Under the pieces are notes generated by a model. It ran no database searches. It was not told where the DNA came from and saw only the letters and a program-made list of their open reading frames with translations. The position numbers and the translations under genes are program-made. Below, one piece after another: positions 1-64,000 of a stretch of DNA of 64,000 nucleotides. The stretch comes from Trebouxia sp. TZW2008 (lineage: Eukaryota > Chlorophyta > Trebouxiophyceae > Trebouxiales > Trebouxiaceae), in contig BDIU01000400.1 in assembly GCA_002118135.1 (NCBI GenBank), forward strand, positions 64,544 through 128,543. Reading direction: 5' to 3'. Numbering within the stretch: the stretch's first letter is position 1; every line of letters starts with the position of its first letter.

Positions 1-300
1 AGAAAATGTCCATGTTATTGTGTCCTGCAGCTCCATGCAGCAGCACATCAACACAATGGAATCATGTTCCTGTAATTGGATGTCAAAGTCGTAAAGGCGT
101 TGATGCTACTGGTGCTGTGCGGTGCCTTGAGAAGACTTGAGAAGTTGTTTGTTATATACAGTTCACTGCTGCAGTTGACAAGTTGGCAGGCGACAGCAAA
201 CCTGAGTCTGACTCTGCTGGAGCCTGGGCAAGCTGCATTCTCTGAGCAATCTGTCTGTAGTCAACTGCAACCTGCAATTTGCGTTCTGCTCTTCTCATTC

Positions 301-548
301 AGCAGGTGGTATGGTCACTTTTGCAGCATGTCAGACAACAAATTGCCTAAAATCATGATGTTTGGTCGGGTCAAGAGCCCAAACCCACGGGGCCGATCTA
401 GGAAGATATGGGACGACATTGTTATGTCTCTTACGTGTTGAACATTAATCGCCCTTATTGTGACGCTCAGAACAAGCCAGCCTGGCGGGATAGGACTTGC
501 GCCACACACCCCTAGCACATGCGCTGGAAAGTGTAACCTTCATTATTA
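301..548 (+). mobile_element. 5'-truncated LINE tail (reverse-transcriptase ORF C-terminus and 3' UTR)
   Basis: The frame from about 301 reads RWYGHFCSMSDNKLPK, then GRVKSPNPRGRSRKIWDD, the usual C-terminal block of a LINE polyprotein (the RGRP...W.D motif). After a frameshift near 437 it continues [16 protein letters not shown], then WRDRTCATHP and a stop. The 3' UTR motif CTAGCACATGYGCTGGAA and an ATT-rich tail follow. Related copies lie at 41811-41945 and 60020-60245. It is dead: it is truncated at the 5' end and frameshifted. Confidence 0.8.
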
Positions 549-725
549 CTATTATTATTTAGCAGGCCCCCTGCCTGCATGACCTCAGTTTACATCTCCC
601 CCTGGTAGCTCAACAGTCCAGACCCAAGTCAGCCAGTACAAGCTGCACAAACAAATCAAGGTCATGCCTGATTGAAAGCTGGAACAGCAAATAACAACAA
701 ATGTCGCCTGTCACACATTTGACAC

Positions 726-756
726 CTGTGCAGGCAGACTTCAGCAAACATTGTGC
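726..756 (+). repeat. Partial copy of the 865 exon with its acceptor
   Basis: The bases GTGCAGGCAGACTTCA here repeat the acceptor and first codons of the exon starting at 865. The copy degenerates after about 30 bases and has no donor, so it is a relic of local duplication rather than a usable exon. Confidence 0.55.
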
Positions 757-864
757 CGTTTTGACAGCACAAAGCAAGGTTGAATTCACATCAGAAGCTT
801 ACAATGCAAGAACAAAGCTGAGACTGTACAGCAAGCTTTGTCATATTAGCTGATCATTGTGCAG

Positions 865-3800
865 GCAGACTTCAACAAGCAGTTTGCTGCTGCTCAGAAG
901 ACCAGGCAGGCTGAGGTTGACAAAATCTCTGAGGCCAACGACCGCATGACTGAGGTATGGGAGGAGCTGGCAAGATTAGGATCTGCTGTCTCAGACAAGA
1001 CCCTCTTTGAGCCAAAGCCTAACATTGAAGACATACAGGACGCTGTCCTGAATGTCAAGGTACTGAAGCTGACTGTGGAGCTTGCATAACAAAGTTCTTG
1101 CTGCCAAATAGTGTCAAGCCAACCATGCCTTGCATCTTGGTTTGCATGTGAAGTCTGAGATAGAGTTCCTGTTCCTTTCAGGGCAATGCCATCCAGCATC
1201 AAACCTGTCCAAATTGTTACTCGCATCACAAGATAGTTGCAGTCGGCATTTGTCTGGTCCCCACTTGCAACTGTGAAAGTGCAGGACTCAGAGATCCAAG
1301 TGCCTCGGTACCTTTCAGCGCAAGAACGTGCCCGCCAAGCAGCAGACCAGGCAGAAGAGGAGGCACGCGCCAGGGCACATGCAGCCAATGACATCAGCAC
1401 TCGGGCACTGAAGCAGATGATGAACGGAAGCCCCACAGCTGCTGCTGGTGGGGAGGTGCAGGTGGCTGTCGTCAAGCCCCCCTGGATGGAGGGGGACCCC
1501 TCTCAGTTCACCCAAGACCAACAGCAAGAGGTCAGCCTGACTACTGCCGTATCCTCTGGTCTTCACTGTACTACACTTGAGGCTGTCAATGCAACTGCAA
1601 GGGGTTGCTTGTGGTGTTGTCTGCAAAGCACCTGCTGCCTTTGCATGCCCCTCTGGGTAGAAGAGGACCCCGCTCAGTTCACCCAGACCCACCGGAGGAA
1701 GCCAGCCTTGTTGATGGATTAATTGATTGATTTAGCGATTGATGGCCAGAGGAAGGAAGCAGTGGAATTGTGGAGTGCTTCTCCATTCATGCATGTCTTG
1801 ACCAACAGAGCGTTGTTCGAGAATCTTGCCAGCGTTCTTGTGATAAATCCTGCCAGGTTAAGGCTGGAGACCCCCTGCTTAGCTGGTCTTTGAAGCATCT
1901 TTGACGCAACTTGCATATCACCTGATGCCAAGACCACACCTTGCCTGATGTAAACGCTGCACATAATCTTATGCCAGGTCTGCACACTCACACAATGGAT
2001 ATCGTTTGATTGAAGAAAGAAAAGTAGACCCCGAAACAGGTCGGCTCTTGTTTTCCCAGAGCTTTAAACAAGGTCCAGATGATGTTTAGATTTAAAGTAT
2101 GGCCTCAAGACTCTTTCAAAAAGACATCCCGGGGATGATAAACAATTTTGCAGGTAAAGCTGTGGGAAGAGAAGGTGAAGGCTTTGGTGGAGGAGCGGCT
2201 CAAACTCAAGACAGCTTTTGAGAGTGAGCTCAGGACTCTGAAGGTCTCACAGGACAACTGGGCGCATGAGTTTGACGCCAGCCTGCTAGCACTGCAGCAA
2301 GTAAGCCTCTGACTCTGCTGCACTTGAACAGCCTGCAAGCCTGTAGTCAAGAACAGGGTCCTGACATCTGTCACAGATGCGCAGCACCCACATACTCTGC
2401 CAATGACTGAACTATTTGCACGGTGTGATGTGAGCCTGCTGGCGTTGCAGCAAGCAAAGCTCACCCTGCTGCCTGACCCAGCATGCCCACTGCCAAAGCC
2501 TTTATATATCATTGAGAAACTGTTTTGGCTCAGGAAAGAACCAAAAAACCAACAGCTTGATGCCGTAAGCAAAAAATTGGTGTGCAGGCCCGGCTTAACA
2601 AGGAGTAGCATATCATTCGGCTGAAGCTGCATAGGCTCAAAATTAGAAACGGCCTTGACTCTGCAATGACATCAACAATGACACCTGTGCAGACTTGAGA
2701 TAGCATCTTCAATAGCGCACTGTTGCCACCGCCACAATGAGGGCTCAACTGAGGGCGTTCCATCGACAAAGTACTTATTTCATCATTAATGAAGTACTTT
2801 GCAGGCTCGGCTTGACAAGGAGCAGCACATCAATCAGCTGGAGCTTCACAGGCTCAAGCTCACAGCCTCAGCTGAGCGCCTGCAGGATCTCAGCTCAGCT
2901 GCTGAGTTGACTCTGCACACTCAGCTGGCTGAGGCTGAAAGTAGCCTAGCTCAGAAGCAGAGTGAGCTGCGGGATATCACAGCGCAGCTGCAGGACTACC
3001 GGGAGGTCTTGGCTGCTCTGCAACAGGTAATCACCTCTGCATACCAGCCTGCTGATTACTGTCCAGGCACCATGCTTCAATCAATCAATCCACAGCTGCA
3101 TGCAATTTTGACTTGATATCCCAATACAAAACCAATGGTGAGCCTGTAACATCTGCAAGGCAAGTTTGGTCAATAGAGATGATTGAAAATCAACCAGGGA
3201 TGTGTGCTAGTGTCATTCACATCCTGCCAAACTAGCTTGCTCTTGGCGTTACAACAAGAACATGACATGTTTGACCATTCAAAGTCAGGCAAAACAACAT
3301 CTTCTCGTGCAACATCCCTTATGTGTTCAGATATGTTTGTCAACATGTACATATACAGTATTCATGTAGTCATAGTCTACACTTAATGATTATGTGTTCG
3401 AAATGCTTGAAATTCTTTCTTGATGTAGGATGACAAGGCATTGGACAAGGTCTTCAAGAAAGAGAGTACGGAAGCTGGGGAGGGCCTGGGTCAGCCCCTC
3501 TATCAGCTCTTCAAGAAGCGCACCAAGTGAGTTTTCTGTCCTTGGGACCCAACAGGGGTTCAACAGACAATATCCAAAACAAAACCAAAAAAAGACAGTT
3601 CAGCCATAGAGGGCTGACATAACTTGTTTCATGCAGTCATCAGCACGAAACGTATACTACATATAGTGCATTGGTTAGTTTTGTGCATATCTGCAAAAAA
3701 GCCATCAAATTTGACTTCGTGTCTGTAAGTTGTGTTTCTATTGCCCAGCACATGCCAGCAATTGACCTGTGATCTTTTGTGCCATTTTTATGACAGTGAC

Positions 3801-6800
3801 GTGACATCAAGCTTACGCGCTAGCACTTCTGGTTCTCACAAGGATACCTCAAGCTTGAAGTTTCTGTTGACCAGCACACGGCTACAGACCTGAGTGGTGT
3901 CATGCAGCAGACTGCAGTATTTCAAGCAAAGGCGTGAGCAGTTCAGCAAGAACTCTGGCTATTGATACAAACATACATACCGGCATGCTGCAGGCGGCAG
4001 GAAGGTGCTGCAGCAGCAGCAGCTGCTGATGCAGCTGACAAGAACATGTTCCCGCCACTTCCCCAAGCCCCAGCTGATGATGAGTCAGCCCTGGCAGCTG
4101 CAGTCGTCCTGGATGAGTCAACAGAGCGTCCTGATGGAGTGAATGATGTGTGGTGGAGACGCCTGCTGGAGGTCAGAAAGCAAAAATTCCTGCTTTGCCC
4201 TTGCTTGCTTTGCCTGCTGTGCTGTAACTGATGTGCTGTGCTTGCTGTGCTTTGCCTGCCATGCTTTGCCTGCTGCGCTTTGCCTGCTATGCTGTGACTG
4301 CAGTGTCTGCCACATCAGCCATCTGTGAAAGTGCTGAGGCCCTGCTGACTGGCGCACAGCTGGGCAATGCTTTTGAAATGTTGTCCATCAGAAACACTCT
4401 GGCCATCATTGAAACAGCAACTGCTTTGAATGTACATGCATAACTTCTTCACCTGTCTGCTGGTTACTGAACTTTATGAGTCTTGCCTCAACGTATACCA
4501 CAAGGTCTTGTGGCTGTCTTGTGCTGCAGTCAGGGTTTGAAGCAGCAGCTGAGATCAATTCCCCAAGACACCTCTCAATGAGCTTCCAAGTTCCAACACG
4601 ATGTATTCTGCCACAGCAAGTCCTGGCAGTGATGTATGGGTGCATGACAGCAAGATTGTGATGGTTTGAGTGTGATGTGTTCAGGTGCGGCAACAGAAGC
4701 TGGAGTATGAGTACCACATCAGGAAACAGCAGGCGGCCATTGCTATGTTGGCCTCACACCAGGAGCAGCTTCAGGTCTGCTTCAAGCTTGGCTTGACTTA
4801 TGCTGCCATCGCTATTTTGACAGATGGACATTGGGTGCATACAGACCTACACATATGCACAGTAAGGTTTGAGTAAGGTGATGGGTCATTTGCATTGCGT
4901 TGATTGTTGTGACATGATGTTGCACGCCATGTCATTGCAGTACAAGTGATCGCGTAGACACAAAGCTTCAGTGAACAACTGAACCATTGCTGCTGTAATA
5001 CTGCTTGCATAGCTGCTGAATACACAGGAAGACATCAGTTTTGCAGCAAGCTCATTGCAGATGGCCGATTGTGCGATTGTAAATGGCCAAATGCTCACAG
5101 AGGTATATGTTATGAGCCTTTGGCCATTCAGGTGGAACTTGCAGATCTGGGACGCTAACAGGCAAGCAAGCAATCTCAGTTAGCGCTCTTCCATGAGGGG
5201 AAAAGACCGACAAGGACAATTTTGCAACCTCAAGCACATTCCTTTCCCATTAGCGTACAACGACAACAAATTTGTCTTAAACTTTAGTCGTTGTAACTCA
5301 GGTGGATCTTGCTAATTTGGAAGGCCAACAGGCCAGCAAGCCCAGCTGTTCCAGGAGGAGGAGAGGAAAATTGCATAAGACAGTGGTACAGTCTTGCAGC
5401 TGAGACTGTAATCATACAGTAACAGTGGCATTCACTAAGGGCTGAAATCTTTGCCATTCAGGTGGAACTTGCAGATCTGGAAGGTCAACAGGCCAGCAAG
5501 CAGTCCCAGCTCACGCTCTTCCAAGAGGAGAAGAAGAAGTCTGAGGAGGATACTGACGTTCCTCTGAGACTCAAGCAAGGGCAGATTGAGGTTGAGACGC
5601 GAGGCATTGTGGACAGCAACCGAGATAATGCTGTGCTGATTGCTTTGCAGCTTGTACAGGTCTGTGCTTTTTAGCTGCCTGCTGAGACTTAGTGGTCACT
5701 TGGGCATGACAGTATCTGTGACACTGCCCACACCTGAGCTGATGCATATGCCGCACAATTGCACACACAATATAGATTTGACAGTTGCTGTTGCTGATGC
5801 TGCTGCATCTGTGTTGTACAGTATATGACATCCTTTGTTCTGCTGTTCTGCTTTGACCATAGCTGCCATTCAGCTTGCTGTGCTGCTTCTTCCTGAGCTG
5901 GTTTTTAGCTTGCCTAACCTGGTTTTGCAGTCAAGGCCAATGTGTCACTACTTGTCCGCTTTGACACAGCAGAATGGGCAGTGCTGTGCTGACTGCCTCG
6001 CTGCTTATAGTGTTTGCTGGTGCAAGCTTGCTTGACATGCTTGCGCCGTGTGGAAAGACGCTACTGTCAGAACGCATAGCATTGCAGCAGTAGTTGCTGT
6101 CACACATAGCATGCTTGCAGCAGTTATGGCACCTGTGTACGCTTGCTGGTACACATTTCTAAGTTCCATTAGGCCCTGCTGTAGCAGAGCCCGCACATCC
6201 AAACCAGCAATTCAGAATCAATCCTGACTGTAACACATCAGGGCTGGCCCTAACAACCCCAGTGCACCCCAGGGTAGCACCCCAATTGCCTCGCAGCTCA
6301 TGAAGGTCAGCTCTTTTCCTCCCCTGCTGGTGTCACACTCTCTGTCCAATTCACACAGCATTTGTCCCCGTTGTGTTCAGCTTGTCAAACAACAATGCCA
6401 GATGTTACCAATGGCCTAGTGCACGTTGCTTGCAGGAGTTGAACCAGGGAATACTGGCAGAGGGGAAGAGGAAAGAGAATATGGTGCAGGCGACCACTCT
6501 GTCTTGAGCAGATTGCAAAACTGTGGTGTTGAATCGTGCCGAAAAGCCAATTGATGATGGTTGTGCAGGAATTGAAGCAGGGCATTCTGGCTGAAGGGAA
6601 GAGGAAGATGGATCTGTTGCGGGCCACCGTTCTGTCTGGATTTGCCGCCAGACTTCAATGCCTGATTGTGACTGATGTCTTTTCAACGTGCATTCTGCAG
6701 GAGTGGAATCAGGGGATACTGGCAGAGGGGAAGAGGAAGGTGGATGTGGTGTGGGCCACCAGTCTGTCGGGAGTGGGTTGCAAAAATGCAGTGTTCAAAC

Positions 6801-8988
6801 GTGCCAAAAAGCTGATTGATGTGGATGGTGCAGGAATTGAACCAGGGGATACTTGCAGAGGGGAAGAGGAAGGTGGATGTGGTCCGGGCCACCAAGGACT
6901 TCAAAAAGGGCATCTACAGCCTGCAGTGGAACCACAACCGCTCCACCATGCAGGTGCTTCACCACAGTCTGTCTGTATGCTCCTGTGTGGTGCCAGCTTG
7001 TATATGACACCTTGCTTATGCTGCCTTGTACATGCACCATCTACATGTATGTGAATTGCTATATGTACGCTATACATAGACTCGACCCAGTGCATCAGAC
7101 GCGCCTGCTCCCCCACGGTGCCTTCTTCTGCTTGCGTCTATCATGGTTTAGGTGAGGACATGGTCGAACTGGTTGGAGACAGCTGATTGCTTCTGTACGT
7201 ACCTAGGTGGGCCTGCTGAGCCTGCCTAGCCCACGTTTACAATGAATGAATGAACGAACGAAACTGTGCTGATTGAGTATTGAGTGCTGCAGCCTGCACG
7301 TGCATATTGACCCTGCCCTTGTGTCACAGCACCCTGTGCATCACATGCACGACTGATATTGAGTGGACACTTGTATATGTGGCGGCAGCACTTCAAACTG
7401 TGGATGCTGAATCAGCAAAGACTGGTGCTTGCACCTGTTTGCAGGTTGGTATTTGGAAGGCGATTCGATTGGAGGCTAGCTTCTGTACTGCTTGCCATGC
7501 AGGCACATGAAGCATGACAAAAGGCATCATTTGTACCCATTCCTGCGTCACAGTCACATCACTTTGCAGCTCATACACTCACAGCCACTGTTGCAGCTCG
7601 GACAGTCACACTCACTTTTGAGCTGGACTGGTTATAGTCTCTTTGGCAACTCAGACAGCCAATGCTGCCGCTGTGTGCATGGCCCATCGGATCACGTCAT
7701 TGTGCTCTCTTTGGGACCCAACAGGGGTTCATACAGACAACGTCAGAAACAGGCGCGATTGAGCCAAAAAGGCTCTGAATGAAAGTCTGTCATCTGACAT
7801 GCAGGTGGCAGACCTGAGTGAGATTCTGAGGGAACTGCAGCTGCTGAGAGTGACCAGGGAGGTGCAAGCCGTCATTTCCACAGTGGGGGCGCAAGGGGGG
7901 TTGCCTGGGGGTGGGGCAGGCACCCTGCATCCAGCTTCCAAGGAGCTGCAAACCATTGAGGATGTCATGAAGCACAATGACAGGTGCATCTGCCAGCAGT
8001 GTGATGCTTGTTGATTTGTGGCTCACTGCAGACCTGACGCAGCTTGATCATTAGGCAGACATGCTGTTGCATGTGCCCCTACAAGCAGTGTGCTGCAAGT
8101 TGGCAATTGATTATGCATACTGCTTTGCAACCCACTGAATAAATCAACCAGCTTGGTGGCCAGCCATATTATGGCAGGTGCGCCTGTAAGCAGTGTGCTG
8201 ACCCTTCATTTATACTGCTTTGTGGCTCACCAATCTTGGAAACAGCTTGATCACCAGGCAGGCTTGTGATGAGAGTGCTGAGATGAGACGAACAAGCATG
8301 ACAAACTAACTCATGTCGTAGTGCAGCTGTGGTATCGAAAGTTGTCATGCTTGCTGCTCAGGCTCAGCGAGAAAAACATCAAGGAGCGCAAGGCCAAGCT
8401 GACGCGCCTTGAGGCGGCCATCAAGGACAAGCAGCATAAGAACGCAAAGCTCCTAAAGGTGCAGCTCCACTCCATGTTGTGTGTTCATGAAGTGGCCCTG
8501 TCTCAAACTGCATGTTGCTCGCCCATCGTGTGTCAAACCAGCCAGTTGGCACATGTTTGATTATGTTTGCGTGAGATGCTCAAACTGCTTCGTATTCACT
8601 TGCGGCCCCATTGTCAATGCGGATGCCTCTGCCATGTTTTACGGCCCAGTTGCCATTTGTGTGAAGCACAACAAGGCTGCAGTGTTGAACTCTGTAGCCA
8701 ATTCATGCCAATGCACAGTTTCAGTGATTGATGCAGGATGTGGATCAGGTCAGGGACAAGTTGGAGGCCACAGCACCATCAAGCCCACCCTCTAGCAAAT
8801 CACAAAGCCCACAGGCAAGACGCATGCGCAATCTGGCAACACAAAGGCAGCTCAGGGATATTGCTGCAATGCAACAGGAGCGAATGGGTCAACTGCAGAC
8901 AGAGATTGTCAATTTACACAAGCGGTCTTTCCCATCATTTGCCCAGCAGACCGTTGTGTACCCTGATGAAATAAACAACATTCTGTGA
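865..8988 (+). CDS. CFAP43: CFAP43-like cilia- and flagella-associated protein (C-terminal half, partial)
   Basis: Twelve phase-consistent exons are visible: 865-1059, 1285-1530, 2154-2300, 2805-3026, 3429-3526, 3994-4171, 4685-4774, 5462-5659, 6834-6953, 7805-7983, 8362-8458 and 8737-8988 (stop). Together they encode about 673 residues, mostly coiled coil. Family landmarks are RALKQMMNG followed by KPPWMEGDP, the charged stretch LWEEKVKALVEERLKLK, LYQLFKKRTK, and LQLLRVTREVQ close to the C-terminus. CFAP43 works with CFAP44 in the tether/tether-head complex that anchors the inner-arm dynein f motor domain in motile cilia. The WD40 N-terminal half would lie left of the window. The end reads DEINNIL-stop. 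CFAP44 is the main alternative. The introns are crowded with partial copies of neighbouring exons. Confidence 0.78.
1636..1693 (+). repeat. Copy of the 3' end of the 1285-1530 exon
   Basis: This segment repeats the part of the preceding exon that encodes PPWMEGDPSQFTQ, here reading LWVEEDPAQFTQTHRR. It lies about 160 bp downstream of the original and no longer ends in a clear GT donor. It is a decayed exon copy inside the intron. Confidence 0.65.
2424..2460 (+). repeat. Copy of the 3' end of the 2154-2300 exon
   Basis: The sequence around AGCCTGCTGGCGTTGCAG repeats the exon end that encodes SLLALQQ. The donor GTAAGC has become GCAAAGC, so the copy has lost its splice site. Confidence 0.6.
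2584..2645 (+). repeat. Decayed 5' copy of the 2805-3026 exon
   Basis: Preceded by GTGCAG, it reads ARLNKE, a stop codon, then HIIRLKLHRLK, against ARLDKEQHINQLELHRLK in the working exon 220 bp downstream. The in-frame TAG shows it is a pseudo-exon. Confidence 0.7.
3540..3620 (+). repeat. Dispersed hairpin element A, copy 1
   Basis: It begins with TTGGGACCCAACAGGGGTTC, continues to an ACAGACAAYRTC block, and ends in a small hairpin CAGCC-loop-GGCTG followed by ACAT. A second copy (7710-7795) ends in GAGCC-loop-GGCTC, a compensatory change. A third, inverted copy starts the same way at 16437-16488. All three lie in introns. Confidence 0.65.
5129..5370 (+). repeat. Two decayed copies of the 5462-5659 exon start
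   Basis: Copies start at about 5131 and 5302, each preceded by a CAG acceptor. They correspond to VELADLEGQQASKQSQ of the working exon at 5462. The first has substitutions and a frameshift within the repeated block; the second lacks several bases after QQASK. Spacing between the three starts is about 160-170 bp, so this is a tandem array of an exon start with its acceptor. Confidence 0.75.
6431..6953 (+). repeat. Four-copy 132-bp tandem array of a CFAP43 exon
   Basis: Copies start at 6436, 6569, 6701 and 6834 (spacings 133, 132, 133), each preceded by TGCAG. All encode a variant of ELNQGILAEGKRK. Only the last copy continues into DFKKGIYSLQWNHNR and a donor (CAG/GTGCTT), so it is taken as the real exon. 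The first three break off after the equivalent of RAT into CTGTCT, and the intervening intron-like spacer is itself repeated. Confidence 0.85.
7157..7262 (+). repeat. Dispersed element B with GAAT/GAAC-repeat tail, copy 1
   Basis: The block GGTTGGAGACAGCTGATT followed by CTAGGTGGGCCTGCTGAG ends in a tail of GAAT and GAAC units (about 7240-7262). The same core is present in reverse complement at 62945-63013 and partly at 18742-18800. A simple-repeat tail suggests the 3' end of a SINE or LINE-like element. Confidence 0.6.
7710..7795 (+). repeat. Dispersed hairpin element A, copy 2
   Basis: Same head as copy 1 (TTGGGACCCAACAGGGGTTC), with a terminal hairpin GAGCC-AAAAA-GGCTC. It ends about ten bases before the acceptor of the exon at 7805. 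Confidence 0.65.
7980..8245 (+). repeat. Repeated donor-proximal intron block
   Basis: The start of the intron after the exon ending at 7983 (GGTGCATCTGCCAGCAGTG) recurs near 8071 and 8177 as variants ending AGCAGTGTGCTG. It is followed each time by related TTTGTGGCTCAC and CAGCTTGATCA words. The unit is about 95-105 bp and includes the exon/intron junction AGGTGC in the first and third copies. Confidence 0.6.
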
Positions 8989-9618
8989 TGAAGCTGTGCC
9001 TATGAATCGTGAACAGCCAAGTCTGCAGGCTCATAGCGTTTGACTTGTCATCTTTTGGCGCTAATCTAGTTTCAGTATAAGCCCAAAGACTGCCTCTTTT
9101 GCAACACACGATCAAAGAGCCTGGAGGTACAGCAATCCTCATCAACTTTCCTAATGAAAAAGCTAAATCTACTATGAAGAAGTGCACTTAGGCCTAGCCT
9201 AGCTAACACTGCTAAAAGGGGCATATGATCAGCACGGATGCAGTACACTGCAGTTCATCCAAATGCTGCAAGCTGGACAGCTTTGCCAGGGCCAGTATTG
9301 ATCAAACACCCAGGTTGGGCCCCCTATCACTCTTGACAAGCACCTGCACAAGTTTGTTGGCTAAAGTACTTCAGAGGCACCTATTGCTGTAGTCACTTTA
9401 TGTATGTGGAGCTGCGCAAGAGCAGCAGCCTCCAACGTGTAGTGTACACTCATGTGGGCATCTGCAAAGATACACTATCAGCAAGGCAAAATTTGACGCA
9501 GGCCCACAGGCCTGCTGAGACTCTCCCCTTTGTCAAAATTTGATGACCTTGCTTGCTGCTATCTATAAGCTGATCATCAGTTCAAAAATGAAATAGGTTG
9601 CACCTCCAGGTGCACTGC
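8989..9618. other. Convergent 3' intergenic region (CFAP43 / thioredoxin)
   Basis: This region separates the stop codons of two converging genes and should hold both 3' UTRs. No open frame with family similarity is seen. Confidence 0.6.
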
Positions 9619-10559
9619 TCACTTTGCACTGTGAATCTGAACTTGTGACCGCAGATGTTGCAGCCTATCAGCTGTCAAGCTTGCTGAAAACTCTGCCACG
9701 ACGCCTGCTTCACCTTTCAACAAGTGAAAGTACGGTAGCTTTGGTACACCTATCTCATCACACATTGTCTTGAGGCTCTCAACACCAGCATTCACCTGAA
9801 CATACAAGAACACACAGAGTTGGTCACATGCATCACCAAATAAGGCTAAGACAAGGCTGCAGTAGAGATACGATAATGCTTAGAAGGATGACTTACCGAC
9901 AGAAATGTGACTTTCTGATGCTGGGATGCCAGCTTCTGTATTTGGGGGTGCAGAGACTTGCATGCATGGCACCAAGGCGCAAAGTAGTCCACCACTACCA
10001 GGGTGTTTTGTCCTTTTGCAAGGCGAACCCGTTCCTTGAACTCGCCAGCTGAGGCTACCACATGCATGTTGCTTGGGTTCATGATTTCCCACCTGAAGAA
10101 AACGGACTTTCAGCATTGCAACCTGACACGGCTTTTGATGCACTCAAGGCAAAATTGAAGGCCAGTCAACTCACCAGCCTTTGCCTGCAGCTGATGCCTC
10201 TATATACCACTGCCTGCTTTGCTGCCTGCATGAAAGGCAGTCTGATGCATTGCACATGAACACCGTTGCCTTTGCACGGCAGCTTTGTTTGATTTTTACC
10301 TCTCTTCAGCCTCCCTGCGTCTCCGAAGGGCGTCTGGGTGGGGAGTGGCCGCGGGAGCAGCATCGGGAACGCTGAGGCGTTCAACTGCAGGCCTTGGAGG
10401 AGAGTGTGCTCTCTGAACCGCTGACACGCGAGCAGATCCACGCCTGCTCTGATCCCAAGCCGCTGTCCGGTGACACGCGACGGTAGGCCTTGAGCCTTGG
10501 AAGGAATTCGTTTGCAGCTGCTTGACTCCCAGTGAACAGTGAACAAGTGCTGTTTGCAT
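9619..10559 (-). CDS. Atypical (ACHT-like) thioredoxin, probably plastidic
   Basis: Three exons on the minus strand: 10559-10300, 10092-9897 and 9795-9619 (stop), all in phase. The first encodes an Arg/Ser/Ala-rich leader starting MQTALVHCSLGVKQ, consistent with a chloroplast transit peptide; an upstream in-frame ATG at 10616 is also possible. The mature domain begins RWEIMNPSNMHVV and carries LVVVDYFAPWCHACKSLHP, then the cis-Pro region VPKLPYFHLLKG. The layout fits plant ACHT thioredoxins, which pass oxidising or reducing equivalents to plastid enzymes such as 2-Cys peroxiredoxin. The active site is WCHAC rather than WCGPC. The gene converges on CFAP43. Confidence 0.85.
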
Positions 10560-11483
10560 TGCTGCTGCCTTGAGCGTGTGCGGACAGGTTTGTGGATATA
10601 ACAGAGTGTCTGGCAAGGTTTTGAGCTGAGCTTCTCAAACCCGCTGAAGGGTGAAGGTTGGAACGGATGCAGCAGTGTAGTTCACGTCAAATTCAGGCAC
10701 AAGTGCTGTGTCAACGCGACGTATGTCTCGATGACAGTGCCGATCGCTGTGTGGTGAAACCTCCCCGCCAATCTCCGTGACAAGGAGCTTGCGGAGGTAT
10801 AATGCCACTGTCAGCAGCTGCTCGATTGATGCTCACAACGCCTCGTTCGTCTTCGCCAGGTGGCTGCCAAGCAATGCCGATCATATGCATCACGTGCCTT
10901 GACTCACACTTCGGTTCCGCTGTCTAGTCAGCTTAGAGCTACGGCCTGTGAATCGATTGCAATGCTGGCATCTAATGAGTCGCATGTCAGTGCCCATTAA
11001 GCCCTGTCTTCTCAGGCTCAATAGCGTCTCGACCAGTTACAGTATGTAGCCTTAATAAACATGTGATACAGATCTGCCTATCAGTTTGATAATCTCATGC
11101 GATAGTACTAGTGTTTGAAATTAACTGGTGATGCTGTGGCGTGAACTGTTTGGAACTGTTTGATGCTGTGACATGAACAATGGGGTTCATGCGCTGATCA
11201 AGGTGTGGTCCAAGAGCTGTGGAAAAAAAAAGAAAAGTCTACGCCGGTCGGCGTCATAGCGGGAGCCTCTGTCTAAAGAGGCAGCCCGGGAAACAGCTGT
11301 GGCATTCGCTCATCATTGTCATTGCAGATTGCTGCGTTTGTTGTCGTGCTGATTATTATGCAAGGAAATGCAGAGCACGGTACCTGCTTTCTCAGCACAT
11401 GGCGCTTCTTCTGGATCAGTGCAGGTCACTGAATTTGTACGGCCAGATATGTGTACGCTTGTGCAGATGTGCTGTCATGCCTT
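10560..11483. other. Intergenic: thioredoxin promoter and 3' flank of phosphatase gene
   Basis: No credible coding sequence. Near 11247-11290 lies element C, a short block with a small CTCT/AGAG hairpin between GGG and GCCC, also found at 61742-61785 and faintly at 52843-52870. Confidence 0.5.
11247..11290 (+). repeat. Dispersed hairpin element C, copy 1
   Basis: GGCGTCATAGCGGGAGCCTC is followed by a loop and AAGAGGCAGCCCG, so GCCTCT can pair with AGAGGC. A related block at 61742-61785 starts GGTGTCATAAAGGGAG and ends AGAGGCAGCCCG. A third partial match (first 20 bases) is at 52846. Confidence 0.45.
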
Positions 11484-14400
11484 CTATTGTTGGCCATGCT
11501 GAAAGTTAGGTCCACCCTGGAACCATGTGGGGTCTCCTCGGTCAGGCCCACTTGTTGGGTCTGTCAAAACCATTGTTCGCATCTCACAGTTCTGGAAGTC
11601 TACATCTAGCTCTGATGATTGAGAATGCATGCCTGGCGCTGCTGGCCTAATGGGTGGAGACTTGGTAGGTGCTCCAGGGTGACTAAACGCTGACAATGTG
11701 TGAAATAGCCAGCCACAGTGTGACACCACAGCAATGCGGGACTCTGGCCTGCACTCACCACACAAGCATAACGTTAAGCACATCTTGTTGGCATTCATTG
11801 GTTGTATGGTCTTGACAGCATGTGAATAGTCTGATGCTCTGAAGCTGAAGTTGCCATTGCAAGCAGGGCAGCATTTATCTCGGACTCAAAACACCATTAT
11901 TTGGCCGAGGTTACTGTAAGGCAGAGTCAAACTGTTATGAAGGGATTACATGCTACGCATGGATTACATGCTACGCAGGGATTATATGCTATACATCATA
12001 TGGGTGATCTATGCACAAATTGTAGTTGGTGCTTTTCCAATTAGAAAGCAAAAATGATGCTGGAGGGGAGCTCACCTGCTCATCAGCCAATGTAGGAACT
12101 GGATACCGCGTTTAGTGACATGCGCCTCAGGCTCTCCAAAGTCCCCTGATCCATCATTGATGCGATTACCATCTTGGTCAAAGTGATTGAACTGCGGCCA
12201 CATGGTGTCTTCTGCGCTCTGGATCAAGGAGAAGTCAACACCTGGGAACTGCTGTTGCGTCTCTTGCAGACTTCTCCTTGCATCACACCTTGACCAACCT
12301 GGTCACAGCACACAGCCGTCATTGATGCAGTTGCCAGTTTCATCGAAGGGGTCTACCCGTGGCCACTCAATGTCCTCTGCACTCTCAATCAAGGAGAGGA
12401 CAACACCTGGAAACTGCTGTTGCGTCTGTTGCAAACTTCTCCTTGCATCACACCTTGACCAATCTAGTGGCAGCATACAGCCATGGTTCCAAATATGAGC
12501 AGTATAGCATTGGCATGGCATGTTTTTGCAAGCGCAAGACTTGTGTCCTCTGCATAGCTGTCACACAGTGCTGCAAGCAAATGTTGACAAAAGTGTAGAA
12601 TATGCAACTGCTTTGGTATCAAGATGAACTCAATAGCAGTAGGTCTGAAGCACTGCACATGTATTGATGCAGCGCATTGATACATGATGAGAGTATGTGC
12701 GCCCAAACAATGCAAACTAAGGCAGCAACACACAACAGGCTTCTGGCTATGCAGCCCAGCAGACATGGTAAGTGTAAGGTGACAGTGTCTGGAGGAAGTG
12801 GGCAACTGCACATCAAGTCCTAGGCCTTCACAGCACTTGTCTTATTGCTATGTATCATGTTATTGTGTTATTGCCTTGTTGCTATAGATATATTAATATT
12901 GATTATAGCAAGCAATAAAGAGGAAGAAAGCCACAGCATACTGACCTTGCCATGTAGCAAGGGACAGCAGCAGTGGCTTGCTGACTCTTTCACTGCAGTC
13001 CATACGCAATAATGCAGGAAGAAATGGGTCACTGGTGCTGAGGCAAAGCAGTCATCTTCCAGCATGCAACAATGATGACAGCAGAGCAATGACCTACTGA
13101 CACGCTCTCCGCAGCCCATGTGTGCAATGACTGGAATCCCAGGCAGCAAGGCAGCAGTGTACCCATTTCTGACTGCAACATTCATCTTACAGCAACGGAA
13201 CAGGAAGGCTTACTGACACGCTCTCTGCATCCTTCATGTGTGCAATGACTAGAATCTCAGGCGGCAAGGCAGCAGCAAACTTGTATTGACATGCAGCGCT
13301 CATATCACAGGAAGCGACGGCAAAGAAATATGCAGTGACTCACTGACACGCTCTCTGCAGCCTTCATGTGCAATGACAGGAATCCCAGGCGGCACATACT
13401 GCTGCTGACAAACAAAATACATTTTGTCCAATAGGTGACTGCAAAGAACAGAGCAGTGGCTTACTGACTCTCTCTCTGCATCCTTCATGTGCAATGACGG
13501 GAATCCCAGGCGGCAGGCAGCAGTGTACCCATTTCAGACTGCAGCGTATCTTACAGCAACAGAAAAGGAAAGCTTACTGACTCTCTCTCTGCATCCTTCA
13601 TGTGCAATGACTGGAATCCCAGGCGGCAAGGCAGCAGTGTACCCATTTCTGACTGCAACATCCATCTTACAGCAACAGAACAGGAAGGCTTACTGACTCT
13701 CTCTCTGCATCCTTCATGTGCAATGACGGGAATTCCAGGCGGCAAGGCAGCCGCAGCATGCTCTGCTTGCCACTGCTGTTGTGGCTCCAAGGCAGTCATC
13801 ATTATTGTGCCGGGCTCCTGAGGAAGGCCATTCCCAAACACCCCTGTTGCTGTCTCTAGTGTCCTCACCATGGGACTCACCACCACAAGCTGCACCAACA
13901 AAAGGGAAACAGTTACAGCTGCTCCAAAAAGCTCTGATCAATATTCTTGATGTGTGAAAAGAAACGAGAAGTTTGTGCCATCACTGCAGGACCACCAGCT
14001 TCCACAACAGGGACAAAGTTACAGCTGCTCGAAAAGCTTTGCTCAAAAGCAAAGGCCTGTTGCTGTCTCTAGTGTCCTCACCATGGGACTCACAACCACA
14101 AGCTGCCACAACAGAGGAAAGTTACAACTGCTGAAAGCTCGTATTTGAGAACCTCGCCATGGCACTCACTACCACAAGCTGCCACAGAAACAGGGACACG
14201 ATTACAATTGCTCACGAAGCTTTTAGCAGAATGACAAGGCCCAATGCTGTCTGTAGCGTCTTCACCTGAGATTCACCAATACAAGCTACCACAACATTAG
14301 GGATGTTTATAGCTGCTGACATGGCTTTGAGCAAACAGGCTCAGCAGCTTTGGCTTTCTGCTCAATTAGGAAGCAAACATACCCAAAGAGGCTTTCGTGA

Positions 14401-14704
14401 CTGCAAATTTTCACAGCAGACAGATGGTCTGAGTTGCTCAGAAGATGTCCAGTGGAGCAGCAGGGGTGCATTTGGAACATGACACAATGTTGTGCTCTGG
14501 CGGTTCAGAAATCAGCAACACCAGTACGTTTGGCAAGTGATATACCTGGATGTCTAATGGCCTGCGGAGGTTGTGCTGTATGTGGTCATGCAATGCATGA
14601 GCTTGTGACCACCCGAATGGCGTGAGGTGAGCATCCTCATTGCCGTCAAAGCCAATGTTGTGGAAGCCTTCACCATGACGGATGAAGTGCACTGTCTGCA
14701 GCAT
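11484..14704 (-). CDS. Phosphoglycerate-mutase-like protein (histidine phosphatase family)
   Basis: Minimal model on the minus strand: 14704-14546, 13889-13694, 12298-12076 and 11748-11484 (stop), 280 residues, all phases consistent. Exon 1 gives VHFIRHGEGFHNIG, the catalytic RHG histidine motif, then AHLTPFGWSQAHAL. Exon 2 gives LVVVSPMVRTLETATG and ends VIAHEGCRERVS. Exon 3 starts SWSRCDARRSLQETQQ. Exon 4 gives ESRIAVVSHCGWLFHTL with the second catalytic His, then CEMRTMVL. This matches the plant phosphoglycerate-mutase-like proteins, whose substrate is not firmly known. The start is uncertain: the ATG at 14704 overlaps an acceptor-like TGCAG, so an upstream leader exon (15000-15300) is possible. 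Three of the four exons are accompanied by tandem partial copies. Confidence 0.88.
12298..12463 (-). repeat. 165-bp upstream copy of phosphatase exon 3
   Basis: On the minus strand a second acceptor at 12463 opens a copy that reads WSRCDARRSLQQTQQQ and then FPGVVLSLIESAEDIEW, parallel to exon 3 starting at 12298. The offset is exactly 165 bp (55 codons). The frame stays open for about 50 codons, then meets TGA just before the exon 3 acceptor, and no good donor is seen. It is either a recent decaying duplicate or a premature-stop alternative exon. Confidence 0.85.
12960..13760 (-). repeat. Tandem array of the 3' end of phosphatase exon 2 (six clear copies, one relic)
   Basis: On the minus strand the block PPGIPVIAHEGCRERVS plus donor recurs with donors at about 13693, 13577, 13464, 13343, 13213 and 13097, and a relic near 12982 (spacings 113-130 bp). 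The first is attached to the working exon 2. Copies at 13577, 13464 and 13343 keep this 17-residue block intact. That at 13097 keeps the frame with changes (HMGCGERVS). That at 13213 has a 2-bp insertion. Nearly all keep an A/GTAAG or A/GTGAG donor. Spacers are also similar. Confidence 0.9.
13985..14300 (-). repeat. Decaying copies of the start of phosphatase exon 2
   Basis: On the minus strand the acceptor plus LVVVSPMVRTLETATG recurs upstream of the working copy at 13889. An almost identical copy starts at 14102 (LVVVSPMVRTLETATG intact), a degraded one at 14178 (LVVVSAMARFS), a badly decayed one at 14285 with stops, and a fragment near 13994-14045. Decay increases with distance from the functional exon. 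Confidence 0.85.
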
Positions 14705-15626
14705 ACCATTACAAAAACATGACTTTGGACAATGTGCAGATGATGTGTCAAAAACACTGTCTGCGGCGTTCAATAAAGAAACATGCCTTTGCAAAATATG
14801 CACTTTCATGTTGGTCAACTGTGTTGCACAACCGTACAGTGTCTTGTTGATCACTCATAGTGCACAACTGTGCAAAGAATCAATTTAAATTGCTTCAACG
14901 AACAACCTTTGCACATCGAACAGGGACCAAGTTGAGAACTGGCTCTGGAGCGCGGAAAGCATCCCCGCCAACACCAGTTTCTGGGGGGGTGTTCCTGAAC
15001 TGCTCTGCAGGCGGACTGGAAGCTGCAGTGCACGCGGACGAGTCCTGTTTGCGCTGCGTACGCCTTGCAACCGCTTGAAACCGACTGAATCTATGAACTT
15101 ACCCATGAGTACTGGTTTCGGGGTAAACAACGCTGCTGTGCCTGCTTGCAGCTCCCGTCGAGTGGCAGCTTGGGTGGGCTGGCGGATCGGTGTGTTGTGA
15201 TACCTGACAAAGGACGAACGAGCGCACCAGCAAGTTGGAGTTGATCTAACGAGGCTGCTGTGACCTCCGAGGGTTGGCATACTACGTTACATCGGAGCGC
15301 GCTGATCGAGCCAAACTCCATCTGTCGACTTTCAGAATAGGTCAAACTGCAAAGTCATGAGTCAAAGTTGCGCAGCAGGCATGCTGCCAATGCAGGGCGT
15401 GATTAAGCGCAGTATCGAGGATCCTCCCTGTAAAGAGAATAACACTTTCGTCTGTCCTCAAACAGGCGCAAAGGCTGCGTCTCGTTGCCTCTCTATACAG
15501 CACCTTGCTATAGGTCAACCAGCTCTGCCGAGGCTGTCACGGCACCTTCCTGATCAATTGCGTTTCCTGTAATACCATTTTGCCGCGTAGTTGATCGCTG
15601 GAGCATTCTTGGGCTTTGCGCCGGTC
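14705..15626. other. Divergent region between phosphatase gene and SEH1
   Basis: Both flanking genes point outward. The minus strand has an open frame at 15280-14885 with an Arg/Ser/Thr-rich composition that might be a leader exon of the phosphatase gene, but no donor could be matched. Otherwise nothing recognisable. Confidence 0.4.
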
Positions 15627-18527
15627 ATGGCGGCTATTTTGCAGAGCAAGATCCCAGGACTGATCAACATACATGCAGTCGTCTACAACGATGATTACAC
15701 AAGAATGGCAGCCTGCTCGCGTGAAAGCGTTGTGCACATTTTTGAAAGGGTTGACGCCCAGCCGATGTGGCAGGAGAGCTCGACTTTGCCAGTACAGAAC
15801 GAAGTTACTCAGGTGAGCATCAGCTTTCTCTTTGAGCCGCTGTGTGCACAAGTCAAGTCTTGCTGCTGCTGCCATCCTCATCACAACCCCCGTCTCCAAC
15901 ATGCTGTTCTTTTGGCAGATAGCATGGGCTCACAGCGAGCATGGCGCTGTGATCGCATGTGCCACAGCTGATGGCTTAGTGAACATCTGGCAACAAGTTC
16001 AAGCTAGTGCTAATCAGCCAGGTCAATGGCGACTAGCATCCACTTTGAAGGAAAGCTTGAAGCCAATTACAAGCCTTCAGTTTGCTCCAAGGCAGCTGGG
16101 CCCCATGCTTGCAGCAGCATCACAAGACACCACAATTAGATTCTACCAGGCATCAGCATCCTTGAATGCTGACACATGGCAACTTTGCAATGACCTAAAG
16201 GTACAGCCTGTCAACCTAATTTCATCAGCAAGCCTTGCGCAGTAGCTGTCACAGGACAGACAAGTGCAGCCCACTTGTTTGTCTAATTTGCATATGTCTG
16301 TCCTGTTGTGTAATAGTAATAATTCTTGTGCTGTACAGCCCATGTGCAAGGTATGCATGTCACAAGTCTTGTCTTGCCAGGCTGGCTGTATATTGTATCT
16401 TAGCAGATAGCTTCATGTTACATGCAGTGGAGTAGTATTGACGATACACTGACACTGTCTGTGTGATCCCCTGCTGGGTCCCAATGACATAAATTGTCCC
16501 AATTACTCTACAAGCAGGAATTTGCAGCGTCGCAGGCATCAGCACCTTGTCATTGTCTGAGCTGGCGACAGTATTCTCAAAGCTTGCCCCCAATGCTATG
16601 TGTTGGGACTTCTCAACAAGCACAGATTTGGTACTACAGGTGCGCTGGAAAGCACTGCATAGTGTTGTGAAAGCATTGCTCTGTACATGGAACTATGTCT
16701 CATTCATTACTCTATGATGCCTTGGCCAAAGGGACATCTCAGTGCCTTGCACAAAGGAACAGGCCAGGGCAAAGATCGTGACGGCTTGATCTAGTATGCA
16801 TTCTTGTGTCTCATGCCTGGCACCTTGTCCTGAGTTGTGTATAGAAGTGCATGCTCTATGAAAAGTTGTTGCGGTAGCCAGAATAAGCATAGTGGAGTGC
16901 ATTAGAACAACGATGACATGAAATGATGTAAACAATGCTCGTCAGCCACATGTCTGGAGACCTTGCGACCTGGCTCTGAACAGTGGCTGCACTACTGTAG
17001 TACTGATCATGCTGCAGGAGCAACCTAGGGGATTGGGCAAAAGCAGCATCGCTCAAGACAGGCAATGCAGCTGTCAATTCTGTAGACTGGGCACCTGCAC
17101 TTGGCAGGTCAGCGCAGAACATCAGTATCCAGACTTTGCTCCAGTGCAAACTGAAATTTGTTGTCTGGGAGCTGCATCAACAAATATGAAAGGCTGTGTC
17201 TGCCATGCGCTGCGTACTGTACAGTACATACTTTGCAGCCTAGCACATACGATCAGTGCAGACAAGATAGTCAACAGTGCTCATCACCGTGAGCAATGAA
17301 GGGCAAGGCCGTCTCAGCTGTCTACCTTGATTGCTGCAGAGCTGTTGAGCTTCATGCAGCTGAATGCTCTGTCCATTTTGCTGCAAATCTGTTGACAGTA
17401 TTGCGTTGAGTGGTGGGTTGCTGTTGCTGCAGACCTGTGGAGCTCATAGCAGCAGCAACAGAGTCAGGGGTGTTTGTCTGGAGCCTCAAGGGCAAGACTC
17501 ATGACCTTCAGGTGTGTTAGCCTTTCCTGAGAGCATGACAGACTCAGCTGCAGGGGCCTGCAGGGGCTCCAAAAAGAAGGGGGTTGCTCACACTATGTGC
17601 GCAAGTTTGTGAGGGGTGCTGGGCTGTATGTATGGGCTATACTAGTAATGTAGGTTGTTGATGCAATCTTGTGTGGGAGACCTGCGCACGGCCTGCAATT
17701 TGGGTGGCGCCCCTGCCAGGGTCAATGGGGGGGTGTAGAGCCCTGCTCAGCCGTCAGCATCAGCTTGCTTGAGGTTTTTGTTAACTTCTATACATTCTGC
17801 AGGGGAAGTACCGCTCGCTGCTTGAGCTTGTCATATCTGCTTTGTTTGTCTTTGTGAACTGTAGTCAATGCTGGCGAGTACACAATTTGCAACTGAGTGA
17901 TGCGTCAGCGTTCCACGCTACACAGTTTGGCAGCAAAATGCCAGCTGTTGTTAGTTGCACACTTGCTGATAGCACAAAGGACGATTGCATGAACAGACTG
18001 TCAGCTTGCTTGTCGGCGTGGCTTTGGAAATTTGCCTTCAGATCACCAACTAGGTAAACAAATTGTCAGGAGCGCTGGTTCATCTGGAGTGCTTGCTATT
18101 TGCAGGAAGAACAATACAACAACTGTTGTTGTTGTGTGTGTATATGGCAAGATTCCACATCTGGAGCATATTCTCAGCCATGCCTGCCTTTAGCCTGTTG
18201 ATGTGCAACACAATTCTGCCTGTGACATCACACCATGCTGTATGTGCCATGCTGTATGTGCCACCAGAGGTGGTCATTTGTGTACAGGTGCAACAAATGC
18301 TAGTAAAGACATCAGATGAAGCAGCAGACCAGGAGTGTCTGCCAGTTGAGGGACAGGTCTGGAAGGTTCAGTTTGACAAAATGGGCATTCTATTGGCAAC
18401 ATCAGCCACTGATGGAGATCAGAGCAATGTGTGCATCTGGGAGCAAAATCCGCAAGGTCATTGGTACCTCTTCAGCAAGATTGTTGGCGACCCTTCAGAA
18501 GCTCATGCGGGTGCTATGCTGGAATGA
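15627..18527 (+). CDS. SEH1: Nucleoporin SEH1 (WD40 seven-blade family)
   Basis: Six exons: 15627-15812, 15919-16200, 16518-16639, 17018-17107, 17433-17511 and 18288-18527 (stop), 332 residues, all phases consistent. The start ATG gives MAAILQSKIPGLINIHAVV. Landmarks shared with SEH1/Sec13L are RMAACSRESVVHIFE, AWAHSEHGAVIACATADG, FAPRQLGPMLAAASQD, VDWAPALGR, GVFVWSLKGKTHDLQ, and QVWKVQFDKMGILLATS, ending in WYLFSKIVGDP. SEH1 is a member of the Nup107-160 (Y) complex of the nuclear pore and of the SEA/GATOR complex. It is distinguished from Sec13 by the MLATCS-like blade 3 and the KIVGDP end. The 17512-18287 intron is long for this gene and shows no exon. Confidence 0.93.
16437..16488 (-). 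repeat. Dispersed hairpin element A, copy 3 (inverted)
   Basis: Read on the minus strand it begins CATTGGGACCCAGCAGGGG and continues through a CAGACAGTGTCAG block matching copies 1 and 2. It lies in the SEH1 intron, 30 bp before the exon at 16518. Confidence 0.6.
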
Positions 18528-19257
18528 AGGACATTGTCAATGTGGGACATTGCCCCAATTGTGCTGCAATGCAGACATAGGAGGCCAACTTGACTGTCTG
18601 TGTACTTCTACAGTGTATGTGAAAGCAGAACAGCTGGTCAAACAGCTGCAGATAACTTGTGTGTTTTGATAGTCACAGCGCAAGCTGCTTACAAGTGCTG
18701 CATTGTTATTTCCAGTATGACAGTAGGTGTTGGTGCATGAAACACTAGCTACCGTAGGCCTGCTGAGCCTCTCTAGCGTGCAAAAATGAATGCGTGCGAG
18801 TCTCAAGTCATGTGTTGTGCTGCCTCATGCGTTCTGAGCAGGCCTGCCAGGGCCAGCAGAATGGCAGCTGGCTGCTATACATGCATGCGGTTTCAGGATC
18901 TTGGAGACCGTGATTGCCTGAGGTCTACCTTCGAATACTGCTCTGGAAATTGAAACCCTGCAAACAAATTCATGATTTGGGGGTTTGAGAGGTGACACAG
19001 ATGCTCTCATGTTCAGATGACCTTCAGATCCATGATGATGTGGACACTGTTGAAGTCACCAGGCTGGCTTGGGGACAAACTTGTCAGACATCTTGCAAAC
19101 GTGCTACTTGGATCTGCTAAAGGATGAAGACTGAAGATCTCATCATGGATCACACAGTTAACATCAGCCAACAGCCAGACATTACAAGTAAGCCAGGCCC
19201 CAATCAGCTTGCACTGCGTACAACAGGCACAGCAGTGACGTAAGCAAAGTGGAAAGC
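18528..19257. other. Convergent intergenic region (SEH1 / SPC3)
   Basis: Holds both 3' flanks. A partial copy of element B lies at about 18742-18800 (GGCCTGCTGAGCCTCTCTAG, then a short ATGAATG tail). On the minus strand a frame ending at 19013 (VHIIMDLKVI-stop) could be a last SPC3 exon, but this is not established. Confidence 0.45.
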
Positions 19258-20345
19258 TCACCTGAGAAAGACTTTCTGTGTGTTGACATAGGGCCTGCAT
19301 ACCACCCATGACACATTCACAATGGTGTATGGGCAATTGGTATCGGGGCAGCACACTAACAGGCGCATCAGACTCATGATAGCCTGACTCAATGCAGCAA
19401 CATGGATGCAGCTGCTTGACAAGATCAGTCCAAAGCCACGCAAAGCACCAAAAGTGACTGTGCGTGTGAAAGTTGTGTCCAAGGCTGGCGTACCTACAAT
19501 TGGCATGACATGCCAGGAGACTGTAATGTTGAAAGGGGTGCCTTTTAGATTCTCCCCTTGATCTGTCAATTCTAGAGGATAATGTACACTGAGAGGATGT
19601 TTTGAAATACTGGACGGATGCGTATGCGTTAGCCGAGGAACCCTGATGTTGGCATCCTCCTGTAGTCATGTCATCAGGGACGAAGTGATCATCACTGACG
19701 GACTATCAGCACATTGTGAGCACGATGAGCAGCTGTGCTGCAGAAGTGATGATTAGGCTTACCAAAAACACATGCATGACAACATGGACAAATCAACAGG
19801 AGGTGAGTGTATGTGTGAGCCATGTACCTTGCTTTCAATGATCCAATTCCAAAACACAGCTTGATTCAGCTGATTCTTGTCTGTCGCATATTCTGCTGTC
19901 AGCCACAGGTATATTTGTCTCGTATTCCAGGTGAATGAGTCTTGCAAATCTGCAGTCAGGTTGACTGCAACCCAGGCCTGCAATTCAATGCAGCATCTCA
20001 GCCTATGGCAGTCAGCAGGCTCTGAAAATTTATTGAGGCTGCGTGACAGTTGTATCTGCGACTTGCCCTCTCTCTGTAGCCCACCCAGCGGTCATACTCC
20101 CGTTGAAGACCTTGCACCTCGACAAGGCTGGCGTGCACGAAGGGATTGCTCGTGTGAATGTAGTCTGCAAGTATGGCAGATTTACTATTGCACAGTCGAT
20201 GGAGTCTCGGTTCCGCATGAACCAGCATGCTAACTTGTCATGGCGCGCATGGAGCACCTGTGAAAGCAACAGCAAGACACACAGCTGCCAGTACAGAGGA
20301 ACAAAGTGTCAGGATAGCATTTCCTCTGATCCACCAAGTGTGCAT
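19258..20345 (-). CDS. SPCS3: Signal peptidase complex subunit 3 (SPC22/23 family)
   Basis: Minus-strand exons 20345-20258, 20164-20067, 19977-19828 and 19659 onward. The N-terminus MHTWWIRGNAILTLCSS plus a hydrophobic run is the single signal-anchor helix; the rest faces the ER lumen. Landmarks are SNPFVHASLVEVQGL, NLTADLQDSFTWNTRQ, YLWLTAEYATDKNQLNQ, VFWNWIIESK, ESKEDANIRV, LTDQGENLKGTPFNITV and SWHVMPIVG. It is the accessory subunit needed for signal peptidase activity. The second intron uses a GC donor (AGG/GCAAGT); reading it as GT breaks the frame. The C-terminus is unclear: read-through reaches a stop at 19258, giving about 245 residues, longer than the usual 170-200, so a further intron after about 19450 is likely. 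Confidence 0.85.
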
Positions 20346-20968
20346 GGCACGACTCCGCTCTAAGCTGCCCAATCTCGTCACTCGCAAACGCCGCGCATGA
20401 TGTAGCAGATGCTTTGCAAAGATGTCTTGATGTTCCGATGTCAAACGGAAGCCACGAGCACAAACAGGCGCAGCGTTCAAGCTTGCAGGCGTTGACCGAG
20501 TCAGGCAGCTGCAAAGGCCACAGGGGAAACATTTTACATGCTGCATTAAGCATGTTGCATGCGGCAAGGAGACATATCAACAACAGAGTGCAGCGTGGAA
20601 AAGTGTACTACTGCCAAACACATAGCTTGTCGAGCATGTCTATACAGCATGATGCTCAATGACATAAAATGTGCTTACAGAAGAATCAAATGTTGCAAGG
20701 GTATTGTCTTCGACAGACTCTACACAACAATCAGCTAATACAGCAATTGTGTGATTGCAGAAGACTACTTGGCAGAGGACCAACGAAAGATGATGGTACA
20801 TAATAAAAGAGCTACGCTTATGCCAAAGGCATGACAAGCTAATCAATGGTAGTCGTGATCAGCTACAATGACCTTCCAGGCCAGAGTGCTCTCTCAAACA
20901 CAGGAACGCTTGAACAGCTGAACTGAATATGCAGTCCACAAATGCAATGTGTACTGTTGCACCTGCTT
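20346..20968. other. Intergenic between SPC3 start and RING gene end
   Basis: Should contain the SPC3 promoter and the RING gene 3' UTR. No coding signal stands out. Confidence 0.5.
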
Positions 20969-23900
20969 TCACTGCCTGCTGCTGCGACGGAAAATTGACC
21001 CAACCAGTCTGCCAGCACTCCTTGCTGCCCACTGTACAGGCATAGATGCCAAACCAACCAGTCCTCCACCTGACCTACGACTATCACCATCTCTTGACCT
21101 GACAGCTAAGCTGTTGTCAGCTGCGCTGAGTCTTTCCTTACTTTCTTGGCTGACAGAATTGTTTCCATCAAGCGAGCTTGAGGCTTCAGAGGGTGTAAAG
21201 CTGCGCTTACGAGAAGGAGTCTGAGTAAGGGGATGACTACGCAGCTCAGCATGCTTATTGCCGTTTGGATCCAGGTCAGCGAGGCCTGAGGCTGTTCTGG
21301 GCAGCTCAGCATCGATGCTGGCCTGATCGATAGACCTTTGGTTCAGAATCACCCCTGAAGGATTGCTGACTGGGGCTGTTGCCAGTGCCAAGCCTGAGGG
21401 CTGACTCTGCAAAGGCCCTGCAGGATTCTGAGGAGTGGACTGGCTATTGATGCGCTGCACGACTCGCCGCTGATCTGAGCCTGAGTTGTGAGCGGCTGAG
21501 CTGTGAGCAGATGCGGGCTGTGACTCAGGCGTCTGAGTATCTGATGCTGTCATGGGAGCTGCAGGCTGTTCAGCTGATGCTGTCTGGTTTGCAGGAACAG
21601 CATCATCCAGTGCCTGCAGGCATGGTTCAGTGTAAGCAAGCAAAGTCCCTGACAGCATGCAGACTCAAGCATGTGCAACTTGACTGCTGCACAGACCTTG
21701 TATATATGCCAATGTAGCAAACACGGCTTGAAAACATATGTATCAAGTGGTTGTAAACAAAACAGCAAACAACACCACAACAGCAAATGTCAGTCCAGAC
21801 AACATGACCAGCCATGCAATGGCAGACGTGTCTCTGCTGTGTGTGACACATGACAATCAATCATAATGCTGAGGGCGCTTCACATGCCTGTGATACAGTA
21901 GCAATCAATGACTCTGCTCTGTCTAGCTGCCGGCTCAAACTATCCAAAGCTGCTTGCTGATCCAGATCCAGGGGAGGATTTACACCGTGACTGTTTGCAC
22001 CCTGACTGGCCTCTGTTGCAAAAAGAAGTCTGGGCTGAGTGATCTCAACCAGAGATGGCAGCGCATCATCACCATCGTCACTGTCATCTTCATCCTCCTC
22101 ATCGCCATCATCATCCACATAATCTGAGCCCTCGGCAGAAAGATCATCGCTGCCTTCGCTGTCATGGTCTGACTCAAGGTCTGGTACACTGTCCACATCA
22201 TGGTCTGACTCAAACGCTAGCACATCATCACTGTCGCTGTGATTTTCGCTGTTGACAAGATCTGGCATTCTGTCGCTGTCACTGTCACCCTGTGCTGGCG
22301 AACTGGCAGCTGTTGGGGCTGCAGGCTCAGCAGGCAAGCTGAGATCATTGCTGACATCGTTTGAGGCATGTGGTGTGTGTTCTGCAGCGGTGTGACGGTC
22401 TGCATCACCAGTTGCGGTGGCATCTTCAGCAATACCAGCTTCTGCTACTTCTGCAACATGCAAGAGAATTGTTTGTGCCCAGATTTGGTCATGCAAAGAA
22501 TTGCAACAGCTGATTGACCCAAAATGCTCTCATCTTCAGCATGGTGTGACGTTCTGAATGATGTTGGAACATTTTGTTTTGCTGAGAAGCCATATACAGA
22601 CACTATCTACCAGGCATAGCTGACAGTGTATGACACAAGTGACGTTGAGTGCTGCCAATCAGAAACTTTTACAGATGCTTTGAGCAGGCAAAGTCAGCAT
22701 TGGGTTGGCAAGATTGATGCTGGATGCTGATCTTTGCGGATGCATATACTGAAGCTGCAGCAAGATGCCACAACTATAGGCACAACCTTACAGCTGCAAC
22801 CGCAATACATACTCATGTAGCCTTACCTGCAAGGATTGCCTCTGCTGCTCTCTGAGCAATCTCAGCTACAGCTGCTGTGTCTGCTGCTGTATTTGTGGGT
22901 GAGTCATCAGCTGAATTCATCCAGAGGGTGGTCCTAGCATGATCTGCCAAATTGGCAAGCATTGTATCCGTGAATTGCACCTCGTTAAAAAGGGTTTGCA
23001 AAGAGTTCCTGTCAAGATTTGCCTGTGATCCAGAACTGTTGTTCATCCGATTCTGCAGCTGTGTCTGCAGCACACACATTAACACAAGATGAGTGCAGAA
23101 TGACAGCAGCAGTCACATCAGCATCACAACAACAGCAGTACCAGATTTACAGTCCAGCAGTTGGCTGTTGCATCCATTCGGCCAGCTGATTATGCATTTG
23201 AGGCATGAAATGCATAGCAAAGCGAGTATGCACCAACACAACCAGGGCAGAGCCCTGCAATACCTACAAACCTGTGAATTTGCCTGAGTACAGGCACTGC
23301 AGATGCGCAGCAACCATGATGAACATGAAACTGATGTGTGAACATTACCTGCAAATCACGCAATCTACGCTCTGCTCTCTCCAGTCTTGACGCTGTTGCT
23401 GCAGGCATCCTTGTTTCGCCAGCCATACGCAACTCCTCTGAACTGACGTGGCCAGTATTGCCATTGGCTCTACCATCAGAGCCAAACAGGTGAAAGGGGT
23501 TGAGAGAGCTGAAGAAGCTCTGCAGTCCAGCTGGCTGGCGCTGCATCTCTTGTTCCAGTCTTTGCTGCCTGTCTTGCCGCTGCTGACGCTGCAGATCTTC
23601 ATCTACTGGCAGCTCCTTGCGGCAGACTGGGCAGGTGTTGTGCTGCAGCAAACAAGTTCACTGTCTGCCTGGGCGCATAAGCGTTTGGACGATCAACCCA
23701 TGTGCAGTGATGCCATGATGGAGATCGGATGTGGTGTGAATGCTAAGCAAGCTCCTGGCTGCCTGTGCTGTTGACTTCATTCTGTACTACATGCTGTACT
23801 GCGCCCTAGACCTAACTACAAAAGAGCAAGCTCAAAATGCTTGGCTGCATACTCTTGCTTCTGGTTACACTTATTGGTTGAGACAGCCAACTCAAATATG

Positions 23901-25043
23901 CTCTACCATGCAAGCTAACCTCTTTTAGCCATGCTGTGATGCAGTCCTCATGGTAGCAGTGCTGGCAAGGCAGCTCAATGACTTCCAGGCCTTCCTCCAT
24001 GCTGTCATGGCACACTGAGCAAGGCTCCCCACAAGCACAGGCGGCAGGCTGATCACTGGGAGTGTTACTGAAGCCCTCTGAGTCTGTTGTCTCCTTGTTC
24101 TGGCGCACCTTGCGGCGGGGCAGGGCTGACAATGTGTCTCTAGAGGTTGGTGATGCCTGAGGCTGATGAGCTTCTGCAAGCTGCAGCATCAAGTCCTCCA
24201 GAGCCTGACCACCGTTTGGACCAAAGTCACCTGGTGACACGCCCCTGCACACAGGACAGAAATTTGAGTTTGCAGGTGCTGAAATTCGTAAATTTGCATT
24301 GCCGTGCTTTGCAATAATCAAAGCAGATCTCCCTTGCATGACAGGCATAGCAGCAAATTCAGCATGAAAGAAGTGATACTGCTTTCAGACCAGCTCATGT
24401 TAACATGCATGGCCAACGACTGTTGCATGCATTGAAATCCTGAGTCAGGTTGAACATCTCCTGCGCAAAAATATGTAGTATGCCAGGCCAGCTGCTCTTT
24501 CTCAATGAATGATGATACACCCATTGCATGTATTGCCAGATTACAATGCATCATGCATTGCACTCACGGTGGCAGGTTGAATGGCGTCAGGTTGACTCCT
24601 TGCATATTTCGCAGCAAGGCAGTCAGATCAGCTGGCTCTGCAGTATTGAGCAGATTCTCCAGAGGGGCAGGGAGGCCTCCCATGGAGGTGACAACATGCA
24701 GGTGCACATTGTGACCTCCAGGGGTTGTGAAGTGTCTGTGAAATCCCTGGTTGCGTCCACCTCCATGTGCATGGTGACCAACCTGTTGTCCGACTGCCTC
24801 ATTGTTTGCCTGTAGGCATTGCAGCATTCATGATTGTTCAGTGCTTTTGCACCACTGCAGCTGCAGTTGCAGTTCACAGAAAGTCTAGGCTCTCACCTGA
24901 GGCCTTGTCGGTGCTTCGGCAACCTCTGAAACCTCGATAAATTCGCTCTCACATGCAGGACATACTCTATCCCCAGCATCGGAGAAGTATGCCTCTGAAG
25001 TCGTTGTAGCCCTACAAGCGTGGCAAAAGACGGACTCCGGCAT
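20969..25043 (-). CDS. RNF126/BCA2-type RING-H2 E3 ubiquitin ligase with long acidic C-terminus
   Basis: Seven minus-strand exons: 25043-24897, 24809-24568, 24244-23920, 23642-23349, 23064-22827, 22450-21897 and 21613-20969 (stop), about 814 residues in phase. Residues 7-34 form an N-terminal zinc ribbon (CHAC...CPAC). A Gly/His-rich linker follows, then a RING-H2 at roughly 210-250: CSVCHDSMEEG, LPCQHCYHEDCITAW, HNTCPVCRKEL. The zinc ribbon plus RING-H2 order is that of the RNF115/126 and plant RDUF/RZF ligases. After the RING come a Gln-rich coiled coil, a strongly acidic Asp/Ser run (exon 6) and a basic tail (VGSIFRRSSRQ). The link from exon 6 to 7 is the least sure; without it the protein ends at 21861. 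Family members are usually about 300-400 residues, so the tail is unusual. Confidence 0.85.
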
Positions 25044-25564
25044 TTTGCCAAGTGCAAACGAGTCCGAAGAAAGTCTTGTCCAAATTGGCGATACCGTCAC
25101 ACTGTCATCAAGTATTGCTGCACGACGAGCGTGCGATCGTTCTGATCGAGGTCAGATGGCTCCAGTCCGCTTCGAGGACGCTTCGAGACACTTGATTTGT
25201 CTGTGCGTCACGGCGTAATGCGACTTGAATTTGTTGCGCCTAATTAGGCTTGCGACGAATTAGGCATCAGCGATTTCGACCAATTTCGCTCATGCCGCAC
25301 GTGCGCTGTCGCGAGCTCACAGCTTTAAGCAATGCAGCTTGTGCAGTCGTTTGACCGCTGTTGACGTATGAGCCTGAGCGAAATATCCTGCTGTACCATC
25401 TCCACAAGGCTGCAGTGTTCGAATCGTATCGCGTGCTGTGTTTCGCCGACAGAGATCGTGACTTGCCAAGCTAGTAGGCAGATCACTTGGCGACGACAAG
25501 ACGCAGGGGTCGCATGAGCCGGCTCAGCACTTGCAAATAAGCAGATGGGGCTGATAGGACGGCG
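25044..25564. other. Divergent promoter region, RING ligase / J-protein
   Basis: 521 bp lie between two outward-facing start codons. No element is recognised beyond general lack of coding features. Confidence 0.5.
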
Positions 25565-28500
25565 ATGCGCATCGAGCGGTCCTGGACGGCCCTACTGTGT
25601 GCTCGTAGAGCCGTGACCGACTTCGTATGCGGCAGAGGCGTGCATTGCAAGGCACCTGAGGCATCTGCATCACATCTGCAAGGTGCACGAAGCACAATCA
25701 AGCAGATACTCGTTCCTTTTGACCTGCCGCGAGATGGCATATTTGGCATCAATCAAAGCTTCTGATGTTGCACGCAGGCTTTCAGAGGGGAGCCATCAAG
25801 CCAAGGGTTGTTCCTTTTCAAATCTCCTTGCAGAGTGTAAGGATCGTGTCAAAATGTCTCATGTATGACATTCATCGATGCAACGGACAGCCGCCTGATG
25901 TCATCAGAAACAAACTCTACTACTATATCTGCTGCAGGCACAAGACAAGTTTGAACAGTGGCATGCAGAGAAATGGCTGTCCCCTCGCCGTGTGCTGCAA
26001 AAAGCTGGAGCCCAGATGCGTCCAGTGCTCCTGCCGTTCTGGCTGTTTGAGGCAGCAATCAAAATAGAGTATACAGCACAGGTATCCAAGCATACAGGCA
26101 ACTCACTGTGTTATGTTCTTGTGGCCATTTTGCTATACGTTGACCACATGCATCAGGTTATTCCATATGGTAGTTGCATGCAATGATAAACTCTATGCAG
26201 CTGATACCACGCTGACTGATGGAGGTTACATCCCCCTCTATTGCATTTCTGGGGAACTGCCACAAGCTGCAAAGATGATCATCAATCAAGAGCTAACACA
26301 TGCATGGCCAGTTCTGTGTACCGCTTGCAGGCAAACAGCAACTTTCAAGCTTGAAAGCTGGCTAGTATGCTGACTGTGCTCCATGTTTGTTTTGGATGCA
26401 GATTGGCTTGCATGGCAGAGATGACAGCAAGTCTGATGAGGAGCTGGTATGGCGGGAAACAGAGCTAAAGACCATCCCTTACCGGGAGTACCCATGGACT
26501 CTGTCCGCTATGCAGGTATACTGCACCCCATTCCAACAGCACAGGGGTTCCGGCCACTGTCGAGAGCTGTGCCCTTGCAGTCACTTGAACTGTACTCTGT
26601 ACGGACACTGCTCTTCCCCACATATTGTGGCTGCTGCCCACTTGACTGCTGTTTGCCAAGTAGTGACATGCAGCCATTGATGTTTCCTCTTTCAACACAT
26701 GCACAGTCAAGCCACAAGACTGCCTACTCCCCATGCCTCTATGCATTGTCAATTGCCACAGAATGATGTGAATGCACATCCTTGGCTTATGCATGCTGCA
26801 CACTATACTCAGTCCTCATGTTTCTAAGTGCATTACAGGGAGTTCGTCTGAGCCAGGCTCTGCTCAGCTGCATGTTTTGCATGCCATCTGTCCAAAGTTG
26901 TAATTGCAAATCCAGTGGGCCTTTGCCAAGTTCCACTCTTGCAACTGGAACTGTGCAAAATTGGTTCACTTCAAATGCAGCAAGCATCACAAATTGTGAA
27001 GACACAAGTGAAATGGTGCGAACCTTCGCAGCATGAGTGGCGCTTCTTGCTCACTTTATCAAAAGACTTGCACAGTTGACTGAAGATGATGCCTGCAGGT
27101 GTACGCATCCTACAATTACCGCAGAGACCTGACGAGTGTGGTCAAGTCACCAGGCATGCTGAGTCGTGCTCGCTCACTTACTCTTGCTGAAGCAGAGGAG
27201 CAGGAGGCTGACGTGGGCAAGGGGGATGCAGGGGTCACCCTGCACCCCCCCACCATGCGGCAGGCCATAGGCTGGGAGCTTGCCATGCGTAACATCAGGC
27301 AGAATGAGGTGTGTCAGCACCTGTGTGTGCCATTTGCCGTGTATCACAGATTCGAAGGTTGCCAATTCCAGGCCTTGCTTGATCAGCTTCCTGACCAGCT
27401 AATTACATGCTTCTTTGCAGCATTGATCATTCAAAAGCAACCTTCATCGCATTCCATCTAAAGCCTGAAGTATAAAGTTTGCTCACTGTGTTTAGAACCT
27501 TGAAGTCTGTCAAAAGCATGACAGTCAGACTTGTTGTAGCATGCTGTCATGACTGCTGCATGCTCATACTTTGCCCTGACATTCTGCTTGCGAAGACTGT
27601 TCCAATATTGCCAGATTGCTGGAGGCACCAAAGCCGATCTACAAATACCCAGAACAAGTCAACTTGCTGTAGGTTGCTGATGCAACAGAGGTGCTGCACA
27701 AAGACCCTAGAGTAGCCAGTGTGAGAGATGTCAAGCTGCAAATCACGACTTTGCGCAGGCGGGCGCGAGTTGTGTATCTACCTGCATACGTAGTTGACTA
27801 CAACTTTGGTACACGCTTCAACCATCATGGTGAAAGGATACCAGAGAGGTTTCAGGCAGTTGTCTCTGGCAGGGGTGAGCAATACAATTGTAACATGATG
27901 TGTTTACTCAATTATTCACTGATTTGTTCATTCACTCATTCACTTATTCATACACTCACTCACTCGCTTGCTTGCTTGCTTGCTCATCTGTTGGTTCTTT
28001 CTTTCATTTGTGCATTGATTGATTCATTCATTCATCCATCAATGATGTTGACATGCATACCCCTGTCTGGCTTTTGTCTGTCAGTGCACAATTGCTGAGT
28101 GATCAAGGTCAGTTGTGCTTGATGATCAGCAGAGCTTACATGAGCCGCATGCGCTGCACTGGCTGCCAAGATAGGTGGGTCTTGGCTGTGTGTTGATGCA
28201 TATGCGGCAATTGGAACAAAATGGGCTTAAGACCATGCAAATGAGCAAGCCCGCTATGCTTTATGCACCCAGCAGGGTCAACAGACCTCATTGGCAGGCA
28301 TCTAAATGGTGATGGTGATGAAATGACTTGCAATGAGCTGTATGCAGGTGAAGGTGTGGTGGCAGCTGAGAGGCATTATGACCCAATGCGGGCTCAGCTG
28401 ACTGCTGCTACGGCAGCTGGAGGGGCTGCAGGCCTGATCAGCTTTGGATTAGCCCCTCTGCTAAACCTGACCGCCCCTGCCCTGCTCAGTGTTGAGTCAG

Positions 28501-31500
28501 CTTTCTGGAGCTTCCTGGTGGCTGCCACTGCAGGTGATGTATCAGCACCTGCTGCTCACATTCCTGCCTAAGCTTTTTCTAGAACACCAAACTGCACAGA
28601 CAGCAAAGCGCATTGCTGCATTACTTTCATTGCAGGTAAGACATCAGCACCTGCTGCACTTGTCATCAACATGCTGCTCTGCAACAGATCAATGTGATTC
28701 TTTCAGGTGCAGCAAAGGTTAGCAGATGTGGAAGCATCTGATATAATTTGATATACTCTGCTAAACTTGCTGATTATATCAAAGTGCAGTGCCTGCACAC
28801 TGTGTACAGGTCATTGGAGAGGCTTCTCTAAGCACAGCGTCTATGCTGTCTCCAACAGATCAGTCATGCAACCGAACCCAAACTTGAGCATCAAGTACGC
28901 TGCGCATGCAATCACCACTGAGAATGCAGACAAAGCAAAATCTGTGTCAGGCGCATCATGCTTCTAAACCTTGCCTGTTGAGCATCAGCCCAATGTGCAT
29001 TGCACTGGGAATACAGTTTGCTTCAGGCTGAGTGTGGCAACCACCTTGCTCACGCACCGGCAGACGCAGCCTGACATACTAGTAAACTGTTTCTTCTGCT
29101 GCTGTGTGCCACACATTGTGGAATTTTACTTGTTGCTCAGAAGACTTGGATTTGGCAAGACGGGACTTGAGTTTTACACACACCTAGCACCTATGCTGCA
29201 GCATGCAACTGAATTTAATGCATTACAACTTGTGCCGTCGTCATCAGCAGTATGACTGGTGCATTAGTTGTCACATTCCCATCTGACGTAAGTTTCATCT
29301 CTGCAGCAGACAACGTCATTGTGACAAACAGTCATGGTGTCTTTGAAGGTCTGGCAGCTCAGCTGGCTCCTGCCTTGCTGCAAACCTAACTGATACAATT
29401 ACCATTATGAGTATCATACTACTAATGTGGAGATCATGTATGGCAGGTCTGGCAGCTCAGCTGGCTCCCGCATTGCTGCGATCGTATGAGGAGGACAGCC
29501 GCTTGCAGCTAGAACAGGAGCTTGTAGACAAGTATGCCGCCATGGGCCTTGGCCCCCACCACATTGGAGATGATGAGCAAGAGGTACGCCCAGTATGCTT
29601 AGTTGTCCTGAAAAGTATAACAGCTGTTGTGGACAAGTACGTTGCCACAGGCCTTGGCCCCAAACACATTGGGAACGATGAGCAAGAGGTGAGGTGACAG
29701 CAGTTGCTTGAGCCCAGACTAGATGCTCACAACATCAAAATGTTGTGATTATTATTGTTATTATTATCCATAATGCAGCCTGTAGTCAAGTATGCCGCTA
29801 CTGGCCTCAGCCCGCACAACATTGGCAATGATGAGCAAAAGGTATGTCTCAAACAATGCTGCTGTGCGCTGTGGCTCTCAACAAATCCGATGAGCAAGAG
29901 AGATTGGCTACCAATGATCAGCATGCTCACATATACGCTGGCAATGATGAGCAAGAAATAGGCTCTCAATTGTGCTGACATCAGCAGAAGCGGCAGCTGC
30001 TCCTAACTCACTTGATATATGGCTCTCACCACATAATAATCATGGTTTGCCGCTGGTCCGGTCCAACGTGGAGTGGCAGCGCTGGGAGGAAGCGGACAAG
30101 TGGCACTGGAATGCACACAAGTAATGCTCCCACATGACTTGGCCCCACAGCTGTAGTATTATTGTTTGCAGCTGATCCGGTCCATGTGGAGTGGCAGCAT
30201 TGGGAGGAGGCGGAAACGTGGCATTGTAACGCACACATTTGCAGCCCTATGTATTCTGTCACTTGCATATCTGTGTTCACACTCAGCTGAGGATACATTG
30301 GTCTGCAGCTAATTTAGTCCAATGTGATGATGGTGAAAAGAGGCCAACAAGCGGCACAAGTATGTACACGTATGCTGCTACATACCTTGGCCCCAGAATT
30401 GTATTATGATTGTTTGCAGCTGATCCGGTCCAATGTGGAGTGGCAGCGGTGGGAGGAAGCAGACAAGTGGCACTGGAATGCGCACAAGCGGCGGCTGTGG
30501 GCGGACAACCTGTGGCGCAGCCATCAGCAGCGCAGACTGCAGCGGGGCAGGCTTCAAGAGTACCTCTCCATGCAGCAGGAGCGTGAAAGGTCTGTATGCC
30601 TTTCTGTGTGCTTTTGTCCATTGTATGCTTGACACCTGCATTTGAATGCTGGGCTAGACGTTGTCTTTCTCTAGAATGCTAATGTGCATTTGTACTTTAT
30701 GCTGACGACATGCTCCTGATGTTAACATGAGCAGCTGTTTTGCAAAAGAGGCACTAGCGTGCTTAGCGGCTCCTGCCTGCTGGTTGGTCAGAGACGTAAT
30801 TGACATGTATTCACTCCCGAAGCGACATAAGACAAGCAAACATAGCACGCTTGTTGTATCAAGTGCTTTGTTGTATTAAGTGATTTGTTGCAGCTGAAGT
30901 AGCAGAGTGTTGTGGTTTTGAGATCAAGCTGAGGAGTGCTGTGCGGTGCGGGCTCATGCTGGCGCATGTTTGGACATGCAGGTGGGAGTATGAACAAGAA
31001 AATGTGAGGCAACAGCGCTTTGGGCGCAGCCACTTTGCCCCCCGCTTTGGCGGAGACATGGAGGGCGTCAGAAGGTAAGCTGGGACGCGTTGTATTTTGC
31101 CATTGCTACTCTGCGTCTGCCCATTGCTACTTGACACCACGTTGTTGCTGCTTTGCATTTTGACATGACAACTTGGCATCTTAGCATTGCTACTTTGCCA
31201 TTATCATTCTGTGCTTAGCTCATGCTGCTTTGAAGGTTGATTGCATTGCATTGCATTCACCAAAGCTGGTCACTGGGCATTTAGACTTGCCAGTGCCCAG
31301 AGTGAGTCATTGCGTCGGGGATGCATGTGATATAGTGCTATCAAGATATAGTCAGGTTCATGGCTGCTATGAAGCATCGATGCAGATGTCACTGGAGTGT
31401 GCATCGCCAAGTCAACAGTTAGTTGGTTAAACCTTTTGCTCACATGCTACTTATGCATGCTGCTGTCTAATGTTAACAAAAAATGCAGTATAGGAAGAGA

Positions 31501-32396
31501 ACCTTGACCTTAACAACACCATCACTGTACTTTGAAGCTGTACACAGGGCATCAGAACATCAAGGCTTGCATCCACTGTGCATGTGCAGGGACCATCTTG
31601 GCTACTACAGCGCCCTTGGGCTGGAGCCAGGAGCTGCCTCATTGCCTGCCATCAAAAAGGCCTTCCGGCAAGCTGCTCTCATTTGGCACCCAGACAGGCA
31701 AAAGGTCTGTCACATTGCCTTGCTTAGCCTGCCAAAGCTGCAATTTCATTTATGCACTGTGTGGCTTCCGATTGGATTGATGAAAAAGCGAGCATCTGGC
31801 ACCTTGACAGGCAAAAGGTCTGTCACGTTGCCTAGCTCCCTCTGCCAAAACTGCGTTCTACTATCCACTTTGTGCCTTCTAATCATTCTTCTGGAAAAGC
31901 AAGCTGCAACCACCGCTGCAAGTCTGCTGCCTCAACTTCATCTCAGACAAACTGTCTGCCATGTTTGACTGCACTGCACTTCAACTTCATTGGCAGAAGT
32001 GCAAGTCATGCTTAGGCAGCATGCCTGCTTTGTCTTTGTTGATTTGCTTGGCATGTTGAGGTCATATGCTGTATCTGCCCCCTTGTATTTTAGAAGACTG
32101 ATACTGTATCATATAACAGTGACACCAACTGGTCAACACAAATCACTTTCTGGCTGCAAATCAAGTGCACTCACGCTGATCTAGCAAATCAACGCCGTTT
32201 GGCCGCTCAGCCATTTCTAAAAAGGCAGCCTTAGCTTGAGGAAGGTGGCTCACAGAGACAAGATGCTGTGCAGGATGGGGCCGAACAGCGGGTGCTTGCT
32301 GAAAAGCGCTTCAGAAAACTACGCAGTGCATATGAGGTGCTCAGAGACCCTGAAAAGCGGCGGCAGTATGACAGGGGTGAAAGCATACAGAGCTAG
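25565..32396 (+). CDS. J-domain (Hsp40-like) protein with bacterial-like N-terminal module
   Basis: Twelve exons: 25565-25682, 25778-25836, 25938-26081, 26402-26515, 27099-27308, 27673-27874, 28348-28533, 29447-29583, 30420-30589, 30982-31074, 31590-31704 and 32274-32396 (stop), 556 residues, all phases consistent. The first exon (MRIERSWTALLCARRAV) looks like an organelle targeting peptide. The middle follows a pattern I know from bacterial membrane proteins: VVPFQISLQSAQDKFEQW, WLSPRRVL, PVLLPFWLFEAAIKIEY, VVYLPAYVVDYNFG, then VVSGRGEGVVAAERHY. One hydrophobic, probably membrane segment follows (LISFGLAPLLNLTAPALL), then a charged helix. The C-terminal J domain has YYSALGLEPGA, IWHPDRQ with the HPD triad, and YEVLRDPEKRRQYDRG. 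It probably recruits Hsp70 at an organelle membrane. Substrate unknown. Confidence 0.8.
27900..28045 (+). repeat. ATTC/CTTG simple-repeat tract in intron
   Basis: A degenerate run of ATTC, ACTC, GCTT and ATTG tetramers directly after the donor at 27874 in the J-protein gene. No coding role is apparent. Confidence 0.7.
28525..28675 (+). repeat. Duplicated exon end and donor of J-protein exon 7
   Basis: GCAGGTGATGTATCAGCACC at the exon 7 donor (28530) recurs at about 28633 as GCAGGTAAGACATCAGCACC. Both continue TGCTGC. The copy has an even better donor (GTAAGA) but no open exon in front of it. Confidence 0.6.
29340..29960 (+). repeat. Copies flanking J-protein exon 8
   Basis: Upstream, 29347-29382 repeats the exon 8 start (GTCTGGCAGCTCAGCTGG). 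Downstream, the exon end VDKYAAMGLGPHHIGDDEQE plus donor recurs at 29632-29694 (VDKYVATGLGPKHIGNDEQE plus GTGAGG), at 29772-29843 (VVKYAATGLSPHNIGNDEQK plus GTATGT) and as a stub at 29938. Two of these keep an open frame and a donor, and each is a multiple of three relative to the exon end, so they could serve as cassette extensions. Confidence 0.85.
30053..30419 (+). repeat. Three decaying copies of J-protein exon 9
   Basis: Copies begin near 30053, 30172 and 30308; the working exon begins at 30420. The first encodes LVRSNVEWQRWEEADK with an open frame, but its acceptor AG has become CG. The second has a 1-bp deletion and several changes. The third has an in-frame stop and is barely recognisable. 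Spacings are 112-136 bp. Confidence 0.85.
31790..31830 (+). repeat. Copy of the J-domain exon 11 end
   Basis: TCTGGCACCTTGACAGGC plus AAAAGGTCTGTCAC repeats the end of exon 11 (HPDRQK plus donor). HPD has become HLD, so it could not supply a working J domain. Confidence 0.7.
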
Positions 32397-32631
32397 CAAT
32401 CCTGTCTATATGACAGAAGGTCGCGGCCGATGTATGCAAGCTGGTTTCACAGTCCATGATACAACCAGTTGCTACAGCCTGTAGCGCAAGTTGGCAGTCT
32501 CAGTTCTGTATGTTGTTTAACGTTCTGACACCACTCTAGCACATGCATCAGATGACACTGTGTTGGCTTATCCCAGATTTTGTCAGCAGCTGACAAAGTT
32601 GCCTGACCCAAACAAGTTGACCAAACAAGTC

Positions 32632-34088
32632 TTAAGGCAGATTGCCTGATTTGGCAATCTGCATGATTGTGGCTTCATTGTACATATGCATCCCAGTCTT
32701 GTTTGCCTCTGCATCCAGTACCATTGCCCTTGCAACGTCTCTGACCGGAGTCGAAGTGATAGGCAGGACAGCTCCCAGCCGCTCCACAGTGTTGGCTTTG
32801 GAGCCCCGGGCTAATTTGCCTGGTCTGAAAATCGAACTTGCAGGAAAGTTTTCTGCCTGCACAGCTTGTTCAGCCTGCATGCAAATTGACACTCTTGACA
32901 CTGAATAACCAACCAAAGATTGGCACACAATCTACAAAGTTCATCCTCAAATTGTCAGTCATTACCAATTGGCGAGGCTGATTGTAAAGCAAAGTTCTGA
33001 CTTACATTCTGTGCAAACCTGCATAGCATGTGCATCAGCTTAGGCTTGGGTATACCCTCATGCCCAAGGGAACATTGTGTCTCAAGCTTAAGGTTTGGCT
33101 TGAGTCACAGCTGTACACCATGCTGGCAGACACACTTCAGTAGCAGCATGAATAGCAAGGCAGTCATTGCTAAGTCTGGATGCTGATGCAACACGGTGCA
33201 CACAAGCTTGTGGACCCAGCCTAGTGGCATCAGCTACTGTTGTTTGGTCGGTTTGTAACAGCCGACCTGTCCTTTGGTCTTCATGTACAGCAAGGGGTGA
33301 CAAAGGCTGAAGTCATTTGCCCATATATTGGCATTGGCACCTTTACTTGAGCACAGCGTGAACTGCTGAGCGCCTGCCTGCTTTGCTGCCTGAGCTGCTT
33401 GCTTGACATACTCCAGATCCACTTTTCTGAACTGTGCAGCGCTTCCTGCAACCTGCACAGGCAGCCTTTCAAAGTTGAGCACTAGCACTGCACAGTTTCA
33501 CGCTGGAAGTGGCATGTGGGCTTGGGTGGTTTGTCAGCAACGTATATGTGTCGACAGTAAGATCTGCTGTTTCATGCAGCATGTAACAAAACTGTACGCT
33601 GTGCTATCGTGCAGGTGTTCAACAGACGATTGCGCAAGCAAGCTTGCAGACTACTTTGCGGGTTGTTCCCAAGGTGCAGAAGACTGTGTGGGCATCTTGA
33701 AATGCTTGCGCTCCCTCTGTGGTTAGGTTGTCCATATTGATGCCTTTTTGAACCAGTTTGGAGGCATTGTACCCCTGTATCACAGATCTGAGTGCAAGCC
33801 AAGTTGGTGTGTAGCTGCCTCGGCAGGCTTCAAGCAGACCAAATGGTTAATGCTACACCAACAAGAGCATAAGCACCTGGTAAGCAGCTGGCACATCCAC
33901 CTCGCGCCTGCCGATCGTTGTCACCGAGCTGAATGTTGTGCAGTTCAGAAGTTGTCCTACCAGCTCAAGACCTGCAATAACAAGAAGTATTTGAGCGTGC
34001 TGGTGCGCAAACGCGCTGTCGAGCAGCCTTGATGTTGGAAGAGCATCGCACCCACAGCACCAGTGCCGCCTATTACCACAGCCTTCAT
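32632..34088 (-). CDS. HTATIP2/TIP30-like NAD(P)-binding oxidoreductase
   Basis: Five minus-strand exons: 34088-34052, 33971-33877, 33774-33655, 33452-33267 and 32874-32632 (stop), 226 residues in phase. The first exon is only 12 codons and carries the Rossmann start MKAVVIGGTGAVG. Landmarks are VTTIGRREVDVP, FQDAHTVFCTLGTTRKV, GSAAQFRKVDLEYVKQ, GAQQFTLCSSKGANAN, LLYMKTKGQ (a YxxxK pair at the usual catalytic spacing), ASSIFRPGKLARG and TPVRDVARAMVLDA. This is the atypical short-chain dehydrogenase family of HTATIP2; the natural substrate is not known. It runs convergent to the J-protein, with stop codons about 235 bp apart. Confidence 0.9.
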
Positions 34089-36055
34089 ATTGTTGTCTGC
34101 ATCGCCGCCGTGTACTTGGATCAAGGCCTTTGATATAAGTGAAGCATCAGACCACTACTTCGGAGTGGCAACTGCTATTCACGCTGGGCAGTCTGACTAC
34201 AGATGCCTGGTCATCCAAGCATGAAGCTTTCGTTGAGCTTCACGTTCTGAAGGCGCAGCAAGTCATCCTGCACGAAGTGCTGGTTTGCGCTGGCACCAAG
34301 CACTGCCGGTGGTCTCGACCGCGATCTCTCTTGGCCAAAAACATGACGATATGCTGACATCAAGCTATAAGTCATGACTCAGCTGCCAGCCCAAGCAGAG
34401 TCGCTTGGCCACAAGTTGGCTGTGTGTGAGCAGTCCTTGACTTTGTGTGGCACATGAAATGGACAATTGTACCAAAATCCTGCACATCATGGGCACTTAT
34501 CATTTGCTATGACTGCAAAGCAGAACTGCAAGCAGAGAGGACTGCAAGCATTTGATTTGCAAATCCCCAACCAGTGCTAGAATGGTGTGCTAAAGCTAGA
34601 TGATGTGATGACTCTTGCAAGTTTGTAGATCTGTGCAGTTGCCAGCCCTCTTTATCAGCTGATGCTTTTGGCTCAGCCTTCTCTGTAACACTCAGCAGAT
34701 GTAATGTGGACAGAGCTCACAGCCAGAGCTGTGAATCTGACTGGCAAGTGGCTGGTCCTCTCCTAGGCCTGGATGTGCTGCAATCTATGTCGCTGCCGGC
34801 CTAGTATTTTGACTGCTTGAAACCCTCTCGGAAATGATGGCCTGAGTCAATGACCTCATTTGTATGACCATGTGTGTTTGACTGGACTTGCATTCTGCAA
34901 TTGTGCATGGACGCTGTTGAATTGACCCATTCTGGTCAACATGGCACAGCACACGGTGCATTAGAGCTTGACTGCGCTTCAAAAGCAAGAGGTGAGTGCC
35001 ACCTTTGACTGTAGATAGACGTGAGACCAGTTGAGTCTGAGGGATCTTCAGACAACAGCAACTCAGCATGTTAAAATGACAAATGCCTCAATGACAAGCT
35101 CTTAAGAGCATGCTTTCCCTCCATAAGTCTGAGGCATTTGGATGGAGGGAAAACAGTCACATCTGTTCTTAAACCCCTGCTGAGGCAGACATGCAAAAAT
35201 TTGGTTGTCTGATAAGCTATTCCGGCCTTGTTGTGCTTGTCAGCAGATCCAGACAACAAAGAGAAGCAAAAGTTTCCTGCTTGTTTTGATATTATCGGGG
35301 AAAACCTCTTGAATTTCAATCTCGAATGTACACAACAAAGTGCTGCAGCAAAGAAAGCTTCTGTTTATGATCTGAGCTGATCTGCCGGCATCTCGTTGTG
35401 TGTTAACCAATGTTTCATGTCGCGCACAATACAGTACTCTATGCGAGACGAGCGGGTAAGGCACTGTTCAACATATGAAAAAGGATGTCTTGGCATCGGG
35501 CCCGGCCTGAGACAAGCGAGACCAGCCGCACCGGCGCCTGCACAAGGGCTGCGTCTCCAGCATGCCCAGAGTCTGTCGGTCTGGTCAAAGCGGCAGATGC
35601 CAACGATTGCATGCGGTATTGACACTGAGCCCTGGGCGGTCGACTGCCACCTGGGCTGCTGCGACTGCTGATGCAAAGCGTCAAGCTAGGGCGAAAGGCT
35701 GAGATTTTGTATCTTTTTAGTCACAGCGTGCATGTGGGACTCACATGTTCCCAGGGCGCTTAGCGCCAGTCTGACTTCGATCCGTGGCCGTATGGTGACA
35801 TCGCTAGAGTCCCGCAAGCGTTTGCTCCTGCCAGGGCGCTTGGTATACATATTGCTCCAGAGTCATTCAGCTTTTGCGTCAACTTGATAGATATGGCCCT
35901 CCCATGACTGTTTGTGTGTTTGCTATCTAGCATGCAACGCGTCAGCAGGCGATAGCCTCGACGTTCCGTCACACGTTGTGATACACAGCCACTCAGGCAC
36001 CTGACGTTTGCAACAAGCAGGCAGGGGTGCAGGGAAGGGCAGCTGCCCCTAGCAT
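34089..36055. other. Intergenic between HTATIP2-like gene and NAD kinase
   Basis: Nearly 2 kb between divergent start codons. Several 60-100 codon frames exist on both strands (for example 35071-35464 minus), but none shows family motifs or supported splice structure. A leader exon of either gene may be hidden here. Confidence 0.45.
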
Positions 36056-39000
36056 ATGGACACCCCTTCCTCTCTGTTACAGCTAGACGAGAAGGCCAAC
36101 GCCGCAGTTGCAAGTAAGCGACCAATGCTAGCATTTGCTGCAAGACTCTGCCCCAAGATAGCCTTTCAATTGCGTACATCTCGCTCAGCGTGTGTGCTGC
36201 TGCTGGAGCAGAGCAATTTTGGCACAAACGTGCCCCCTTGTGAAAGTCATGCTTTCCCTCAGACAGCCTCAGCGCTGCATACAACCTTTTCCAACCTCGA
36301 AATCATGCTGTTCAAGTTGCGCCACGCTGGTCCAACATGCATGCACATGCGTTTGCAGGCTTCGTTGCACTTTTGCGGGGTGCTGGGGAGAAGGAGAGGG
36401 CTGCAAGGCAGGAAGCTCGCCATTGGCAGACACAAGCAGCAGAGTGGAAAGAAAAGTATATCAATACACCATACGTAGCTGTTATAGGCTCTGCTACACT
36501 GCGCTTGCTGCGTCCTCAACTCTCATTGGCAGACACCTGCATGTGCTCGGTGCATGCAAGTGCCAAACGAAACACTCACAGTGTTCGACTACACCTACTG
36601 CTTACAGGCAACAATGTTCTCTGCTATCTGTCTTGCAGCACAACTGGCGTAAGCGACCGTGCATGTGATGGGGTCATTGTGTTGCAGATATGAGTCAGCT
36701 AGGCGTCATGTTGACATGCTCCAGAAGCTGGCAGAGAAGCAGCATCAGCAGCAGACGCTTGACACAGATCGCGGTCACATCACCACCATCCTGGAGCATG
36801 ATGACAGCAATCATCCCCTGTCAGAAAACTCTCAACCCTCCTTCACAGACACAGCTCGTTCCATGCTAGATGAGTACGATGCAGTGAAGGGCTTGGCAAA
36901 TGCTGACAGCATGGGCAGTGAGAGGAATCTGCCCAGAGTCAGGACATCCCGTGTCACAGCTGATCATGCTGCTCAAGTCGCCATTGCTGGAGACAGGCGC
37001 AACTCATTGCCAGACTTGGGGTCAAGAAAGTTCCCAAGGGCTAAGTCAGCGACCAGGAAAAACTCTCTGGGCCCTGTGCGCATTGATAGCCAGGTGCGCT
37101 TTTCATGTGAATGCGGTTTGCCATACTACAGACCCAGTACCATGCTCCTGCATTTGATGTCAGGATCAATGGATATGTGATGTCTGACAAGTCAGGACAC
37201 ACATATTATCTGCAAGCTGTCAGTCTTTGCAGAATGCTGTGCATGCTGTGCATGTTGTGATGCCACATCTTTGCCTGTACATGCAAGGCACTGTCATTGA
37301 GCACAATCTGTCCTGCCTGTCATGGAAGTACATGACTCAAGAGCCCTGCTGCTACACTGTGCATTTGCATTGTTGTTTCGAGTTGTGCATAGGGAGGGCT
37401 CTGCTGCTCACAGTTTCAGCTCAGAATGCCTGATTTGTTGCATGCTGGGATCCATCATATTGACAAATGGTCCTCAGCATAGCATCAAGTCAAGCCTGGT
37501 CAGCTGTACTAGTGGAACATTGTTGCATGAGCTTAGCACGCTGATCACAAAGTACATGCCAAAGCTTCTTCCGACATGCCTGTGGATCGTGTATTACTAC
37601 ACAACTTTCCAAGTGTCATGACAGCAGCATTTGCTAGCTGAATTACTTTTTTGACACAGCCTCAGTGAGATAAAAGTAGCTCACCTTGTCATTTTTCTGC
37701 ATGATCATAGCACGAGCGTGTGATCATTCATTTGGTGCCCCACTACATAACGCATATTTCTGAGACAGGTACATGTTGTACAGGCTGATGAGTCTTCACA
37801 GTGCTGCATATTGGAGAAATTGCAGTAGTCTGACTGCTGCATGTGAGTGCTGCTTGCTGCAGTTGTCAGGACTCGCTGAGATGCTGCTCTAATTGCTTTC
37901 AAGTGGTATGCTAACAAATGTGCTTGTTTCATGGTGTGCAGATATCTGCATCTGCAGTCACACCAGCCATGGCCACCCCAAGCAGACCCATGCGCACTAC
38001 AGTGGGGTCCTTAGCCTCCTGGCTAATGGCCTACACCATGATGCAGCCAGGAGCGAGCGGTGGCCGCAACGGCACCACCTCCAAATTCGACAACGACCAG
38101 GAGATCTCGGCCGTGTCGGTGCTGGACGATGACGGCGCGTCGGGAGTGGGCGCGGCAGCTGCCGCGGCGGTGTCGGTGGCGCTCGCCAGGAGCTGGGCTG
38201 CGGCTGCGTCGCAGAAGCAAGCAGCTATGGTGGAGAGGACGACCAGTGGGAGTCTTAAGCCTGGCCGAGCTGGCTTCAGACTTGTGGCTGCTGTGTCCAA
38301 CACTGACCTTGTACGCTTGGGAGGCAGCGCGAAGCGCAGCACATTTGACCATGAGGTGTGCACTAGAGCTGCTGTTGTAGCATGGTTATGAAACATTTGC
38401 TTATGAACTATTTGCCAGTGCAGTTTGCAGTTCTAATTGTACAGGAGGGATCTGTGCATGGTGCTTGTTGCTCTCTGATGCAGGATGCTGTTGCCTTGTG
38501 TGCTCTGCTGTGCTTCCATTCAATCACAGCAGGCAATGCATGGTCATGCCCAGGGACCCTTGTTGGTCTTCATGAGCATGGCTTTGGATTTGGGCGGACA
38601 TACCAAGCTCCGCACTCCAGTCACATTGAGCAATACCTCATAGCAATAAAGTCAGGCTACATTTCCATGCACATGTGCACCATTCACTATTGTGCAAGCT
38701 CACATGCTTCTTTCTGCTCAATCTTGCCAATACAGATTTGCCTTGGCTTGTCCTTGAGCATGTGTAATGCTTACCTTGCCAGCAATGGCGCTTGTTATTG
38801 CTGCTCTTGATTGCTCAGTGACATCTGCTCAGCCTACGCTTGATGTGTATAGGATTCCACCCCAATGGGCAGTTCCACCTCCAGCAACAGAGGTGGCTCG
38901 ACCCCCTTCTTCACCTCACCTAAGACCTCAAACTCCAATCTGCAACAGTCAGGGGCCACACCCTTTGCGTCCCTCTCAGAAATGCCCTTCACAGAGACAG

Positions 39001-42000
39001 ACGGCCCTTCATCCAACACAGATGCAGCCCCCCCACCCCTGCCGCACCCCCACGCACAGACCATGCCTGTATCCATACCCTCAAGCTCAGATCATCCGCA
39101 GGTACAGTGACCTCTTTTTGTAACGACTGCTTTGGTTGACAAGAGAGCTGTCCTGCTATCAGAGAGGTGCCACTGCAGTCAGCATGCAGTGGTTCATTAC
39201 CAGTCGCATTGTGAAGAACAATGCACATTCAATGTCCTAACAAAGAGAAGTGACTGTACATGCAGAGCCTGCCTGATGCTCATGCTGCTTTCGATGCCAT
39301 CACCAATTTTCACTTGTAATTTTCTGTTTGTTCTGCTGCATGTCAAAAAGCAATCTATGCAGTCCTGCTGTGTGACAAGCAGCATAGCTTGCTTGGATAG
39401 CAGTGCTTCAGGATTCTTTGACTGCCTCATGGTGTTTCAGATGCATTTGCGCTGCCACGCAGCATCTCGCCAACATGTTGTTACCATTCTGCTTTCAGGC
39501 CAATCATGGCACAGTGGCATATGCAGTATGCAGCTCAGCAACCAAGAACCCACCTTGACTCGTACTGCTGATGCGTGTCAGCACCTCAAGCCTTACACAT
39601 ATAGTTGCATATGCAATGTGAAGCCCAGCAAGGCTGAATACCATTGACTTGCTTTGCCCCTATATGTGCAGGCAGCACATGCGTTTGGCAGTGTGGACGT
39701 GAACGCTCCCTCCCCCTCCCCAGCAGACCCCTTTCAGTCAGCAGACCCCCTAGACCAGGCTTCAGACGCACAGGCAGACATTTCCAGCCCCTCTAGCAGG
39801 GGCAAGTCAGAAAGGGCTTCTTCACCTGGAGCCCCTTCAGGCTGGCATGCCTTCAAACCTGCCCCAATAGGGAAAGACTTCAAGACTGCGGGCAGTCTCC
39901 CTATACTGCAGAGCGCTTTGCACAGGCGGCTGTCGTTTGCCCAAGGTGCAGGGGTTTTGCCGCCAGGTTTGGGGGTTACGCCAAGCTTTGAGGGGCCTTT
40001 CCCGCCACAAGCTTTGATTCTAAGGGACAACTCCCACCGGCGGGAAGCGTACGCCAAAGGGCAGGGCGCTTTGCCGCCAGCCTTCAGCGGCAGAAACCCT
40101 CTGCATACCGTGAACAGCGCCGTCAGCAGTGACTTGGACACCCTCCAAGAAGACAGCTCTGAGTTTATTGATTTGGGAGAGCAGCCAGACTTGGTCACCG
40201 AGCTGAATGACTCAATTGGGCGCAAGAACCGATTAGCACCTTCAGGCCGGGCTCTGAAGCAGGTTGAGTCATTCAACACAGATGTCGTCCGGCAGTCCAT
40301 TGACAGGGCGAACAGGACAGACACCAATGACAAGCACATCTCCTCAGCTGGTACGTGTACTAGAGAAGTAGTCACATTTGTGTTACTGCAATGTGGTGAG
40401 CAGACGCAAGGCGCTGTTAAGCGCTCGCCTGCTTGCAGTGCATGTCGAGTGCTTGCATGCTCAGACATACTCTGCGACCTGCATGCTTCCATGTGCTATC
40501 AACATCTTCCATTGCATGTTTGCGTCACGTTGCTGCATACATCCATTGTTCTAGTTTGTTCTGTCCTGACTAGGTGGCACCAAATATGCCATCAGGAACT
40601 TAGCAACCTGTTTGTACATCAGAGCCCACCCAACAGAAGTGTCATGGCAACAAAATGCAACAGCATCTCATGCCTGTCATGTTTCTGTAGGCTCACATCT
40701 TGAGCTGCACTGGCTGAACCCACCACGCAAGATCCTGGTAGTGGCTAAGCCCTCCCCAGACGTGCTGCGCTCCCTAGTCAAGGTGGCTGAGTGGCTGTTG
40801 GATCCCCAACGAGCCATGCACGTTTATGTGGAGCCAAGTGTGTACGCCAGACTAGGCCTGGTGAGTTTCTCTTAGTACATCCATGTATGGCCAAGTTTGC
40901 TGCACCATGTCTTGCCAGCATTGAGTTTGACTTAATGCTAGATTTTTGTTGAAGGGCAGCTTCTTCTTGTATCTTACCTGGTCTAGCTTACCTGCAAATG
41001 AAACGTAGCGCCAATGCACCCTGCAGAGGTGCGCACCAAATCTCAAGTTGTCAGTGCCTCTTGCTGCAACATTATCAAAAGGTAGCCTGTGTTGTCTGTC
41101 TTGTCCCCTGAAAATTTGCCAGCTCCAATGCAGACAAGTTGCTACTAAAATAGGGGTCGAACAGCAACTTCCTCCTCTGTCTTTCCTTCCAAAGCTTCTC
41201 CAAATACAACTCATCGCTCTAAAGCAATTTAATACTGCTGCAGGAGTTGCAGAGGAGTGTTGCAGATGGCAAACCAGGGGAGCTGGTCACATGGACCCCA
41301 GAGCCCGAGACAGGCACCATCCCTCGCTATGTGGCTGACGGCTTGGACGCTGTTGTGACTTTGGGTGGTGACGGCACAGTGTTGTGGACCTGCTCCATCC
41401 TTGGCAATGGCTCAGTGCCCCCACTAGTGCCTTTTGCTATGGGCTCCCTTGGCTTCATGACGCCTTTTGCAATGGAGAAGATGACCAAGACCCTGGAGCA
41501 GGTGTGCTTACTGAAAATGCTGCTGCTTTTGGAATTGCGAATGATAGTTCCCTTTGTCCTGAAGACATTGATCAAGACCCTGGAGCAGGTGCGCTCCTGT
41601 AACTGGTGTATCTGTGACTGGGCCTTCACATTCTTTGCCATGTAGAAGAAACAGTGCCTTGCCTGCTGGCTGTGTGTGCTCAATTTCTTGCTTAGGTCAA
41701 TGCAGTGATGGGCCATCATGCTGTGATGAATGGCATTGGTGCTTGCTTACTGTTCCTGCTCTTTTGAGGCTCCTCTGAGGCTGATCATCTGTGGACGCCA
41801 TGGCCCATGCTACAAGTTGAATCTCAGTCGTCCCTACAAAGACGCCCAGAACAAGCCTGCCTGGCAAGACAGGACTTGGGCCACACACACCTAGCCCATG
41901 TGATGGAATGTGTAATTGCTAGCCCATGTGCTGGGATGTGTAATGATCATTATGCATGGCACAATTGCTTGGCAGTGCCTGCTTACTGTACCTGCTGTTT

Positions 42001-45000
42001 TTGTCAAGGCTGACAGCGAATGCTTGTCTTGCTGCTTCGCTTGCTGCTTGGCTTGTGTCATCAAATTGCATACACATGTCATGCAAGAAAGTGGCAGCGT
42101 CCGCCTACTGTCAGATGCTCTTTCTGTGCTCATGGTCTGTGCGCGCCATGGCTAATGCTGCACTTGCTTGGCAGTGCAAGCGTGCTGTGGCTGCTTAGAC
42201 AATTCCTGACAGTGATTTTGGAGCAGTTCTGTAGGAGACTCTGCTGCTCACAGTGATGCCAACAGCTTTGAGCTTGGATGTTTGTTGTTCCTGAGCAACA
42301 TCAAACTTCCTCTGCCAAAAGCTGCTGGCATCAGCATGTGCAGCATGAAGTTTTACAGTTTCAAGCATACTGTAGCTTTCACCAATACATTGCTGTATAC
42401 ATGTGAGATCCGACAGTTCTGCAGGGGCATATTGTACTCCTAGCAATGCCAACAGCTTCAGACTGAGGAAACCTGAGGTTCCTGCCGTGCTTTCAGACAC
42501 TGAGCAACATTAGATCTCGCCAGTCCAAAGCTGCTGGCATCACCGACAGCAGCATGTGTTTCCGCCGATCTGCCCTGATTACGTTGTGATCCATTCCTAC
42601 AGACAACAGCCCTTTTTTCTCACGCTTCTGAATGCATGTGCACCCAGAACAGGAAGCACTTGGAAAAAGCTGAACAGGCCAACAATATCACTGAGTTCTG
42701 CTGCAGCATTCTGGCACTCCTGACAGCAAGTCTGCATTGACTTGTTGCCTTGCATGACAGCTAGAAGCTGTCTGAAAATGATGGCATTTCTGGACCCAGC
42801 TCACCACACAAGGACAACAACATCATGTTGAACTTGCTATGATCAAGTGTAGCTGGAAGCTTTCCAAGGCTGGTGGCATGTGGTCCTGGCTCAACGTACA
42901 AGGATAAGAACATCATGTTGAACTTTTGATGATCAACAGTGGCTGCATCCTCATTGCTGGACTACAAGAAGATGGAAGACCTATCAAAGAATCTGGGGTC
43001 TAGGATCCTTCCCATAGTTCTTCCATATTGTTGAAGTCCAGCAGCCCGATGCAATTACTGTCAATCATTGCAGGTGCAAAATGATGTTCTTGTCCTTGTA
43101 TGGTGACCTGAATCCAGATGCTGCCATTCATAGAAAGCTTCCAGCTGTCAGGCATGCCAACATGTCAATGTAACATGCTGAGATGCTTGCACAGCAGAGC
43201 TTGGGCATTATTTTGAGAAGCGCGTCTGTAGACACACCACAAGCGCTGGTCTTATCTGACGAGCTGATTGACGGCCAGGCATGATCTCACTTGAGCATGT
43301 GACTTGAGCTGAGACACACACTCAATATGACAGAGTACTGTCTGTTACATTCCTCCTCAATGTCTCATTGCAACTAAATGGTGTCTAGAAAAATGTTTCG
43401 TTGAAAAGGGCAGGGTGAACGCCCTTTTGCATGTCATGCTTCTGCTGCCAGTTTAGCAGTAAAAGCATATTGCTTGTTTGTCGCCTAGAGGTGACCTTCT
43501 CATCCTGTTTGGCAGGAGACACAACTACACACTGCCTTGTCGGAAGTCAGAAGTTTCTGTTATTCACCTGCAACGCTCACTGTGCTATGATGTTTCAGCC
43601 AGCTTCGGTGTTGCTGTGAATGATGGTCACCCACCATACGCATGACGCTGCAAGAGCTGGGTATTTTGCTTTGAGCAGCTTTGCTGTCACACTATGCCAA
43701 TGGTGCAGCAGCTGTTTAGCTGTTTCCAATGAGAAGCTTTGCATTCTCCGCAGCTTTGAGGGGCCAGCATTAGCTTTGCCTTGGAGTGCCAATCAAGCTG
43801 AATGCGGTCGCGGGTGGTCAAAATATCACACGCAATGACCCTAACTCTGTTGCACAAAGTCAGCTCTGCGTGCTGTGCTGAGCCATGTGCAGGCTGAGCT
43901 CTGCATCACAGTCATGTGAGTATCAGGCCACATGCTCCACCAGCTGTGACCCCACAGGAGGATTATTGATTGACATAACCCTGACATAATGCTGTGTCTG
44001 TGCAGATCATCAGAGGCGGCTTTTCCCTGATGCTACGCCACAGACTGCACTGCAAGATTGAGCGAGCAGAGACCGAGACCTACCTCACAGGTGCGTCCTT
44101 TGGTCCAGCTGGCGTCCGATTGACCCTACATTGCTCTGCATACAGCGCCAAGCATCCTACCCTTGTTGTCCCTTGACTGCCTGTGTTTGCGTTCCCTTGT
44201 GAGGTTCTGTATTCACTGGATGTGGCTGCTGTTCTCTTTCGTTGCATATGTCCAGCATCATGCTGACTTCAGCCTCATCAATGTAGGCTCTGGCATCATT
44301 GCTTGTGATTGATGCTTGTATGAATGGACACCTCTGTTGTCCCCACGCATGTCACTTGTCTGCTCTGCTTGTTCAGCTTTAGCTTTGCTACAATTTGTAC
44401 TCTTTCTTTGGTCCCCCGCATGAGTCACAGTACTAAGCACAGGTTCTGTGCATAGACAACAAGAATTCGCTCTGCCATATGCCTCCCCAGCATCAGCCTT
44501 TTATGCACTTCACACATCAGTGCTGAGCACTATTCCAGTGTAGCATGACTCAACAGACAACAATGCTCACCTGGGCAAGCAAGTTGTGCTGAGCATTATG
44601 TGTGTCTGCAGACAACAACGCTCACCTGGATGAACAGGTTGTGCTGAACGAGGTGGTCATAGACCGCGGCGTCTCGCCCTTCTTGTGCAACCTCGAGTGC
44701 TTCTGCGATGGCAACTTTGTGACCCATGTGCAAGGGGACGGCTTGATAGTGTCTACTCCCACTGGTTCCACAGCCTACAACTTGGCAGCCGGCGGCTCTA
44801 TGGTTCACCCACAGGTCAGCGAAAGCCTTGTCTCTCTCTGTTGAGCCCCTTCTGAGCAATGGAAACCATCTGAAGCATGTTCCCACATGCCAACAGAAAC
44901 TCATCGGCAATGGTAGTGTATTGAGGCTAGCACCAGCACATGTATACAATTCATCCTTCCCAGCAAGTCAAGCCATACTGAGCATGTTTAGCATGCAAAA

Positions 45001-45446
45001 ATCAGCATTGTTTGGGCACGCTGGAGCCTTTCGAGCAAGTTGAGGCATCTCGAATTTGTGCAGCCTGAGTGGAAAGCATTGAAGGCATCAATTATTGCAT
45101 TCTTATGAGCAGTGCACATTGATTGACATGAAGAGCATGATTGTAGGTGCCAGGAGTGCTGTTCACCCCCATCAACCCCCACTCCCTATCTTCAAGGCCC
45201 CTGGTGCTACCAGAGTCCATTCAAATCAGGGTCAAAGTCCCGGCAGACAGCCGATCTGAGATGTGGTGCTCCTTTGACGGCAAAGACAGGCAAAGGCTTG
45301 CTCCAGGGGACGCAGTCTTGATCTATATGAGCCAGCACCCCATACCCACAGTGTGCAAGCTGGACGCCTCTCATGATTGGTTCCTCAGCATGCACAATGG
45401 CTTGCATTGGAACATCAGAAAGCAACAGGCAGGCGCAGGGAAGTGA
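36056..45446 (+). CDS. NADK: NAD kinase with long disordered N-terminal region
   Basis: Eleven exons: 36056-36113, 36359-36455, 36688-37093, 37942-38355, 38853-39101, 39672-40350, 40691-40860, 41244-41501, 44006-44090, 44612-44814 and 45147-45446 (stop), 972 residues, all in phase. Residues 1-60 are a charged coiled coil ([16 protein letters not shown]), then about 570 residues rich in Ser, Pro and Ala. The kinase domain starts near [15 protein letters not shown] and carries [22 protein letters not shown], the NE motif LNEVVIDRG and [17 protein letters not shown], ending near [12 protein letters not shown]. It phosphorylates NAD to NADP. Total length is close to the plastidic plant NADK2, but the N-terminal part is low complexity and no calmodulin site was identified. 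The intron 41502-44005 is very long and packed with duplicated blocks. Confidence 0.92.
39160..39265 (+). repeat. Dispersed hairpin element D, copy 1
   Basis: About 105 bp, also present at 59508-59617. Both contain a perfect 8-bp hairpin CCACTGCA...TGCAGTGG with a 7-base loop (39170-39192 and 59515-59537) and end in a GAAATGACTGTAC-like word. Both copies lie in introns. Confidence 0.7.
41560..41600 (+). repeat. Copy of the NAD kinase exon 8 end
   Basis: CAAGACCCTGGAGCAGGTG recurs about 90 bp after the true exon 8 end (41501), reading [13 protein letters not shown] against [13 protein letters not shown], with the donor GTGCGC kept. The frame between the two donors is open, so donor choice here could lengthen the protein. 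Confidence 0.75.
41811..41945 (+). mobile_element. 5'-truncated LINE tail in NAD kinase intron
   Basis: Reads [17 protein letters not shown], then [12 protein letters not shown] in the shifted frame, homologous to the tails at 301-548 and 60020-60245. The 3' UTR motif CTAGCCCATGTGATGGAA is itself duplicated once (about 41888 and 41920). Related CTTGCTTACTG...CCTGCT words lie on both sides (about 41743 and 41977). Confidence 0.75.
42228..42560 (+). repeat. Duplicated intron block in NAD kinase intron 8 (first pair)
   Basis: GATGCCAACAGCTTTGAG near 42254 and AATGCCAACAGCTTCAGA near 42445 begin related blocks of about 80-100 bp, both containing TGAGCAACAT and an AAGCTGCTGGCATCA end. This is non-coding. 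Confidence 0.6.
42785..42940 (+). repeat. Duplicated intron block in NAD kinase intron 8 (second pair)
   Basis: Two adjacent units of about 65-70 bp share ACAAGGA, AACATCATGTTGAACTT and TGATCAA words (about 42810 and 42898). This is non-coding. Confidence 0.6.
42956..43042 (+). ncRNA. Candidate microRNA-precursor-like hairpin in an intron
   Basis: The arms 42956-42979 and 43019-43042 are imperfect inverted repeats: 21 of 24 positions pair by eye. Pairing continues inward over CTAT/ATAG and further, giving roughly a 35-bp stem with a short terminal loop near 42998-43005. The outer ends are GCTGGACT and AGTCCAGC. This shape fits a short plant or algal microRNA or small-RNA hairpin, but no expression evidence exists here. 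Confidence 0.4.
44551..44596 (+). repeat. Decayed copy of the NAD kinase exon 10 start
   Basis: ACAGACAACAATGCTCACCT then AAGTTGTGCTGAGCA mirrors the acceptor and first codons of exon 10 ([14 protein letters not shown]) 58 bp downstream. It lacks several codons. Confidence 0.75.
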
Positions 45447-46696
45447 CATACCTGGAAGCAACTTTTGCATGGTTGGTTGATTCCACTGTGTTGGGGAGAT
45501 GCAATTGTGGGCTCAAAGTTCAGAAGAGTTGATGCAAAAGGCAAACAGAAATCACAAAAGGCAAAACGATCTCTTCTGTTGGGCAAGTGGGTGGTAGAAG
45601 CAGCTGAGTCAAAAGCAGGCACATTTGTGTCAAGCAGAGTTTGTTTGTTTGCAGCAGCAGCAGCAGCTGCTGATATGGCACACCATGCAGGCAGGCAGCC
45701 TTTCAGTGATGTACCAACACAATAAAGATGATGGCTATACAAAGGTAACGCAATGCTAGATTGTTCTGTTGAGTATTTAGATGGGTTTTCCAATGGTGCC
45801 GTAGATGTCGAAACACTACATGTGCAGGAGTCTCCTTTGCCTGCTACTTTTTGATGACCCTATTTGATTGAATCCTCAGCAGCACGTCGCTAAGCATGTT
45901 TTGCCTGTGCATCTTGGGGTTGATCTTTAGTAATGCAAGACCCAGTCCATCTCTTACAGAGTTCAATTGTTGTCTGGTCATTTGCTGATCAAGGCTTTTG
46001 CTATGTGACGTACAGGGTTGTGTTACAGCAGTAATCCAGTTGCTTGTGATTAGTGCTGTAGATCAGCTTGTTTGTGACAACCCTGCAGCTTTGTCTCCTT
46101 GATTCCCGCATAGCACTGACAGTGCATTTCATGCACTGCTTGTCGTAGACCTATTGGCGCTCTGCTCTAGATGCCTTCGTCGAGGTCAACAGCAGTCTTG
46201 AAGTAAGCTTGTGCAGGTTTCCTTCGATACGTTTCAGGTCTTACCTCTGTTTGTACTCCGATGCTGGGCAAAACATTCCAGTTCACTTTTAGTCCACCAC
46301 TTTTAATCATTCCAGGTTTCGAGATTGTGCAGCAACAAGCTGTCATGCCTGCAATTGTCAGTGGTGTAAAGTGTTGCACCTCATTCCAGACAACAGCAAG
46401 TCAACGCGCACGCCCGCCACTTTTGCACCGTATAAGATGTCGCTAACAATGCTATCACTCCTGGCATGTTGCCTGGTGTCAATCAAGCCTAGCATGTGAC
46501 ACAAAGCAACACGGACCGCGGGGCGACGCTCAGCGTATCCTGCCTCGGCGACTCGCGCTTGCAGCTGCTAGTGACTGTTGGACGTACATTTACGATCGTC
46601 GTCTTGGACATCATCGCAAACAGTGTGCGCATTGCGGGTTGATCCGTCTAGACATAGGACTCAAATCGCCGAGTGGACCGGGGACCAAACACTAGC
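45447..46696. other. Intergenic between NAD kinase and GDP-mannose pyrophosphorylase
   Basis: Holds the NADK 3' flank and the promoter of the next gene. One small minus-strand candidate gene (46167-46379) is listed separately. The rest shows nothing recognisable. Confidence 0.5.
46167..46379 (-). CDS. Possible small unknown gene or exon
   Basis: A minus-strand frame of 70 codons includes IKSGGLKVNWNVLPSIG, then GVQTEVRPETYRRKPAQ, ending AVDLDEGI-stop. The composition looks coding, and a good donor (GAG/GTAAGA) follows VQTE, which would instead make the end intronic. No family is recognised. It would be divergent from the downstream pyrophosphorylase gene. It may be spurious. Confidence 0.25.
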   Translation of the reverse strand: MQHFTPLTIAGMTACCCTISKPGMIKSGGLKVNWNVLPSIGVQTEVRPETYRRKPAQAYFKTAVDLDEGI

Positions 46697-49600
46697 ATGA
46701 AAGCTCTCATCCTCGTAGGTGGCTATGGAACCCGGCTGAGACCGCTGACGCTCACGGTTCCGAAACCAATCGTTGATTTTGCCAACAAGCCAATGATTAT
46801 TCACCAGATCGAGGTATTCAATACAGCGTTGTGGCTCTTCCTGTTGTTCCCTGTCTACTACGATTGCTCAGTTCGGAGTTTGTCCGCGGCCAGGCCCTGA
46901 AGAATGCTGGCTGCACGGAGGTCGTCCTCGCTATCAACTATCAACCCAAGGTACGTCGTACGGTCTTCACGCGGTCTGCTTTTGCGTTGATCTTGACGTG
47001 CAAAGCACCCTGGTACCAGATTCAAGAACCAGATCACTGCACCGAATAAGCACCTGCTGACACCGTGCTGATCGCCTGCTGTTCCCCTGTATAGGTTATG
47101 ATGGACTTCCTGAAGGAATGGGAAGCCAAGCTTAACATCAAGATCACCTGCTCTCAGGTCTGTGTGCTTGCTGCGCTTTGAGACATTCTATGCTTATGAG
47201 TGTCATGCCCCTGCTTGCTGACATGAATGGCTTCACCTTCAGGAAACAGAGCCCATGGGAACTGCAGGTCCCTTGCGGTTAGCCGGTGACATATTGGATG
47301 ACGGATCAGGAGAGCCATTCTTTGTCCTCAACAGGTAAGCTGTCTGAAGTTGAGCCAGCTTTATCCCCATGTGTGTAACCCTCTAAGTAGCAACATGCAT
47401 CAGCATTGATTGCCTGATGTTGTACATGGTGGAAAGTAGATTCCATTTGCTATGCGCAAGTATATGTTGTGACATGCATACTGAGCTGATTGCTTGTCTG
47501 CAGCGACGTCATCTGCGATTTTCCCCTGAAGGACATGCTAGCATTCCACAAGCAAAAGGGCGCAGAAGGCACCATCCTTGTAACCAGGGTAATGCCTATT
47601 CATCCCTTTGTATAGCACAAGACATCACGCTGGTGGTGTGATGCTGATCATCAGAGAGATAAATTCAGCAGTCAGAGAGACAATTTGAGCAAGCCATCGC
47701 TGTTGATGTCTACCGCTAATTGAGGCTAGCTGCGTGATCATGCAAGTTGTGTGAAAGCAGACTCAGGCACAGAAAGCCGGCATGCATAACAAATCTGTTG
47801 TTTGTAACACAAGCATACATCAATAGTACGACACAAAGCCAGCAGAGATTGCCTACATTCATTGCAGTATACAATCTTGTTGCAGACTTTCTACCTGGTT
47901 CCAATGCAATGTACCATCTTGATGCTCACTTGCTGACATGTTGCAGACAGCAAAGACAGTCAAATAATTTTCTATGCCTTCAGGTGGAGGATCCAAGCAA
48001 ATATGGAGTTGTTGTCATGGATGCTTCAGCGCAAATAGAGCGTTTTGTAGAGAAGCCAAAGGTGACCCCCACAGCCCTGCTTGCTGAAACGGTTGTCACA
48101 GTCCCCTGACATTTCAGCTGAGACAGGTGTCCCAACACTGTGCATTGCTTGTGAATAGTCCTTTGCATCATGTCTGCGCTCTAGCACTTGTGCATGCCAG
48201 CATCAGTCACAGTTTCAACAAACGCCTGCATGCAAGATTGACACAAAAGAAATGCCATCTTTGATGCTGCACAGCATTATGGGGTGTGCCACCTCAGAAT
48301 GGCATTGCTGTCATCTTCCAAAAGATCCAACAACGCAATAGTCGCTTGGTAGTCGCTTGCAAAGCATGCAGCTTGATGCTTGCCAGAGCTGACATGATCC
48401 TAGTGAAGTACCTTAAGCAGCTGGCACAGTGCACAGGCAGTGGTGACCACATGTGGCTGAGAGGGTGCCTTGCTGTCAGATCTGAAATGACATTCAGTCA
48501 ATCAAGCTGGGTATGCAATGCAAACAGTGCAATATTTGCCTTTGTTTTGCCTTTGTTTGCCAAGTCTAAGCCTGCATGCAGACTTTTGTTGGGGACAAAA
48601 TCAATGCTGGCATCTACATCTTGAGTCCACAAGTGCTAGAGCGCATTGAGCTGCGACCCACGTCAATAGAGAAGGAGACTTTCCCTTTGATAGTGCGGGA
48701 CAAGGGCCTGTATGCCTTTACCCTTGAAGGCTACTGGATGGATGTTGGACAGCCCAAAGACTACTTGCGAGGTGAACGATAGTCTTTGCTTGCTCCTATT
48801 ATGCTTGACGTGTTGCTGCCTGGGTTGTAGCACTGCTCTGCGGTTTCTTGCTCTTCTCCTCACTGCAAGATGCGCCATGCTCCCTGCATGTTCTTCCTTG
48901 TCATGCTTCTCACTTCTCTGTCGACTTTGATGCCCTGTACTCCCCTTTGCTGACATGCTGGCTGTCATCGCTCCAATGTCCTGCATTGCTGTCACTTTGT
49001 GCAATGACATGTACACCAACACCTTTGCCCTGCACACAGCGAGCAGATTTTGCTGGAAGGAGTAGTTGCAACATTGATGCAACACCAGTGTTGTCTTGAC
49101 TTGCTGCTGTCATCACCATTCATGTTAAACTTGTCATTGTTGCTGTCAATACGGTTCTGCAGTCCTTGTCTCAACATGTCAGCAATCAAAGGACGCCAAT
49201 CAAACTTTGCTGCTGTGCTGTAGGACTGGGTCTGCATCTTGAGTCTTTGCAGAGGCAGCATCCAGAGCAGCTAGCGTCAGGCCCAACATTCATTGGCAAC
49301 AACATTGTGCACCCCTCAGCCAAGATTGGGTCTGACTGTCAGATTGGGCCTGACGTCTCCATTGGGCTTGAGTGTGAGATTGGCAACGGCGTGCGCATCA
49401 GCAATAGCGTCTTGCTACATCGAGTCAAGGTGAGACTGGCATACAAATCACTTTGGTGCTTGTGATGGCCCCTCCTTGTGTCTTCTGAGTGAGAGAAGAG
49501 TGAGTAATTTCACATGCTTTAGCCAGCCAACAAAGCTGATCCCACGTGCCACATGGTGGCAATGACTATTTGTCCATGCGATCCAGGCAGTCTATGACAT

Positions 49601-49951
49601 AGTGCCCCTGCTCAGGTTGCTTGTGCGACATGTGTCATATCGCTTGACTTATGACTCTCAGCTGAAACAAAGGCATGTGTGCATGTCTGTGTTGTGATTA
49701 TGCATGGTCAAGCTGCTGATGCTGATGTGTTTCTGCTGATTGATGCTTTGCAGGTTGCAAACTATGCCAGAGTAGCCGACAGTATCATAGGCTGGGGTTC
49801 AAGGGTTGGCAAGTGGACCAGAGTTGAGGGGAAAGCAGTCATCGGCGAAGATGTGCATGTGCGGCCAGAAGTCTTTCTGAATGGTGCAATTGTGTTGCCG
49901 CACAAGGAATTGAAAGAATCAATCATGGACCCTGGCACTATCATCATGTGA
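46697..49951 (+). CDS. GMPP: GDP-mannose pyrophosphorylase (mannose-1-phosphate guanylyltransferase)
   Basis: Nine exons: 46697-46813, 46894-46950, 47095-47157, 47243-47334, 47504-47588, 47984-48061, 48582-48771, 49224-49429 and 49754-49951 (stop), 361 residues, the same length as Arabidopsis CYT1/VTC1. The N-terminus [17 protein letters not shown] holds the nucleotidyltransferase signature; then [65 protein letters not shown] and [14 protein letters not shown]. The C-terminal left-handed beta-helix repeats follow ([18 protein letters not shown]), ending [18 protein letters not shown]. It makes GDP-mannose from mannose-1-phosphate and GTP, feeding N-glycan, GPI, wall polysaccharide and ascorbate synthesis. 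The gene appears complete and intact, and unlike its neighbours no exon copies were noticed in its introns. Confidence 0.97.
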
Positions 49952-50789
49952 GCTGGAGAGATGAAACCTGCCAAAGCAGTGCATGATATTGTAGTCCCAG
50001 CCTTGCATGCAACGTACCATTTTATGTGCAGTGATGAATCTTGCTGCAACAGGCCAGTATCAAGCTTGCTAGGCAGTCTCAGTTACCAAGGAATACATGC
50101 TGACTTGTTTTGCCATCTGACAATGCAGACTAAATTCTGACCTGTGGTGTGCATGTATGCTGTCGGATGCTGTTTGGCCCTGTTTTCGTTTTGCTGATGC
50201 TTCTAGTGTAGATTGCACGATCATGGTAGGGAGCACACAAGTACAATGTCAGCACTTGTTGCATGCGTGAATTGAGGTCAGTACATGTGCATTCAAGCAG
50301 TCAGCTATGCACTTTTACTGTGCACATCTTCGAAGTAAGCAGCAATCTAATTTGTAAGCATGTGAACTCGAGAAAAGCATAGATTCATGCTTTCCTCTGC
50401 AAATCTTTGTGATTGTACCTGGAACGGTCTTTAGACACGGCATTCACTGACATCCTAGCACCATGGAGGTTCTGCATATGCATGCTTGACTCGGTCAACA
50501 ATTGGACTTGCCATTCGGATATATTTCGCCGCAAACAGCACCAGGTCCTCAGCCTGATCGATTGAGGCCTGACTCATAGTACAATTCAGCTGAGCGTAAA
50601 GCAGCCAGTCAGTACACAAGGCATCTCTACAGTACCAAGCTGCAGACAATGAAGTCATCTTGTTGCTCATTACAGCAGAGCTCTGGATACAGTAGAAAAG
50701 ATTGCTGCTGGGAAAGAACACATCAGCATTTGCATGCCTGCGACTTGTGTGGGCATTTCAAGCTTTAAGAAAAGCATGTGAAACTTTGA
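49952..50789. other. Convergent intergenic region (GMPP / DJ-1)
   Basis: Both 3' flanks lie here. A minus-strand frame ending near 50455 (VDRVKHAYAEPPWC-stop) is open for about 88 codons but matches no family I know and is not called as a gene. Confidence 0.5.
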
Positions 50790-52055
50790 TCAGGTGCTGT
50801 CAGAAAACTCGATCCTGACGCCAAGAAGCTTGATGAAAGCTGCCAGCCACTTGGGATGTCCTGGCCAAGCAGGACTTGTCACCTGCAATTTCAAAAGAAG
50901 AAAGTTCACACAACTGCAGCAGAAGTTGATCCACAGAGTCAACTTCACACATAGGTTGAAGGTGCAAACCTCAACCCAAAGATGCAATGTCCACTCATTG
51001 ACTGAAGGTACATCAGGCCGCAGTCGGTGCCGCTGCAGTTGTCAAACAAATGCAGTGGCGTGTGCAGCACATATCATAAGCACAGGTCAAGCATCAATCT
51101 GGCAGCGAGTAACATGGCTTAGCAATGAGCCTTCCATCACAACCTCTACAGGGAATGCAGCGGTCAAGTTCAGAGCCAGCAATATAGCTTACCAACAGCC
51201 CATCCACCACAACCTCTGTAGATGATACGTCCTTCATGATGCCGCCAGCTAGTGTGACTTCTGGACCGCATGCTGGGTACGCTGTGCACGTCTTGCCTTT
51301 CAACACATCAGCTGCTGCTAGAATCTGGAGGCCGTGACATATGGCAGCAATCGGCTTCTTAGCTGAATGGAACTTCTTGACAATGTCCAGGATTTGCTTA
51401 TTCAGCCTGAGGTGCTCTGGCGCACGCCCTCTGCAGACCTACAGCTGCTGTCAGTCACACTGCATTCTGCTAGCAATGCATGCCCTTAAAATCTGGAGGA
51501 TTTTGCATTGCACTTAATATTCTGCTAGTAAGTCATGCCTTTGAGCTCCGGGAAGTCTCACACTCTGCACCCTGCTCGCAACGCACGCCTTTGACTTCTG
51601 GGCAGTCTCACAGTGCACATTGAAACCTGCTAGCAATGCACGCCATTGAGTTCGGGCAACCTCACAGTGTACCCTGCTAGCAGCGATTGCCCTCTAATAC
51701 TAGTCTCTCGGATGCAAGCTCACCCTGGAATGATTAGCCCGGCATATTGCTTCTCGTCCATGTCATCGAATGCTGCGTTGACAGAAAATTGATGTCCGGG
51801 CTTCTCGCTGTACGTCTGCGCACCCTGTGAGTGGCAGTCGACAATAGTTTAAAACAAGCATGAGGTACATGTCTTGCAGCAACCCTTGCTGCTTACCTCA
51901 AAGTCGTGAATGGCTGTCAAGATTGCGTCCCCAGGGTTCTTGCCAGGCGAGACTACATCAACTTCAACGCCTATGGTTTCCAGGGTCTGGTACGGAACCA
52001 TGACTTCATAGTCCTCTACGTAGTCACCTGCCAGCATCAGCACGCGTGGGGCCAT
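50790..52055 (-). CDS. DJ-1/PfpI family protein (class I glutamine amidotransferase-like)
   Basis: Four minus-strand exons: 52055-51897, 51824-51724, 51430-51193 and 50882-50790 (stop), 196 residues in phase, a single DJ-1 domain. Landmarks are [17 protein letters not shown] with the conserved acidic residue, [53 protein letters not shown] with the nucleophile-elbow Cys, [12 protein letters not shown], and [13 protein letters not shown] at the end. It is closest in style to the plant DJ1D/glyoxalase III group and to PfpI, so methylglyoxal detoxification or protein deglycation is plausible but not shown. Its start codon is only 231 bp from that of TrmB on the other strand. Confidence 0.93.
51110..51160 (-). 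repeat. Copy of the DJ-1 exon 3 end
   Basis: On the minus strand CAGAGGTTGTGGTGGATG at the exon 3 end (donor 51192) recurs about 75 bp downstream as TAGAGGTTGTGATGGAAG, and the donor GGTAAG has become GCTAAG. It is a decayed exon copy. Confidence 0.7.
51440..51720 (-). repeat. Intronic minisatellite in the DJ-1 gene
   Basis: Four degenerate units of about 60-70 bp share CTGCTAGCAATGCAYGCC, a TTGAGYTC word and TCTCACAGTGYAC. It lies between exons 2 and 3. Confidence 0.7.
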
Positions 52056-52286
52056 TATGGCACGCAAATGCTTTTCCAAGCTCCGCTCACTGGTGCTACC
52101 AAGTTCGACAAGTGGTCTTCGCCTGTCGCGTGCTATTATATCTGCGGTTGAGGGCGTCTTTCTGGGCGTCGTCAAGATGTACGCGAAAATTTTCAAACTT
52201 GTCGACTTACGCCGTTTGGTCTTCTTTTCGTTTGCGCAGTGTGCAAGCAATCAGCGAGCGACACAGCGATCCGAGCCCTCTGTAGC
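52056..52286. promoter_or_regulatory. Short divergent promoter, DJ-1 / TrmB
   Basis: Only 231 bp separate two outward-facing start codons, so both promoters must overlap or be shared. No TATA-like box is evident. The TrmB start used is the ATG at 52287. Confidence 0.5.
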
Positions 52287-53094
52287 ATGCAATTGCGCTG
52301 TTTACCATCGCAAGGTGTACTTTGTGGCTACGCGCGCACGATTTCATCCTGCGGCAATCTTCGGCAACTGCCAGCAACTGACCGGGGTAGTGCAAGTGTC
52401 AGCAAAGCCGTACAGGCCAAAGTTCTTGCTCGGCCGGTATGCCAGCAACAGTCACGCCTCCAGAAACAGGAGTCAGTCGCTTGGCCGGCATTGGACTTGC
52501 CGCGCCTACACGCGCAGGTGTTCGCAACAGTCACTTGAACCTCCTTTGCTGCTTTGCCACGTGCATATGTATTTCATCACTTGTATCTGTCGCAGTCCCC
52601 ATCGATCCGCCTTAGACAGCACGTTAATCCCTTCACGCCAAGCCTTCAGGCAAGTCGACACAGTGGCAGCTCAAAGCAGCCTGCCGTTTTGCAATGAGTA
52701 CCCCAACGAAAAAGAAAGCTCAAGAGACAAAGCAAAAGTCTATCCTGTGATCCACATCCAGTTTTCATGTGCGGCTAGGAATAATCTTTGGCTAGATTCA
52801 GCTTGAACAGGGCCAAAGATTGCAAACACTGACAAAAATGCATAGGCGTCATAGCAGGAGCCTTTGTAAACTTATATCTTGGGCAAAACAGTGTCTGAAG
52901 ACATCCACCAATGCCGAAGTGAACAGAAGCAGCCCGGCAGTGGCTGAACACCATGTGTTGTCGCAGGCGCCAGTGCCACCTCTTGCCTGGCCAGAAATCT
53001 ATGCAGACGCCAATAGGCCTTTGGTCGTGGATGTGGGCTGCGGTAAATCCCAATGCTGTTTATCACAGTCATTGCTTGCTTGGTTGCTTGCTTG

Positions 53095-53154
<60 letters not shown>

Positions 53155-56100
53155 CCGCTTTGCTTTTGCAGCCATGCTGGATGCTGACACTGCTTCCATC
53201 AGTGCTTGGCAGCGCTCTGCTGGTGACAAGGTGTGATTCAATGACCACTTTGCTTGCAAGCCCAGACAACAGGTGTTCCATGCGTTGCAGGCCCAGGCAG
53301 GTTTCCTCTAGCCCTAGCAGCCAAGCTCCCTGACCATAACATTCTTGGCATAGACATCAGAGGCAAGGTAATCCCCTTCAGGCTCCTATCATTCCACAAC
53401 CCTGCTTTGTGCTTTGTGGTGTGCCCCACTCACAGCGTTTTTGGCATAGACAGCAGAGGCAATTTGATGTCCTTTGAGCGCCTATGGCTTCTGCATTGCT
53501 ACCTTGTGCTTTCATTTGTGTTCCATTCGTGAGCCAAGCCTCCAGGCCACAACATCCTTGGCATAGACTTCAGAGGCAAGGTGATGCCCTCCAAACTCCT
53601 GTTAGTGTGGCATCGCTCCCTTGTGGTTTCACTTGTGTCCCATTCATGAGCCCAGCTTCCAGGCCACAACATTCTTGACATAGACATCAGAGGCAAGGTG
53701 ATGGCCCTATAAGCTCCTATCATTCCGTAGACCTCCCTTGTGCTTTCATCGGCCACAACATCCTTTGCATAGACATCAGAAGCAAGGTGATGCCCTCCAG
53801 GCTCCTATCATTCAGTAGACGTCCCTTGTGCGTTCAATTGTCCCCCATTCATATGCCAAGCCACAACATTCTTGGCATAGACATCAGAGGCAAGGTGATG
53901 CCCCTATGAGCTCCTGCCAAGTCTGCATCAATCCCATCTTCTTTCTGTTGTGCCAGCTCCACGCTACAGATTGCTTAAGCTATCGCGCGAGCCCAGGTAT
54001 CAGTGCAGCAACCACAGCAGCAGGAGCTTTGCGTTCACATTGGATGCTGCATAAGTGTAGGCTTCCAATGTTGTCTGCAACCTTATTTAGTGAGCTTGAA
54101 TTGCAGCTGATGGAGAGAGCCAACACCTGGGCTGAGCTATCAGGTGTCAGGCCACAGTGCATTTCCGCTTATCCAATGCCGTAGTGTCCCTGCAAGTTAT
54201 AATTGCATGCTTAAGCGTTTGTGTGGCCTGCAGCTAATGGCGGGTGCTAACACCTGGGCTGAGCTATCAGGGTGTCAGGCCACAATTCACTTTCTGCATC
54301 ATTGATTTGCCAGCTGTCTTGAAGTTCTGGATTTATGCTGTGGCCATTGGGTTTGTGTTGAAAGCATGTTGTTCTGTGGCCTGCAGCTGATGGCAAGGGC
54401 CAAAGCCTAGGCTGAGCTATCAGGCTGTCAAGCCACAGAGGACTTTCTGGAGTATTCATTCTGCAGCTGTCTTGATGTTCCGGTCTCATGCCAAAGTTAT
54501 TGATGTGATCTACAGCTGCTGCAAAGGGTTGACACATGGGCTGAGCTATCAGGATGTCAGGCCACAGTGCCCTTTTTGCATCACTGATTTGCCAGCTGTT
54601 TTGAAGCTGTCTCTAGATTTATGCTGTGGCCATTGGGTTTGTGTTCAAAGCATGTTGTTCTGTGGCCTGCAGCTGATACAAAGGGCCAAAAACTAGGCTG
54701 AGCTATCAGGCTGTCAAGCCACAGAGCACTTTCTGGAATATTCATTCTGCAGCTGTCTTGATGTTCCGGTCTCATGCCAAAGTTATTGATGTGATCTACA
54801 GNNAGGGTTGACACATGGGCTGAGCTATCAGGATGTCAGGCCACAGTGCCCTTTTTGCATCACTGAGTTGTCAGCTGTCTTGAAGTTCTAATTTTATGCT
54901 GCAGCCATTGTGTTTATGCTGAAAGCATTTGTTCTGTGCCCTGCAGCTGATGGAAAGGGCCAACACATGGGCTGAGCTATCAGGGTGTCAGGGCACAGTG
55001 CACTTCCGCCTAGCCAATGCCACAGTGTCTCTGCAAAGCATGCTGTCGAGCTACCCTGGTCCCATCCAGCTTGTCACCATTCAGGTACAGTAGCATTTGG
55101 TATCAGGGCAACATAAGGACTCACAGTTTGACACCAGGATACAATCTAAGGACAATATTGTTGTAAGACAAACGTCACAAGGTCCCTGCAAAGCATGCTG
55201 TCAAGCTACCCTGGTCCTGTCCAGCTTGTCACCATTCAGGTGACAGCACAAAGCAAGCTTGCATTGATTTCATGGTGAACAAAGTGGGTCAATAACCAAA
55301 GCGCAGAGCAAGCCTGCAGTCATCAATGCCAAGATTGCATGCGTCAGAACATTGTGTGGCAAGCATAGCAAGCAGCAAAATGTTGCTGAAACTTCCCATG
55401 AGCATTCAGCCCCCTGACATTGTACTCTTTGAAGTTTTGGTGCTGTAGTTGAAACTTTTAGAAGTGTATTTTTTGATAGGGAGTTTGATCAAGTTGAAGG
55501 CTTTAGAGCCTGCAGCTTGTTTTGCGCTTTGGTATGAGTCAAAACTCAATGGTGTTTCATGCAGGCACATCCAAATCTGGCATCAAACCATCTGTTTGAC
55601 AGATGGTTTGTTGCTTTTCCTTTGTCATAGAATCTGCAGCCAGCTTGTTGTGCTGTGCTTTCGACGTCCTCTGACTGTACTGACTGTACTGGAGCTGCAG
55701 AGTCAAGCGTTCTGACGTTTTTTGCCTGTTGTGCAGTTCCCAGATCCTCACTGGAAACTACGCAACAGGAAGAAGCGTATAGTGCAGCCTCAGCTTGTGA
55801 AGGCAGTTGCCAATCTTTTGGCGCCTCAGGGGCAAGTGTTTCTTCAGTCTGATGTACAAGAGGTGGGAACATGCAAGCGCATTGCATCAGATCCATCTGA
55901 AGTTGCTCGACAGCAAGAAGCGCACTGTGCAGCCACAACTCGTGACAGCAGTAGCCAAGCTGTTGGCTGCTCAAGAACAAGTGTTCCTGCAATCATGCTG
56001 TTGTGTGACAGGTACGCTTCATTGCGTGCAATGCAGCTGACATATGGGTGATGAGAAAAAGCACTATGGTGCTGTTGTGTCTTGCAGGTAGCTGTGTCCA

Positions 56101-57458
56101 TGCGCGACGAGTTGGAGTATCACGGTGAAGGAGCTTTCAGTATGGCTCCCAGAGCACTCATAGCAAAATGCAGGATTTCCACACCAACCAAATGACTGCT
56201 CTTTGTATCTGAACCTTTGGCTGGATCAGTTTAGGCTACACTGGTTGTTGTATTGCAGGTAGCTGTGTCCATGCGTGACGAGTTTGAATACCACGGTCAA
56301 GGAGCTTTCAGTATGGCTCCAGAGCACTCCCAGCAAAATGCAGTTTTCCACACAGACCAGATGACCTCTGCAGCATTGCCAAAGGACAGCCTTGAGCGCC
56401 AAAGCTGGCAAGCAACATGGCAGAAACATGGATGGCTTCATCAAAACCCTTTGGTAGGTTATGTGACTGCATGGGTCAAGCTTGTATGCCTTGTTAGTGT
56501 CCTGTGACGTAACTCGCAAGAGCATGTACGCCTCAGCTAGTGAGTTGAGGGTGTCTGCAGCTGAGGTTGTGGTGAAGCTGTCTGTGCTGCCTGCTGCGCT
56601 GCCGCTGTCAGTCACGAGCAATAATGCACAGGCAGTAATTCTCAGGTGATGCCATGAATGTCTACCTGAAGAAGACACCAGTACCAATGAAAGCTTGTAT
56701 GCCTTCATTGACACTTTCTGCAAGTGCAAGGCTGCAATTTGAATGGCTTCACCAAAAGCTTTTGGTAGGTTTGTGACTGCATGGCAGGAACAAGGATGAC
56801 TCGATCAAAATCCCTTGGTGGGTTCTGTAATTTTAATCATGGCAAATGTTTGGATGACTTCAGGCAGGTTTTGTTGGCAGGGTCTGCGACTGCAGTCATG
56901 TATACAGCACACGAGCAGATCATTATCAATGATGTGTAGGATGCTGTAGTCTGATGTGATGCCGCCTAAACGTTTGGGATGACAATAATCAGCTGCGTTG
57001 TCCCTGCGTGGCTCTTTCACCTGATGCATGCAGCAATGTCTCTTCCAGCCTAATGCAAGGAAAGCTTTGAGGAAAGCTGCTTGCAAATGTGTCTCAAACT
57101 CTGTTGTGTTGACGTGCATGCATGCATCAATCTTCCTCAAGCATACACTTGAGAAAGGCTGCTTGCAGATGGCTTTTGAGTGTTCTTATATTCTGTTCGT
57201 GTGGATGCCTGCAGCAATGTCTTTTCAAGCTCATGCAGCAATGTCTTTTCAAGCTCACATCTGAGGAAAGCTGCCTGCAGATTTGTTTCAACAAACTCCG
57301 TGTTGATGTGGGTGCAGGGTGTACCAACAGAGCGAGAGGTTCATACAGCTGATAATTCATGGCCTGTTTATCGAGTTTTGCTGAGCAAGGTGAAGTCACA
57401 GGTCACAAATTCACCTGCAACCTACACTCAACATCACGGTCGTGAAGCTGATGATTAA
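52287..57458 (+). CDS. trmB: tRNA (guanine-N7-)-methyltransferase, TrmB family, probably organellar
   Basis: Seven exons: 52287-52517, 52967-53042, 53291-53367, 54947-55084, 55737-55862, 56259-56453 and 57318-57458 (stop), 327 residues in phase. Exon 1 is a Gln/Arg/Ser-rich leader starting MQLRCLPSQGVLCGYAR, which suggests plastid or mitochondrial import. The SAM-binding core is PLVVDVGCGPGRFPLAL, HNILGIDIRGK and ERANTWAEL, then LANATVSLQSML and the TrmB signature FPDPHWKLRNRKKRIVQP. The C-terminus has HGWLHQNPLGVPTEREVH. This is the bacterial-type enzyme that makes m7G46 in tRNA, as in plant organelles. Intron 3 (53368-54946) is 1.6 kb and consists largely of copies of exons 3 and 4. Confidence 0.92.
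53080..53156 (+). repeat. (CCTG)n microsatellite in TrmB intron 2
   Basis: About fifteen perfect CCTG units (53095-53156), preceded by a short TTGC run, starting some 40 bp after the exon 2 donor. The minus strand reads an artificial GRQA peptide repeat. Confidence 0.95.
53420..53915 (+). repeat. Five copies of the TrmB exon 3 end with donor
   Basis: The block encoding HNILGIDIRGK plus GTGATG recurs with its CATAGAC word at 53445, 53562, 53679, 53768 and 53876, after the true exon end (CATAGAC at 53349). Spacings are 89-117 bp. Several copies keep the coding sequence intact and donor GGTGATG, but only the first has the SAM motif GCGPGRF in front of it. Confidence 0.9.
54100..54946 (+). repeat. 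Six upstream copies of the TrmB exon 4 start
   Basis: Acceptor plus LMERANTWAELS recurs at 54107, 54234, 54387, 54516, 54673 and about 54802, before the complete exon at 54947. The first copy is nearly intact (LMERANTWAELSGVRP). Others have stops or frameshifts. Copies 3-4 and 5-6 form a near-identical 286-bp higher-order repeat, and two undetermined bases (54802-54803) sit in copy 6, so the assembled copy number may be wrong. Confidence 0.9.
55170..55243 (+). repeat. Copy of the TrmB exon 4 end with donor
   Basis: CTGCAAAGCATGCTGTC through GTCACCATTCAG/GTGACA repeats the last about 60 bases of exon 4, 157 bp downstream, with an open frame and an intact donor. Confidence 0.85.
55584..55610 (+). 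other. Perfect 12-bp inverted repeat with 3-base loop
   Basis: CAAACCATCTGT - TTG - ACAGATGGTTTG in TrmB intron 4. It forms a strong hairpin in RNA or single-stranded DNA. No function is assigned. Confidence 0.8.
55885..55990 (+). repeat. Decayed copy of TrmB exon 5
   Basis: Begins GATCCATCTGAAGTTGCT and reads SKKRTVQPQLVTAVAKL, then LAAQEQVFLQS, parallel to the real exon 5 (RKKRIVQPQLVKAVANL). The conserved FPDPHW start is degraded, so it would be catalytically dead. Confidence 0.85.
56084..56165 (+). repeat. Upstream copy of the TrmB exon 6 start
   Basis: GCAG/GTAGCTGTGTCCATGCG encodes VAVSMRDELEYHGEGAFSMA, nearly the same as exon 6 at 56259 (170 bp downstream). It diverges with a frameshift after MAP. 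Confidence 0.85.
56730..56830 (+). repeat. Two copies of the TrmB exon 6 end
   Basis: ATGGCTTCACCAAAAGCTTT/TGGTAGG near 56741 and GATGACTCGATCAAAATCCC/TTGGTGGG near 56797 repeat the exon end encoding GWLHQNPL plus donor and following intron bases. Confidence 0.8.
57020..57312 (+). repeat. Repeats ahead of the last TrmB exon
   Basis: GAGGAAAGCTGCYTGCA recurs near 57070 and 57266, with a variant near 57152, and CAGCAATGTCTTTTCAAGCTCA is repeated at about 57212 and 57236. Together they look like duplicated intron ends. Confidence 0.65.
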
Positions 57459-58569
57459 GCGTGTCAGGCAAATGCCTTTAAGCTCACGTCGGCCTCAAGT
57501 TTGGCGTGCATTCATGACTAAAGGGTAAGGTGTCTGGTAAGCAATGCATCAATATTCCACATTTCAGGTCATGTTAATGCCTCAGCACACTGTACAAAAG
57601 CCTTTGCTGCTGATAGTATGGAGCATTGGCTGTTCGACAATGTGGCAAAGCTGCGTTAACACAGCGACGCGTTGCGCCAGCGCAAGGTGACAATTCTTAA
57701 TGTCGGCAAGTGCATGGCACAATCCGACACGTGACGCCCAGATCTTTGATTTGATTGCAATCAGACTTCTTCGCAAGAAGTCCTCATTCGCGTGGGCAAT
57801 TTCTGCTAAGCATCTGACGTACGTTCTTTTGCACACAACTGCCAATAATTTTCATCTTCCTTTTCTTGCTGGTATGACCACGTGCCGAGGAGTGTGACGC
57901 AACAGGCAAAACAGTGAGTAATCTCTGCTAATCTCCCAGATTTGCTGTAGTTACAGGATCACTGCACTGCTCGGCATGCGGTAAGATCGTGGATTTGGAT
58001 GTTTGACGAGCACGTTTCGCACGTCCACCGTGTCTCGTGAAAGTGCAGTTGCTGTCATTCGTTGTCAACTCTGCTGCGCTTTGCACACAGTTTGACGTCT
58101 CAGCCATCTCCCCTGAGCCGACAGGAAGCGCACGTGGAAAAGCGCGTGCACGCCTCGGAGACAGGATTTTACAGTCAACAAAGCCTCAGCACAACTCGTA
58201 TTGATCTCGACCGGCTGTGATCGGACAAGCTTGCAACTTTTCGAGCAAGCTGCAGCTAACGGATCGTGCTCGGGATTGATATCTGCAACCCAGCCCTTTC
58301 GGTTGTTGGCCAAGCATCTACCCCTCAGAACGTCAGTCAGCACAGCATGACGGTTTGACTTGTAGAGGCTCCTCAAAGCAACGATGCAGCTGCAAAGAGG
58401 TCGCGGGGAAGGTCTTTTGAGCGGCTCAAACGTGAGGTCACCACCTGCTTGCCGCGTCTTGCAGCTGCTGTACGGCTGTGCAGCAGCCTGCATCGTCATC
58501 TCTGCAGAGCATGCAAGGCGTGAAGTATGTTGAAGCAACAGCATCCCATCAACGAGGGACGTGGTGCAG
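57459..58569. other. Region between TrmB and the last gene
   Basis: Should hold the TrmB 3' flank plus the promoter and first exon of the next gene. A donor-like ACA/GTGAGT at 57913 and a 190-codon antisense frame (58065-58637) were seen, but neither can be tied to a gene. Confidence 0.4.
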
Positions 58570-61500
58570 GAAATAGTGACACAGAACCAGATCCGGCAGA
58601 TGGTTCCACATCTTGCCAATGCTCTTTGCCTTGACACTGGCCAAGTTGCATCTGCCGTGACTCATGCACTTGCCTCCCTAGCTGACACAGCAGAGGTGGG
58701 TGGTGGTCTCAATCTGGAGTTTGGCCACATCTGCAGGTACTATACACGTCTTGTTTCAAGGCTTTACTAAGCAACTGCAAAGCGCCACTTGGCCTGCACA
58801 CACTGTCAATGCAAATTTGCCCTCATGCAGCTATCATATCACAAGTGTTTTGACCCTGAGCTCCAAAAGTAGCTTTGAAGTGAAGTTACTGACCCCACCC
58901 AAACCCATGCTGCATGTTGCTTTGCATCACGGCGCATTGGCATGTGCATATGTGCATTGGACCCATCTCACCTAAGGCTTCAGCTTTGTTTGTGCAGGAA
59001 TAGTGCTTGTCACAGCATGCGCTGCGAGCTATGCCAACACAACCCACACAAGAAGTGTCAGCGGCATTTTGACAGGAAGTATTTGGTGGCCGAGCTGCTG
59101 AAAAGTGTGTGTGGAGCAGACTTGTTTGTACAGCTCACAAATGGTCATGGCAATCCAGCTACAGATACATTGCGTTCGAGCCTGTTCCTGCAGGTCAGTA
59201 TGATGCTCATGCTGATAATCATCTTTCCAGCATACATTGCTAGTGTGTGGCACAAGTCCTGCTATGCACAGCAGACAGTGCCAGCAAATGCAGATATGTG
59301 CTACAAAGCTTTGCCATTGAGCGGCAGTGGTTCAGTGCATTTGAGATGCATAGCAGATAAGCTCCGGTAGATGCAGACATGTGCAATAGAGCTTTGGCAT
59401 TCAGCAGCAGTGGATGTGTACGCCTGTCCAAAAGCAAGTTACAATACCTTCTCTGTACAACTGCCTGATACCAAGGAAAACAGCCCTACATTGCATTGTC
59501 CTTACTAAGAGATACCACTGCAATCAGAATGCAGTGGTCTGCTACAAATCGCCTTGTTATTCCTTTGAGAATGTCACTATATTAGGTGTCTTTGTGAGGA
59601 GAAATGACTGTACTGACATTTTCTTGCATGCTTGGCAGGTAAACTTGATAGACAGCAGAGCATATCACGGAGTAGGCGCAGATTGTACTGCCACTGATAG
59701 CCTTCTGGAGTCCTGCACTCTTCGCGAGAATAAAGCTGTAAGTTCCCATCACATCGTTTGCTAGTGCCCTGCTGTGCATACATGCAGGTCAGCAATGTTC
59801 TTCACTGCTCGTGGTGCTGCGTGAGAGCTGCATGAAGCTGTGATTGCTTACAGACATGTCTTGGTCATGTCTTGCCCATCAGGCATGATGGATGGCACAC
59901 CACATTGACATGATCGTTGAACATGGTGCTCTTGGGCTGCCTCTGGAGAGAGAGGCTCCTGCAAAGACGCCAAACGGCATACACTTTTCTTGATTTGTTT
60001 TCTGGTATGACCACGTTTGCAGGATGTTAGATAACAGGTTGCCTGGAATCATGCTGTTTGGTCAGGTCAAGGGCCCAAACCCACGAAATTGGCCTAGGAA
60101 GATATGGAATGTCATGTTTTGTCTGACTCTCACATATTGAACATCCATCATCCTTATCGTGACGCCTGGGACCAGAACAAACTGGCCTGGCGAATAAGAC
60201 TTGGGCCACACACACCTAGCACATGTGCTGGAACGTGTAACCATTTGCTATTCATTATTGTATGTTTTCTTAAATCCTGGCATGCAGGACAAGCCTTTGC
60301 TTACCAGCAATGATGAGGGACACACATTGGGGCATAGTGTGATCATTCCAATGACATATTCCAAGGTGCCGCTGTCCAAGTTGTACATTACAGGTGAGGC
60401 TGTTGTAACAAATTTGAAGTGAAAAGTAGTAGCCCTGTTGTGGCAGGCTGGGCGTGGTGTACTTTCAGGCCCATTGACAGTATTGAATGCCAAGTTATGG
60501 CCGTTACAGCTGTGCTGTCATTTGATGTGTTACAAATCTGTATTCTGGTCAAATCCTGTCTTGCAGTTCACAGTTGAGCTATGCTGCTGAAGCTACCAGC
60601 ATCAGATTTGGTCTCGTCGCATGACCTGCAAAGCTGCCATGTACAGGCACAGCTGTCATTTACGTTGCAGCAATGCCCAGGTGCCCGCTTCCTTCAAGAC
60701 TATCAGTGTATGCGATGTACAAGAGCTTCCCAGCGGGCAGAAAGCCTTGTCTTGCCCTGTTGCTTAAGTGACGTTCATTGGTCACATGTCAATCAGCAAG
60801 CAATCTGATTGCAAGATGGGTCATGATCCTAAAGATCTATCATGATGCAGACAGCTCGGAAGCTCTGATGGCAGGCCGCAAACCACCAATGCAGCTTGTG
60901 GTGCGAGTCGTCAATGCACAGCATCAGGTCATATCATCCATCCCACCCTTACTGTCAGAGGCATTTGTGGTGAGTCCTGCTTCATTTCTCTGAAGCTTTT
61001 GAGGACACAAATGCAAGATGATGTGTCATGACGTTCAAGAGTTCCCATTGCATGGTATGAGTAATGTGCTCTCAGGCTGTGCCAGCACTTGTACTGAACA
61101 TCCATTATATGCAATTGTGTGATTGGTTTTGATGCTGATCTCAGGTTGCACCAGTATGCATTTGTAAGTAGCCTGCACTGTTGGCAGACTCAGTAAGGTC
61201 TTGATGCTATTATGTCCTGTTATCAGCACACATTTACTGTACATCTACTTTGCATCTACTGTCATGCAGGTCACAACTATCAGATCAAGTGCCCGTAAGC
61301 CAGACATTCCATTCATAACAGACCTAGTGCACAAGCTAGAAGCTGTAGGAAAAGAGACAGTGGCAAAGCTGAGGGATGTCCAGGCAGCAGCTAAGGCGTC
61401 TTCAAATGCTTCTGATGCTGCCACTTTACAGGACTTTACAGACCGGATGTGCCATATTGAAACTGGTAACCTTTCTGCCTGCTTTGGTGTAAACTGCTTT

Positions 61501-64000
61501 GTTATGCCGATATTGGCAGCATGCTCACTTTGGTCACTGATGACGTATAGCATGATGGTTTTTGTCAAGGATGTCAGCTCTCTTCACATGCGCTAAGGTG
61601 TTGCCACTCTACAGGACTGTATGGACTGCATGCGTGATACTGAAACTGGTAATATTTCTGCCTGCTTTGGCATGAATAGTCTGCCTGTGCTGTATCTGGC
61701 AGCATGCTTCAGAAAAAGGAAACAAACAGAAAATGCTGTTAGGTGTCATAAAGGGAGGCTCTTTCTGTAGAGGCAGCCCGTAATTTCTGCTATGAGAGCA
61801 ACAATCAAGCATGCTTCGTCATGGTCTTGATGGCTTGTGAGATGATGCTTGTCAAGGGCGACAGTTGCTACCACACGAAGCTAGCAGGACCATAGGCAGT
61901 TCAAGATGCTAATAAAAAAATTGTAGCAGCTGCTTACACTCAGGTGTAGCATGCATGATCAACGTTTGAGTTATGAACACTGACCAACCTGTCTTGCAGT
62001 CAGCAACTTCAGCAAGTGAGTGCATTGGTGTGAGCAAACATGAACATTAATCAATGTTTTGTTGCAGTCGGCGACTTCAGCAAACTAGTGCACTGGTGTG
62101 AGGAATCCCCTGAGAGAACCAGGTCCTGCCAGAGGGTACTGAAGTTTGTTCGGGGGTGGGACACTGCAGCAGCGCATGCAAAAAGGGCAGTGTCAGAGGA
62201 CTCCTGGCCTAGAATGTTCTCGATCGAGCCTGCCATGACCCTGGTATATGCATGCAAGCATGGGAAGGTGGACATGACAAAGATTTTAGGTGAGTCTGCA
62301 ACTCACTGGACACAGTTTATCAGATCTTGAGACTTGAATGTCTGAGAATCACAGCATGTCTGCTAGTGGTCGTCAGCAGAGAATGTCAGTGCGCTGCCTT
62401 CACAGCTTGTGCCATTAGCACGGTGGTCGTAAATTTGGCAGTTGTAGATCAGAAGCAAAGCGTCAAGCTTGTGCTGCGCGAGCGACCTGCCAAGCCTTGT
62501 AGCTCTTGTCGTGTCGTTTGCAATGTGGAGTGGCGTGCAGGTTGCGGGCAAACTGTGCCTGCTGTCGACGGAGCAGACGCTCAACTGACTGCAATCACTG
62601 ATGTTGAGCGGCATGACCAAGACCTTGTGCTTGCGCTGCGCAAGCAGGCACAGCGACAATGGCACGAGACTGGACATCCCGGCTGGCAGCTTGTTCCTGC
62701 AAGCACCAGGATCGAGACTCTGCTGCCACAGAAGCTTGCAGGCTCTTTGTCACTGGTAAGCTGCCTTGACCTATCGTCCTTAGCATTGCTGTTCTGCAAT
62801 CAATTTATGTGTGTTTTCTTTTGACTGTACATGATTTCACCCTATATTGCACTCAGTGATTTGCAAGGTCCTGCCACCTGCTTAGTCTTGTCAAAATCCA
62901 GCCTCTGTGTGCTGTGCCATGAACTTGTCCTTTCATTTCATTCAAGGTGCATGCTAGACAGGCCCACCTAGGGGCATACTGAAGCAATCAAATGTCTCCA
63001 ACCAGCATGCTAATTTGAACCGTCTACACTGAACATGGAGGGTGGATATCCTTGCCAAGCTGTATATGCACAACTGCTGCAGGGTGACCCAATGGCATCC
63101 AGCTCAGCTATGACCCACCCATGGAGCCTGTCAGCACCTTCTTCAGAAGCTGCAAACGCATCTGCTTCAGCAGCTGACCACAGATACGATGTGCCTGGGT
63201 CTAGCTCAGATGACTCCAATGGACGCAAGCGCAGCAGGCACCAAGTGGAGGACTCACATATGTTGCTCAAGCAGCACACTGGGCAAAGTACTTTCAATGC
63301 CGTACAGGTGACTAATGCAGCTTGATGTGAATCCAGCCGATGTGTGCTTGTTCTGGCAACTTCTGCTTTTTGTTTGAGTGCATGGCTTGCTTCTGGCAAA
63401 TGTCAGGTATCATTGATCATTACTTGCTGCAAGCTTCTTGATGCTGTACATTTGTACAAATGCTTGCAAGACGGTTTGCTATGTATGGTGCCTGTGCACA
63501 CAATGTCCGCAAACGCATAGTAAATGGAACGATCATCCAAAGTTCTGCCTGCTTGAGGCAATGCTGACTTGTATCATGTCAGCATTCTCATCATAGACAC
63601 TATCATGATGTCCTCACCTATTATGCATGCTGATAGCCCTTTCTTCTCATCGCCGTCGTCATTTGCAGGAGCACACAGAGTCATGGCCAGAGACTGAGCC
63701 CAATGGACTGATTCCTGCAGCTACACCAGAAGCTACGTATCTGCCTGCACCATTTACACATTTTACTGGCCTGCATATAGGTAAGCGTCCTGTTGCGAGG
63801 CGTAAGTAAGAGGCTGCACTCATGTTGTCAATGTGACATCGGAAGTGTAGTCATGCGGATTGCACTTGATGCAATATGCAAATGTCTGGCAACATGATGC
63901 TCATTTGCAGTAAGTGTCATTTTGGCTGTTGTTGCAATGATATGCGGCAGGCTTGCGTCACAGACAACCACCCATGATTGTTCTGGCCATAGTTGACTGC
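58570..64000 (+). CDS. Green-algal-restricted protein of unknown function (partial, runs off the window)
   Basis: Eleven phase-consistent exons: 58570-58736, 58998-59193, 59639-59737, 60288-60393, 60851-60969, 61270-61465, 62068-62289, 62442-62755, 63041-63307, 63669-63780 and 63951 to the edge. The first exon is missing. Order of features: an amphipathic helical start (QIRQMVPHLANALCLD), a Cys/His cluster (MRCELCQHNPHKKCQRHF), a beta-rich middle (LPLSKLYIT-like, then LMAGRKPPMQLVVRVV and LLSEAFVVTTIRSSARKP), a helical block (LVHKLEAVGKETVAKL, CQRVLKFVRGWDTAA, LVYACKHGKVDM), a second Cys-rich block (KPCSSCRVVCNVEW), and a Ser-rich segment with a likely nuclear signal (GRKRSRHQ). I recall unnamed proteins with this same order in Coccomyxa- and Chlorella-like algae; I cannot check that here. 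A nuclear regulatory role is only a guess. Confidence 0.7.
59270..59425 (+). repeat. Duplicated intron block in the last gene
   Basis: GCAGATATGTGCTACAAAGC at about 59290 and GCAGACATGTGCAATAGAGC at about 59374 begin related units of about 84 bp, both continuing TTTGSCATT and AGCAGTGG. Confidence 0.65.
59508..59617 (+). repeat. Dispersed hairpin element D, copy 2
   Basis: Second copy of the element at 39160-39265, with the same perfect CCACTGCA/TGCAGTGG hairpin (59515-59537). It lies in the intron before the exon at 59639. Confidence 0.7.
60020..60245 (+). mobile_element. 5'-truncated LINE tail in the last gene
   Basis: Begins RMLDNRLPGIMLFGQVKG, then GPNPRNWPRKIWNVMF, followed by frameshifted HHPYRDAWDQNKLAW and WRIRLGPHTPSTCAG. 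The end CTAGCACATGTGCTGGAACG matches the tail at 301-548. It lies about 45 bp upstream of the exon at 60288. Confidence 0.8.
61608..61690 (+). repeat. Copy of the 61270 exon end with donor
   Basis: GTTGCCACTCTACAGGACTG through GAAACTGGTAATATTTCTGC repeats the end of the preceding exon (ATLQDFTDRMCHIETG), its donor and 20 bases of intron, about 180 bp downstream. Confidence 0.8.
61742..61785 (+). repeat. Dispersed hairpin element C, copy 2
   Basis: GGTGTCATAAAGGGAGGC, a CTCT/AGAG hairpin and GCAGCCCG match the block at 11247-11290. Confidence 0.45.
61992..62035 (+). repeat. Decayed copy of the 62068 exon start
   Basis: TTGCAGTCAGCAACTTCAGC then AAGTGAGTGCATTGGTGTGAG mirrors the acceptor and first codons of the next exon (VGDFSKLVHWCEE) about 70 bp later, with a small deletion. 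Confidence 0.8.
62945..63013 (-). repeat. Dispersed element B, inverted copy
   Basis: Read on the minus strand: TGGTTGGAGACATTTGATTG then CCCCTAGGTGGGCCTGTC, matching element B at 7157-7262. It ends just before the exon at 63041. Confidence 0.7.

Follow-up and report, generated by a model that had tools for sequence, protein, structure and literature searches.

Genes of the Window and Copies of Their Exon Edges

The window, i.e., the whole 64-kb stretch of Trebouxia DNA analyzed here, corresponds to C377:64544-128543 of a 68.5-Mb genome (527 contigs) and has a GC content of ~49%. Gene models come from a small gene finder trained on the sequence itself, all exons being predictions. The splice signals learned by this finder are an acceptor near TGCAG/G and a donor near AG/GT; among confident predicted exons in 284 kb of sequence, these self-trained models have GC instead of GT at 22 of 175 donors. 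The finder overlooks some exons (in the PGAM-like gene, and a later exon of the TrmB-like gene), and thus the class termed non-exonic below includes some exon sequence. Pfam searches with the joined window exons identified the CC_Cfap43 (2.5e-78), DnaJ, NAD_kinase, GMPPB_C, DJ-1_PfpI, and Methyltransf_4 families and, with further joined exons, the His_Phos_1 and RING families, while two of the eight joined proteins of one batch had no Pfam match. The TrmB-like methyltransferase also matches solved tRNA (guanine-N7) methyltransferases. The CFAP43-like gene spans positions 865-8988; CFAP43 is a cilia protein, and this alga may form swimming spores. Rfam and tRNA scans of the 64-kb window were both empty.

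Copies of their own exon edges accompany the CFAP43-like gene, the PGAM-like (histidine-phosphatase) gene, an unnamed gene at 26-31 kb, the DnaJ exons at 31.6-32.4 kb, the NAD kinase gene, the TrmB-like gene, and an unnamed gene at 60.9-63 kb. With no visible stop to separate them, the DnaJ exons and the unnamed gene at 26-31 kb may be parts of one gene, which makes the count six or seven genes. The sequence-only reading, which had reported own-exon copies beside at least seven genes, is borne out by the self-comparison of the window. The copies are located as follows (window coordinates):

1644-1708, plus strand: end of CFAP43-like exon 1285-1530, copied from source segment 1473-1538 at a spacing of 171 bp, CC_Cfap43 family
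2583-2640, plus strand: copy of the start of CFAP43-like exon 2805-3026, TGCAG acceptor included, spacing 217 bp
5120-5368, plus strand: two copies (5120-5206 and 5298-5368) of the start of CFAP43-like exon 5462-5659
6431-6894, plus strand: array of ~3.5 units of 133 bp with four TGCAG acceptors, the last unit containing the start of CFAP43-like exon 6834-6953
13351-13751, minus strand: four copies, 113-121 bp apart, of the AHEGCRE-coding piece of the PGAM-like gene, His_Phos_1 family
13854-14099, minus strand: VVVSPMVRTLE-coding piece of the PGAM-like gene, present twice at a distance of 213 bp
29519-29844, plus strand: three copies (29519-29586, 29627-29690, and 29777-29844) at exon 29456-29688 predicted for the unnamed gene at 26-31 kb
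30036-30237, plus strand: two copies (30036-30121 and 30158-30237) of the start of exon 30420-30589 in the same unnamed gene
31793-31879, plus strand: copy of the end of DnaJ exon 31590-31704 and of the following intron, spacing 113 bp, frame broken, DnaJ family
41569-41595, plus strand: end of NAD kinase exon 41244-41501, copied from source segment 41482-41508 at a spacing of 87 bp, NAD_kinase family
53363-54946, plus strand: TrmB-like intron, 88% of it local copies, of the end of the upstream exon (to 53915) and of the start of the downstream exon (from 54102)
55176-55246, plus strand: end of TrmB-like exon 54947-55084, copied from source segment 55021-55090 at a spacing of 155 bp
56074-56196, plus strand: copy of the start of a later TrmB-like exon (source 56244-56365), both with TGCAG, spacing 170 bp
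61581-61670, plus strand: copy of exon end 61399-61487 of an unnamed gene, spacing 182 bp

Any of the AHEGCRE repeats of the PGAM-like gene may be the working copy, and the NAD kinase copy falls under the threshold of the window self-comparison. A homologue search with window positions 6533-7051 yielded nothing that scored. The TrmB-like gene region also contains a (TGCC)n microsatellite of ~18 units (53072-53156).

Local Direct Repeats in the Window and Elsewhere in the Genome

Comparison of the window with itself at distances below 3 kb produced 46 direct versus two inverted matches, with 17 clusters; three dinucleotide shuffles of the window produced zero matches. The only inverted pair at this distance is an imperfect inverted repeat at 42724-43180 with its palindromic center at 42851-43146. 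The comparison sample consists of 17 ten-kilobase stretches taken at one fixed coordinate from every fifth contig. Local direct repeats occur in 16 of them (64 clusters), with 116 direct versus 11 inverted matches at distances below 1.5 kb, in keeping with the pervasiveness that had been claimed from the window. In a larger set that combines the window, the 17 stretches, and five more (284 kb altogether), 9.7% of the bases fall within a recognizable copy (8.8% in the window and 9.9% elsewhere); in copy density, the window is typical of the sampled genome. In this set, the share of bases found in copies is similar for confident exons (10.3%) and for the remaining sequence (9.5%), and the repeats extend beyond exons into other DNA.

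For 86 of the 92 clusters of the 284-kb set, in which spacings of at least 40 bp were scored, the smallest spacing lies between 58 and 213 bp, so that the range of roughly 90-170 bp given by the sequence-only reading is about right. In a histogram with 20-bp bins, the fullest bins are 100-140 and 160-180 bp, which hints at a second mode near 160-185 bp, and some arrays with ~165 bp spacing repeat regularly. The alignment covers 0.8 or more of the spacing in 34% of the 53 non-exonic pairs and 14% of the 56 one-exon pairs; most aligned stretches thus fall short of the spacing, outside predicted exons as well. Four copy-bearing segments were searched genome-wide with a search that skips very common words; each matched its own locality only (one of them including a local copy ~150 bp off), which fits the earlier remark that no standard element class explains the copies.

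The window also carries a dispersed repeat at 303-540 and 60003-60242, with shorter pieces near 41841-41915 and 16311-16387. This repeat recurs in at least 40 further genomic places, and its sequence resembles the 3' end of a reverse-transcriptase gene of the LINE type with a TTATT-rich tail behind it.

A whole-genome Pfam search revealed an exon of an XPG_I-family nuclease in three tandem copies (C57:178778-179254), with the donor GT in two copies and AT in the third; this series illustrates the graded decay that had been described in the window. The genome hits of Cpn60, DEAD (32 of 123 candidates scored), and GTP_EFTU, inspected by eye, contained no tandem array of the XPG_I kind, in searches that are insensitive to decayed pieces of 50-100 bp.

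Direction and Decay of the Copies

The copies lie mostly on one side of the exon edge that they resemble. Within 1 kb, 20 of the 154 exon starts have a copy upstream and three have one downstream, whereas among the 152 exon ends a copy is found downstream of 17 and upstream of five (Fisher test of starts vs. ends, p = 1.8e-5). Non-exonic 60-mers (n = 1900) show 87 upstream and 93 downstream copies. Reverse-complement matches were found for none of the exon starts or exon ends and for 18 of the non-exonic 60-mers. The placement of start copies upstream and end copies downstream would be expected if the duplications that persist are those that keep the spliced gene correct, the working exon still being attached to its body.

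On the allowed side, exon edges have odds of carrying a copy that are 2.4-3.3 times those of non-exonic DNA. However, a copy of which one partner is constrained remains detectable longer, and the simulated detectability ratio is 1.2-1.4 at 9% divergence per copy, 1.8-2.8 at 12%, and 3.6-6.2 at 15%. Detectability alone can explain the excess at exon edges and, since exon and other bases are copied about equally often, targeting of junctions is not needed. The idea that junctions are special targets of duplication finds no support in the near-equal shares of exon and other bases (10.3 and 9.5%).

The state of the copies was assessed in 42 exon-copy alignments, which include some pairs viewed from both sides. 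Mismatches at codon positions 1, 2, and 3 amount to 116/1083, 98/1068, and 224/1067 (10.7, 9.2, and 21.0%), close to the ratio of ~1:1:2 expected for one free and one constrained copy. Reading frame is broken by 24 of 28 indels. In the larger set, the splice dinucleotide is kept in 29 of 39 pairs, with GC counted as a donor, and a stop codon is present in four of 28 ungapped copies versus 19-25% expected under neutrality. Taken together, the mismatch pattern, the frame-breaking indels, and the near-neutral stops do not indicate coding constraint on both copies; to judge from their sequences, the copies look dead, and the relaxed selection proposed for them is upheld.

Similarity on the Intron Side of the Junction

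If the duplicated unit spans the exon-intron junction, the similarity between copies should continue into the intron. Significant intron-side similarity (p < 0.05) was detected in 16 of 34 testable pairs and was absent from the other 18. Among the 14 strongest intron-side matches, 11 are colinear within 16 bp and three are not colinear. The alignable intron side differs by 25%, as compared to ~10% at codon positions 1 and 2, a larger divergence that would be expected if both intron copies drift. Recurrent local duplication that spans the junction in many cases is therefore corroborated, whereas the wording that copies begin exactly at, or span, a junction is right in part, with intron-side similarity in 16 pairs and none that is significant in 18.

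The observed frequency is below that expected. A neutral tandem simulation at the observed exon identity predicts intron-side similarity in 79-91% of pairs, and it was seen in 11 of 29 at the same threshold. The codon pattern is alike in pairs with and without intron-side similarity, and several alignments end 5-13 bp past the junction. Large indels, which the simulation does not include, or a spaced type of duplication could close this gap. The shortfall is the main result against a reading of the copies as tandem duplications.

Copies in Homologues of a Window Exon

Homologous proteins, whose frames were called on other assemblies, were collected via the NAD kinase exon (54 proteins) and a GMPPB-like exon (50 proteins). 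When these 104 proteins were scanned for internal repeats, four were flagged; one flag reflects a glycine run, and the other three are NAD kinase homologues (3 of 54). In P0051, 11 identical residues, three encoded by the intron and eight by the exon start, are repeated at 66 bp; P0096 has a copy of the exon end at 150 bp, and P0078 has a copy of the exon start at 96 bp. The NAD kinase copy of the window type (87 bp) is absent, by eye and in that frame, from P0057, P0060, P0064, and P0065, the relatives whose frames run on far enough. Given the differing copies in relatives and the four homologues that lack the window-type copy, copies of the NAD kinase exon seem, from these sequences, to have formed more than once.

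Age of the Copies and Intron Length

Identity was tabulated for 142 pairs with at least 50 bp aligned and a spacing below 400 bp: no pair is at least 95% identical, three fall at 90-95%, 23 at 85-90%, 39 at 80-85%, 37 at 75-80%, and 40 lower. Since a steady process should leave young copies, and these are scarce, duplication activity in this genome has probably fallen, or else the youngest copies were merged in the assembly. The view of the sequence-only reading that the copies form a continuous source of new exons is thus doubtful for this genome, with none of 142 pairs at 95% identity or above and three at 90-95%; yet in one relative the copy is identical over 11 residues (the NAD kinase homologue P0051).

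Among 91 introns between confident exons, the 18 that hold copies have a median length of 460 bp versus 359 bp for the others (p = 0.008). This difference falls short of demonstrating a cause because longer introns also give more room for copies. The clearest individual case is the TrmB-like intron 53363-54946, in which copies of the upstream exon end come first and copies of the downstream exon start follow, together making up 88% of its length. A role of the copies in driving intron growth, as had been suggested, is consistent with both observations.

Birth of whole introns by duplication of an AGGT-bearing exon segment was considered as well and rejected: two of 370 predicted introns show >60% identity at an offset equal to the intron length, and both are weak. 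These two candidates lie on the minus strand of sampled stretches (L014, 573-700, and L010, 9462-9528); in each, the intron length equals the offset of the similar ends.

Origin of the Copies

We consider it likely that the copies are remnants of tandem duplications, small and local, whose units mostly measured ~60-210 bp and which are widespread in the genome. When such a unit spans an exon-intron junction, the gene would remain correct only if the copy joined to the exon body gets spliced; the other copy would then sit inside the intron and decay. Dead copies would accordingly accumulate upstream of exon starts and downstream of exon ends, and introns would grow from their edges. The exon part would stay recognizable longer than the intron part, as one exon copy is free to change while both intron copies are. 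We infer that the duplications themselves arise during replication or break repair, by fill-in at offset nicks or by mis-joined Okazaki flaps, an origin that would fit the spacing ceiling near 210 bp. The repeats are direct, local, and not dispersed, as tandem duplication demands, with direct-to-inverted ratios of 46:2 in the window and 116:11 in the 17 stretches and four searched segments that are unique. Counted against it are the detectability ratio of only 1.2-1.4 at 9% divergence, the scarcity of young copies, the three non-colinear matches among the 14 strongest, and alignments shorter than the spacing.

Part of this evidence would be met by a process, linked either to splicing or to the DNA of splice sites, that copies an exon edge with its splice site, without the intron, and pastes it nearby. 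The 18 of 34 pairs without intron-side similarity, above what the simulation expects, and the alignments that end 5-13 bp past the junction point in that direction; however, the intron is included in 16 of 34 pairs, the same repeats occur in non-exonic DNA, some ~165 bp arrays are regular in the manner of tandem units, and splice dinucleotides are not specially preserved (29 of 39), which makes such junction-bounded copying improbable. Slightly less probable still is that the copies are functional alternative exons, tandem or mutually exclusive, held by selection. The same 29 of 39 retained dinucleotides can be cited in its favor, as can copies that are open and in frame (e.g., 6431-6894), but most copies are partial, 24 of 28 indels break the frame, and the 1:1:2 mismatches lack a strong excess at the third position.

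Two further explanations appear very improbable, and to a similar degree. Introners have been reported chiefly from lineages that evolve fast, green algae among them (PMC9860276), and a dispersed LINE-like repeat is present in this genome; a mobile or introner-like element carrying splice sites could in principle have left the copies. However, one family dispersed over many genes, the hallmark of introners, was not found with the four copy-bearing segments searched, which have no match elsewhere in the genome, and every copy family resembles its own exon. Assembly error, in turn, is compatible with the missing near-identical pairs, which could partly reflect collapse, but the copies differ by ~5-35%, beyond what assembly errors produce, and the same kind of copy is found in proteins from other assemblies.

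Relation to Known Systems and Implications

Human and plant genomes contain small tandem duplications, formed at DNA breaks, that are short, direct, and local and are ascribed to fill-in (PMC8355091). The duplications described here are likewise direct, local, and short; unlike that class, which is mostly <100 bp, they have a spacing of mostly 58-213 bp and a genomic density that looks high, as judged from one genome. In the potato RdRp gene, a tandem duplication crosses an intron-exon boundary and another, of 83 bp, lies inside an intron (PMC4974935); there the copy became a spliced exon and an intron was gained, whereas the Trebouxia copies look dead and two weak intron-gain candidates were found among 370 introns. 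According to the Exonize survey, it is common in eukaryotes for an exon to have a match within an intron of its own gene, some of these matches being partial or crossing a boundary, with fewer degenerate or intronic exon duplicates in lower eukaryotes (PMC12343006); the Trebouxia copies are similarly exon matches in introns of their own genes. Faulty maturation of Okazaki fragments leads to duplications in yeast and in human cells when the process is defective or inhibited (PMC12633238); an XPG_I gene family is present in this Trebouxia genome. Searches of titles and abstracts, mostly in the open-access literature, found no published work on such exon-edge copies in these algae and none on Trebouxiophyceae and exon duplication.

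The phenomenon is real, genome-wide, and informative, yet it belongs to a known class of mutation, small tandem duplication, that is seemingly dense here; its points of interest are the density, the spacing ceiling, the growth of introns from their edges, and a clock within one genome. The source of intron length and of new splice sites is an open question that is often answered by transposons. In this case, an ordinary class of mutation leaves its mark beside a constrained original, so that neutral decay becomes measurable from a single genome. The direction rule, with start copies upstream and end copies downstream, is applicable to any genome, and gene finders need a warning because the copies look like exons. 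More broadly, and as a tentative proposal that we hold to be somewhat less likely than its negation, tandem duplication operates, or once operated, throughout the genomes of a clade of green algae as a regime with a unit ceiling of ~210 bp, set by replication or chromatin geometry, and powerful enough to make introns out of their own exon edges; the dead copies beside constrained originals would then be a dated record in many genes. Differences between lineages in density and spacing ceiling, if true, would indicate differences in replication or break repair.
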